Assembly (NCBI GenBank): GCA_963920705.1
Contig: OY987226.1
Location: 23,631,636-23,695,635 of the forward strand
Length of the DNA stretch: 64,000 nucleotides
Origin: Odiellus spinosus
Lineage: Eukaryota; Arthropoda; Arachnida; Opiliones; Phalangiidae
Direction of reading: 5' to 3'
Below, piece after piece: positions 1 through 64,000 of the stretch. A program made the position numbers and the translations under genes. The notes beneath the pieces were generated by a model. It was not told the DNA's origin, ran no database searches, and worked only from the letters and a program-made list of their open reading frames with translations. Within the stretch, counting starts at the first letter, position 1; every line of letters starts with the position of its first letter.

Positions 1-991
1 TGCCCCAGCTATTAACATCAAAAATAATGAAAAAATAAATTTTAATTGGGATTAAAGGGCACTGGTAAAAATGTAGAAATTTGACTGAATCAAGTGAGGC
101 TGCCCCAGCTATTAACATCAAAAATTGTGAAATAATTAATTTTAATTGTTTTTAAAGGGCAATGGTAAAAATGTAGAGATCTGACTGAATCAAGTGCGGG
201 TGCCCCAGCTATTAACATCAAAAATAATGAAAAAATAAATTTTAATTGGGATTAAAGGGCACTGGTAAAAATGTAGAAATTTGACTGAATCAAGTGAGGC
301 TGCCCCAGCTATTAACATCAAAAATTGTGAAATAATTAATTTTAATTGGGTTTAAAGGGCAATGGTAAAAATGTAGAGATCTGACTGAATCAAGTGCGGC
401 TGCCCCAGCTGTTAACATCAAAAATAATGAAAAAATTAATTTTAATTGGGATTAAGAGGCACTGGTAAAAATGTAGAGATTTGACTGAATCAAGTGCGTC
501 TGCCCCAGCTATTAACATCAAAAATAATGTAAAAATTAATTTTAATTGGGATTAAAGGGCAATGGTAAAAATGTAGAGATTTGACTGAATCAAGTGCGGC
601 TCCCCCAGCTATTAACATCAAAAATAATGTAAAAATTTTTTTTAATTGGAATTAAAGGGCAATGGTAAAAATGTAGAGATTTGACTGAATCAAGTGCGGC
701 TCCCCCAGCTATTAACATCAAAAATAATGTAAAAATTAATTTTAATTGGGATTAAAGGGCAATGGTAAAAATGTAGAGATCTGACTGAATCAAGTGAGGC
801 TGCCCCAGCTATTAACATCAAAAATAATGTAAAAATTTTTTTTAATTGGGATTAAACGGCAATGGTAAAAATGTAGAGATTTGACTGAATCAAGTGCGGC
901 TGCCGCAGCTATTAACATCAAAAATTATGAAAAAATTAATTTTAATTGGGTTTAAAGGGCAATGGTAAAAATGTAGAGATTTGACTGAATC
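1..991. repeat. 100-bp tandem satellite, about ten copies
   Basis: Ten consecutive units start at 1, 101, 201, 301, 401, 501, 601, 701, 801 and 901. Each begins with TGCCCCAGCT or a one-base variant and ends near TTGACTGAATCAAGTG. The period is exactly 100 bp. Units 1 and 3 are nearly identical, as are 2 and 4, so the first four form a 200-bp dimer. The last unit breaks off near 991. The array probably continues left of the window. No coding potential is seen. Confidence 0.95.
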
Positions 992-1060
992 ACTTTTTAA
1001 AGGGCTAGTCTTTTAATATAGAAGTTAACACTTTCGTGTTAGACTGAAGTGACAGATATT

Positions 1061-1395
1061 ATATCAAAAATGTCTTTGCGAACAAAGACCCAGAAGGACA
1101 TGTTATGGCCTTGAATGTCTGAAGTGACAGATATTTAATTTTCTTTTAAAACATTAAATTTAAATACAATTAAATTTTCTTTTAAAACATTAAATTTAAA
1201 TACAATTAAATTTTCTTTTAAAACATGAAATTTAAATACAATTAGATTTTCTTTTAAAACGAAATTTAAATATAATCACAATCTGGCACGATTTAGAGTT
1301 TCAAATTTCAATACAACTGATTTTATTCACTCGGAAATATTTAAGAAAAACATAACAGACGATTTTCTCCCATTGACGCTTAACATTAAATTTCG
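1061..1395 (+). repeat. Left terminal inverted repeat arm
   Basis: Pairs with 2229-2564. It contains about four AT-rich sub-repeats of roughly 34 bp built on TTTTCTTTTAAAACATTAAA, between about 1135 and 1270. The outer 80 bp contain a small inverted motif, TCTTTGCGAACAAAGA. Confidence 0.85.
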
Positions 1396-1502
1396 ATAGA
1401 AAAATATACTTAATTTAGCTTTGGCTTTAGGCATAGACTCAAAGTTCTATGATCTGATCTCATACCTTAATTGGATAATGTTTTCTATGGATAATGTTTT
1501 CT

Positions 1503-1812
1503 ATGGATAATGCTTTATTATAACTCTTCGACTTTAGTCGAGGCAATTCGTTCTCGTTCATGTTAGCTTATGAATGCTTATCAAGGAATTTAAAGGGAAA
1601 AAAATTCCCCATATTTTAATTTTTAATCTAGGTTGCAAACTCAACAAACCTAATCCATGGATAATGTTTTATTACAACTCCTCGACTTTAGTCGAGGCAA
1701 TTCGTTCATGTTAGCTTACGGATGCTTATACAAGGAATTTAAAGGGAATAAAAATTCACCATATTTTAATTTTTAACTTGGGTTGCAAACGAACAAACCT
1801 AATTCATGGATG
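1503..1812. repeat. Two direct repeats of about 155 bp inside the inverted-repeat element
   Basis: ATGGATAATG starts both copies, at about 1503 and 1658. Each continues through CTCGACTTTAGTCGAGG, a short perfect hairpin, to AACAAACCTAAT. The copies differ by scattered substitutions and small indels. The rest of the element core, 1813-2228, shows no gene. Confidence 0.8.
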
Positions 1813-2228
1813 TTTTTTTATAACTCCTAATAACTAATTAGTGGTCCCTTATGGAAATCATCATTTTAATTGTACGGTTTTAATGAAAAGAAAAATGAAA
1901 GTATTACAATTTATTTAAAAAGCTTATCCGCTCTAAAATTCGTTGCTTTGAAATTCTCTCCGCTTGCGCGCGCAATATAGCTTTGAAAGTACAAATTGTT
2001 ATGGTTTGCGTCGTCTGCTAAGCTAGAAAAGAAGGTGACTTTAAACGGGCTTTAAAAAACACATTTCCCTTTATCATATACCCATTCCAATAAACCGGCG
2101 AGTATTTTTAACGATCCGTTCAATTGCGAGTCGTGGAAATTCGGGTTAAACTAAGAAAACATAAAGTGGACTCGCGTTATACTGAAAAATAACAGTTCAA
2201 TACACGTTTTCCCTGAAAAATAATTAAG

Positions 2229-2564
2229 CGAAATTTAATGTTAAGCGTCAATGGGAGAAAATCGTCTGTTATGTTTTTCTTAAATATTTCCGAGTGAATA
2301 AAATCAGTTGTATTGAAATTTGAAACTCTAAATCGTGCCAGATTGTGATTATATTTAAATTTCGTTTTAAAAGAAAATCTAATTGTATTTAAATTTCATG
2401 TTTTAAAAGAAAATTTAATTGTATTTAAATTTAATGTTTTAAAAGAAAATTTAATTGTATTTAAATTTAATGTTTTAAAAGAAAATTAAATATCTGTCAC
2501 TTCAGACATTCAAGGCCATAACATGTCCTTCTGGGTCTTTGTTCGCAAAGACATTTTTGATATA
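2229..2564 (-). repeat. Right terminal inverted repeat arm
   Basis: Reverse complement of 1061-1395 with very few differences, including the same AT-rich sub-repeats. The outer end is TTTTTGATAT, followed at once by tRNA array spacer. Confidence 0.85.
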
Positions 2565-2620
2565 ATAAAAATTGAAGTGAAAGTGCCAACAGTTAGGGTG
2601 ACATATCATCTAATTATCGA

Positions 2621-2692
2621 GCAATGGTGGTATAGCGGTGAGAATAGCTGCCTTCCAAGCAATTGACCTGGGTTCGACTCCCGGCCATTGCA
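2621..2692 (+). tRNA. tRNA-Gly (UCC), first gene of the array
   Basis: 72 nt with the majority fold: acceptor GCAATGG pairs with CCATTGC, discriminator A, anticodon loop CTTCCAA. Two changes fall in the variable and T-stem region (AATTGACCTGG instead of AGTTGACCCGG), leaving a weaker T-stem. The gene starts 57 bp after the end of the inverted-repeat element, with ordinary array spacer upstream. Confidence 0.88.
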
Positions 2693-2905
2693 AAAGGATT
2701 TTTTTAAATAAAAATTGAAGTGAAAGAGCCAACAGTTAGGGTGATATATCAGCTAATTATTCAGCAGTGGTGGTAAAGCGGTGAGAATAGCTGCCTTCCA
2801 AGCAGATGACCCGGGTTCGACTCCCGGCCTTGCATAAGCATTTTTTTTAATAAAAATTGAAGTGAAAGTGCCAACAGTTAGGGAGACATATCATCTACTT
2901 ATCGA

Positions 2906-2976
2906 GCAATGGTGGTATAGCGGTGAGAAAGCTGCCTTACAAGCAGTTGACCCGGGTTCGACTCCCGGCCATTGCA
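2906..2976 (+). tRNA. tRNA-Gly-like with anticodon UAC (Val codon GUA)
   Basis: The anticodon loop reads CTTACAA within an intact GCTGC/GCAGT stem, changing C35 to A. The gene also carries the one-base D-arm deletion (GAGAAAGC), so it is 71 nt. Acceptor and T-arm are of majority type. GlyRS is known to use C35 and C36 as identity elements, so charging with glycine would be reduced. It may be a pseudogene. Confidence 0.75.
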
Positions 2977-3189
2977 AAAGGAATTTTTTCATAAAAATTG
3001 AAGTGAAAGAGCCAAAAGTTAGGGTAATATATCAGCTAATTATTCAGCAGTGGTGGTAGAGCGGTGAGAATAGCTGCCTTCCAAGCAGTTGACCCAGGTT
3101 CGACTCCCGGCCATTGCATAAGCATTTTTTTTTAATAAAAATTGAAGTGAAAGTGCCAACAGTTAGGGTGACATTAATCTATTCATCGA

Positions 3190-3261
3190 GCGATGGTGGT
3201 ATCGCCTTGAGAATAGCTGCCTTCCAAGCAGTTGACCCGGGTTCGACTCCCGGCCATTGCA
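3190..3261 (+). tRNA. tRNA-Gly (UCC) with altered acceptor and D-arm
   Basis: Starts GCGATGG and has TATCGCCTTGAG in place of TATAGCGGTGAG, so the D-loop GG and A box are changed. Anticodon loop CTTCCAA, T-arm and B box are of majority type. Loss of the D-loop GG suggests a pseudogene despite the intact length. Confidence 0.6.
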
Positions 3262-3903
3262 AATGTATTTTTTTTTATAAAAATTGAAGTGAAAGTGCCA
3301 ACAGTTAGGGTGATATATCGGGCAATTTTTCAGCAATGGTGGTATAGCGGTGAGAATAGCTGCCTTCCAACCAGTTGACCCGGGTTCGACTCCCGGCCAT
3401 TGCAAATGTATTTTTTTTTATAAAAATTGAAGTGAAAGTGCCAACAGTTAGGGTGATATATCGGGCAATTTTTCAGCAATGGTGGTATAGCGGTGAGAAT
3501 AGCTGCCTTCCAAGCAGTTGAGCCGGGTTCGACTCCCGGCCATTGCAAACGGATTTTTTTAATAAAAATTGAAGTGAAAGTGCCAACAGTTAGGGTGACA
3601 TATCATTTATCTATCGAGCAATGGTGGTATAGCGGTGAGAATAGCTGCCTTCCAAGCAGTTGACCCGGGTTCGACTCCCGGCAGTTGCAAAAGGATTTTT
3701 TTTAATAAAAATTGAAGTGAAAGTGCCAACAGTTAGGGTGACATATCATCTAATTATCGAGCAATGGTGGTATAACGGTGAGAATAGCTGCCTTCCAAGT
3801 AGTTGACCTGGGTTCGACTCCCGGCCATTGCAAAAGGATTTTTTTTAATAAAAATTGAAGTGAAAGAGCCAACAGTTAGGGTGATATATCAGCTAATTAT
3901 TCA

Positions 3904-3975
3904 GCAGTGGTGGTAAAGCGGTGAGAATAGCTGCCTTAAAAGCAGATGACCCGGGTTCGACTCCCGGCCATTGCA
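3904..3975 (+). tRNA. tRNA-Gly-like with anticodon UAA (Leu codon UUA)
   Basis: Anticodon loop CTTAAAA; both C35 and C36 of UCC are replaced by A. The acceptor is GCAGTGG/CCATTGC with one G-U pair, and the D-arm reads GTAAAGCGG. The matching gene one block earlier (2764) retains UCC, so this is a local change in one duplicate. Confidence 0.65.
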
Positions 3976-4896
3976 TAAGCATTTTTTTTAATAAAAATTG
4001 AAGTGAAAGTGCCAACAGTTAGGGAGACATATCATCTACTTATCGAGCAATGGTGGTATAGCGGTGAGAAAGCTGCCTTCCAAGCAGTTGACCCGGGTTC
4101 GACTCCCGGCCATTGCAAAAGGAATTTTTTCATAAAAATTGAAGTGAAAGAGCCAAAAGTTAGGGTGATATATCAGCTAATTATTCAGCAGTGGTGGTAA
4201 AGCGGTGAGAATAGCTGCCTTCCAAGCAGTTGACCCGGGTTCGACTCCCGGCCATTGCATAAGCATTTTTTTTAATAAAAATTGAGGTGAAAGTGCCAAC
4301 AGTCAGGGTGACATATCATCTACTTATCGAGCAATGGTGGTATAGCGGTGAGAAAGCTGCCTTCCAAGCAGTTGACCCGGGTTCGGCTCCCGGCCATTAC
4401 ATAAGGATTTTTTTTAATAAAAAGTGAAAGTGCCATCAGTTAGGGTGACATATCATCTAATTATCGAGCAATGGTGGTATAGCGGTGAGAATAGCTGGCT
4501 TCCAAGCAGTTGACCCGGGTTCGACTCCCAGCCATTGCAAAAGCAATTTTTTTAATAAAAATTGAAGTGAAAGTGCCAACAGTCAGGGTGACATATCATC
4601 TATTCATCGAGCAATGGTGGTATATAGGTGAGGATAGCTGCCTTCCAAGCAGTTGACCCGGGTTCGACTCCCGGCCATTGAAAAAGTAATTTTTTAATAA
4701 AAATTGAAGTGAAAGTGCCAACATTTAGGGTGACATATCATCTAATTATCGAGCAATGGCGGTATAGCGGTGAGAATAGCTCCCATCCAAGCAGTTGACC
4801 CGGGTTCGACTCCCGGCCATTGCAAATACAATTTTTTTTATCAAAATTGAAGTGAAAGTGCCAACAGTTAGGGTGATATAGTCGGGCAATTATTCA

Positions 4897-4968
4897 GCAA
4901 TGGTGGTATTGCTGTGAGAATAGCTGCCTGCCAAGCAGTTGAGCCGGGTTCGACTCCCGGCCATTGCA
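4897..4968 (+). tRNA. tRNA-Gly-like with anticodon GCC
   Basis: Loop CTGCCAA: U34 is replaced by G, converting the UCC isoacceptor to GCC, the anticodon that reads GGC and GGU. Stems are intact (GCAATGG/CCATTGC, GCTGC/GCAGT, CCGGG/CCCGG). The D-arm reads TATTGCTGTGAG, a weakened A box. Sister copies are at 5325, 6459, 6887, 8169 and 8599, all with the same GCC loop and GTTGAGCC variable region. It remains a glycine tRNA by its anticodon. Confidence 0.85.
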
Positions 4969-6886
4969 AAAGAATTTTTTTAATAAAAATTGAAGTGAAA
5001 GTGCCAACAGTTAGGGTGACATATCACCTAATAATCGAGCAATGGTGGTATGGCGGTGAGAATAGCTGCCTTCCAAGCAGTTGACCCGGGTTCGACTCCC
5101 GGCCATTGAAAAAGTAATTTTTTAATAAAAATTGAAGTGAAAGTGCCAACATTTAGGGTGACATATCGTCTAATTATCGAGCAATGGTGGTATAGCGGTG
5201 AGAATAGCTCCCTTCCAAGCAGTTGACCCGGGTTCGACTCCCGGCCATTGCAAATACAATTTTTTTTATCAAAATTGAAGTGAAAGTGCCAACAGTTAGG
5301 GTGATATAGTCGGGCAATTATTCAGCAATGGTGGTATGGCTGTGAGAATAGCTGCCTGCCAAGCAGTTGAGCCGGGTTCGACTCCCGGCCATTGCAAAAG
5401 AATTTTTTTTAAAAAAATTGAAGTGAAAGTGCCAACAGTTAGGGTGACATATCACCTAATAATCGAGCAATGGTGGTATGGTGGTGAGAATAGCTGCCTT
5501 CCAAGTAGTTGACCCGGGTTCGACTCCCGGCCACTGCAAAAGCAATTTTTTAATAAAAATTGAAGGGAAAGTGCCAACAGTTAGGGAGACATATCATCTA
5601 CTTATCGAGCAATGGTGGTATAGCGGTGAGAAAGCTGCCTTCCAAGCAGTTGACCCGGGTTCGACTCCCGGCCATTGCAAAAGGAATTTTTTCATAAAAA
5701 TTGAAGTGAAAGAGCCAAAAGTTAGGGTGATATATCAGCTAATTATTCAGCAGTGGTGGTAAAGCGGTGAGAATAGCTGCCTTCCAAGCAGTTGACCCGG
5801 GTTCGACTCCCGGCCATTGCATAAGCATTTTTTTTAATAAAAATTGAGGTGAAAGTGCCAACAGTCAGGGTGACATATCATCTACTTATCGAGCAATGGT
5901 GGTATAGCGGTGAGAAAGCTGCCTTCCAAGCAGTTGACCCGGGTTCGGCTCCCGGCCATTACATAAGGATTTTTTTTAATAAAAAGTGAAAGTGCCATCA
6001 GTTAGGGTGACATATCATCTAATTATCGAGCAATGGTGGTATAGCGGTGAGAATAGCTGGCTTCCAAGCAGTTGACCCGGGTTCGACTCCCAGCCATTGC
6101 AAAAGCAATTTTTTTAATAAAAATTGAAGTGAAAGTGCCAACAGTTAGGGTGACATATCATCTATTCATCGAGCAATGGTGGTATATAGGTGAGGATAGC
6201 TGCCTTCCAAGCAGTTGACCCGGGTTCGACTCCCGGCCATTGAAAAAGTAATTTTTTAATAAAAATTGAAGTGAAAGTGCCAACATTTAGGGTGACATAT
6301 CATCTAATTATCGAGCAATGGCGGTATAGCGGTGAGAATAGCTCCCTTCCAAGCAGTTGACCCGGGTTCGACTCCCGGCCATTGCAAATACAATTTTTTT
6401 TATCAAAATTGAAGTGAAAGTGCCAACAGTTAGGGTGATATAGTCGGGCAATTATTCAGCAATGGTGGTATTGCTGTGAGAATAGCTGCCTGCCAAGCAG
6501 TTGAGCCGGGTTCGACTCCCGGCCATTGCAAAAGAATTTTTTTAATAAAAATTGAAGTGAAAGTGCCAACAGTTAGGGTGACATATCACCTAATAATCGA
6601 GCAATGGTGGTATGGCGGTGAGAATAGCTACCTTCCAAGCAGTTGACCCGGGTTCGACTCCCGGCCATTGAAAAAGTAATTTTTTAATAAAAATTGAAGT
6701 GAAAGTGCCAACATTTAGGGTGACATATCATCTAATTATCGAGCAATGGTGGTATAGCGGTGAGAATAGCTCCCTACCAAGCAGTTGACCCGGGTTCGAC
6801 TCCCGGCCATTGCAAATACAATTTTTTTTATCAAAATTGAAGTGAAAGTGCCAACAGTTAGGGTGATATAGTCGGGCAATTATTCA

Positions 6887-6958
6887 GCAATGGTGGTATG
6901 GCTGTGAGAATAGCTGCCTGCCAAGCAGTTGAGCCGGGTTCGACTCCCGGCCATTGCA
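6887..6958 (+). tRNA. tRNA-Gly-like with anticodon GCC
   Basis: Same class as 4897, but the D-arm reads TATGGCTGTGAG and is closer to majority. All three helices pair. One of six GCC copies confined to 4897-8670. Confidence 0.85.
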
Positions 6959-7454
6959 AAAGAATTTTTTTTAAAAAAATTGAAGTGAAAGTGCCAACAG
7001 TTAGGGTGACATATCACCTAATAATCGAGCAATGGTGGTATGGTGGTGAGAATAGCTGCCTTCCAAGTAGTTGACCCGGGTTCGACTCCCGGCCACTGCA
7101 AAAGCAATTTTTTAATAAAAATTGAAGTGAAAGTGCCAACAGTTAGGGTGATATATCGGGCTATTATTCAGCAATGGTGGTATAGCGGTGAGAATAGCTG
7201 CCTTCCAAGCAGTTGACCCGGGTTCGACTCCCGGCCATGGCAAAAGCAATTTTTTGATAAAAATTGAAGTGAAAGTGCCAACAGTTAGGGTGATATATCG
7301 GGCAATTATTCAGCAATGGTGGTATAGCGGTGAGAATAGCTGCCTTCCAAGCAGTTGAGCCGGGTTCGACTCCCGGCCATTGCAAACGGATTTTTTTAAT
7401 AAAAATTGAAGTGAAAGTGCCAACAGTTAGGGTGACATATCATCTAATTATCGA

Positions 7455-7526
7455 GCAATGGTGGTATAGCGGTGAGAATAGCTGCCTCTCAAGCAGTTGA
7501 CATGGGTTCGACTCCCGGCCATTGCA
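7455..7526 (+). tRNA. tRNA-Gly-like with anticodon CUC (Glu codon GAG)
   Basis: Loop CTCTCAA in the usual stem, anticodon CUC. The variable/T-stem region reads GTTGACATGGG, which breaks part of the T-stem. Duplicated at 9167 through the 1712-bp block duplication. The acceptor stem remains that of tRNA-Gly. Confidence 0.65.
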
Positions 7527-9596
7527 AAAGGATTTTTTTTAATAAAAATTGAAGTGAAAGAGCCAAGAGTTAGGGTGATATATCAGGTAATTATTCAGCA
7601 GTGGTGGTAAAGCGGTGAGAATAGCTGCCTTCCAAGCAGATGATCCGGGTTCGACTCCCGGCCATTGCATAAGCATTTTTTTTAATAAAAATTGAGGTGA
7701 AAGTGCCAACAGTTAGGGTGACATATCATCTACTTATCGAGCAATGGTGGTATAGCGGTGAGAAAGCTGCCTTCCAAGCAGTTGACCCGGGTTCGACTCC
7801 CAGCCATTGCAAAAGCAATTTTTTTAATAAAAATTGAAGTGAAAGTGCCAACAGTTAGGGTGACATATCATCTATTCATCGAGCAATGGTGGTATATAGG
7901 TGAGGATAGCTGCCTTCCAAGCAGTTGACCCGGGTTCGACTCCCGGCCATTGAAAAAGTAATTTTTTAATAAAAATTGAAGTGAAAGTGCCAACATTTAG
8001 GGTGACATATCATCTAATTATCGAGCAATGGCGGTATAGCGGTGAGAATAGCTCCCTTCCAAGCAGTTGACCCGGGTTCGACTCCCGGCCATTGCAAATA
8101 CAATTTTTTTTATCAAAATTGAAGTGAAAGTGCCAACAGTTAGGGTGATATAGTCGGGCAATTATTCAGCAATGGTGGTATTGCTGTGAGAATAGCTGCC
8201 TGCCAAGCAGTTGAGCCGGGATCGACTCCCGGCCATTGCAAAAGAATTTTTTTAATAAAAATTGAAGTGAAAGTGCCAACAGTTAGGGTGACATATCACA
8301 TAATAATCGAGCAATGGTGGTATGGCGGTGAGAATAGCTGCCTTCCAAGCAGTTGACCCGGGTTCGACTCCCGGCCATTGAAAAAGTAATTTTTTTATAA
8401 AAATTGAAGTGAAAGTGCCAACATTTAGGGTGACATATCATCTAATTATCGAGCAATGGTGGTATAGCGGTGAGAATAGCTCCCTACCAAGCAGTTGACC
8501 CGGGTTCGACTCCCGGCCATTGCAAATACAATTTTTTTTTTATCAAAATTGAAGTGAAAGTGCCAACAGTTAGGGTGATATAGTCGGGCAATTATTCAGC
8601 AATGGTGGTATGGCTGTGAGAATAGCTGCCTGCCAAGCAGTTGAGCCGGGTTCGACTCCCGGCCATTGCAAAAGAATTTTTTTTAAAAAAATTGAAGTGA
8701 AAGTGCCAACAGTTAGGGTGACATATCACCTAATAATCGAGCAATGGTGGTATGGTGGTGAGAATAGCTGCCTTCCAAGTAGTTGACCCGGGTTCGACTC
8801 CCGGCCACTGCAAAAGCAATTTTTTAATAAAAATTGAAGTGAAAGTGCCAACAGTTAGGGTGATATATCGGGCTATTATTCAGCAATGGTGGTATAGCGG
8901 TGAGAATAGCTGCCTTCCAAGCAGTTGACCCGGGTTCGACTCCCGGCCATTGCAAAAGCAATTTTTTGATAAAAATTGAAGTGAAAGTGCCAACAGTTAG
9001 GGTGATATATCGGGCAATTATTCAGCAATGGTGGTATAGCGGTGAGAATAGCTGCCTTCCAAGCAGTTGAGCCGGGTTCGACTCCCGGCCATTGCAAACG
9101 GATTTTTTTAATAAAAATTGAAGTGAAAGTGCCAACAGTTAGGGTGACATATCATCTAATTATCGAGCAATGGTGGTATAGCGGTGAGAATAGCTGCCTC
9201 TCAAGCAGTTGACATGGGTTCGACTCCCGGCCATTGCAAAAGGATTTTTTTTAATAAAAATTGAAGTGAAAGAGCCAAGAGTTAGGGTGATATATCAGGT
9301 AATTATTCAGCAGTGGTGGTAAAGCGGTGAGAATAGCTGCCTTCCAAGCAGATGATCCGGGTTCGACTCCCGGCCATTGCATAAGCATTTTTTTTAATAA
9401 AAATTGAGGTGAAAGTGCCAACAGTTAGGGTGACATATCATCTACTTATCGAGCAATGGTGGTATAGCGGTGAGAAAGCTGCCTTCCAAGCAGTTGACCC
9501 GGGTTCGGCTCCCGGCCATTACATAAGGATTTTTTTTAATAAAAAGTGAAAGTGCCATCAGTTAGGGTGACATATCGTCTATTTATCGAGCAATGG

Positions 9597-9608
9597 TGGT
9601 ATAGCGGT
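9597..9608 (+). promoter_or_regulatory. Pol III A box (representative)
   Basis: TGGTATAGCGGT inside the gene, matching the A-box region of animal tRNA-Gly-UCC. Most copies share it; variants with TATTGCTG, GTAAAGCGG or GGAAAAGCGG are weaker matches. Confidence 0.8.
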
Positions 9609-9639
9609 GAGAATAGCTGCCTTCCAAGCAGTTGACCCG

Positions 9640-9650
9640 GGTTCGACTCC
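9640..9650 (+). promoter_or_regulatory. Pol III B box (representative)
   Basis: GGTTCGACTCC fits the B-box consensus GGTTCGANNCC. Copies reading GACTACCGGG, GACTAACGG or GATTTCCGGG depart from it at the last positions. Confidence 0.85.
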
Positions 9651-9668
9651 CGGCCATTGCAAAAGCAA

Positions 9669-9676
9669 TTTTTTTT
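9669..9676 (+). terminator. Pol III T-run terminator (representative)
   Basis: Eight T residues starting eight bases after the mature 3' end. Nearly all copies have a run of five to nine T at this distance. A few, such as the copy at 30480, have it interrupted by a C. Confidence 0.85.
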
Positions 9677-9732
9677 ATAAAAATTGAAGTGAAAGTGCCA
9701 ACAGTTAGGGTGACATATCATCTAATTATCGT

Positions 9733-12700
9733 GCAATGGTGGTATAGCGGTGAGAATAGCTGCCTTCCAAGCAATTGACCTGGGTTCGACTCCCGGCCAT
9801 TGCAAGAGGATTTTTTTTAATAAAAATTGAAGCGAAAGAGCCAACAGTTAGGGTGATATATCAGCTAATTATTCAGCAGTGGTGGTAAAGCGGTGAGAAT
9901 AGCTGCCTTCCAAGCAGATGACCCGGGTTCGACTCCCGGCCTTGCATAAGCATTTTTTTAATAAAAATTGAAGTGAAAGTGCCAACAGTTAGGGAGACAT
10001 ATCATCTACTTATCGAGCAATGGTGGTATAGCCTTGAGAATAGCTGCCTTCCAAGCAGTTGACCCGGGTTCGACTCCCGGCCATTGCCAAAGGATTTTTT
10101 TAATAAAAATTGAAGTGAAAGTGCCAACATTTAGGGTGACATATCATCTAATTATCGAGCAATGGTGGTATAGCGGTGAGAATAGCTGCCTTCCAAGCAG
10201 TTGACCCGGGTTCGACTCCCGATCATTGCAAATGTATTTTTTTTTATAAAAATTGAAGTGAAAGTGCCAACAGTTAGGGTGATATATCGGGCAATTATTC
10301 AGCAATGGTGGTATAGCGGTGAGAATAGCTGCCTTCCAAGCAGTTGAGCCGGGCGCGACTCCCGGCCATTGCAAACGGATTTTTTTAATAAAAATTGAAG
10401 TGAAAGTGCCAACAGTTAGGGTGACATATCATCTATTTATCGAGCAATGGTGGTATAGCGGTGAGAATAGCTGCCTTCCAAGCAGTTGACCCGGGTTCGA
10501 CTCCCGGCAGTTGCAATAGGATTTTTTTTTAATAAAAATTGAAGTGAAAGTGCCAACAGTTAGGGTGACATATCATCTAATTATCGAGCAATGGTGGTAT
10601 AGCGGTGAGAATAGCTGCCTTCCAAGCAGTTGACCTGGGTTCGACTCCCGGCCATTGCAAAAAGATTTTTTTTAATAAAAATTGAAGTGAAAGAGCCAAC
10701 AGTTAGGGTGATATATCAGCTAATTATTCAGCAGTGGTGGTAAAGCGGTGAGAATAGCTGCCTTCCAAGCAGATGATCCGGGTTCGACTCCCGGCCATTG
10801 CATAAGCATTTTTTTTAATAAAAATTGAAGTGAAAGTGCCAACAGTTAGGGTGACATATCATCTAATTATCGAGCAATGGTGGTATAGCGGTGAGAAAGC
10901 TGCCTTCCAAGCAGTTGACCCGGGTTCGACTCCCGGCCATTGCAAAAGGAATTTTTTCATAAAAATTGAAGTGAAAGAGCCAAAAGTTAGGGTGATATAT
11001 CAGCTAATTATTCAGCAGTGGTGGTAAAGCGGTGAGAATAGCTGCCTTCCAAGCAGTTGACCCGGGTTCGACTCCCGGCCATTGCATAAGCATTTTTTTT
11101 TAATAAAAATTGAAGTGAAAGTGCCAACAGTTAGGGTGACATATCATCTACTTATCGAGCAATGGTGGTATAGCGGTGAGAAAGCTGCCTTCCAAGCAGG
11201 TGACCCGGGTTCGGCTCCCGGCCTTTACATAAGCATTTTTTTAATAAAAAGTGAAAGTACCATCAGTTAGGGTGACATATCATCTAATTATCGAGCAATG
11301 GTGGTATAGCGGTTAGAATAGCTGGCTTCCAAGCTGTTGACCTTGGTTCGACTCCCGGCCATTGCAAAAGGAATTTTTTAATAAAAATTGAAGTGAAAGT
11401 GCCAACAGTTAGGGTGACATATCATCTATTCATCGAACAATGGTGGTATAGCGGTGAGAATAGCTGCCTTCCAAACAGTTGACCCGGGTTCGACTCCCGG
11501 CCTTTGCAAAAGGATTTTTTTAATAAAAATTGAAGTGAAAGTGCCAACAGTTAGGGTGACATATCATCTAATAAACGGGCAATGGTGGTATAGCGGTGAG
11601 AATAGCTGCCTTCCAAGCAGTTGACCCGGGTTCGACTCCCGGCCATTGCAATAGGATTTTTTTTAATAAAAATTGAAGTGAAAGTGCCAACAGTTAGGGT
11701 GACATATCATCTAATTATCGAGCAATGGTGGTATAGCGGTGAGAATAGCTGCCTTCCAAGCAGTTGACCCGGGTTCGACTAACGGCCATTGAAAAGATAT
11801 TTTTTAAATAAAAATTGAAGTGAAAGAGACAACAGTTAGGGTGATATATCAGCTAATTATTCAACAGTGGTGGTAAAGCGGTGAGAATAGCTGCCTTCCA
11901 AGCAGATGACCCGGGTTCGACTCCCGGCCATTGCATAAGCATTTTTTTTAATAAAAATTGAAGTGAAAGTGCCAACAGTTAGGGAGACATATCATCTACT
12001 TATCGAGCAATGGTGGTATAGCGGTGAGAAAGCTGCCTTGCAAGCAGTTCACCCGGGTTCGACTCCCGGCCATTGCAAAAGGAATTTTTTCATAAAAATT
12101 GAAGTGAAAGAGCCAAAAGTTAGGGTTATATATCAGCTAATTATTCAGCAGTGGTGGTATAGCGGTGAGAATAGCTGCCTTCCAAGCAGTTGACCTGGGT
12201 TCGACTCCCGGCCATTGCAAGAGGATTTTTTTTAATAAAAATTGAAGCGAAAGAGCCAACAGTTAGGGTGATATATCAGTTAATTATTCAGCAGTGGTGG
12301 TAAAGCGGTGAGAATAGCTGCCTTCCAAGCAGATGACCCGGGTTCGACTCCCGGCCTTGCATAAGCATTTTTTTAATAAAAATTGAAGTGAAAGTGCCAA
12401 CAGTTAGGGAGACATATCATCTACTTATCGAGCAATGGTGGTATAGCCTTGAGAATAGCTGCCTTCCAAGCAGTTGACCCGGGTTCGACTCCCGGCCATT
12501 GCCAAAGGATTTTTTTAATAAAAATTGAAGTGAAAGTGCCAACATTTAGGGTGACATATCATCTAATTATCGAGCAATGGTGGTATAGCGGTGAGAATAG
12601 CTGCCTTCCAAGCAGTTGACCCGGGTTCGACTCCCGATCATTGCAAATGTATTTTTTTTTATAAAAATTGAAGTGAAAGTGCCAACAGTTAGGGTGATAT

Positions 12701-14065
12701 ATCGGGCAATTATTCAGCAATGGTGGTATAGCGGTGAGAATAGCTGCCTTCCAAGCAGTTGAGCCGGGCTCGACTCCCGGCCATTGCAAACGGATTTTTT
12801 TAATAAAAATTGAAGTGAAAGTGCCAACAGTTAGGGTGACATATCATCTATTTATCGAGCAATGGTGGTATAGCGGTGAGAATAGCTGCCTTCCAAGCAG
12901 TTGACCCGGGTTCGACTCCCGGCAGTTGCAATAGGATTTTTTTTTAATAAAAATTGAAGTGAAAGTGCCAACAGTTAGGGTGACATATCATCTAATTATC
13001 GAGCAATGGTGGTATAGCGGTGAGAATAGCTGCCTTCCAAGCAGTTGACCTGGGTTCGACTCCCGGCCATTGCAAAAAGATTTTTTTTAATAAAAATTGA
13101 AGTGAAAGAGCCAACAGTTAGGGTGATATATCAGCTAATTATTCAGCAGTGGTGGTAAAGCGGTGAGAATAGCTGCCTTCCAAGCAGATGATCCGGGTTC
13201 GACTCCCGGCCATTGCATAAGCATTTTTTTTAATAAAAATTGAAGTGAAAGTGCCAACAGTTAGGGTGACATATCATCTAATTATTGAGCAATGGTGGTA
13301 TTGCGGTGAGAAAGCTGCCTTCCAAGCAGTTGACCCGGGTTCGACTCCCGGCCATTGCAAAAGTAATTTTTTCATAAAAATTGAAGTGAAAGAGCCAAAA
13401 GTTAGGGTGATATATCAGCTAATTATTCAGCAGTGGTGGTAAAGCGGTGAGAATAGCTGCCTTCCAAGCAGTTGACCCGGGTTCGACTCCCGGCCATTGC
13501 ATAAGCATTTTTTTTTAATAAAAATTGAAGTGAAAGTGCCAACAGTTAGGGTGACATATCATCTACTTATCGAGCAATGGTGGTATAGCGGTGAGAAAGC
13601 TGCCTTCCAAGCAGGTGACCCGGGTTCGGCTCCCGGCCTTTACATAAGCATTTTTTTAATAAAAAGTGAAAGTACCATCAGTTAGGGTGACATATCATCT
13701 AATTATCGAGCAATGGTGGTATAGCGGTTAGAATAGCTGGCTTCCAAGCTGTTGACCTTGGTTCGACTCCCGGCCATTGAAAAAGGAATTTTTTAATAAA
13801 AATTGAAGTGAAAGTGCCAACAGTTAGGGTGACATATCATCTATTCATCGAACAATGGTGGTATAGCGGTGAGAATAGCTGCCTTCCAAACAGTTGACCC
13901 GGGTTCGACTCCCGGCCTTTGCAAAAGGATTTTTTTAATAAAAATTGAAGTGAAAGTGCCAACAGTTAGGGTGACATATCATCTAATAAACGGGCAATGG
14001 TGGTATAGCGGTGAGAATAGCTGCCTTCCAAGCAGTTGACCCGGGTTCGACTCCCGGCCATTGCA
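9733..14065 (+). repeat. tRNA block 1c, 31 gene copies in a 2415-bp duplication
   Basis: Gene starts: 9733, 9876, 10017, 10159, 10302, 10444, 10588, 10731, 10874, 11015, 11159, 11295, 11437, 11579, 11722, 11864, 12007, 12148, 12291, 12432, 12574, 12717, 12859, 13003, 13146, 13289, 13430, 13574, 13710, 13852, 13994. Genes 9733-11579 match 12148-13994 at a constant offset of 2415 bp. Copies at 11437, 11864 and 13852 begin ACAA or ACAG, so base pair 1-72 is lost. Confidence 0.93.
12007..12077 (+). tRNA. tRNA-Gly-like with anticodon UGC (Ala codon GCA)
   Basis: Loop CTTGCAA, anticodon UGC, with the one-base D-arm deletion (71 nt) and GTTCACCC in the variable region. Sister copies at 14565 and 15561 arose by block duplication. 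The acceptor lacks the G3-U70 pair that defines alanine identity, so Ala charging is unlikely. Confidence 0.7.
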
Positions 14066-14136
14066 AAGGGATTTTTTTTTATAAAAATTGAAGTGAAAGT
14101 GCCATCAGTTAGGGTGAAATATCAACTAATTATCGA

Positions 14137-16198
14137 GCAATGGTGGTATAGCGGTGAGAATAGCCGCCTTCCAAGCAGTTGACCTGGGTTCGACTCCCGG
14201 CCATTGCAATAGGATTTTTTTTAATAAAAATTGAAGTGAAAGTGCCAACAGTTAGGGTGACATATCATCTAATTATCGAGCAATGGTGGTATAGCGGTGA
14301 GAATAGCTGCCTTCCAAGCAGTTGACCCGGGTTCGACTAACGGCCATTGAAAAGATATTTTTTAAATAAAAATTGAAGTGAAAGAGACAACAGTTAGGGT
14401 GATATATTAGCTAATTATTCAACAGTGGTGGTAAAGCGGTGAGAATAGCTGCCTTCCAAGCAGATGACCCGGGTTCGACTCCCGGCCATTGCATAAGCAT
14501 TTTTTTTAATAAAAATTGAAGTGAAAGTGCCAACAGTTAGGGAGACATATCATCTACTTATCGAGCAATGGTGGTATAGCGGTGAGAAAGCTGCCTTGCA
14601 AGCAGTTCACCCGGGTTCGACTCCCGGCCATTGCAAAAGGAATTTTTTCATAAAAATTGAAGTGAAAGAGCCAAAAGTTAGGGTTATATATCAGCTAATT
14701 ATTCAGCAGTGGTGGTATAGCGGTGAGAATAGCTGCCTTCCAAGCAGTTGACCTGGGTTCGACTCCCGGCCATTGCATAAGCATTTTTTTAATAAAAATT
14801 GAAGTGAAAGTGCCAACAGTTAGGGTGACATATCATCTATTCATCGAACAATGGTGGTATAGCGGTGAGAATAGCTGCCTTCCAAACAGTTGACCCGGGT
14901 TCGACTCCCGGCCTTTGCAAAAGGATTTTTTTAATAAAAATTGAAGTGAAAGTGCCAACAGTTAGGGTGACATATCATCTAATAAACGGGCAATGGTGGT
15001 ATAGCGGTGAGAATAGCTGCCTTCCAAGCAGTTGACCCGGGTTCGACTCCCGGCCATTGCAAAGGGATTTTTTTTTATAAAAATTGAAGTGAAAGTGCCA
15101 TCAGTTAGGGTGAAATATCAACTAATTATCGAGCAATGGTGGTATAGCGGTGAGAATAGCCGCCTTCCAAGCAGTTGACCTGGGTTCGACTCCCGGCCAT
15201 TGCAATAGGATTTTTTTTAATAAAAATTGAAGTGAAAGTGCCAACAGTTAGGGTGACATATCATCTAATTATCGAGCAATGGTGGTATAGCGGTGAGAAT
15301 AGCTGCCTTCCAAGCAGTTGACCCGGGTTCGACTAACGGCCATTGAAAAGATATTTTTTAAATAAAAATTGAAGTGAAAGAGACAACAGTTAGGGTGATA
15401 TATCAGCTAATTATTCAACAGTGGTGGTAAAGCGGTGAGAATAGCTGCCTTCCAAGCAGATGACCCGGGTTCGACTCCCGGCCATTGCATAAGCATTTTT
15501 TTTAATAAAAATTGAAGTGAAAGTGCCAACAGTTAGGGAGACATATCATCTACTTATCGAGCAATGGTGGTATAGCGGTGAGAAAGCTGCCTTGCAAGCA
15601 GTTCACCCGGGTTCGACTCCCTGCCATTGCAAAAGGAATTTTTTCATAAAAATTGAAGTGAAAGAGCCAAAAGTTAGGGTTATATATCAGCTAATTATTC
15701 AGCAGTGGTGGTATAGCGGTGAGAATAGCTGCCTTCCAAGCAGTTGACCTGGGTTCGACTCCCGGCCATTGCATAAGCATTTTTTTAATAAAAATTGAAG
15801 TGAAAGTGCCAACAGTTAGGGTGACATATCATCTACTTATCGAGCAATGGTGGTATAGCGGTGAGAAAGCTGCCTTCCAAGCGGTTGACCCGGGTTCGGC
15901 TCCCGGCCATTTCATAAGGATTTTTTTTAATAAAAATTGAAGTGAAAGTGTCAACAGTTAGGGTGACATATCATCTACTTATCGAGCAATGGTGGTATAG
16001 CGGTGAGGAAGCTGCCTTCCAAGCAGTTGACCCGGGTTCGACTAACGGCCATTGAAAAGATATTTTTTAAATAAAAATTGAAGTGAAAGAGCCAACAGTT
16101 AGGGTGATATATCAGCTAATTATTCAACAGTGGTGGTAAAGCGGTGAGAATAGCTGCCTTCCAAGCAGATGACCCGGGTTCGACTCCCGGCCATTGCA
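14137..16198 (+). repeat. tRNA block 1d, 15 gene copies in a 996-bp duplication
   Basis: Gene starts: 14137, 14280, 14422, 14565, 14706, 14848, 14990, 15133, 15276, 15418, 15561, 15702, 15844, 15986, 16127. Seven genes from 13852 to 14706 recur at 14848 to 15702 with an offset of 996 bp. Copies near 14280 and 15276 read GACTAACGGCC in the T-arm, so the T-stem and probably the B box are damaged. Confidence 0.93.
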
Positions 16199-16268
16199 TA
16201 AGCATTTTTTTAATAAAAATTGAAGTGAAAGTGCCAACAGTTAGGGTGACATATCATCTACTTATCGA

Positions 16269-18461
16269 GCAATGGTGGTATAGCGGTGAGAAAGCTGCCT
16301 TCCAAGCAGTTGACCCGGGTTCGGCTCCCGGCCATAACATAAGGATTTTTTTAATAAAAATTGAAGTGAAAGTGTCAACAGTTAGGGTGACATATCATCT
16401 ACTTATCGAGCAATGGTGGTATAGCGGTGAGGAAGCTGCCTTCCAAGCAGTTAACCCGGGTTCGGCTCCCGGCCATTACATAAGGATTTATTTTAATAAA
16501 AAGTGAAAGTGCCATCAGTTAGGGTGAGATATCATCTAGTTATCGAGCAATGGTGGTAAAGCGGTGAGAATAGCTGGCTTCCAAGCAGTTGACCCGGGTT
16601 CGACTCCCGGCCATTGCAAAAGGAATTTTTTAATAAAAATTGAAGTGAAAGTGCCAACAGTTAGGGTGACATATCAACTATTCATCGAGCAATGGTGGTA
16701 TAGCGGTGAGAATAGCTGCCTTCCAAGCAGTTGACCCGGGTTCGACTCCCGGCCATTGCAAAAGGATTTTTTTTAATAAAAATTGAAGCGAAAGTGCCAT
16801 CAGTTAGGGTGAAATATCATCTAATTATAGAGCAATGGTGGAAAAGCGGTGAGAATAGCTGCCTACCAAGCAGTTGACCCGGGTTCGACTCCCGGCCATT
16901 GCAAAGGGATTTTTTTTAATAAAAATTGAAGTGAAAGTGCCAACAGTTAGGGTGACATATCGTCTAATTATCGAGCAATGGTGGTATAGCGGTGAGAATA
17001 GCTGCCTTCCAAGCAGATGACCCGGGTTCGACTCCCGGCCATTGCATAAGCATTTTTTTAATAAAAATTGAAGTGAAAGTGCCAACAGTTAGGGTGACAT
17101 ATCATCTACTTATCGAGCAATGGTGGTATAGCGGTGAGAAAGCTGCCTTCCAAGCAGTTGACCCGGGTTCGGCTCCCGGCCATAACATAAGGATTTTTTT
17201 AATAAAAATTGAAGTGAAAGTGTCAACAGTTAGGGTGACATATCATCTACTTATCGAGCAATGGTGGTATAGCGGTGAGGAAGCTGCCTTCCAAGCAGTT
17301 AACCCGGGTTCGGCTCCCGGCCATTACATAAGGATTTATTTTAATAAAAAGTGAAAGTGCCATCAGTTAGGGTGAGATATCATCTAGTTATCGAGCAATG
17401 GTGGTAAAGCGGTGAGAATAGCTGGCTTCCAAGCAGTTGACCCGGGTTCGACTCCCGGCCATTGCAAAAGGAATTTTTTAATAAAAATTGAAGTGAAAGT
17501 GCCAACAGTTAGGGTGACATATCAACTATTCATCGAGCAATGGTGGTATAGCGGTGAGAATAGCTGCCTTCCAAGCAGTTGACCCGGGTTCGACTCCCGG
17601 CCATTGCAAAAGGATTTTTTTTAATAAAAATTGAAGCGAAAGTGCCATCAGTTAGGGTGAAATATCATCTAATTATAGAGCAATGGTGGAAAAGCGGTGA
17701 GAATAGCTGCCTACCAAGCAGTTGACCCGGGTTCGACTCCCGGCCATTGCAAAGGGATTTTTTTTAATAAAAATTGAAGTGAAAGTGCCAACAGTTAGGG
17801 TGACATATCGTCTAATTATCGGGCAATGGTGGTATAGCGGTGAGAATAGCTGCCTTCCAAGCAGTTGACCCGGGTTCGACTAACGGCCATTGAAAAGATA
17901 TTTTTTAAATAAAAATTGAAGTGAAAGAGCCAACAGTTAGGGTGATATATCAGCTAATTATTCAGCAGTGGTGGTAAAGCGGTGAGAATAGCTGCCTTCC
18001 AAGCAGATGACCCCGGTTCGCCTCCCGGCCATTGCAAAAGGAATTTTTTCATAAAAATTGAAGTGAAAGAGCCAAAAGTTAGGGTTATATATCAGCTAAT
18101 TATTCAGCAGTGGTGGTATAGCGGTGAGAATAGCTGCCTTCCAAGCAGTTGACCCGGGTTCGACTCCCGGCCATTGCATAAGCATTTTTTTAATAAAAAT
18201 TGAAGTGAAAGTGCCAACAGTTAGGGTGACATATCATCTACTTATCGAGCAATGGTGGTATAGCGGTGAGAAAGCTGCCTTCCAAGCAGTTGACCCGGGT
18301 TCGACTCCCGGCCATTGCAAAAGGAATTTTTTCATAAAAATTGAAGTGAAAGTGCCAACAGTTAGGGTGACATATCATCTAATTATCGAGCAATGGTGGT
18401 ATAGCGGTGAGAATAGCTGCCTTCCAAGCAGTTGACCTGGGTTCGACTCCCGGCCATTGCA
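16269..18461 (+). repeat. tRNA block 1e, 16 gene copies in an 848-bp duplication
   Basis: Gene starts: 16269, 16410, 16547, 16689, 16832, 16975, 17117, 17258, 17395, 17537, 17680, 17823, 17965, 18107, 18249, 18390. Genes 16127-16975 recur at 16975-17823 with an offset of 848 bp, including the ACC anticodon copy. Confidence 0.93.
16832..16903 (+). tRNA. tRNA-Gly-like with anticodon ACC
   Basis: Loop CTACCAA gives anticodon ACC in an intact stem, potentially converted to ICC. The D-arm is altered (GGAAAAGCGG). Duplicate at 17680. Two other ACC copies (6743, 8453) have a mismatched anticodon stem (GCTCC). Confidence 0.75.
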
Positions 18462-18532
18462 AAAGGATTTTTTTTAATAAAAATTGAAGTGAAAGTGCCA
18501 ACAGTTAGGGTGACATATCATCTAATTATCGA

Positions 18533-18568
18533 GCAATGGTGGTATAGCGGTGAGAATAGCTGCCTTCC
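18533..18568 (+). pseudogene. 5' half of a tRNA-Gly interrupted by a retrotransposon
   Basis: Nucleotides 1-36 of a majority-type gene, ending TGCCTTCC, so the break falls directly after the third anticodon base. The next base (18569) begins the 5' UTR of the non-LTR element. The gene's 3' half is not found at the other end of the insertion except for a short remnant. Confidence 0.92.
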
Positions 18569-18764
18569 GGAGACTCTAGTTAGCTCTCGTGGAGTGCGGT
18601 TGTTTTTTCTCGCTCTCCACGTTTCGCCTTTTCCTCGGTCTTTCTTATCGTGTTTCGGGTGGATTTAGTTTGTAGATTTTTTGTTCGTTACCCTTTCGCT
18701 AATCTTCAGTTTTTACGCGAGAGTTTTCTTCCGATACCGGTTTTCCTTCGGGAATTCCGCGAAT
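18569..18764 (+). other. Retrotransposon 5' UTR
   Basis: 196 bp between the tRNA junction and the first likely ORF1 ATG. It contains an inverted pair, CGTGGAG and CTCCACG, near 18590-18620 that could form a hairpin. Base composition shifts sharply from the array. Confidence 0.65.
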
Positions 18765-19723
18765 ATGGAGGCGCTTACCCGTAGCGTCTTCCTAGTTTGT
18801 ACCGTTTTGTCTCCCGTTGTCGTTGTTGCTGCAGTGAAGCGATCTTTTGGTTTAAACGCGATTTCGTAGGTCGTTCCTGGGGTCGGAGGATTTTTTATCA
18901 CGTTTTTGTCGAAGGAAGATGCGGAGGAGTGTATCAATGCTGGAGTTGAAGTAGACGGAGTCCTTTGTCCTGCTGAGAGTGTCGTTGCCAGGTCTATCGT
19001 TATCAACATTTTTGGTTTACCGGAATTCGTGTCTGATGAAGCTATTCTCGCCAAACTCCTTTCCCTTGGTTGCGAGATCAAGGGCGAGATCGTTTGGCGC
19101 CGAGTCGACGGGCTATATCTTGGGGAACGCTGCATTCGCGTGATTCTACCAGACGGCGTTTCATCACTTCCGTACGGACTAAAAATTGCGGATGTCCTTG
19201 GCCGAGAAAATTTTTATCGTGTCCGCCATGAGGCTCAGAATCGGGTGTGTAACGGCTGCTTGGCGGAGGGCCATGTTTATAAAACATGTCCGCGCAACAA
19301 ATGTCGTCGTTGTGCCCTTCATGGGCATTTGGCTCGGGATTGCCCAGGAGTAGTTGAAATCGCTTCCGAGGTGGACGCGTCTCTCGCTTCTTCCCATGCC
19401 GTCGTCGACCAGACAAGTGCCATCTTGCACTTTCCCTCAATTCCGGAGTTCGTACCCGCGCAGGTTCTGCATTCGGTCGAGCTATTGGACGCAGTGCCTC
19501 TTGTTGATGGCTCTCATAATGTTTCGACGGTACTATCCCTACTGACGACTCTTCGGCTGCTTGGACGATAGTCGGGGGTTCCCGGGGGGAGAAGCATTTG
19601 CTCCCTTCTGACCATTCTTCGCAGCCAAAAAAATCAGGATATATCCGTAAACCTAGTCCGAATCTAGCCGCGGCCAGTGGATTTGTTCCTCATTCGAAGA
19701 CCGGCCCCTCCTTGTCTCAGTAA
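18765..19723 (+). pseudogene. Retrotransposon ORF1 (gag-like, CCHC zinc knuckles), broken
   Basis: The likely start is ATG at 18765 (MEALTRSVFL). The frame is interrupted by TAG at codon 35 (18867-18869), then continues in the same frame through FITFLSKEDAEECINAG. An RNA-binding-like central region follows. Two CCHC knuckles lie at about 19247-19346: CNGCLAEGHVYKTC and CRRCALHGHLARDC, both C-x2-C-x4-H-x4-C. Near 19500-19540 coding sense moves to another frame, where DDSSAAWTIVGG runs to a TAA at 19721, five bases before the ORF2 ATG. In the original frame the stop is at 19569-19571. One nonsense mutation and one frameshift therefore separate it from an intact nucleic-acid-binding protein. Confidence 0.82.
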
Positions 19724-19728
19724 CTGGT

Positions 19729-19898
19729 ATGGTGTTGAAACTTGCATCTTTAAACATTAACGGTTTACGAGACTGTCTTAAAATGCAACATTTAATTGAA
19801 TATGTTAAAAATTTCGATGTTATATTTTTACAGGAAACGCATTGGGCCGATTCTCACGTTTGTTTATTTAAAAAACAATTTTCCGGGCCTTTATTTTT
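19729..19898 (+). pseudogene. Retrotransposon ORF2, N-terminal fragment (endonuclease start)
   Basis: ATG at 19729 follows the ORF1 stop with a five-base gap. The first 56 codons give SLNINGL (metal/phosphate-binding Asn) and FLQETHW (catalytic Glu) of an endonuclease/exonuclease/phosphatase fold. The frame is then cut by the inserted DNA at 19899. The sense resumes at 26429, where GPLF joins FSNDIETGFCGVAVLF as expected for this family. Confidence 0.88.
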
Positions 19899-20634
19899 AC
19901 CTCCCCGACTGAACTTTAGTTCAGGGGGAGGTGTTACACTGGTCGTGTCTGTGTGTCTGTCTGTGTGTCTGTCTGTCTGTCTGTGTGTCTGTGTGTGTAA
20001 GCGGATATCCTGTGTAAACGGAAGTCACGTGACCTAGCTCGTGGAGCCAAAAGTCTAGAGACGTAATCATACCAGCTTATCGTTCAATTCCGGGGAATTA
20101 CCTCCTTTAAGCGTGGCTGCCACATTGAGTTTCAAGTGTCGTGCAAAGACATACAACAGGACGTCTCCCATTGCACATCATCGCATTCCACCATCCACTT
20201 TACGGTCGAACCTCGATGCTGAACAGCCGAAGGCGATTACAAGCAATGGGACGTCTCCCACTGTCATAATCACCTCCGACCATCCCCGCACCAAGGTCCA
20301 ACCTCCAGTTTCCGATCTCAGCGTTCCATACTAGCGAGGCGTCCCCCACTAGTACAGTTCACATCAACCTTCCACTGACTCCAAACATCGCCCCACCAAT
20401 GGGTAAATTGCGTCGCCAAGCGCCTAGAGATCAAGAATCAGCAAGACATTGAAAGGGGGGGGGGGGTTTTCCCCCTAACTTCATGGCCATCACGCACGGT
20501 TACTTCGATTAATATAGCCCTTCGAAAGGTTTATATAGTATCTTTTTGGAACGTATGCAAATTAGCCTCATGGGGTGATTTTGTTTGATATTGTTTAGGG
20601 AAATGAAACGCAATATTAATTTATATTATAATTA
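19899..20634 (+). repeat. Inverted-repeat family A, copy 1
   Basis: Opens with a 34-bp near-palindrome (19899-19932), then a TG/TCTG microsatellite, then about 600 bp matching the reverse complement of 22720-23416. Shared landmarks are AAGCGGATATCC, GACGTCTCCCATTG, CCTCCAGTTTCCGATCTCAG and ATACTAGCGAGGCGTCCC. A G11-T4 homopolymer lies near 20455-20470. No gene. Confidence 0.8.
19948..19998. repeat. TG/TCTG microsatellite
   Basis: About 50 bp of alternating GTGTCTG and GTCTGTCTG units. The other family A copy has a CACACACAGACA tract at the corresponding inverted place (23342-23365). Confidence 0.9.
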
Positions 20635-21418
20635 ACAAGTTGGGAAAACCCAAAATGGTACCTCCCCGAGCACTAACCGAACCTGATTTCTAGCACGTTC
20701 GGCTTCAGCATATTCTACCTCTTGGCGTCTAAAAGCCTTCGCCGACTGATTTCTAGCACGTTCGGCTTCAGTACATTCTACCTCTTGGCGTCTAAAAGCC
20801 ATCGCCGACTGGTTTCTAGCACGTTCGGCTTCAGTATATTCTACCTCTTGGCGTTTAAAACCCATCGCTAACTGATTTCTAGCGCGTTCTGCTTCAGTAT
20901 ATCCTACATCTTGGCGTTTATCAGCCATTGCCAACTGACTTCTAGCCCGTTCTGCTTCTGTATATCCTACCTCTTGGCGTTTATCAGCCATGGCTAGCCT
21001 TTTTCTAGCACGTTCTACTTCTGTATATTCTGCGTCTTTGCGCGATTTTTTTTTCGCTAGCGAACCTGCACTATTGTTGGCCCTCGGTTCTGAGTTAGAG
21101 GTGGAAGGTTGATTTCATCCTTTGGAGAAGTTATAAAACCCTCCATTACCTGTATTCCTACCACTTCAGTATTGCTTTTAACTACATTGGTAGATGGCGG
21201 TACTTCGTAATTATCTTGCCTAGCAATAGCGCGTGATAAGATCACTTCAGTCGGAGTAACAGTTATATTAGTACCGGACACAATGACTTTCTTTTGGGTA
21301 GCTAAATCTTTCCTTCTTTCACATTCTCTGCTACGATATTCTGGATCAGCTCTGCGTTCTCTCATTCTCTCTCTAACTTTACTCTTAATTCCTCTTTGCT
21401 AATATCTTCGTCTCCCAT
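20632..21418 (-). pseudogene. Unrecognised repeat-rich charged protein, broken
   Basis: On the minus strand an ATG at 21418 gives MGDEDISKEELRVKLERE. A stop follows, and sense continues in a neighbouring frame as MRERRADPEYRSRECERRK to a stop near 21057. A third stretch has six copies of a 21-residue unit (RQEVxYTEAERARNQxAMA), ending at a stop at 20632-20634. The Arg/Glu-rich repeats with DPEYR-like motifs resemble those found next to mobile-element genes in animals, but I do not recognise a domain. At least two frame disruptions make a working protein unlikely. The last codons run into the CAAGTTGGG motif at the edge of family B. Confidence 0.55.
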
Positions 21419-22719
21419 TTTTTATGATTAAAATTTTTAAAGTAAATAATACCCAAACGCAATAATAAAAATCCAAATCGAAGTTGAATGAATTCAAAAC
21501 TACAATCTCAAGAAAGTGTTAAATAACTCTTAACACAAAGTAAAATAAATTACTAACGAATACAAAAACCAAATAGAGAGTAACTACTTTGATCTTCAAA
21601 GTAAACATTAAACTCGTACACTTGAGTAACAAAAAATATATCAGAATTCAATCGGTAAAGCGTAAAATAATATTTTACGAAAATAGAAATTTATAACTTT
21701 AGAAAAAAAAAAAATAATGAATCGGAAATAACCATTGTTTTTCAACAATTATTCCAATTCTAAACTCAATAATAAATCGAAACAAAATTAGAATTCAAGC
21801 GATTGAAAATAGCAATCTTCAGTAAATATTTGGTACAGATATAATAAGAATATCTCAATTAAACACTAAATACATCAATTAAATAATTGAAAGGAAAAAT
21901 TAATTTGTTACCGAGAATAAGTTGAATTCGAAGAATTCGAAGAATCCAAAATTTCATAGAGGGAATTTTTATGTAAACTAGCTTGATCAAGAAGTAAATA
22001 AATTATAGATTAAGCAAGTCTTTCAAGAATTAAAATCAATTAAAAAGAAAAAAAGGTCAAGGTTCCTCTGATAAAACCATATGGGAAATACGGTACTAGA
22101 GTATTTGTAAACCAAGTAACGCCAATAAGCAAAACTTTATATGCATGACTTCGGAATAGTTGACACAATCCTAAGCAAACCTATTCAATAAACAATAAAC
22201 ACATTATCTTTCCGCGTGTGAGGCTAAAACAAGGCTTATGGCGTAAAATTTCGGTTTTTGGTGATACTCGGTCTATAGATACGCAATTAAATGACGGCCG
22301 AATCAGTATTTCGCGCTTATATATGCGCCGAGAAACGATAAACTAATTAAAAAATTCAATCCCATGATAAAAAGAAACACCTACAATTTTAACAACGGTG
22401 GCTAAGCTAAAAAATTAAATCAATCTATCAAAATTATATACAAGAGTATAGACATTTGTATACAACTTGTATTAGATTTTCAATCCACCCTGAGTTTGCA
22501 GCAAGCCTAAGCCTAGAGTACCGTTATACTTATGCTTTTTGAACTAAATGGTATATGGAAAATAGCTTAGCGCGTGCTGCCAACTCTAGCTGGTATCATA
22601 ACGCTCATTTTTCTTTAAATTTTGGACTATTTCTTAAATATCTTCTAAACTATCTCCAATTTTAAATTTAATTTTCAACTAAATTATAAATTAGATTAAG
22701 TGAAACAATTGTAATATTT
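20636..22719 (+). repeat. Inverted-repeat family B, left arm
   Basis: Its outer edge CAAGTTGGGAAAA and ACCTCCCC match, inverted, the right edge at 26398-26428. Inner stretches near 21850-22215 and 22480-22700 match the right arm inverted (TCTCAATTAAACACTAAATA; CAAGGTTC followed by TAAAACCATAT; CTATTTTCCATATA). From 21420 to 22719 I see no gene, only AT-rich sequence. Confidence 0.7.
20683..21045 (-). repeat. 63-bp coding tandem repeat, six copies
   Basis: Each unit encodes about 21 residues centred on YTEAERARNQ. Frame is kept through all six copies and most differences are single substitutions, so the repeat arose within a coding sequence. Confidence 0.85.
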
Positions 22720-23416
22720 TTAATTACATTTTAAATTAATATTACGTTTCAATTCACCAAAAGATATCCCGGCATAAGGCAACTTTACACTTTACGCTTC
22801 CAAAGAGACTATAAAAGCGAATCGAATGCCATTATATAGTATCCGATTGTGGTAAGATCTGGTGGACACCCCAACTTATCAAAGCTCAAAGGTTCTGGCA
22901 TTGAGTGTTCACGTGTCGGTCAATTTACCCTTGGGGGGCGATGTTTGGAGAATGGATGGTTGACGTGGACCATATTAGTGAGGGACGCCTCGCTAGTATG
23001 GCCCGCTGAGATCGGAAACTGGAGGTTGGACCTTGGTGTGTGGATGGTCGGAGGTGATTATAACAGTGGGAGACGTCCCATTGGCTATAATCGCCTTCAA
23101 CTGTCTGGCATCGAGGTGCGACCATGATGTGGATGGTGGAAAGTGATAATATGCAATGGGAGACGTCCGGTTGCATAATATTGCACGACACCTGAAGCTC
23201 AATTTGGCAGCCAGATTATAGGAATTCCCGTTGAACGGAATTGAACGATAAGAAGGCATGATTACGTCACTAGACTTTTGATCCGATTATTAAGGTCACG
23301 TGATATCCGGTTACACCGGAAATTGTGTACACCGGAAGCCACAAACACACACACAGACACACAGACTGAAACGACGAACGTAATACCTCCCCGTGAACTA
23401 GTTCACTCGGGGAGGT
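22720..23416 (-). repeat. Inverted-repeat family A, copy 2
   Basis: Reverse-complement counterpart of 19899-20634, ending in a 32-bp near-perfect palindrome (23385-23416; ACCTCCCCGTGAAC with its complement). Identity is high near the hairpin and falls inward, with indels between about 22780 and 22920. Confidence 0.78.
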
Positions 23417-24185
23417 AAAAATATCTTAATCTAATTAATTAGAAAGTCGAAAAATTAATTTAAAATTCGAGATAGTTTAGAAGTTATTTGAGAATTTATG
23501 CAAAAATTTAAAGAAATTTGACCGATTAATGGCAGTTTTAGTTGGCAGCATGCGCCTAAGCTATTTTCCATATATATCATTTACTCGAAAAAGCAAAGGT
23601 ATAACGGGCAGTATAGGCTTATCTCTGGTGCAAACTTGGGGTGGATTGAAGAACTTAAATAAAGGTGCGTTTACACGGGTATGGAAGATTGAAACAACAT
23701 AATTTAGATAAGAGATAAGACAATAATAACTTCGATTATACTCGGTGAATTTTTAACCAGTTCAAGGGGAATTGGTGTATAAGATTTGAAGCTGAGGCGG
23801 ATTTATGCATAATGTTAAACCACTTAAGAAAAATGATAGTCGTGAAAACTCTCCTCGAACAGAAGTAGAGTAGGTTTCCAGTGTATTTGTGACACGTGTA
23901 AAATCGAGTTCGCCAGCACGCGAGTATGTGTAGACCACTAAATTTGAAGTCGGAAACCTCTTTACGCATGGAAAATATCAATGTGATTTTTTTTGATATT
24001 CTTGGGAGAATCAGCTTCATGTATGGGGAAATATCGTAATCTTCTGGCAAACTTGCAAACAGTGGCGTATTTGGTTTTAATTACTGGCACGGATTTTCAA
24101 ATTAATTTTTTTATAATTTTCGCGCGTTTCGCAAATGTATTTCGTGCGAAATTGTGTACATGCGCAGAGCGAACCAGGTTAACGC

Positions 24186-24723
24186 GGATACACACAGACC
24201 TGTTTTTACGCGTTTCACGCTCGTGAACTCATAGAAGTACCATTAGCACGCGCGAGCGAGGTGCAAACCACTCTAGAAAAATTTTGTACACCTGATTCCA
24301 GATTCATTTGATTGTCAGTGATTCCGAATCAATTCGCGTGATTCCGAATTGATTCGTGATTCGCGTGATTCCGAATCGATTCTCGTGATTCCGAATCGAT
24401 TCGCCTGATTCCGAATCGATTCGCGTGATTCCGTATCGATTCGCGTGATTCCGTATCGATTCTCGTGATTCCGAATCGATTCGCGTGATTCCGAATCGAT
24501 TCGCGTGATTCCGTATCGATTCTCCTGATTCCGAATCGATTCGCGTGATTCCGAATCGATTCGCGTGATTCCGAATCGATTCGCGTGATTCCGTATCGAT
24601 TCTCCTGATTCCGAATCGATTCGCGTGATTCCATTTAGTTTGTACACCTGATTCCAAGAGTGGTTTGCCCATTGCCCCTCGCGCGTGACCGTGAAAAGCG
24701 TGAAAATAGGTCTGTGTGAATCC
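24186..24723. mobile_element. MITE-like element enclosing a minisatellite
   Basis: Arms at 24186-24285 and about 24638-24723 are imperfect reverse complements: GGATACACACAGACCTG on the left, CAGACC/GGTCTGTGTG-type sequence on the right, and GCAAACCACTCT on the left against AGAGTGGTTTGC on the right. GTACACCTGATTCCA appears in the same direction on both sides of the core. No coding capacity. Confidence 0.72.
24320..24632. repeat. 20-bp minisatellite, about 15 copies
   Basis: The unit GATTCCGAATCGATTCGCGT recurs with single changes (GTATCG for GAATCG, TCTC for TCGC). GAATCGATTC within it is self-complementary. Open frames across it in several phases, reading as NHANRFGITRIDSES-type repeats, are a by-product of a period that leaves all frames open. 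Confidence 0.93.
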
Positions 24724-24958
24724 GGCTTTAGTCATGCCACAATTAACAATTGACGAACTTTCTTAAACCGGATTGACATTGAAATTTCTCGTGTTTTAAT
24801 AGTCATGTATGATATGGTTGACCCAAGAGTGAAATGTAGACAGAGTGAGGAAAAGAATCACGTGATTGGATCTCGTGATGACTGCTGGTTTTAGTTTCAC
24901 ACTTTTTCATACATGAATTTAATGTTAATCCCAATTAAGTATAATAGAACCAGGCTTT

Positions 24959-25361
24959 TAATGCCTACTGTCGTGTATTTCCGGTAACATTTTAGCTAGT
25001 GTGGAGTCACGTAAAATGACGTTTGTTTCACAACTTGGTATATTTTTACTCAGGCCTGCCCTGTCAGAAAAAAAAAATATATAAAAAATTTATGGTAGGG
25101 CCAAAAGAGAAACATCTATTCTTTACTCACAGCATTATCACCAAAAAACGTGTTTTTAGACGTAGGCTTAAAAGGTATCTGTAGGTCGTGTAGCACCAAA
25201 AAGCGAAATTGTACGTCACAGTTCGTAGTTTAGCGTGTTATGCGGAAAGCTTATTCGTTAATTGTTTATTGAATATGTTTATTAATGCCTACTGTCGTTT
25301 ATTTTCGGTGACGTTTTAGCTAGTGTGTAGTCACGTAAAATAACGTTTGTTTCACAACTTG
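24959..25361. repeat. 79-bp direct repeat pair
   Basis: Copies at 24959-25036 and about 25284-25361 share AATGCCTACTGTCG, TTTTAGCTAGTGTG, AGTCACGTAAAAT and GTTTGTTTCACAACTTG. A further pair of about 125 bp (25370-25497 and 25985-26118) ends in AAGAAGAACCTTGACCTTG, indicating local duplications of about 325 and 615 bp. Confidence 0.8.
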
Positions 25362-26428
25362 TGTTGTATACTGAAGCCATGTATAGGTTCAATGTGATAT
25401 AACATTTTGCCTTTTCACGTTACTTGGTCTACAAATACTCTACAACCGTCAAAATTCTGATATGGTTTTAAAAGAAGAACCTTGACCTTGTGTATTTAAT
25501 CTCATATCGAGATTAAATGTTTTTCGCATCTAATTTTAATTGGTTTATCAATATGTTATTTGTATATATATTTTTTTAAGATTTTATATTTTTTAGATTA
25601 AAATAAATTTATTATTCCAGAAGATTTTGTAGAATCTAGTTCTCAGGATTACCGGTGTTGAAAATTTATTTTGCTAATGTTATCTTGATGTCTGTGTTTT
25701 CTGCCCGTTATTTGGTAGTGGTAAGATTAATATTTTTAATTTTAATTAATTGACTTATTTGGCGTTTATTTGATAATTTGCTTTACTTAAATTGTTCGTG
25801 TAAGGGCTATTTTACATATTACCAAAGGTTGCTAATTTCAGTTGTCTTAATTCTGACTTTTTTGTTTTAATACTGAATTATGGACTGGATTATTTATCTT
25901 GAAATCTATGTGGTTATATCTTATTTATTTTCCTTTTTTTCTCTAGTTAGGTTTGGTTTTAAGTAGAGAATTATTTAGGGTTGTGTTGGTATACTGAAGA
26001 AATGCTTATAGGTTTAATGTGATATAATATTTTGCCTATTGGCGTTACTTGGTCTGCAAAAACTCTAGAGCCTTCAAAATTATTATATGGTTTTAAAAGA
26101 AGAACCTTGACCTTGCTTATTTTAGTCGATACGCATTTATATTAAAATTAATTCATTATTCAGTAAATTTTTTTCCGACTCTGGTTCTCAAAATTTTATT
26201 TTGAATTAAGTTTGATTCTTTTGCATTCAAATATATCTTGATAAGAAGTATATTTTTGATCTGAATTATTGGTTTAATATATTTAGTGTTTAATTGAGAT
26301 ATTATTTCTTTTTGCTTTCAATCTTCGTCTTCCACAAATGCCATAAATTTTAATATTTTAGGTAAGGTTAGGTTAGTTAACATCACGTACTGGTTGTCGG
26401 GGAGGTAATATTTTGGTTTCCCAACTTG

Positions 26429-28261
26429 TTTTCTAACGATATTGAGACGGGTTTTTGTGGGGTAGCTGTGTTATTTTCTACTAAATTCGATTGTCGTGTG
26501 TTAAATGGCTCTGAAGTATTCCCGGGGCGAGCCATAGCCGTTACTGTATCTTACCTCGACGAACAAATTCACTTCTTTAATATTTATGCCCCTAACTCTG
26601 ATTCGTTGCGTAATATATTTTTTTCCACTATCGTCTCTTTTTGCCCCGATGGGCGACTGGTTTTAGGGGGTGATTTTAATGATATAATGAATTCTGATCT
26701 TGATCGTGACCCAAAGCCTATTCGGCTCGCACGGCCCACTGCGTCTGCCTTAAAAAACATGTCTGATACTCTCAAGATGGTTGACACTTATAGGCTTAAA
26801 CATGGCACTCATTTTGATTTTACTCGTTCGGGTTATGTTTTTGGCAAATTTATTCGCTCTCGAATAGATTATATTTTTGTACAGAAGGTTGACTCTCCCA
26901 ATGTTAAACAATCCTTTATTACTGATTGTCCGCTATCGGACCATAGAATGGCGGTAGCCCATCTCGATTTCGCAGGGGTGGTCCGAGGTCCTGGCACTTG
27001 GGCGTTTAATGACTCTTTCCTTGACGAACAGGTGTTTTGCACTGCTATCCAACGGATTATCGCTCGTAGTCGCCTCTCTCCGGAGTACACGACCGATATC
27101 TTTCAGTGGTACGAAGCCCTCAAGTCCAGCTTACGTGACTACGCCATGTTTTATGGTAAAACCCGTACCACGGTTCGTCGTCAAGCTCGCGCGACCTTAA
27201 CCGCTCGGCTTACTAAGCTCTCGGATGAGTTAACCCGCACACGCTCCCCCCAGATTGAACATGATCACGTGGCAGTTCAGGCTCAGCTCCGTGCTCACGA
27301 TTTATACGAACTTCAAGGCGCCGTCATTCGTTCAAACACGGAGTGGCGCAACCTCGGCGAGACCCCTTCTAGCTTTTTCCTTCGCCTCGACAAATACCGC
27401 CAAGAGAGGCGGGCCATCAAGTTCCTTACCTTGCCTGATGGCACGGAGCTACGGGACGGCAGCATGGTGCGTGCAGAGATTTTTCGGTTTTATAGCGAAT
27501 TATACGAACAATCACCTATTGACAATTCTTTGGCTGACCATTTCGCCTCATTCATCGATAAGCCACTCTCGCAGGACGATACCACTGACTGTGATAGACC
27601 CGTTTCTTGGCCTGAATTAATTGCGGCACTCCGCTCTATGTCTGTGGGCCGCAGTCCGGGCACCGACGGATTAACTGTTCGCTTTTGGCGTTTTTTTTTA
27701 CCGCTGATAAAAGACGATTTCTTGAGGCTTCTCCACACCATCTACAGTGAGGGCCGGTTACCTCCCTCGATGACGAAGGGGATGGTGGTCTTGCTCCCCA
27801 AAGACGGGGATCCATCACTTCTGTCTAATTGGCGTCCCATTACTCTTTTGAATACAGATCGCAAGCTGGTCGCGAAAGTTTTCGCCTCACGCTTGGCGGT
27901 GATCGCACCGTCCGTCCTTTCCCCTTGTCAAACCGGTTCCATTCGTGGCCGTACAGTTACCACGACTTGCCGTTATATACTTGATGTGTTGTCCTACTTA
28001 TCGATCCACAGGCAACCTGGTATACTATTAAAAATGGACCTAAGAAAGGCTTATGACCTAGTGGACTGGTCTTTTCTTTGCCGCACCCTTGCGGCTTTCG
28101 GTTTCGGCCCATTTTTTCGAACTTGGATTGAAATATTTCTCGCAGGTAGCAGCACCACAATCAAGGTCAATGGATTTCTCACGAACTACTTCCGGTTGCG
28201 CCGTTCACTTCGCCAGGGTTGCCCGCTCAGCCCGCTGCTTTACGCTTTCTCCACCGATGAC
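26429..28261 (+). pseudogene. Retrotransposon ORF2, endonuclease C-terminus and partial reverse transcriptase
   Basis: About 611 codons without a stop. Endonuclease motifs follow in order: FFNIYAPNS, GGDFND (near 26670), SRIDYIF (near 26858) and CPLSDHR (near 26930), with catalytic Asp, Asn and His in place. The RT fingers and palm start follow: SVGRSPGTDGLTVRFW, LLPKDGDPSLLSNWRPITLLN, LSPCQTGSIRGR, then KMDLRKAYD (ATG at 28034) with the first catalytic Asp, and LRQGCPLSPLLYAFS. The coding sequence stops there, before the (F/Y)xDD motif, thumb and C-terminal region. The open frame continues artefactually into tRNA array sequence until 28441. It cannot encode an active RT. Confidence 0.9.
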
Positions 28262-28279
28262 CGACTACCGGGCATTGCA
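28262..28279 (+). pseudogene. 3' remnant of a tRNA-Gly at the retrotransposon junction
   Basis: CGACTACCGGGCATTGCA matches the last 18 bases of variant array genes such as 28638, and the spacer that follows is also of that gene's type. Bases 37 to about 54 of a tRNA are missing between here and 18568, together with the LINE 3' end. Confidence 0.9.
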
Positions 28280-30341
28280 AAAGGATTTTTCTTAATAAAA
28301 ATTGAAGTGAAAGTGCTAACAGTTAGGGTGACATATCATCTAATTATCCAGCATTGGTGGTATAGCGGTGAGAATAGCTGCCTTCCAAGCAGTTGTCCCG
28401 GGTTCGACTCCCGGCCATTGCAAAAGCCATTTTTTAAATAAAAATTGAAGTGAAAGAGCCAACAGTTAGGGTGATATATATCAGCTAATTATTCAGCAAT
28501 GGTGGTATAGCGGTGAGAATAGCTGCCTTCCAAGCAGTTGACCCGGGTTCGACTCCCGGCCATTGCAAAAGGATTTTTATAATAAAAATTGAAGTGAAAG
28601 TGCCAACAGTTAGGGTGACATATCATCTAATAATCGAGCAATGGTGGTATTGCGGTGAGAATAGCAGCCTTCCAAGCAGTTGACCCGGGTTCGACTACCG
28701 GGCATTGCAAAAGGATTTTTCTTAATAAAAATTGAAGTGAAAGTGCCAACAGTTAGGGTGACATATCAGCTACTTATCGAGCAATGGTGGTATAACGGTG
28801 AGAAAGCTGCCTTCCAAGCATTTGACCCGGGTTCGACTCCCGGCCATTGCAAAAGGAGTTTTTTTTAATAAAAATTAAAGTAAAAGTGCCAACAGTTAGG
28901 GTGACTTATCATCTAGTTAACGAGCAATGGTGGTATAGCGGTGAGAATAGCAGCCTTCCAAGCAGTTGACCCGGGTTCGACTACCGGGCATTGCAAAAGG
29001 ATTTTTTTTAATAAAAATTGAAGTGAAAGTGCCAACAGTTAGGGTGACATATCATCTAATTATCCAGCAATGATGGTATAGCGGTGAGAATAGCTGCCTT
29101 CCAAGCAGTTGTCCCGGGTTCGCCTCCCGGCCATTGCAAAAGATATTTTTTAAATAAAAATTGAAGTGAAAGAGCCAACAGTTAGGGTGATATATCAGCT
29201 AATTACTCAGCAATGGTGGTATAGCGGTGAGAAAGCTGCATTCCAAGCATTTGACCCGGGTTCGACTCCCGGCCATTGCATAAGGACTTTTTTTTAATAA
29301 AAATTGAAGTGAAAGTGCCAACAGTCAGGGTGACATATCAGCTACTTATCGAGCAATGGTGGTATAACGGTGAGAAAGCTGCCTTCCAAGCATTTGACCC
29401 GGGTTCGACTCCCGGCCATTGCAAAAGGACTTTTTTTTAATAAAAATTGAAGTAAAAGTGCCAACAGTTAGGGTGACTTATCATCTAGTTAACGAGCAAT
29501 GGTGGTATAGCGGTGAGAATAGCAGCCTTCCAAGCAGTTGACCCGGGTTCGACTACCGGGCATTGCAAAAGGATTTTTTTTAATAAAAATTGAAGTGAAA
29601 GTGCCAACAGTTAGGGTGACATATCATCTTATTATCCAGCAATGGTGGTATAGCGGTGAGAATAGCTGCCTTCCAAGCAGTTGTCCCGGGTTCGCCTCCC
29701 GGCCATTGCAAAAGATATTTTTTAAATAAAAATTGAAGTGAAAGAGCCAACAGTTAGGGTGATATATCAGCTAATTACTCAGCAATGGTGGTATAGCGGT
29801 GAGAAAGCTGCCTTCCAAGCATTTGACCCGGGTTCGACTCCCGGGCATTGAATAAGGACTTTTTTTTAATAAAAATTGAAGTGAAAGTGCCAACAGTTAG
29901 GGTGACTTATCATCTAGTTAACGAGCAATGGTGGTATAGCGGTGAGAATAGCTGCCTTCCAAGCAGTTGACCCGGGTTCGACTCCCGGCCATTGCAAAAG
30001 GAATTTTTTCATAAAAATTGAAGTGAAAGAGCCAACAGTTAGGGTGATATATCGGGCAATTATTCAGCAACGGTGGTATAGCGGTGAGAATAGCTGCCTT
30101 CCAAGCAGTTGACCCGGGTTCGACTCCCGGCCATTGCATAAGGATTTTTTTTTATAAAAAGTGAAAGTGCCAACAGTTAGGGTGACATATTATATACATA
30201 TCGAGCAATGGTGGTATAGCGGTGAGAATAGCTGCCTTCCAAGCAGTTGACTCGGGTTCGGCTCCCGGCCATTGCATAAGGATTTTTTTTATAAAAAGTG
30301 AAAGTGCCAACAGTTAGGGTGACATATCATATAATTATCGA

Positions 30342-30413
30342 GCAATTGTGGTATAGCGGTGTGAATAGCTGCCTTTCAAGCAGTTGACCCGGGTTCGACT
30401 CCCGGCCATTGCA
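30342..30413 (+). tRNA. tRNA-Gly-like with anticodon UUC (Glu codon GAA)
   Basis: Loop CTTTCAA, anticodon UUC. The acceptor is GCAATTG against CCATTGC, giving a T6-C mismatch, and the D-arm reads GGTGTGAATAG. Copies with the same loop are at 36395, 37925 and 43979. Related genes with GCAATTG but a UCC anticodon (32608, 33021) suggest the acceptor change came first. Confidence 0.7.
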
Positions 30414-30479
30414 TAAGGAATTTTTTTAATAAAAAGTGAAGGTGCAATCAGTTAGGGTGACATATCATCTAATTATCGA

Positions 30480-30551
30480 GCAATGGTGGTATAGCGGTGA
30501 GAATAGCTGCCTTCCAAGCAGTTGACCCGGGTTCGACTCCCGGCCATTGCA
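30480..30551 (+). tRNA. tRNA-Gly (UCC), majority type, array 2
   Basis: Identical by eye to the array consensus across all 72 positions. The downstream T-run is split by a C (GGATTCTTTTT), leaving T5. The upstream spacer is a shortened form, with AAAAAGTGAAGGTGC in place of AAAATTGAAGTGAAAGTGC. Confidence 0.95.
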
Positions 30552-32470
30552 AAAGGATTCTTTTTAATAAAAATTGAAGTGAAAGTGCCAACAGTTAGGG
30601 TGACATATCATCTACTTATCGAGCAATGGGGGTATAGCGGTGAGAATAGCTGCCTTCCAAGCAGTTGACCCGGGTTCGACTCCCGGCTATTGCATAATTA
30701 TATTTTTAATAAAAATTCAAGTGAAAGTGCCAACAGTTAGGGTGACATATCATCTAATTATCTAGCAATGGTGGTATAGCGGTGAGAATAGCTGCCTTCC
30801 AAGCAGTGGTCCCGGGTTCGACTCCCGGCCATTGCAAAAGCAATTTTTTAAATAAAAATTGAAGTGAAAGAGCCAACAGTTAGGGTGATATATCAGCTGA
30901 TTATCCAGCAATGGTGGTATAGCGGTGAGAATAGCTGCCTTCCAAGCAGTGGTCCCGGGTTCGACTCCCGGCCATTGCAAAAGCAATTTTTTAAATAAAA
31001 ATTGAAGTGAAAGAGCCAACAGTTAGGGTGATATATCAGCTGATTATTCAGCAATGGTGGTATAGCGGTGAGAATAGCTGCCTTCCAACCAGTTGACCCG
31101 GGTTCGACTCCCGGCCATTGCAACAGGATTTTTTTAATAAAAATTGAAGTGAAAGTGCCAACAGTTAGGGTGACATATCATCTAATAATCGAGCAATGGT
31201 GGTATTGCGGTGAGAATAGCTGCCTTCCATGCAGTTGACCCGGGTTCGACTCCCGGCCATTGCAATAGCAATTTTTTTAATAAAAATTGAAGTGAAAGTG
31301 CCAACAGTTAAGGTGATATATCAGGCAATTTTTCAGCAATGGTGGTATAGCGGTGAGAATAGCTGCCTTCCAAGCAGTTGATCCGGGCTCGACTCCCGGC
31401 CATTGCAAAAGGAATTTTTTCATAAAAATTGAAGTGAAAGAGCCAACAGTTAGGGTGATATTTCGGGCAATTATTCAGCAGTGGTGGTATAGCGGTGAGA
31501 ATAGCTGCCTTCCAAGCAGGTAACCCGGGTTCGACTCCCAGCCATTTCAAAAGCATTTTTTTTCAATAAAAATTGAAGTGAAAGTACCATCAGTTAGGGT
31601 GAAATATCATCTAATTATCGAGCAATGGAGGTATAGCGGTGAGAATAGCTGCCTTCCAAGCAGTTGACCCGGGTTCGACTCCCGGCCATTGCAAAAGGAT
31701 ATTTTTCATAAAAATTGAAGTGAAAGTGCCAACAGTTAGGGTGACATATCATCTAATTATCGAGCAATGGTGGTATAGCGGTGAGAATAGCTGCCTTCCA
31801 AGCACTTGACCCGGGTTCGACACCCGGCCATTGCAAAAGGAATTTTTTCATAAAAATTGAAGTGAAAGAGCCAACAGTTAGGGTGATATATCTGTCAATT
31901 ATTCAGCAGTGGTGGTATAGCGGTGAGAATAGCTGCCTTCCAAGCAGTGGACCCGGGCTCGACTCCCGGCCATTGCAAAAGGATATTTTTCATAAAAATT
32001 GAAGTGAAAGTGACAACAGTTAGGGTGACATATCATCTAATTATCGAGCAATGGTGGTATAGCGGTGAGAATAGCTGCCTTCCAAGCACTTGACCCGGGT
32101 TCGACACCCGGTCATTGCAAAAGGAGTTTTTTCATAAAAATTGAAGTGAAAGTGCCAACAGTTAGGGTGACATATCAGCTAATTATCGAGCAATGGTTGT
32201 ATAGCGGTGAGAATAGCTGCCTTCCAAGCAGTTGACCCGGGTTCGACTCCCGGCCATTGCAAATGATATTTTTTTAATAAAAATTGAAGTGAAAGTGCCA
32301 ACAGTTAGGGTGATATATCGTGCAAATATTCAGCAATGGTGGTATAGCGGTGAGAATAGCTGCCTTCCAAGCAGTTGACCCGGGTTCGACTCCCGGTCAT
32401 TGCATAAGGATTTTTTTTTATAAAAAGTGAAAGTGCCAACAGTTAGGGTGACATATTACATACTTATCGA

Positions 32471-32542
32471 GCAATGGTGGTATAGCGGTGAGAATAGCTG
32501 CCTTACAAGCAGTTGACTCGGGTTCGGCTCCCGGCCATTACA
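32471..32542 (+). tRNA. tRNA-Gly-like with anticodon UAC (Val codon GUA)
   Basis: Loop CTTACAA. The T-arm reads ACTCGGGTTCGGCTCCCGG and the 3' acceptor CCATTACA, which breaks pair 2-71. Eight array 2 copies share these features: 32471, 34440, 40054, 42023, 46108, 48077, 53295 and 55264. The combined defects favour a pseudogene that has been amplified with its block. Confidence 0.7.
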
Positions 32543-35500
32543 TAAGGATTTTTTTTATAAAAAGTGAAAGTGCCAACAGTTAGGGTGACATATCATCTAA
32601 TTATCGAGCAATTGTGGTATAGCGGTGTGAATAGCTGCCTTCCAAGCAGTTGACCCGGGTTCGACTCCCGGCCATTGCATAAGGAATTTTTTTAATAAAA
32701 AGTGAAAGTGCCATCAGTTAGGGTGACATATCATCTAATTATCGAGCAATGGTGGTATAGCGGTGAGAATAGCTGCCTTCCAAGCAGTTGACCCGGGTTC
32801 GACTCCCGGCCATTGCATAAGGATTTTTTTTTATAGAAAGTGAAAGTACCAACAGTCAGGGTGACATATCATATACTTATCGAGCAATGGAGGTATAGCG
32901 GTGAGAATAGCGGCCTTCCAAGCAGTTGACTCGGGTTCGGCTCCCGGCCATTACATAAGGGTTTTTTTTATAAAAAGTGAAAGTGCCAACAGTTAGGGTG
33001 ACATATCATTTAAATATCGAGCAATTGTGGTATAGCGGTGTGAATAGCTGCCTTCCAAGCAGTTGACCCGGGTTCGACTCCCGGCCATTGCAAAAGCAAT
33101 TTTTTTAATAAAAATTGAAGTGAAAGTGCCAACAGTTAAGGTGATATATCAGGTAATTATTCAGCAATGGTGGTATAGCGGTGAGAATAGCTGCCTTCCA
33201 AGCAGTTGACCCGGGCGCGACTCCCGGCCATTGCAAAAGGAATTTTTTCATAAAAATTGAAGTGAAAGAGCCAACAGTTAGGGTGATATATCTGGCAATT
33301 ATTCAGCAGTGGTGGTATAGCGGTGAGAATAGCTGCCTTCCAAGCAGTGGACCCGGGCTCGACTCCCGGCCATTGCAAAAGGATATTTTTCATAAAAATT
33401 GAAGTGAAAGTGACAACAGTTAGGGTGACATATCATCTAATTATCGAGCAATGGTGGTATAGCGGTGAGAATAGCTGCCTTCCAAGCACTTGACCCGGGT
33501 TCGACACCCGGTCATTGCAAAAGGAGTTTTTTCATAAAAATTGAAGTGAAAGTGCCAACAGTTAGGGTGACATATCAGCTAATTATCGAGCAATGGTTGT
33601 ATAGCGGTGAGAATAGCTGCCTTCCAAGCAGTTGACCCGGGTTCGACTCCCGGCCATTGCAAATGATATTTTTTTAATAAAAATTGAAGTGAAAGTGCCA
33701 ACAGTTAGGGTGATATATCATCTAATTATCGAGCAATGGTGGTATAGCGGTGAGAATAGCTGCCTTCCAAGCACTTGACCCGGGTTCGACACCCGGCCAT
33801 TGCAAAAGGAATTTTTTCATAAAAATTGAAGTGAAAGAGCCAACAGTTAGGGTGATATATCTGTCAATTATTCAGCAGTGGTGGTATAGCGGTGAGAATA
33901 GCTGCCTTCCAAGCAGTGGACCCGGGCTCGACTCCCGGCCATTGCAAAAGGATATTTTTCATAAAAATTGAAGTGAAAGTGACAACAGTTAGGGTGACAT
34001 ATCATCTAATTATCGAGCAATGGTGGTATAGCGGTGAGAATAGCTGCCTTCCAAGCACTTGACCCGGGTTCGACACCCGGTCATTGCAAAAGGAGTTTTT
34101 TCATAAAAATTGAAGTGAAAGTGCCAACAGTTAGGGTGACATATCAGCTAATTATCGAGCAATGGTTGTATAGCGGTGAGAATAGCTGCCTTCCAAGCAG
34201 TTGACCCGGGTTCGACTCCCGGCCATTGCAAATGATATTTTTTTAATAAAAATTGAAGTGAAAGTGCCAACAGTTAGGGTGATATATCGTGCAAATATTC
34301 AGCAATGGTGGTATAGCGGTGAGAATAGCTGCCTTCCAAGCAGTTGACCCGGGTTCGACTCCCGGTCATTGCATAAGGATTTTTTTTTATAAAAAGTGAA
34401 AGTGCCAACAGTTAGGGTGACATATTACATACTTATCGAGCAATGGTGGTATAGCGGTGAGAATAGCTGCCTTACAAGCAGTTGACTCGGGTTCGGCTCC
34501 CGGCCATTACATAAGGATTTTTTTTATAAAAAGTGAAAGTGCCATCAGTTAGGGTGAAATATCTTCTTATTATCGAGCAATGGTGGTATAGCGGTGAGAA
34601 TAGCTACCTTCCGAGCGGTTGACCCGGGTTCGACTCCCGGCCATTGCAAAAGGTTTTTTTTATAAAAATTGAAGTGAAAGTGCCAACAGTTAAGGTGATA
34701 TATCAGGCAATTATTCAGCAATGGTGGTATAGCGGTGAGTATAGCTGCCTTCCAAATAGTTGACCCGGGCTCGACTCCCGGCCATTGCAAAAAGACTTTT
34801 TTTAATAAAAATTGAAGTGAAAGTGCCAACATTTGGGGTGACATATCATCTAATTATCGAGCAATGGTGGTATAGCGGTGAGAATAGCTGCCTTCCAAGC
34901 AGTTGACCCGGGTTCGACCCCCGGCCATTGCAAAAGGAGTTTTTTCATAAAAATTGAAGTGAAAGTGCCAACAGTTAGGGTGACATATCATCTAATTATC
35001 GAGCAATGGTGGTATAGCGGTGAGAATAGCTGCCTTCGAAGCAGTTGACCCGGGTTCGACTCCCGGCCATTGAAAATGATATTTTTTTTAAAAAAAATTG
35101 AAGTGAAAGTGCCAACAGTTAGGGTGATATATGGTGGAGTTATTCAGCAATGGTGGTATAGCGGTGAGAATAGCTGCCTTCCAAGCAGTTGACCCGGGTT
35201 CGACTCCCGGCCATTGCAAAAGGAATTTTTTCATAAAAATTGAAGTGAAAGAGCCAACAGTAGGGTGATATATCGGGTAATTATTCAGCAGTGGTGGTAT
35301 AGCGGTGAGAATAGCTGCCTTCCAAGCAGTTGACCCGGGTTCGACTCCCGGCCATTGCATAAGTATTTCTTTTAATAAAAATTGAAGTGAAAGTGCCAAC
35401 AGTTAGGGTGACATATCATCTACTTATCGAGCAATGGTGGTATAGCGGTGAGAAAGCTGCCTTCCAAGCAGTTGACCCGGGTTCGACTACCGGGCATTGA

Positions 35501-35572
35501 AAAAGGATTTTTTTTAATAAAAATTGAAGTGAAAGTGCCAACAGTTAGGGTGACATATCATCTATTCATCGA

Positions 35573-35644
35573 GCAATGGTGGTATAGCGGTGAGAATAGC
35601 TGCCTTCAAAGCAATTGACCCGGGTTCGACTCCCGGCCATTGCA
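35573..35644 (+). tRNA. tRNA-Gly-like with anticodon UCA (UGA stop)
   Basis: Loop CTTCAAA gives anticodon UCA. Only C36 to A and GCAGTT to GCAATT separate it from the consensus; acceptor, D- and T-arms are intact. Same class as 37103, 43157, 49211 and 59650, spread by block duplication. Confidence 0.8.
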
Positions 35645-36675
35645 ACAGGAATTTTTTAATCAAAATTGAAGTGAAAGTGCCAACATTTAGGGTGACATAT
35701 CATCTAATCATCGAGCAATGGTGGTATAGCGGTGATAATAGCTGCCTTCCAAGCAGATGACCCGGGTTCGACTCCCGACCATTGCAAATGCATTTTTTTT
35801 CATAAAAATAGGGTGACATATCATCTAATAATCGAGCAATGGTGGTATAGCGGTGAGAATGGGTGCCTTCCAAGCAGTTGACCCGGGTTCGACTCCCGGC
35901 CATTGCAAAAGCAATTTTTCTAATAAAAACTGAAGTGAAAGTGCCAACAGTTAGGGTGATATATCGGGAAATTAATCAGCAATGGTGGTATAGCGGTGAG
36001 AATAGCTGCCTTCCAAGCAGTTGACCCGGGTTCAACTCCCGGCCATTGACAAATGATTTTTTTAATAACAATTGAAGTGAAAGTGCCAACAGTTAGGGTG
36101 ACACATCATCTATTCATCGAGCAATGGTGGTATAGCGGTGAGAATAGCTGCCTTCAAAGCAGTTGACCCGGGTTCGACTCCCGGCCAATGCATAAGGATT
36201 TTTTTTATAAAAAGTGAAAGTGCCAACAGTTAGGGTGACATATCATATAATTATCGAGCAATTGTGGTATAGCGGTGAGAATAGCTGCCTTCCAAGCAGT
36301 TGACTCGGGTTCGGCTCCCGGCCATTGCATAAGGATTTTTTTTATAAAAAGTGAAAGTGCCAACAGTTAGGGTGACATATCATATAATTATCGAGCAATT
36401 GTGGTATAGCGGTGTGAATAGCTGCCTTTCAAGCAGTTGACCCGGGTTCGACTCCCGGCCATTGCATAAGGAATTTTTTTAATAAAAAGTGAAGGTGCCA
36501 TCAGTTAGGGTGACATATCATCTAATTATCGAGCAATGGTGGTATAGCGGTGAGAATAGCTGCCTTCCAAGCAGTTGACCCGGGTTCGACTCCCGGCCAT
36601 TGCAAAAGGATTCTTTTTAATAAAAATTGAAGTGAAAGTGCCAACAGTTAGGGTGACATATCATCTAATTATCGA

Positions 36676-36747
36676 GCAATGGTGGTATAGCGGTGAGAAT
36701 AGCTGCCTTCGAAGCAGTTGACCCGGGTTCGACTCCCGGCCATTGCA
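36676..36747 (+). tRNA. tRNA-Gly-like with anticodon UCG (Arg codon CGA)
   Basis: Loop CTTCGAA, one base (C36 to G) away from the consensus, with every other position of majority type including the 3' end CCATTGCA. The related copies 35003, 42586, 48640 and 59079 have CCATTGAA and so lose pair 1-72. This copy is the best preserved. Confidence 0.85.
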
Positions 36748-38347
36748 AAAGGAATTTTTTCATAAAAATTGAAGTGAAAGAGCCAACAGTAGGGTGATAT
36801 ATCGGGTAATTATTCAGCAGTGGTGGTATAGCGGTGAGAATAGCTGCCTTCCAAGCAGTTGACCCGGGTTCGACTCCCGGCCATTGCATAAGTATTTCTT
36901 TTAATAAAAATTGAAGTGAAAGTGCCAACAGTTAGGGTGACATATCATCTACTTATCGAGCAATGGTGGTATAGCGGTGAGAAAGCTGCCTTCCAAGCAG
37001 TTGACCCGGGTTCGACTACCGGGCATTGAAAAAGGATTTTTTTTTAATAAAAATTGAAGTGAAAGTGCCAACAGTTAGGGTGACATATCATCTATTCATC
37101 GAGCAATGGTGGTATAGCGGTGAGAATAGCTGCCTTCAAAGCAATTGACCCGGGTTCGACTCCCGGCCATTGCAACAGGAATTTTTTAATCAAAATTGAA
37201 GTGAAAGTGCCAACATTTAGGGTGACATATCATCTAATCATCGAGCAATGGTGGTATAGCGGTGATAATAGCTGCCTTCCAAGCAGATGACCCGGGTTCG
37301 ACTCCCGACCATTGCAAATGCATTTTTTTTCATAAAAATAGGGTGACATATCATCTAATAATCGAGCAATGGTGGTATAGCGGTGAGAATGGGTGCCTTC
37401 CAAGCAGTTGACCCGGGTTCGACTCCCGGCCATTGCAAAAGCAATTTTTCTAATAAAAACTGAAGTGAAAGTGCCAACAGTTAGGGTGATATATCGGGAA
37501 ATTAATCAGCAATGGTGGTATAGCGGTGAGAATAGCTGCCTTCCAAGCAGTTGACCCGGGTTCAACTCCCGGCCATTGACAAATGATTTTTTTAATAACA
37601 ATTGAAGTGAAAGTGCCAACAGTTAGGGTGACACATCATCTATTCATCGAGCAATGGTGGTATAGCGGTGAGAATAGCTGCCTTCAAAGCAGTTGACCCG
37701 GGTTCGACTCCCGGCCAATGCATAAGGATTTTTTTTATAAAAAGTGAAAGTGCCAACAGTTAGGGTGACATATCATATAATTATCGAGCAATTGTGGTAT
37801 AGCGGTGAGAATAGCTGCCTTCCAAGCAGTTGACTCGGGTTCGGCTCCCGGCCATTGCATAAGGATTTTTTTTATAAAAAGTGAAAGTGCCAACAGTTAG
37901 GGTGACATATCATATAATTATCGAGCAATTGTGGTATAGCGGTGTGAATAGCTGCCTTTCAAGCAGTTGACCCGGGTTCGACTCCCGGCCATTGCATAAG
38001 GAATTTTTTTAATAAAAAGTGAAGGTGCCATCAGTTAGGGTGACATATCATCTAATTATCGAGCAATGGTGGTATAGCGGTGAGAATAGCTGCCTTCCAA
38101 GCAGTTGACCCGGGTTCGACTCCCGGCCATTGCAAAAGGATTCTTTTTAATAAAAATTGAAGTGAAAGTGCCAACAGTTAGGGTGACATATCATCTACTT
38201 ATCGAGCAATGGGGGTATAGCGGTGAGAATAGCTGCCTTCCAAGCAGTTGACCCGGGTTCGACTCCCGGCTATTGCATAATTATATTTTTAATAAAAATT
38301 CAAGTGAAAGTGCCAACAGTTAGGGTGACATATCATCTAATTATCTA

Positions 38348-41300
38348 GCAATGGTGGTATAGCGGTGAGAATAGCTGCCTTCCAAGCAGTGGTCCCGGGT
38401 TCGACTCCCGGCCATTGCAAAAGCAATTTTTTAAATAAAAATTGAAGTGAAAGAGCCAACAGTTAGGGTGATATATCAGCTGATTATCCAGCAATGGTGG
38501 TATAGCGGTGAGAATAGCTGCCTTCCAAGCAGTGGTCCCGGGTTCGACTCCCGGCCATTGCAAAAGCAATTTTTTAAATAAAAATTGAAGTGAAAGAGCC
38601 AACAGTTAGGGTGATATATCAGCTGATTATTCAGCAATGGTGGTATAGCGCTGAGAATAGCTGCCTTCCAACCAGTTGACCCGGGTTCGACTCCCGGCCA
38701 TTGCAACAGGATTTTTTTAATAAAAATTGAAGTGAAAGTGCCAACAGTTAGGGTGACATATCATCTAATAATCGAGCAATGGTGGTATTGCGGTGAGAAT
38801 AGCTGCCTTCCATGCAGTTGACCCGGGTTCGACTCCCGGCCATTGCAATAGCAATTTTTTTAATAAAAATTGAAGTGAAAGTGCCAACAGTTAAGGTGAT
38901 ATATCAGGCAATTTTTCAGCAATGGTGGTATAGCGGTGAGAATAGCTGCCTTCCAAGCAGTTGATCCGGGCTCGACTCCCGGCCATTGCAAAAGGAATTT
39001 TTTCATAAAAATTGAAGTGAAAGAGCCAACAGTTAGGGTGATATTTCGGGCAATTATTCAGCAGTGGTGGTATAGCGGTGAGAATAGCTGCCTTCCAAGC
39101 AGGTAACCCGGGTTCGACTCCCAGCCATTTCAAAAGCATTTTTTTTCAATAAAAATTGAAGTGAAAGTACCATCAGTTAGGGTGAAATATCATCTAATTA
39201 TCGAGCAATGGAGGTATAGCGGTGAGAATAGCTGCCTTCCAAGCAGTTGACCCGGGTTCGACTCCCGGCCATTGCAAAAGGATATTTTTCATAAAAATTG
39301 AAGTGAAAGTGCCAACAGTTAGGGTGACATATCATCTAATTATCGAGCAATGGTGGTATAGCGGTGAGAATAGCTGCCTTCCAAGCACTTGACCCGGGTT
39401 CGACACCCGGCCATTGCAAAAGGAATTTTTTCATAAAAATTGAAGTGAAAGAGCCAACAGTTAGGGTGATATATCTGTCAATTATTCAGCAGTGGTGGTA
39501 TAGCGGTGAGAATAGCTGCCTTCCAAGCAGTGGACCCGGGCTCGACTCCCGGCCATTGCAAAAGGATATTTTTCATAAAAATTGAAGTGAAAGTGACAAC
39601 AGTTAGGGTGACATATCATCTAATTATCGAGCAATGGTGGTATAGCGGTGAGAATAGCTGCCTTCCAAGCACTTGACCCGGGTTCGACACCCGGTCATTG
39701 CAAAAGGAGTTTTTTCATAAAAATTGAAGTGAAAGTGCCAACAGTTAGGGTGACATATCAGCTAATTATCGAGCAATGGTTGTATAGCGGTGAGAATAGC
39801 TGCCTTCCAAGCAGTTGACCCGGGTTCGACTCCCGGCCATTGCAAATGATATTTTTTTAATAAAAATTGAAGTGAAAGTGCCAACAGTTAGGGTGATATA
39901 TCGTGCAAATATTCAGCAATGGTGGTATAGCGGTGAGAATAGCTGCCTTCCAAGCAGTTGACCCGGGTTCGACTCCCGGTCATTGCATAAGGATTTTTTT
40001 TTATAAAAAGTGAAAGTGCCAACAGTCAGGGTGACATATTACATACTTATCGAGCAATGGTGGTATAGCGGTGAGAATAGCTGCCTTACAAGCAGTTGAC
40101 TCGGGTTCGGCTCCCGGCCATTACATAAGGATTTTTTTTATAAAAAGTGAAAGTGCCAACAGTTAGGGTGACATATCATCTAATTATCGAGCAATTGTGG
40201 TATAGCGGTGTGAATAGCTGCCTTCCAAGCAGTTGACCCGGGTTCGACTCCCGGCCATTGCATAAGGAATTTTTTTAATAAAAAGTGAAAGTGCCATCAG
40301 TTAGGGTGACATATCATCTAATTATCGAGCAATGGTGGTATAGCGGTGAGAATAGCTGCCTTCCAAGCAGTTGACCCGGGTTCGACTCCCGGCCATTGCA
40401 TAAGGATTTTTTTTTATAGAAAGTGAAAGTACCAACAGTCAGGGTGACATATCATATACTTATCGAGCAATGGAGGTATAGCGGTGAGAATAGCGGCCTT
40501 CCAAGCAGTTGACTCGGGTTCGGCTCCCGGCCATTACATAAGGGTTTTTTTTATAAAAAGTGAAAGTGCCAACAGTTAGGGTGACATATCATTTAAATAT
40601 CGAGCAATTGTGGTATAGCGGTGTGAATAGCTGCCTTCCAAGCAGTTGACCCGGGTTCGACTCCCGGCCATTGCAAAAGCAATTTTTTTAATAAAAATTG
40701 AAGTGAAAGTGCCAACAGTTAAGGTGATATATCAGGTAATTATTCAGCAATGGTGGTATAGCGGTGAGAATAGCTGCCTTCCAAGCAGTTGACCCGGGCG
40801 CGACTCCCGGCCATTGCAAAAGGAATTTTTTCATAAAAATTGAAGTGAAAGAGCCAACAGTTAGGGTGATATATCTGGCAATTATTCAGCAGTGGTGGTA
40901 TAGCGGTGAGAATAGCTGCCTTCCAAGCAGTGGACCCGGGCTCGACTCCCGGCCATTGCAAAAGGATATTTTTCATAAAAATTGAAGTGAAAGTGACAAC
41001 AGTTAGGGTGACATATCATCTAATTATCGAGCAATGGTGGTATAGCGGTGAGAATAGCTGCCTTCCAAGCACTTGACCCGGGTTCGACACCCGGTCATTG
41101 CAAAAGGAGTTTTTTCATAAAAATTGAAGTGAAAGTGCCAACAGTTAGGGTGACATATCAGCTAATTATCGAGCAATGGTTGTATAGCGGTGAGAATAGC
41201 TGCCTTCCAAGCAGTTGACCCGGGTTCGACTCCCGGCCATTGCAAATGATATTTTTTTAATAAAAATTGAAGTGAAAGTGCCAACAGTTAGGGTGATATA

Positions 41301-44300
41301 TCATCTAATTATCGAGCAATGGTGGTATAGCGGTGAGAATAGCTGCCTTCCAAGCACTTGACCCGGGTTCGACACCCGGCCATTGCAAAAGGAATTTTTT
41401 CATAAAAATTGAAGTGAAAGAGCCAACAGTTAGGGTGATATATCTGTCAATTATTCAGCAGTGGTGGTATAGCGGTGAGAATAGCTGCCTTCCAAGCAGT
41501 GGACCCGGGCTCGACTCCCGGCCATTGCAAAAGGATATTTTTCATAAAAATTGAAGTGAAAGTGACAACAGTTAGGGTGACATATCATCTAATTATCGAG
41601 CAATGGTGGTATAGCGGTGAGAATAGCTGCCTTCCAAGCACTTGACCCGGGTTCGACACCCGGTCATTGCAAAAGGAGTTTTTTCATAAAAATTGAAGTG
41701 AAAGTGCCAACAGTTAGGGTGACATATCAGCTAATTATCGAGCAATGGTTGTATAGCGGTGAGAATAGCTGCCTTCCAAGCAGTTGACCCGGGTTCGACT
41801 CCCGGCCATTGCAAATGATATTTTTTTAATAAAAATTGAAGTGAAAGTGCCAACAGTTAGGGTGATATATCGTGCAAATATTCAGCAATGGTGGTATAGC
41901 GGTGAGAATAGCTGCCTTCCAAGCAGTTGACCCGGGTTCGACTCCCGGTCATTGCATAAGGATTTTTTTTTATAAAAAGTGAAAGTGCCAACAGTTAGGG
42001 TGACATATTACATACTTATCGAGCAATGGTGGTATAGCGGTGAGAATAGCTGCCTTACAAGCAGTTGACTCGGGTTCGGCTCCCGGCCATTACATAAGGA
42101 TTTTTTTTATAAAAAGTGAAAGTGCCATCAGTTAGGGTGAAATATCTTCTTATTATCGAGCAATGGTGGTATAGCGGTGAGAATAGCTACCTTCCGAGCG
42201 GTTGACCCGGGTTCGACTCCCGGCCATTGCAAAAGGTTTTTTTTATAAAAATTGAAGTGAAAGTGCCAACAGTTAAGGTGATATATCAGGCAATTATTCA
42301 GCAATGGTGGTATAGCGGTGAGTATAGCTGCCTTCCAAATAGTTGACCCGGGCTCGACTCCCGGCCATTGCAAAAAGACTTTTTTTAATAAAAATTGAAG
42401 TGAAAGTGCCAACATTTGGGGTGACATATCATCTAATTATCGAGCAATGGTGGTATAGCGGTGAGAATAGCTGCCTTCCAAGCAGTTGACCCGGGTTCGA
42501 CCCCCGGCCATTGCAAAAGGAGTTTTTTCATAAAAATTGAAGTGAAAGTGCCAACAGTTAGGGTGACATATCATCTAATTATCGAGCAATGGTGGTATAG
42601 CGGTGAGAATAGCTGCCTTCGAAGCAGTTGACCCGGGTTCGACTCCCGGCCATTGAAAATGATATTTTTTTTAAAAAAAATTGAAGTGAAAGTGCCAACA
42701 GTTAGGGTGATATATGGTGGAGTTATTCAGCAATGGTGGTATAGCGGTGAGAATAGCTGCCTTCCAAGCAGTTGACCCGGGTTCGACTCCCGGCCATTGC
42801 AAAAGGAATTTTTTCATAAAAATTGAAGTGAAAGAGCCAACAGTAGGGTGATATATCGGGTAATTATTCAGCAGTGGTGGTATAGCGGTGAGAATAGCTG
42901 CCTTCCAAGCAGTTGACCCGGGTTCGACTCCCGGCCATTGCATAAGTATTTCTTTTAATAAAAATTGAAGTGAAAGTGCCAACAGTTAGGGTGACATATC
43001 ATCTACTTATCGAGCAATGGTGGTATAGCGGTGAGAAAGCTGCCTTCCAAGCAGTTGACCCGGGTTCGACTACCGGGCATTGAAAAAGGATTTTTTTTTA
43101 ATAAAAATTGAAGTGAAAGTGCCAACAGTTAGGGTGACATATCATCTATTCATCGAGCAATGGTGGTATAGCGGTGAGAATAGCTGCCTTCAAAGCAATT
43201 GACCCGGGTTCGACTCCCGGCCATTGCAACAGGAATTTTTTAATCAAAATTGAAGTGAAAGTGCCAACATTTAGGGTGACATATCATCTAATCATCGAGC
43301 AATGGTGGTATAGCGGTGATAATAGCTGCCTTCCAAGCAGATGACCCGGGTTCGACTCCCGACCATTGCAAATGCATTTTTTTTCATAAAAATAGGGTGA
43401 CATATCATCTAATAATCGAGCAATGGTGGTATAGCGGTGAGAATGGGTGCCTTCCAAGCAGTTGACCCGGGTTCGACTCCCGGCCATTGCAAAAGCAATT
43501 TTTCTAATAAAAACTGAAGTGAAAGTGCCAACAGTTAGGGTGATATATCGGGAAATTAATCAGCAATGGTGGTATAGCGGTGAGAATAGCTGCCTTCCAA
43601 GCAGTTGACCCGGGTTCAACTCCCGGCCATTGACAAATGATTTTTTTAATAACAATTGAAGTGAAAGTGCCAACAGTTAGGGTGACACATCATCTATTCA
43701 TCGAGCAATGGTGGTATAGCGGTGAGAATAGCTGCCTTCAAAGCAGTTGACCCGGGTTCGACTCCCGGCCAATGCATAAGGATTTTTTTTATAAAAAGTG
43801 AAAGTGCCAACAGTTAGGGTGACATATCATATAATTATCGAGCAATTGTGGTATAGCGGTGAGAATAGCTGCCTTCCAAGCAGTTGACTCGGGTTCGGCT
43901 CCCGGCCATTGCATAAGGATTTTTTTTATAAAAAGTGAAAGTGCCAACAGTTAGGGTGACATATCATATAATTATCGAGCAATTGTGGTATAGCGGTGTG
44001 AATAGCTGCCTTTCAAGCAGTTGACCCGGGTTCGACTCCCGGCCATTGCATAAGGAATTTTTTTAATAAAAAGTGAAGGTGCCATCAGTTAGGGTGACAT
44101 ATCATCTAATTATCGAGCAATGGTGGTATAGCGGTGAGAATAGCTGCCTTCCAAGCAGTTGACCCGGGTTCGACTCCCGGCCATTGCAAAAGGATTCTTT
44201 TTAATAAAAATTGAAGTGAAAGTGCCAACAGTCAGGGTGACATATCATCTACTTATCGAGCAATGGGGGTATAGCGGTGAGAATAGCTGCCTTCCAAGCA

Positions 44301-44331
44301 GTTGACCCGGGTTCGACTCCCGGCTATTGCA
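38348..44331 (+). repeat. tRNA block 2c, 43 gene copies (6054-bp higher-order unit)
   Basis: Gene starts: 38348, 38491, 38634, 38776, 38919, 39061, 39205, 39347, 39489, 39631, 39773, 39916, 40054, 40191, 40329, 40467, 40604, 40747, 40889, 41031, 41173, 41316, 41458, 41600, 41742, 41885, 42023, 42160, 42301, 42444, 42586, 42730, 42871, 43014, 43157, 43299, 43420, 43563, 43705, 43842, 43979, 44117, 44260. It matches block 2b at offset 7583 up to 43014, and block 2d at offset 6054. Confidence 0.93.
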
Positions 44332-44401
44332 TAATTATATTTTTAATAAAAATTCAAGTGAAAGTGCCAACAGTTAGGGTGACATATCATCTAATTATCT
44401 A

Positions 44402-47400
44402 GCAATGGTGGTATAGCGGTGAGAATAGCTGCCTTCCAAGCAGTGGTCCCGGGTTCGACTCCCGGCCATTGCAAAAGCAATTTTTTAAATAAAAATTGAA
44501 GTGAAAGAGCCAACAGTTAGGGTGATATATCAGCTGATTATCCAGCAATGGTGGTATAGCGGTGAGAATAGCTGCCTTCCAAGCAGTGGTCCCGGGTTCG
44601 ACTCCCGGCCATTGCAAAAGCAATTTTTTAAATAAAAATTGAAGTGAAAGAGCCAACAGTTAGGGTGATATATCAGCTGATTATTCAGCAATGGTGGTAT
44701 AGCGGTGAGAATAGCTGCCTTCCAACCAGTTGACCCGGGTTCGACTCCCGGCCATTGCAACAGGATTTTTTTAATAAAAATTGAAGTGAAAGTGCCAACA
44801 GTTAGGGTGACATATCATCTAATAATCGAGCAATGGTGGTATTGCGGTGAGAATAGCTGCCTTCCATGCAGTTGACCCGGGTTCGACTCCCGGCCATTGC
44901 AATAGCAATTTTTTTAATAAAAATTGAAGTGAAAGTGCCAACAGTTAAGGTGATATATCAGGCAATTTTTCAGCAATGGTGGTATAGCGGTGAGAATAGC
45001 TGCCTTCCAAGCAGTTGATCCGGGCTCGACTCCCGGCCATTGCAAAAGGAATTTTTTCATAAAAATTGAAGTGAAAGAGCCAACAGTTAGGGTGATATTT
45101 CGGGCAATTATTCAGCAGTGGTGGTATAGCGGTGAGAATAGCTGCCTTCCAAGCAGGTAACCCGGGTTCGACTCCCAGCCATTTCAAAAGCATTTTTTTT
45201 CAATAAAAATTGAAGTGAAAGTACCATCAGTTAGGGTGAAATATCATCTAATTATCGAGCAATGGAGGTATAGCGGTGAGAATAGCTGCCTTCCAAGCAG
45301 TTGACCCGGGTTCGACTCCCGGCCATTGCAAAAGGATATTTTTCATAAAAATTGAAGTGAAAGTGCCAACAGTTAGGGTGACATATCATCTAATTATCGA
45401 GCAATGGTGGTATAGCGGTGAGAATAGCTGCCTTCCAAGCACTTGACCCGGGTTCGACACCCGGCCATTGCAAAAGGAATTTTTTCATAAAAATTGAAGT
45501 GAAAGAGCCAACAGTTAGGGTGATATATCTGTCAATTATTCAGCAGTGGTGGTATAGCGGTGAGAATAGCTGCCTTCCAAGCAGTGGACCCGGGCTCGAC
45601 TCCCGGCCATTGCAAAAGGATATTTTTCATAAAAATTGAAGTGAAAGTGACAACAGTTAGGGTGACATATCATCTAATTATCGAGCAATGGTGGTATAGC
45701 GGTGAGAATAGCTGCCTTCCAAGCACTTGACCCGGGTTCGACACCCGGTCATTGCAAAAGGAGTTTTTTCATAAAAATTGAAGTGAAAGTGCCAACAGTT
45801 AGGGTGACATATCAGCTAATTATCGAGCAATGGTTGTATAGCGGTGAGAATAGCTGCCTTCCAAGCAGTTGACCCGGGTTCGACTCCCGGCCATTGCAAA
45901 TGATATTTTTTTAATAAAAATTGAAGTGAAAGTGCCAACAGTTAGGGTGATATATCGTGCAAATATTCAGCAATGGTGGTATAGCGGTGAGAATAGCTGC
46001 CTTCCAAGCAGTTGACCCGGGTTCGACTCCCGGTCATTGCATAAGGATTTTTTTTTATAAAAAGTGAAAGTGCCAACAGTTAGGGTGACATATTACATAC
46101 TTATCGAGCAATGGTGGTATAGCGGTGAGAATAGCTGCCTTACAAGCAGTTGACTCGGGTTCGGCTCCCGGCCATTACATAAGGATTTTTTTTATAAAAA
46201 GTGAAAGTGCCAACAGTTAGGGTGACATATCATCTAATTATCGAGCAATTGTGGTATAGCGGTGTGAATAGCTGCCTTCCAAGCAGTTGACCCGGGTTCG
46301 ACTCCCGGCCATTGCATAAGGAATTTTTTTAATAAAAAGTGAAAGTGCCATCAGTTAGGGTGACATATCATCTAATTATCGAGCAATGGTGGTATAGCGG
46401 TGAGAATAGCTGCCTTCCAAGCAGTTGACCCGGGTTCGACTCCCGGCCATTGCATAAGGATTTTTTTTTATAGAAAGTGAAAGTACCAACAGTCAGGGTG
46501 ACATATCATATACTTATCGAGCAATGGAGGTATAGCGGTGAGAATAGCGGCCTTCCAAGCAGTTGACTCGGGTTCGGCTCCCGGCCATTACATAAGGGTT
46601 TTTTTTATAAAAAGTGAAAGTGCCAACAGTTAGGGTGACATATCATTTAAATATCGAGCAATTGTGGTATAGCGGTGTGAATAGCTGCCTTCCAAGCAGT
46701 TGACCCGGGTTCGACTCCCGGCCATTGCAAAAGCAATTTTTTTAATAAAAATTGAAGTGAAAGTGCCAACAGTTAAGGTGATATATCAGGTAATTATTCA
46801 GCAATGGTGGTATAGCGGTGAGAATAGCTGCCTTCCAAGCAGTTGACCCGGGCGCGACTCCCGGCCATTGCAAAAGGAATTTTTTCATAAAAATTGAAGT
46901 GAAAGAGCCAACAGTTAGGGTGATATATCTGGCAATTATTCAGCAGTGGTGGTATAGCGGTGAGAATAGCTGCCTTCCAAGCAGTGGACCCGGGCTCGAC
47001 TCCCGGCCATTGCAAAAGGATATTTTTCATAAAAATTGAAGTGAAAGTGACAACAGTTAGGGTGACATATCATCTAATTATCGAGCAATGGTGGTATAGC
47101 GGTGAGAATAGCTGCCTTCCAAGCACTTGACCCGGGTTCGACACCCGGTCATTGCAAAAGGAGTTTTTTCATAAAAATTGAAGTGAAAGTGCCAACAGTT
47201 AGGGTGACATATCAGCTAATTATCGAGCAATGGTTGTATAGCGGTGAGAATAGCTGCCTTCCAAGCAGTTGACCCGGGTTCGACTCCCGGCCATTGCAAA
47301 TGATATTTTTTTAATAAAAATTGAAGTGAAAGTGCCAACAGTTAGGGTGATATATCATCTAATTATCGAGCAATGGTGGTATAGCGGTGAGAATAGCTGC

Positions 47401-50400
47401 CTTCCAAGCACTTGACCCGGGTTCGACACCCGGCCATTGCAAAAGGAATTTTTTCATAAAAATTGAAGTGAAAGAGCCAACAGTTAGGGTGATATATCTG
47501 TCAATTATTCAGCAGTGGTGGTATAGCGGTGAGAATAGCTGCCTTCCAAGCAGTGGACCCGGGCTCGACTCCCGGCCATTGCAAAAGGATATTTTTCATA
47601 AAAATTGAAGTGAAAGTGACAACAGTTAGGGTGACATATCATCTAATTATCGAGCAATGGTGGTATAGCGGTGAGAATAGCTGCCTTCCAAGCACTTGAC
47701 CCGGGTTCGACACCCGGTCATTGCAAAAGGAGTTTTTTCATAAAAATTGAAGTGAAAGTGCCAACAGTTAGGGTGACATATCAGCTAATTATCGAGCAAT
47801 GGTTGTATAGCGGTGAGAATAGCTGCCTTCCAAGCAGTTGACCCGGGTTCGACTCCCGGCCATTGCAAATGATATTTTTTTAATAAAAATTGAAGTGAAA
47901 GTGCCAACAGTTAGGGTGATATATCGTGCAAATATTCAGCAATGGTGGTATAGCGGTGAGAATAGCTGCCTTCCAAGCAGTTGACCCGGGTTCGACTCCC
48001 GGTCATTGCATAAGGATTTTTTTTTATAAAAAGTGAAAGTGCCAACAGTTAGGGTGACATATTACATACTTATCGAGCAATGGTGGTATAGCGGTGAGAA
48101 TAGCTGCCTTACAAGCAGTTGACTCGGGTTCGGCTCCCGGCCATTACATAAGGATTTTTTTTATAAAAAGTGAAAGTGCCATCAGTTAGGGTGAAATATC
48201 TTCTTATTATCGAGCAATGGTGGTATAGCGGTGAGAATAGCTACCTTCCGAGCGGTTGACCCGGGTTCGACTCCCGGCCATTGCAAAAGGTTTTTTTTAT
48301 AAAAATTGAAGTGAAAGTGCCAACAGTTAAGGTGATATATCAGGCAATTATTCAGCAATGGTGGTATAGCGGTGAGTATAGCTGCCTTCCAAATAGTTGA
48401 CCCGGGCTCGACTCCCGGCCATTGCAAAAAGACTTTTTTTAATAAAAATTGAAGTGAAAGTGCCAACATTTGGGGTGACATATCATCTAATTATCGAGCA
48501 ATGGTGGTATAGCGGTGAGAATAGCTGCCTTCCAAGCAGTTGACCCGGGTTCGACCCCCGGCCATTGCAAAAGGAGTTTTTTCATAAAAATTGAAGTGAA
48601 AGTGCCAACAGTTAGGGTGACATATCATCTAATTATCGAGCAATGGTGGTATAGCGGTGAGAATAGCTGCCTTCGAAGCAGTTGACCCGGGTTCGACTCC
48701 CGGCCATTGAAAATGATATTTTTTTTAAAAAAAATTGAAGTGAAAGTGCCAACAGTTAGGGTGATATATGGTGGAGTTATTCAGCAATGGTGGTATAGCG
48801 GTGAGAATAGCTGCCTTCCAAGCAGTTGACCCGGGTTCGACTCCCGGCCATTGCAAAAGGAATTTTTTCATAAAAATTGAAGTGAAAGAGCCAACAGTAG
48901 GGTGATATATCGGGTAATTATTCAGCAGTGGTGGTATAGCGGTGAGAATAGCTGCCTTCCAAGCAGTTGACCCGGGTTCGACTCCCGGCCATTGCATAAG
49001 TATTTCTTTTAATAAAAATTGAAGTGAAAGTGCCAACAGTTAGGGTGACATATCATCTACTTATCGAGCAATGGTGGTATAGCGGTGAGAAAGCTGCCTT
49101 CCAAGCAGTTGACCCGGGTTCGACTACCGGGCATTGAAAAAGGATTTTTTTTTAATAAAAATTGAAGTGAAAGTGCCAACAGTTAGGGTGACATATCATC
49201 TATTCATCGAGCAATGGTGGTATAGCGGTGAGAATAGCTGCCTTCAAAGCAATTGACCCGGGTTCGACTCCCGGCCATTGCAACAGGAATTTTTTAATCA
49301 AAATTGAAGTGAAAGTGCCAACATTTAGGGTGACATATCATCTAATCATCGAGCAATGGTGGTATAGCGGTGATAATAGCTGCCTTCCAAGCAGATGACC
49401 CGGGTTCGACTCCCGGCCATTGCAAATGCATTTTTTTTCATAAAAATAGGGTGACATATCATCTAATAATCGAGCAATGGTGGTATAGCGGTGAGAATGG
49501 GTGCCTTCCAAGCAGTTGACCCGGGTTCGACTCCCGGCCATTGCAAAAGCAATTTTTCTAATAAAAACTGAAGTGAAAGTGCCAACAGTTAGGGTGATAT
49601 ATCGGGAAATTAATCAGCAATGGTGGTATAGCGGTGAGAATAGCTGCCTTCCAAGCAGTTGACCCGGGTTCAACTCCCGGCCATTGACAAATGATTTTTT
49701 TAATAACAATTGAAGTGAAAGTGCCAACAGTTAGGGTGACACATCATCTATTCATCGAGCAATGGTGGTATAGCGGTGAGAATAGCTGCCTTCAAAGCAG
49801 TTGACCCGGGTTCGACTCCCGGCCAATGCAAAAGCAATTTTTTTAATAAAAATTGAAGTGAAAGTGCCAACAGATAGGGTGATATATCGGGAAATTAATC
49901 AGCAATGGTGGTATAGCGGTGAGAGTAGCTGCCTTCAAAACAGTTGACCCGGGTTCGACTCCCGGCCATTGCAAAAGGAATTTTTTCATAAAAATTGAAG
50001 TGAAAGAGCCATAAGTCAGAGTGATATATCTGCTAACTATTCAGCAGTGTTGGTAAAGCGGTGAGAATAGCTGCCTTCCAAGCAGTTGACCCGGGTTCGA
50101 CTCCCGGCCATTGCATAAGGATTTTTTTTAATAAAAATTGAAGTGAAAGTGCCAACAGTTAGGGTGACATATCATCTATTTATCGAGCAATGGTGGTATA
50201 GCGGTGAGAAAGCTGCCTTCCAAGCAGTTGACCCGGGTTCGGCTCCCGGCCATTACATAAGGATTTTTTTTAATAAAAAGTGAAAGTGCCATCAGTTAGG
50301 GTGACATATCATCTAATTGTCGAGCAATGGTGGTATAGCGATGAGAATAGCTGCCTTCAAAGCAGTTGACCCGGGTTCGACTACCGGGCATTGTAAAAGG

Positions 50401-51660
50401 ATTTTTTTTTAATAAAAATTGAAGTGAAAGTGCCAAAAGTTAGGGTGACATATCATCTATTCATCGAGCAATGGTGGTACAGCGGTGAGAAAAGCTGCGT
50501 TCAAAGCAGTTGACCCGGGTTCGACTCCCGGCCATTGCATAAGGAATTTTTTAAATAAAAATTGAAGTGAAAGTGCCATCAGTTAGGGTGACATATAATC
50601 TAATTGTTGAGCAATGGTGGTATAGCGGTGAGAATAGCTGCCTTCCAAGCAGTTGACCCGGGTTCGATTTCCGGGCATTGCGAAAGGTTTATTTTTAATA
50701 AAAATTGAAGTGAAAGTGCCAACAGTTAGGGTGACATATCATCTATTCATCGAGCAATGGTGGTATAGCGGTGAGAATAGCTGCCTTCAAAGCAGTTGAC
50801 CCGGGTTCGACTCCCGGCCATTGCAATAGGAATTTTTTAATCAAAATAGAAGTGAAAGTGCCAACATTTAGGGTGACATATCATCTAATCATCGAGCAAT
50901 GGTGATATAGCGGTGAGAATAGCTGCCTTCAAAGCAGTTGACCCGGGTTCGACTCCCGGCCATTGCAAATGCATTTTTTTTTAATAAAAATAGGGTGACA
51001 TATCATCTAATAATCGAGCAATGGTGGTATAGCGGTGAGAATAGCTGCCTTCCAAGCAGTTGACCCGGGTTCGACTCCCGGCCATTGCAAAGGCAATTCT
51101 TTTTAATAAAAATTGAAGTGAAAGTGCCAACAGTTAGGGTGATATATCGGGCAATTATTCAGCAATGGTGGTATAGCGGTGAGAATAGCTGCCTTCCAAG
51201 CAGTTGACCCGGGTTCGACTCCCGGCCATTGCTAAAGGATTTTTTTAATAAAAATTGAAGTGAAAGTGCCAACAGTTAGGGTGACATATTATCTAATAAT
51301 CGAGCAATGGTGGTATAGCGGTGAGAATAGCTGCCTTCCAAGCAGTTGACCCGGGTTCGACTCCCGGCCATTGAAAAAGCAATTTTTTTAATAAAAATTG
51401 AAGTGAAAGTGCCATCAGTTAGGGTGAAATATCATCTAATTATCGAGCAATGGTGGTATAGCGGTGAGAATAGATGCCTTCCAAGCAGTTGACCGGGTTC
51501 GACTCCCGGCCGTTGCAAAAGGATTTTTTTTAATAAAAATTGAAGTGAAAGTGCCTACAGTTAGGGTGATATATCGGGCAATTATTCAGCAATGGTGGTA
51601 TAGCGGTGAGAATAGCTGCCTTCCAAGCAGTTGACCCGGGTTCGACTCCCGGCCATTGCA
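44402..51660 (+). repeat. tRNA block 2d, 52 gene copies
   Basis: Gene starts: 44402, 44545, 44688, 44830, 44973, 45115, 45259, 45401, 45543, 45685, 45827, 45970, 46108, 46245, 46383, 46521, 46658, 46801, 46943, 47085, 47227, 47370, 47512, 47654, 47796, 47939, 48077, 48214, 48355, 48498, 48640, 48784, 48925, 49068, 49211, 49353, 49474, 49617, 49759, 49902, 50044, 50187, 50324, 50468, 50611, 50754, 50896, 51018, 51162, 51304, 51447, 51589. The first 39 repeat block 2c at offset 6054. The last 13 recur at 60341-62028 at offset 10439. Confidence 0.93.
50754..50825 (+). tRNA. tRNA-Gly-like with anticodon UCA, otherwise consensus
   Basis: The only change from the majority gene is C36 to A in the anticodon loop (CTTCAAA). 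Acceptor, D-arm, T-arm, A box, B box and downstream T-run (after CAATAGGAA) are intact. If charged it could decode UGA. GlyRS normally reads C35 and C36, so glycine charging may be reduced. Confidence 0.9.
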
Positions 51661-53707
51661 AAAGCAATTTTTTAAATAAAAATTGAAGTGAAAGAGCCAA
51701 CAGTTAGGGTGATATATCAGCTGATTATCCAGCAATGGTGGTATAGCGGTGAGAATAGCTGCCTTCCAAGCAGTGGTCCCGGGTTCGACTCCCGGCCATT
51801 GCAAAAGCAATTTTTTAAATAAAAATTGAAGTGAAAGAGCCAACAGTTAGGGTGATATATCAGCTGATTATTCAGCAATGGTGGTATAGCGGTGAGAATA
51901 GCTGCCTTCCAACCAGTTGACCCGGGTTCGACTCCCGGCCATTGCAACAGGATTTTTTTAATAAAAATTGAAGTGAAAGTGCCAACAGTTAGGGTGACAT
52001 ATCATCTAATAATCGAGCAATGGTGGTATTGCGGTGAGAATAGCTGCCTTCCATGCAGTTGACCCGGGTTCGACTCCCGGCCATTGCAATAGCAATTTTT
52101 TTAATAAAAATTGAAGTGAAAGTGCCAACAGTTAAGGTGATATATCAGGCAATTTTTCAGCAATGGTGGTATAGCGGTGAGAATAGCTGCCTTCCAAGCA
52201 GTTGACCCGGGCTCGACTCCCGGCCATTGCAAAAGGAATTTTTTCATAAAAATTGAAGTGAAAGAGCCAACAGTTAGGGTGATATTTCGGGCAATTATTC
52301 AGCAGTGGTGGTATAGCGGTGAGAATAGCTGCCTTCCAAGCAGGTAACCCGGGTTCGACTCCCAGCCATTTCAAAAGCATTTTTTTTCAATAAAAATTGA
52401 AGTGAAAGTACCATCAGTTAGGGTGAAATATCATCTAATTATCGAGCAATGGAGGTATAGCGGTGAGAATAGCTGCCTTCCAAGCAGTTGACCCGGGTTC
52501 GACTCCCGGCCATTGCAAAAGGATATTTTTCATAAAAATTGAAGTGAAAGTGCCAACAGTCAGGGTGACATATCATCTAATTATCGAGCAATGGTGGTAT
52601 AGCGGTGAGAATAGCTGCCTTCCAAGCACTTGACCCGGGTTCGACACCCGGCCATTGCAAAAGGAATTTTTTCATAAAAATTGAAGTGAAAGAGCCAACA
52701 GTTAGGGTGATATATCTGTCAATTATTCAGCAGTGGTGGTATAGCGGTGAGAATAGCTGCCTTCCAAGCAGTGGACCCGGGCTCGACTCCCGGCCATTGC
52801 AAAAGGATATTTTTCATAAAAATTTAAGTGAAAGTGACAACAGTTAGGGTGACATATCATCTAATTATCGAGCAATGGTGGTATAGCGGTGAGAATAGCT
52901 GCCTTCCAAGCACTTGACCCGGGTTCGACACCCGGTCATTGCAAAAGGAGTTTTTTCATAAAAATTGAAGTGAAAGTGCCAACAGTTAGGGTGACATATC
53001 AGCTAATTATCGAGCAATGGTTGTATAGCGGTGAGAATAGCTGCCTTCCAAGCAGTTGACCCGGGTTCGACTCCCGGCCATTGCAAATGATATTTTTTTA
53101 ATAAAAATTGAAGTGAAAGTGCCAACAGTTAGGGTGATATATCGTGCAAATATTCAGCAATGGTGGTATAGCGGTGAGAATAGCTGCCTTCCAAGCAGTT
53201 GACCCGGGTTCGACTCCCGGTCATTGCATAAGGATTTTTTTTTATAAAAAGTGAAAGTGCCAACAGTTAGGGTGACATATTACATACTTATCGAGCAATG
53301 GTGGTATAGCGGTGAGAATAGCTGCCTTACAAGCAGTTGACTCGGGTTCGGCTCCCGGCCATTACATAACGATTTTTTTTATAAAAAGTGAAAGTGCCAA
53401 CAGTTAGGGTGACATATCATCTAATTATCGAGCAATTGTGGTATAGCGGTGTGAATAGCTGCCTTCCAAGCAGTTGACCCGGGTTCGACTCCCGGCCATT
53501 GCATAAGGAATTTTTTTAATAAAAAGTGAAAGTGCCATCAGTTAGGGTGACATATCATCTAATTATCGAGCAATGGTGGTATAGCGGTGAGAATAGCTGC
53601 CTTCCAAGCAGTTGACCCGGGTTCGACTCCCGGCCATTGCATAAGGATTTTTTTTTATAGAAAGTGAAAGTACCAACAGTCAGGGTGACATATCATATAC
53701 TTATCGA

Positions 53708-53779
53708 GCAATGGAGGTATAGCGGTGAGAATAGCGGCCTTATAAGCAGTTGACTCGGGTTCGGCTCCCGGCCATTGCA
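53708..53779 (+). tRNA. tRNA-Gly-like with anticodon UAU (Ile codon AUA)
   Basis: Loop CTTATAA. The counterparts at 46521, 40467 and 32884 retain CTTCCAA, so two bases changed in this copy alone after the block duplication. The stem is GCGGC, mismatched to GCAGT, in all of them. Confidence 0.6.
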
Positions 53780-56103
53780 TAAGGGTTTTTTTTATAAAAA
53801 GTGAAAGTGCCAACAGTTAGGGTGACATATCATTTAAATATCGAGCAATTGTGGTATAGCGGTGTGAATAGCTGCCTTCCAAGCAGTTGACCCGGGTTCG
53901 ACTCCCGGCCATTGCAAAAGCAATTTTTTTAATAAAAATTGAAGTGAAAGTGCCAACAGTTAAGGTGATATATCAGGTAATTATTCAGCAATGGTGGTAT
54001 AGCGGTGAGAATAGCTGCCTTCCAAGCAGTTGACCCGGGCTCGACTCCCGGCCATTGCAAAAGGAATTTTTTCATAAAAATTGAAGTGAAAGAGCCAACA
54101 GTTAGGGTGATATATCTGGCAATTATTCAGCAGTGGTGGTATAGCGGTGAGAATAGCTGCCTTCCAAGCAGTGGACCCGGGCTCGACTCCCGGCCATTGC
54201 AAAAGGATATTTTTCATAAAAATTGAAGTGAAAGTGACAACAGTTAGGGTGACATATCATCTAATTATCGAGCAATGGTGGTATAGCGGTGAGAATAGCT
54301 GCCTTCCAAGCACTTGACCCGGGTTCGACACCCGGTCATTGCAAAAGGAGTTTTTTCATAAAAATTGAAGTGAAAGTGCCAACAGTTAGGGTGACATATC
54401 AGCTAATTATCGAGCAATGGTTGTATAGCGGTGAGAATAGCTGCCTTCCAAGCAGTTGACCCGGGTTCGACTCCCGGCCATTGCAAATGATATTTTTTTA
54501 ATAAAAATTGAAGTGAAAGTGCCAACAGTTAGGGTGATATATCATCTAATTATCGAGCAATGGTGGTATAGCGGTGAGAATAGCTGCCTTCCAAGCACTT
54601 GACCCGGGTTCGACACCCGGCCATTGCAAAAGGAATTTTTTCATAAAAATTGAAGTGAAAGAGCCAACAGTTAGGGTGATATATCTGTCAATTATTCAGC
54701 AGTGGTGGTATAGCGGTGAGAATAGCTGCCTTCCAAGCAGTGGACCCGGGCTCGACTCCCGGCCATTGCAAAAGGATATTTTTCATAAAAATTGAAGTGA
54801 AAGTGACAACAGTTAGGGTGACATATCATCTAATTATCGAGCAATGGTGGTATAGCGGTGAGAATAGCTGCCTTCCAAGCACTTGACCCGGGTTCGACAC
54901 CCGGTCATTGCAAAAGGAGTTTTTTCATAAAAATTGAAGTGAAAGTGCCAACAGTTAGGGTGACATATCAGCTAATTATCGAGCAATGGTTGTATAGCGG
55001 TGAGAATAGCTGCCTTCCAAGCAGTTGACCCGGGTTCGACTCCCGGCCATTGCAAATGATATTTTTTTAATAAAAATTGAAGTGAAAGTGCCAACAGTTA
55101 GGGTGATATATCGTGCAAATATTCAGCAATGGTGGTATAGCGGTGAGAATAGCTGCCTTCCAAGCAGTTGACCCGGGTTCGACTCCCGGTCATTGCATAA
55201 GGATTTTTTTTTATAAAAAGTGAAAGTGCCAACAGTTAGGGTGACATATTACATACTTATCGAGCAATGGTGGTATAGCGGTGAGAATAGCTGCCTTACA
55301 AGCAGTTGACTCGGGTTCGGCTCCCGGCCATTACATAAGGATTTTTTTTATAAAAAGTGAAAGTGCCAACAGTTAGGGTGACATATCATCTAATTATCGA
55401 GCAATTGTGGTATAGCGGTGTGAATAGCTGCCTTCCAAGCAGTTGACCCGGGTTCGACTCCCGGCCATTGCATAAGGATTTTTTTTTTATAGAAAGTGAA
55501 AGTACCAACAGTCAGGGTGACATATCATATACTTATCGAGCAATGGAGGTATAGCGGTGAGAATAGCGGCCTTCCAAGCAGTTGACTCGGGTTCGGCTCC
55601 CGGCCATTACATAAGGGTTTTTTTTATAAAAAGTGAAAGTGCCAACAGTTAGGGTGACATATCATTTAATTATCGAGCAATTGTGGTATAGCGGTGTGAA
55701 TAGCTGCCTTCCAAGCAGTTGACCCGGGTTCGACTCCCGGCCATTGCAAAAGCAATTTTTTTAATAAAAATTGAAGTGAAAGTGCCAACAGTTAAGGTGA
55801 TATATCAGGTAATTATTCAGCAATGGTGGTATAGCGGTGAGAATAGCTGCCTTCCAAGCAGTTGACCCGGGCTCGACTCCCGGCCATTGCAAAAGGAATT
55901 TTTTCATAAAAATTGAAGTGAAAGAGCCAACAGTTAGGGTGATATATCTGGCAATTATTCAGCAGTGGTGGTATAGCGGTGAGAATAGCTGCCTTCCAAG
56001 CAGTTGACCCGGGCTCGACTCCCGGCCATTGCAAAAGGAGATTTTTCATAAAAATTGAAGTGAAAGTGCCAACAGTTAGGGTGACATATCATCTAATAAT
56101 CGA

Positions 56104-56175
56104 GCAATGGTAGTATTGCGGTGAGAATAGCTGCCTTCTAAGCAGTTGAGCCGGGTTCGACTCCCAACCATTGCA
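56104..56175 (+). tRNA. tRNA-Gly-like with anticodon UCU (Arg codon AGA)
   Basis: Loop CTTCTAA. Further changes are TAGTATTGCGG in the D-arm, GAGCCGGG, and CCCAACC in the T-arm. The 1834-bp duplicate at 57938 keeps CTTCCAA. Probably a pseudogene. Confidence 0.6.
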
Positions 56176-59100
56176 AAAGCAATTTTTTTAATAAAAATTG
56201 AAGTGAAAGAGCCAACAGTTAGGGTGATATATCGGGCAATTATTCAGCAGTGGTGGTATAGCGGTGAGAATAGCTGCCTTCCAAGCAGTTGACCCGGGTT
56301 CGACTCCCGGCCATTGCAAAAGCATTTTTTTTAATAAAAATTGAAGTGAAAGTGCCATCAGTTAGGGTGAAATATCACCTAATTATCGAGCAATGGTGGT
56401 ATAGCAGTGAGAATAGCTGCCTTCCAAGCAGTTGACCCGGGTTCGACTCCCGGTCATTGCAAAAGCAATTTTTTTTAATAAAAATTGAAGTGAAAGTGCC
56501 AACAGTTAAGGTGATATATCAGGCAATTATTCAGCAATGGTGGTATAGCGGTGAGTTTAGCTGCCTTCCAAATAGTTGACCCGGGCTCGACTCCCGGCCA
56601 TTGCAAAAGGAATTTTTTCATAAAAATTGAAGTGAAAGAGTCAACAGTTAGGGTGATATATCAGGCAATTATTCAGCAGTGGTGGTATAGCGGTGAGAAT
56701 AGCTGCCTTCCAAGCAGTTGACCCGGGTTCGCCTCCCGGCCATTGCAAAAGAATTTTTTTTAATAAAAATTGAAGTGAAAGTGCCAACAGTTAAGGTGAT
56801 ATATCAGGCAATTATTCAGCAATGGTGGTATAGCGGTGAGTATAGCTGCCTTCCAAATAGTTGACCCGGGCTCGACTCCCGGCCATTGCAAAAGGAATTT
56901 TTTCATAAAAATTGAAGTGAAAGAGTCAACAGTTAGGGTGATATATCAGGCAATTATTCAGCAGTGGAGGTATAGCGGTGAGAATAGCGGCCTTCCAAGC
57001 AGTTGACTCGGGTTCGGCTCCCGGCCATTACATAAGGGTTTTTTTTATAAAAAGTGAAAGTGCCAACAGTTAGGGTGACATATCATCTAATTATCGAGCA
57101 ATTGTGGTATAGCGGTGTGAATAGCTGCCTTCCAAGCAGTTGACCCGGGTTCGACTCCCGGCCATTGCATAAGGTATTTTTTTAATAAAAAGTGAAAGTG
57201 CCATCAGTTAGGGTGACATATCATCTAATTATCGAGCAATGGTGGTATAGCGGTGAGAATAGCTGCCTTCCAAGCAGTTGACCCGGGTTCGACTCCCGGC
57301 CATTGCATAAGGATTTTTTTTTATAGAAAGTGAAAGTACCAACAGTCAGGGTGACATATCATATACTTATCGAGCAATGGAGGTATAGCGGTGAGAATAG
57401 CGGCCTTCCAAGCAGTTGACTCGGGTTCGGCTCCCGGCCATTACATAAGGTTTTTTTTTATAAAAAGTGAAAGTGCCAACAGTTAGGGTGACATATCATT
57501 TAATTATCGAGCAATTGTGGTATAGCGGTGTGAATAGCTGCCTTCCAAGCAGTTGACCCGGGTTCGACTCCCGGCCATTGCAAAAGCAATTTTTTTAATA
57601 AAAATTGAAGTGAAAGTGCCAACAGTTAAGGTGATATATCAGGTAATTATTCAGCAATGGTGGTATAGCGGTGAGAATAGCTGCCTTCCAAGCAGTTGAC
57701 CCGGGCTCGACTCCCGGCCATTGCAAAAGGAATTTTTTCATAAAAATTGAAGTGAAAGAGCCAACAGTTAGGGTGATATATCTGGCAATTATTCAGCAGT
57801 GGTGGTATAGCGGTGAGAATAGCTGCCTTCCAAGCAGTTGACCCGGGCTCGACTCCCGGCCATTGCAAAAGGAGATTTTTCACAAAAATTGAAGTGAAAG
57901 TGCCAACAGTTAGGGTGACATATCATCTAATAATCGAGCAATGGTAGTATTGCGGTGAGAATAGCTGCCTTCCAAGCAGTTGAGCCGGGTTCGACTCCCA
58001 ACCATTGCAAAAGCAATTTTTTTAATAAAAATTGAAGTGAAAGAGCCAACAGTTAGGGTGATATATCGGGCAATTATTCAGCAGTGGTGGTATAGCGGTG
58101 AGAATAGCTGCCTTCCAAGCAGTTGACCCGGGTTCGACTCCCGGCCATTGCAAAAGCATTTTTTTTAATAAAAATTGAAGTGAAAGTGCCATCAGTTAGG
58201 GTGAAATATCACCTAATTATCGAGCAATGGTGGTATAGCGGTGAGAATAGCTGCCTTCCAAGCAGTTGACCCGGGTTCGACTCCCGGTCATTGCAAAAGC
58301 AATTTTTTTTAATAAAAATTGAAGTGAAAGTGCCAACAGTTAAGGTGATATATCAGGCAATTATTCAGCAATGGTGGTATAGCGGTGAGTATAGCTGCCT
58401 TCCAAATAGTTGACCCGGGCTCGACTCCCGGCCATTGCGAAAGGAATTTTTTCATAAAAATTGAAGTGAAAGAGTCAACAGTTAGGGTGATATATCAGGC
58501 AATTATTCAGCAGTGGTGGTATAGCGGTGAGAATAGCTGCCTTCCAACCAGTTGACCCGGGTTCGCCTCCCGGCCATTGCAAAAGAATTTTTTTTAATAA
58601 AAATTGAAGTGAAAGTGCCATCAGTTAGGGTGAAATATCTTCTTATTATCGAGCAATGGTGGTATAGCGGTGAGAATAGCTACCTTCCGAGCGGTTGACC
58701 CGGGTTCGACTCCCGGCCATTGCAAAAGGTTTTTTTTATAAAAATTGAAGTGAAAGTGCCAACAGTTAAGGTGATATATCAGGCAATTATTCAGCAATGG
58801 TGGTATAGCGGTGAGTATAGCTGCCTTCCAAATAGTTGACCCGGGCTCGACTCCCGGCCATTGCAAAAAGACTTTTTTTAATAAAAATTGAAGTGAAAGT
58901 GCCAACATTTGGGGTGACATATCATCTAATTATCGAGCAATGGTGGTATGGCGGTGAGAATAGCTGCCTTCCAAGCAGTTGACCCGGGTTCGACCCCCGG
59001 CCATTGCAAAAGGAGTTTTTTCATAAAAATTGAAGTGAAAGTGCCAACAGTTAGGGTGACATATCATCTAATTATCGAGCAATGGTGGTATAGCGGTGAG

Positions 59101-60340
59101 AATAGCTGCCTTCGAAGCAGTTGACCCGGGTTCGACTCCCGGCCATTGAAAATAATATTTTTTTTAAAAAAAATTGAAGTGAAAGTGCCAACAGTTAGGG
59201 TGATATATGGTGGAGTTATTCAGCAATGGTGGTATAGCGGTGAGAATAGCTGCCTTCCAAGCAGTTGACCCGGGTTCGACTCCCGGCCATTGCAAAAGGA
59301 ATTTTTTCATAAAAATTGAAGTGAAAGAGCCAACAGTAGGGTGATATATCGGGTAATTATTCAGCAGTGGTGGTATAGCGGTGAGAATAGCTGCCTTCCA
59401 AGCAGTTGACCCGGGTTCGACTCCCGGCCATTGCATAAGTATTTCTTTTAATAAAAATTGAAGTGAAAGTGCCAACAGTTAGGGTGACATATCATCTACT
59501 TATCGAGCAATGGTGGTATAGCGGTGAGAAAGCTGCCTTCCAAGCAGTTGACCCGGGTTCGACTACCGGGCATTGAAAAAGGATTTTTTTTTAATAAAAA
59601 TTGAAGTGAAAGTGCCAACAGTTAGGGTGACATATCATCTATTCATCGAGCAATGGTGGTATAGCGGTGAGAATAGCTGCCTTCAAAGCAATTGACCCGG
59701 GTTCGACTCCCGGCCATTGCAACAGGAATTTTTTAATCAAAATTGAAGTGAAAGTGCCAACATTTAGGGTGACATATCATCTAATCATCGAGCAATGGTG
59801 GTATAGCGGTGATAATAGCTGCCTTCCAAGCAGATGACCCGGGTTCGACTCCCGGCCATTGCAAATGCATTTTTTTTCATAAAAATAGGGTGACATATCA
59901 TCTAATAATCGAGCAATGGTGGTATAGCGGTGAGAATGGGTGCCTTCCAAGCAGTTGACCCGGGTTCGACTCCCGGCCATTGCAAAAGCAATTTTTCTAA
60001 TAAAAACTGAAGTGAAAGTGCCAACAGTTAGGGTGATATATCGGGAAATTAATCAGCAATGGTGGTATAGCGGTGAGAATAGCTGCCTTCCAAGCAGTTG
60101 ACCCGGGTTCAACTCCCGGCCATTGACAAATGATTTTTTTAATAACAATTGAAGTGAAAGTGCCAACAGTTAGGGTGACACATCATCTATTCATCGAGCA
60201 ATGGTGGTATAGCGGTGAGAATAGCTGCCTTCAAAGCAGTTGACCCGGGTTCGACTCCCGGCCAATGCAAAAGCAATTTTTTTAATAAAAATTGAAGTGA
60301 AAGTGCCAACAGATAGGGTGATATATCGGGAAATTAATCA

Positions 60341-60412
60341 GCAATGGTGGTATAGCGGTGAGAGTAGCTGCCTTCAAAGCAGTTGACCCGGGTTCGACTC
60401 CCGGCCATTGCA
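60341..60412 (+). tRNA. tRNA-Gly-like with anticodon UCA
   Basis: Loop CTTCAAA with GAGAGTAGC in the D-arm instead of GAGAATAGC. Its counterpart at 49902 has an extra change (CAAAACAG) that breaks the anticodon stem, so this copy is either the better preserved or a corrected version. Confidence 0.85.
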
Positions 60413-61192
60413 AAAGGAATTTTTTCATAAAAATTGAAGTGAAAGAGCCATAAGTCAGAGTGATATATCTGCTAACTATTCAGCAGTGTTGGTAAAGCGG
60501 TGATAATAGCTGCCTTCCAAGCAGTTGACCCGGGTTCGACTCCCGGCCATTGCATAAGGATTTTTTTTAATAAAAATTGAAGTGAAAGTGCCAACAGTTA
60601 GGGTGACATATCATCTATTTATCGAGCAATGGTGGTATAGCGGTGAGAAAGCTGCCTTCCAAGCAGTTGACCCGGGTTCGGCTCCCGGCCATTACATAAG
60701 GATTTTTTTTAATAAAAAGTGAAAGTGCCATCAGTTAGGGTGACATATCATCTAATTGTCGAGCAATGGTGGTATAGCGATGAGAATAGCTGCCTTCAAA
60801 GCAGTTGACCCGGGTTCGACTACCGGGCATTGTAAAAGGATTTTTTTTTAATAAAAATTGAAGTGAAAGTGCCAAAAGTTAGGGTGACATATCATCTATT
60901 CATCGAGCAATGGTGGTACAGCGGTGAGAAAAGCTGCGTTCAAAGCAGTTGACCCGGGTTCGACTCCCGGCCATTGCATAAGGAATTTTTTAAATAAAAA
61001 TTGAAGTGAAAGTGCCATCAGTTAGGGTGACATATAATCTAATTGTTGAGCAATGGTGGTATAGCGGTGAGAATAGCTGCCTTCCAAGCAGTTGACCCGG
61101 GTTCGATTTCCGGGCATTGCGAAAGGTTTATTTTTAATAAAAATTGAAGTGAAAGTGCCAACAGTTAGGGTGACATATCATCTATTCATCGA

Positions 61193-61264
61193 GCAATGGT
61201 GGTATAGCGGTGAGAATAGCTGCCTTCAAAGCAGTTGACCCGGGTTCGACTCCCGGCCATTGCA
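61193..61264 (+). tRNA. tRNA-Gly-like with anticodon UCA, otherwise consensus
   Basis: Duplicate of 50754 at offset 10439, identical by eye. It shows that the single-base anticodon variant has been copied without further decay. Confidence 0.9.
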
Positions 61265-62027
61265 ATAGGAATTTTTTAATCAAAATAGAAGTGAAAGTGC
61301 CAACATTTAGGGTGACATATCATCTAATCATCGAGCAATGGTGATATAGCGGTGAGAATAGCTGCCTTCAAAGCAGTTGACCCGGGTTCGACTCCCGGCC
61401 ATTGCAAATGCATTTTTTTTTAATAAAAATAGGGTGACATATCATCTAATAATCGAGCAATGGTGGTATAGCGGTGAGAATAGCTGCCTTCCAAGCAGTT
61501 GACCCGGGTTCGACTCCCGGCCATTGCAAAGGCAATTCTTTTTAATAAAAATTGAAGTGAAAGTGCCAACAGTTAGGGTGATATATCGGGCAATTATTCA
61601 GCAATGGTGGTATAGCGGTGAGAATAGCTGCCTTCCAAGCAGTTGACCCGGGTTCGACTCCCGGCCATTGCTAAAGGATTTTTTTAATAAAAATTGAAGT
61701 GAAAGTGCCAACAGTTAGGGTGACATATTATCTAATAATCGAGCAATGGTGGTATAGCGGTGAGAATAGCTGCCTTCCAAGCAGTTGACCCGGGTTCGAC
61801 TCCCGGCCATTGAAAAAGCAATTTTTTTAATAAAAATTGAAGTGAAAGTGCCATCAGTTAGGGTGAAATATCATCTAATTATCGAGCAATGGTGGTATAG
61901 CGGTGAGAATAGATGCCTTCCAAGCAGTTGACCGGGTTCGACTCCCGGCCGTTGCAAAAGGATTTTTTTTAATAAAAATTGAAGTGAAAGTGCCTACAGT
62001 TAGGGTGATATATCGGGCAATTATTCA

Positions 62028-62099
62028 GCAATGGTGGTATAGCGGTGAGAATAGCTGCCTTCCAAGCAGTTGACCCGGGTTCGACTCCCGGCCATTGCA
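62028..62099 (+). tRNA. tRNA-Gly (UCC), majority type
   Basis: Full consensus over 72 nt with a run of eight T at 62107-62114. Spacer of the ATTCA type upstream, showing that both spacer families accompany intact genes. Confidence 0.96.
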
Positions 62100-62171
62100 A
62101 AAGCAATTTTTTTTAATAAAAATTGAAGTGAAAATGCCAACAGTTAGGGTGATATATCGGGCAATTATTCA

Positions 62172-63914
62172 GCAATGGTGGTATAGCGGTGAGAATAGCT
62201 GCCTTCCAAGCAGTTGACCCGGGTTCGACTCCCGGCCCTTGCAAAAGGATTTTTTTAATAAAAATTGAAGTGAAAGTGCCAACAGTTAGGGTGACATATC
62301 ATCTAATTGTTGAGCAATGGTGGTATAGCGGTGAGAATAGCTGCCTTCCAAGCAGTTGACCCGGGTTCGACTACCGGGCATTGCAAAAGGATTATTTTTA
62401 ATAAAAATTGAAGTGAAAGTGCCAACAGTTAAGGTGACATATCATCTAATCATCGAGCAATGGTGATATAGCGGTGAGAATAGCTGCCTTCAAAGCAGTT
62501 GACCCGGGTTCGACTCCCGCCCATTGCAAATGCATTTTTTTTTAATAAAAATAGGGTGACATATCATCTAATAATCGAGCAATGGTGGTATAGCGGTGAG
62601 AATAGCTGCCTTCCAAGCAGTTGACCCGGGTTCGACTCCCGGCCATTGCAAAAGCAATTTTTTTTAATAAAAATTGAAGTGAAAGTGCCAACAGTTAGGG
62701 TGATATATCGGGAAATTAATCAGCAATGGTGGTATAGCGGTGAGAATAGCTGCCTTCCAAGCAGTTGACCCGGGTTCGACTCCCGGCCATTGCAAAATGA
62801 TTTTTTTTAATAAAAATTGAAGTGAAAGTGCCATCAGTTTGGGTGAAATATCATCTAATTATCGAGCAATGGTGGTATAGCGGTGAGAATAGATGCCTTC
62901 CAAACAGTTGACCGGGTTCGACTCCCGGCCGTTGCAAAAGGATTTTTTTTAATAAAAATTGAAGTGAAAGTGCCTACAGTTAGGGTGATATATCGGGCAA
63001 TTATTCAGCAATGGTGGTATAGCGGTGAGAATAGCTGCCTTCCAAGCAGTTGACCCGGGTTCGACTCCCGGCCATTGCATAAGCAATTTTTTTAATAAAA
63101 ATTGAAGTGAAAATGCCAACAGTTAGGGTGATATATCGGGCAATTATTCAGCAATGGTGGTATAGCGGTGAGAATAGCTGCCTTCCAAGCAGTTGACCCG
63201 GGTTCGACTCCCGGCCATTGCAAAAGGATTTTTTTAATAAAAATTGAAGTGAAAGTGCCAACAGTTAGGGTGACATATCATCTAACTGTTGAGCAATGGT
63301 GGTATAGCGGTGAGAATAGCTGCCTTCCAAGCAGTTGACCCGGGTTCGACTACCGGGCATTGCAAAAGGGTTATATTTAATAAAAATTGAAGTGAAAGTG
63401 CCAGCAGTTAGGGTGACATATCATCTAATCATCGAGCAATGGATGTATAGCGGTGAGAATAGCTGCCTTCAAGGCAGTTGACCCGGGTTCGACTCCCGGC
63501 CATTGCAATAGGAATTTTTTAATCAAAATTGAAGTGAAAGTGCCAACATTTAGGGTGACATATCATCTAATCATCGAGCAATGGTGATATAGCGGTGAGA
63601 ATAGCTGCCTTCAAAGTTCCTGACCCGGGTTCGACTCCCGCCCATTGCAAATGCATTTTTTTTTAATAAAAATAGGGTGACATATCATCTAATAATCGAG
63701 CAATGGTGGTATAGCGGTGAGAATAGCTGCCTTCCAAGCAGTTGACCCGGGTTCGACTCCCGGCCATTGCAAAGGCAATTTTTTTAATAAAAATTGAAGT
63801 GAAAGTGCCAACAGTTAGGGTGATATATCGGGCAATTATTCAGCAATGGTGGTATAGCGGTGAGAATAGCTGCCTTCCAAGCAGTTGACCCGGGTTCGAC
63901 TCCCGGCCATTGCA
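62172..63914 (+). repeat. tRNA block 2g, 13 gene copies
   Basis: Gene starts: 62172, 62314, 62457, 62579, 62723, 62866, 63008, 63151, 63293, 63436, 63578, 63700, 63843. Genes 62172-62866 resemble 63008 onwards with a period of about 840-980 bp. Most copies here have an intact majority sequence. Confidence 0.92.
63843..63914 (+). tRNA. tRNA-Gly (UCC), last complete copy in the window
   Basis: Full consensus gene followed by AAAGGATTTTTTT. The array clearly continues, since another gene begins at 63985. Confidence 0.96.
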
Positions 63915-63984
63915 AAAGGATTTTTTTAATAAAAATTGAAGTGAAAGTGCCAACAGTTAGGGTGACATATCAACTAATAATCGA

Positions 63985-64000
63985 GCAATGGTGGTATAGC
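63985..64000 (+). tRNA. tRNA-Gly, cut by the window edge
   Basis: First 16 bases of a further copy (GCAATGGTGGTATAGC) with standard upstream spacer. Confidence 0.85.

Follow-up and report, generated by a model that had tools for sequence, protein, structure and literature searches.

A tRNA gene repeated hundreds of times on one strand raises the question of whether such a locus is a reservoir of working genes or an inert satellite that carries a tRNA sequence. We addressed this question for a 64-kb stretch of Odiellus spinosus DNA, hereafter the window, and for the retrotransposon that interrupts it.

Organisation of the tRNA-Gly array

Anchoring on the B box located 365 tRNA-Gly units as assembled in the 64-kb window, between positions 2,621 and 63,914, with steps mostly of 141–144 bp (Table 1). 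The units lie head to tail on one strand and hold one tRNA gene each. ARAGORN called 358 tRNAs, every one on the + strand and the first at 2,621. The initial annotation had described about 365 copies with a period of about 142 bp and had suggested an Infernal-type check; cmscan returned 358 matches (122 + 118 + 118) at or above the Rfam tRNA gathering score, 233 of them (57 + 92 + 84, counted by hand) with at least 50 bits. Copy number, strand, period and isotype are confirmed. Because single cmscan matches have E values down to about 2e-11, chance is not an issue for the tRNA calls.

Two parts of the earlier description need to be amended. The array had been called continuous, but a 9.7-kb retrotransposon splits it; the anchor-to-anchor gap of 9,961 bp at 18.4–28.4 kb exists because this element and its nested inserts sit there. 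A single isoacceptor had also been proposed, and this holds for the 306 of 365 units with anticodon TCC, but not for the other 59. Among these, TCA, which would read UGA codons, occurs in 23 copies representing 11 distinct tRNA sequences; UGA-reading copies are thus tolerated and multiplied within the array.

The array extends beyond the window, with 789 ARAGORN calls over the contiguous stretch read. As had been described, it runs off the right edge of the window, ending at about C2:23,719,207. It also continues leftward, where 195 + 72 further ARAGORN calls were obtained and array sequence persists at 23.568 Mb. Other satellites lie on both sides of the array, and the two flanks differ.

Table 1. 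Features of the window and element copies without an assigned target. Positions are those of the window unless preceded by a C handle.
Feature	Position	Strand	Remarks
100-bp satellite	1–992		between the left run and the next run leftward
Foldback-like element	1057–2567		perfect inverted arms of 339 bp; left edge of run
Left run of tRNA-Gly array	2621–18568	+	112 anchored units; last copy cut at tRNA position 36 (18533–18568)
Non-LTR retrotransposon lacking its 3' part	18569–28261	+	interrupts a tRNA-Gly copy immediately behind the anticodon; nested inserts; copies on C44 and C17 have the same 5' end base
ORF1 region	18766–19571	+	ATG at 18766, one in-frame stop (18867–18869), open thereafter; CCHC-like motifs by eye
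Start of ORF2	19729–19899	+	N-terminal part of apurinic-type endonuclease (Exo_endo_phos)
Nested insert(s) in ORF2	19892–26431		long imperfect inverted repeats, TACCTCCCCG-type ends; approximate boundaries
ORF2, continued	26444–28252	+	remaining endonuclease, then the beginning of a truncated reverse transcriptase (RVT_1)
Right run of tRNA-Gly array	28262–64000	+	253 anchored units; resumes within the T arm of a tRNA copy, leaves the window
Array block	30597–35515	+	identical to 44234–49152
Array block	44234–49152	+	identical to 30597–35515
tRNA copy with anticodon TCA	50754–50825	+	TCA its sole departure from the consensus tRNA; one of 23
tRNA-Gly(TCC) example	63843–63914	+	one of 32 consensus-identical copies; consensus comparison
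Element copy	C18:6638419		ends cut by other transposons
Element copies	C18:5650418, C13:19575963, C12:4060862		3' end not found
Element copy	C1:8223358		tRNA-Asp tail, then another transposon

Amplification in blocks

Exact duplications within the array reach 4,919 bp and are many units long, and the unit map shows blocks of about 42–43 units; the order of units varies. In three of the four block comparisons the copies differ by 2–3 substitutions; the fourth shows 41 substitutions and 234 gap columns. Blocks that are several kilobases long and nearly identical are indicative of unequal exchange, and the array resembles a satellite in being tandem, with higher-order repeats. SINEs, characterised by dispersed copies, 3' tails and target duplications, do not have the fixed period, common spacer and single strand found here. 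The initial annotation's preference for tandem amplification over SINE retroposition is accordingly borne out by strand, spacer and exact duplications alike. A search for the spacer pattern in viral contigs gave 0 matches.

Exactness over kilobases in some duplicates could also arise if the array, or its multi-kilobase duplicates, had been inflated by mis-assembly. We consider this very unlikely, given the scattered differences between block copies, the varying unit order, the unlike flanks on the two sides and the other arrays of the same style described below.

Single-isotype arrays elsewhere in the genome

Single-isotype arrays of tRNA-Ala, tRNA-Lys (two loci) and tRNA-Cys are found in the same genome, together with shorter runs of Ser, Val, Asp, Asn and Pro tRNAs. 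Glycine is therefore not special, being one among several isotypes arrayed in this way. A first look gave 60,283 loose tRNA candidates; if all were real, tRNA bodies would make up about 1% of the genome.

The Ala arrays (Ala-UGC/CGC) exist alongside Gly-UCC arrays, and this raised the idea that both were amplified to meet demand for a Gly- and Ala-rich product such as silk; a tandem cluster of silk-gland tRNA-Ala genes is known from Bombyx (as cited in PMC12308677). The idea was set aside once the Lys and Cys arrays and the shorter runs turned up, and it is highly improbable also in that the Gly array has the most diverged tRNA body of the five arrays measured.

Decay and conservation of the tRNA gene

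Intactness of the 365 anchored copies was scored against a strict consensus made in this analysis. By this measure, the A box is present in 301 copies and the B box in 252, while a terminator (a run of at least 4 T within 25 nt) follows 364; all three signals occur together in 200. When anticodon TCC, absence of indels and at most 1 broken pair are required in addition, 116 copies pass, and 32 are identical to the tRNA consensus. The earlier statement that most copies keep promoters and terminators, and that many look transcribable, finds partial support in the 200 copies with all three signals; strict intactness is confined to 116 of 365.

The 363 units compared comprise 184 distinct sequences. 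Rare variants number 78 in the tRNA and 51 in the spacer; common variants (at least 10%) number 1 and 21, respectively (Fisher 5e-7; 2 of 142 rotations as low), although partial linkage among the common spacer variants makes these tests overstate independence. Rare changes hence strike the body of the tRNA no less often than the spacer, whereas body changes seldom reach common frequency. The same contrast had no significance in the Ala array (p 0.075) or in Lys C5 (p 0.14). The ratio of spacer to tRNA divergence is 2.4 in the Gly array (702 units), 3.5 in Ala, 3.9 and 3.1 in the two Lys arrays and 5.3 in Cys, making the tRNA body the least diverged part in 5 of 5 arrays measured, from four isotypes. 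A plain satellite, in which no part of the unit is constrained, does not have this profile. Some other spacer stretches of the Gly array are as conserved as the terminator.

Base pairs are not spared: 108 were broken against 113.8 ± 7.2 expected with the base-change spectrum fixed (P 0.23). A random-change simulation had suggested pair-sparing in single Gly copies (P 0.0055), a reading that was withdrawn after the spectrum-matched result.

These data bear on the possibility that the array is an inert tRNA-derived satellite, silent and spreading neutrally, with a body conserved as a leftover of its origin or through gene conversion with tRNA genes elsewhere. The 249 copies damaged by the strict test, the unspared pairs, the multiplication of UGA-reading copies and the satellites flanking the array on both sides would all fit. 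The rarity of common body changes and the low body divergence across five arrays and four isotypes argue against it, as does the near-universal terminator, though other spacer stretches are equally conserved. We regard this explanation as possible but doubtful.

The retrotransposon interrupting the array

The interrupting element encodes an apurinic-type endonuclease and a reverse transcriptase, as elements of the Tx1 clade do, and only its 5' junction, at tRNA position 36, survives. The ORF1 region had no match in Pfam, and homologue searches with ORF1 and with an ORF of a nested insert found none, while the search with the reverse transcriptase gave 53 matches.

Element copies were drawn from a list in which 73 of 1,076 candidates were scored, which is a sample rather than a census. 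Among the matches listed, 22 copies of the same family (at least 42% identity) were examined: tRNA genes of eleven isotypes harbour 16, a 5S rRNA gene holds 1, and 5 have no assigned target (Table 1). Copies of at least 42% identity outside these 22 are at C12:3990771/3991759, C1:8202274, C18:6336635, C168:826356 and C12:3904548. All 14 sense-strand 3' junctions found (10 by script, 4 by eye) map to tRNA positions 22–27, a 6-nt stretch just behind the A box. Two junctions fall outside it, namely that of an antisense Lys copy, near 33, and the 5' junction of the window element. Most element 3' ends carry poly-A. Copies now in tRNA-Ser and tRNA-Trp genes carry tRNA-Asp and tRNA-Ile tails.

Seven distant relatives (24–34% identity) were examined: three lie beside U2, one beside U5 and two at (TC)n, and for the seventh, C2:22622670, the target was not found. 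Tx1 elements favour multicopy RNA genes or microsatellites as sites, a trait seen here in the tRNA and 5S insertions of the family and in the U2, U5 and (TC)n sites of its relatives. Judged by domains and site preference, the interrupting element appears Tx1-like.

Since tRNA arrays are common, with 60,283 loose candidates, retrotransposons might lie in tRNA genes merely because arrays are abundant and tolerant. This is extremely improbable: tRNA bodies occupy at most about 1% of the genome but contain 16 of the 17 assigned copies among the matches listed, all 14 sense 3' junctions share one 6-nt stretch, and the two (TC)n relatives (31%), which served as control copies, end at (TC)n. A Tx1-like non-LTR group thus inserts inside tRNA genes of many isotypes, with its 3' junction at positions 22–27.

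Discussion

The locus is probably a tandem array of satellite-like character, built of Pol III tRNA-Gly(UCC) genes, a putative reservoir of working genes that is one of several single-isotype arrays and host to a Tx1-like group inserting into tRNA genes. Each unit of about 142 bp holds one such gene, and units have multiplied in blocks, as expected of unequal exchange. Selection acting on the copies that work, taken as a pool, or gene conversion confined to the body, would keep the tRNA, so that the array may serve as a reservoir from which part of the genes is expressed. We counted against this overall reading the low number of intact copies (116 of 365), the unspared pairs, the multiplied UGA-reading copies, the fourth block comparison, the Ala and Lys C5 contrasts, and the junctions at 36 and near 33.

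Large tRNA clusters are already known. Teleosts and Nematostella have tRNA genes and pseudogenes in very large numbers, grouped in clusters of fifty and more (PMC2888827; for zebrafish chromosome 4, PMC11417395), and repetitive zebrafish copies have been linked to maternal tRNAs (PMC2888827, PMC11417395). According to PMC2888827, the clusters of Nematostella and zebrafish mostly combine different isotypes; the difference here is one isotype per array, on a short fixed unit. The Arabidopsis SYY cluster likewise comprises tandem tRNA genes with decayed edge copies, is heterochromatic and is expressed in special cells (PMC12308677). Its unit is a mixed Ser-Tyr-Tyr one with far fewer copies, and its expression is established, whereas any expression of the present array is putative.

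Keno, Mutsu and Dewa are Tx1-type non-LTR elements. They use U2, 5S and tRNA-Leu-spacer sites (PMC3706591), and the relatives described here are likewise at U2, 5S and tRNA genes; Dewa, however, inserts in the tRNA-Leu spacer, and the present group in the gene body of eleven isotypes. Dictyostelid TRE elements are non-LTR retrotransposons that target tRNA genes from outside, at about 50 bp on the upstream side or 100 bp on the downstream side (PMC5006619), in contrast to insertion within the gene. Dada DNA transposons do enter tRNA genes, at homologous sites in many isotypes, as well as 5S and snRNA genes (PMC3706591, PMC8869645), but at nt 8–13 or in the anticodon arm, with 6–7 bp target duplications; they have a DDE transposase, and the element here a reverse transcriptase and a 3' junction at nt 22–27.

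The redundancy of rDNA makes R1 and R2 insertions tolerable, and redundancy of the tRNA arrays may do the same for the present group. We lean towards the wider view that much of the tRNA complement is organised like rDNA, in isotype arrays that grow, degenerate and are replenished, and that a Tx1-type group has the tRNA gene as its niche. The group may read a feature that tRNA genes have in common, the A box or TFIIIC bound to it, join the DNA just behind it and hop between isotype arrays, as suggested by the Asp and Ile tails.

Should single-isotype arrays house many of an animal's tRNA families, then tRNA dosage, decay and concerted evolution could be studied in them in the way that rDNA allows. 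In the retrotransposon group, nature would provide a system in which a feature common to Pol III genes is met at nearly one position in many different genes. With this group one could test directly whether such endonucleases recognise DNA sequence or bound transcription factors when they find their site, and it offers a lead for safe-site gene insertion.

Results

Number, condition and extent of the tRNA-Gly copies

Anchoring on the B box placed 365 tRNA-Gly units on one strand of the window, ARAGORN called 358 tRNAs, and Rfam gave 358 tRNA matches that reach its cut-off (122 + 118 + 118), 233 of them scoring at least 50 bits by hand count. The initial annotation, a continuous single-strand array of about 365 tRNA-Gly genes in 142-bp units, is therefore borne out as to hundreds of copies on one strand; it fails on continuity, since a Tx1-like non-LTR retrotransposon with nested inserts interrupts the array.

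Per-copy condition was scored by aligning all 365 copies to the array consensus. The anticodon TCC is carried by 306 copies, an A box by 301, a strict B box by 252, and a run of at least four T within 25 nt by 364. A box, B box and T run occur together in 200 copies, and 116 additionally have TCC, lack indels and show at most one broken pair. The array is a mixture of sound and damaged genes. Among the 59 copies with other anticodons, the largest group has TCA, which pairs with UGA (23 copies, 11 distinct tRNA sequences, between 35573 and 63649); two of these (50754, 61193) are perfect in all other respects. Judged by anticodon, TCA copies are possible candidate UGA suppressors if expressed.

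The array is real, exceeds the size first annotated, and is one of several in this assembly (443 Mb, 286 contigs). The window corresponds to C2:23,631,636-23,695,635, and array sequence recurs at 23.568 and 23.576 Mb of the same contig, the DNA in between having been only partly read. Genome-wide, 63 of 60,283 loose tRNA candidates were scored. Runs of other isotypes also contain occasional deviant anticodons, and Ile, Thr and Lys-CTT copies likewise adjoin retrotransposons. In the Ala array, CGC and TGC copies are equally numerous. Across the Gly, Ala, two Lys and Cys arrays, spacers are unlike and unit lengths alike (142-159 bp), about nucleosome size.

Repeat arrays and associated features. 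C2 to C17 are contigs, L024-L027 labels of other stretches read from the genome; bare positions refer to the window.
Feature	Location	Unit or size	Contents
tRNA-Gly units	2,621 to 63,914, plus strand	most often 142 and 143 bp	365 units
Contiguous Gly array	C2:23,591,636-23,719,207		717 + 72 = 789 ARAGORN calls
Satellite between two array runs	1-992	100 bp
Foldback-like element at satellite/tRNA-array junction	1057-2567		339-bp perfect inverted arms
Retrotransposon	18,569 to about 28,261
DNA-transposon-like insert(s) within retrotransposon	19892-26431		TACCTCCCCG-type ends, long inverted repeats
Satellite, right border of Gly array	C2:23719202-23729020	20 bp	about 491 copies
tRNA-Ala array	C17:8319825-8341343 (L024-L027)	159 bp	134 genes: 67 CGC, 67 TGC
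Lys-TTT array	C4	148 bp
Lys-TTT array	C5	149 bp
Cys-GCA array	C16	about 154 bp
Ser run	beside retrotransposon	161 bp
Val run	beside retrotransposon	150 bp
Asp run	beside retrotransposon	210 bp
Asn run	beside retrotransposon	219 bp
Pro run	beside retrotransposon	about 166 bp

Array growth and constraint

The longest exact repeats in the Gly array reach 4,919 bp, and mapping identical units revealed that blocks of about 42-43 units recur in altered order. Three of four block comparisons, spanning 2,958 to 6,650 columns, showed 2-3 substitutions and 0-3 gap columns; the fourth, which had an ill-chosen end and spanned 6,060 columns, showed 41 substitutions and 234 gap columns. Among the window units compared, the two runs flanking the retrotransposon had no exact unit in common. 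The block-repeat pattern fits unequal exchange, not retroposition.

Variants were counted in 184 distinct Gly units among 363. Rare variants (at most 3 units) numbered 78 in the tRNA versus 51 in the spacer, and common ones (at least 10%) 1 versus 21 (Fisher 5e-7, optimistic, like the p values that follow, because spacer variants are partly linked); the counts were 10 versus 31 at a 5% threshold and 0 versus 8 at 20%. The same computation on five arrays gave spacer/tRNA divergence ratios of 2.4 (Gly, 702 units), 3.5 (Ala, 133), 3.9 (Lys on C4, 60), 3.1 (Lys on C5, 22) and 5.3 (Cys, 22). When a 72-bp frame was rotated along the Gly unit, 2 of 142 rotations had a mean divergence as low as that of the tRNA. 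The rare-versus-common contrast was significant for Gly, Lys on C4 and Cys, and non-significant for Ala (p 0.075) and Lys on C5 (p 0.14). With the base-change spectrum fixed, Gly changes showed no sparing of base pairs. From the variant and pair tests it follows that damage is free to arise in individual copies and rarely spreads.

A retrotransposon in tRNA genes

The window retrotransposon begins directly after position 36 of a tRNA-Gly copy, and copies on C44 and C17 begin at the same base. Its ORF2 encodes an apurinic-type endonuclease and reverse transcriptase; ORF1 matched no Pfam family. The 3' part is missing, and the array picks up again within a copy's T arm. Ends like those of the nested insert(s) recur in or beside other retrotransposon copies (L042, L049, L055).

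A genome search returned at least 79 matches, of which we examined 22 copies of at least 42% identity, the window copy included; five further such copies lie outside this sample. Sixteen sit inside tRNA genes (three in Gly, two each in Ser, Val and Pro, and one each in Ile, Lys, Thr, Gln, Asp, Asn and Trp), one in a 5S gene, and five gave no assignable target. Isotypes of 13 hosts are backed by program calls made in the host flank or array; those for Gln, Trp and one Pro were judged by eye from a tRNA fragment. The 5S-gene copy (L047) is a 57% relative in a 268-bp 5S array. All loose tRNA candidates, if real, would cover an estimated 1% or so of the genome, so finding 16 of 17 assigned copies there goes far beyond what chance would give.

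A script mapped ten of twelve sense-strand 3' junctions to positions 22, 24 (four), 25 (four) and 27; the other two lacked an intact neighbour. Four more, counted by eye from the anticodon with a 7-nt loop assumed, fell at 23 (Thr), 25 (Pro), 26 (Trp) and 27 (Gln). Poly-A may hide one or two junction bases. The exceptions are an antisense Lys copy, with its junction near position 33 and a rearranged 5' end, and the window copy, which retains only its 5' junction. In three copies (L055, L056, L059), two poly-A runs enclose a piece of tRNA (Asp, Asp, Ile). These pieces look as if copied from a previous site.

Seven distant relatives (24-34%) were examined. Three have a U2 and one a U5 snRNA gene immediately downstream (L065, L066, L067, L069), two terminate at a (TC)n tract, and for one no target was found.

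Discussion

Keno, Mutsu and Dewa are Tx1-type elements. In zebrafish they are described as targeting U2, 5S and a tRNA-Leu spacer (PMC3706591); related accounts deal with Dada (PMC3706591, PMC8869645), dictyostelids (PMC5006619) and target-specific elements (PMC4640811). Large tRNA clusters are documented (PMC2888827), including in zebrafish (PMC11417395) and Arabidopsis (PMC12308677), as are 57,824 putative tRNA pseudogenes in the spider Uloborus (PMC9912274), and tRNA copy number has been surveyed (PMC9858662). A literature search covering few subscription papers found neither a single-isotype array of this size nor a non-LTR element at nucleotides 22-27 in many isotypes, which is weak evidence of novelty.

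Two of the three copies with tRNA-piece tails sit in another tRNA (Ser, Trp), and such tails in a foreign tRNA suggest that the retrotransposon may move from array to array. The most surprising part of this analysis is the group of tRNA-gene-targeting retrotransposons that the interruption of the array revealed.
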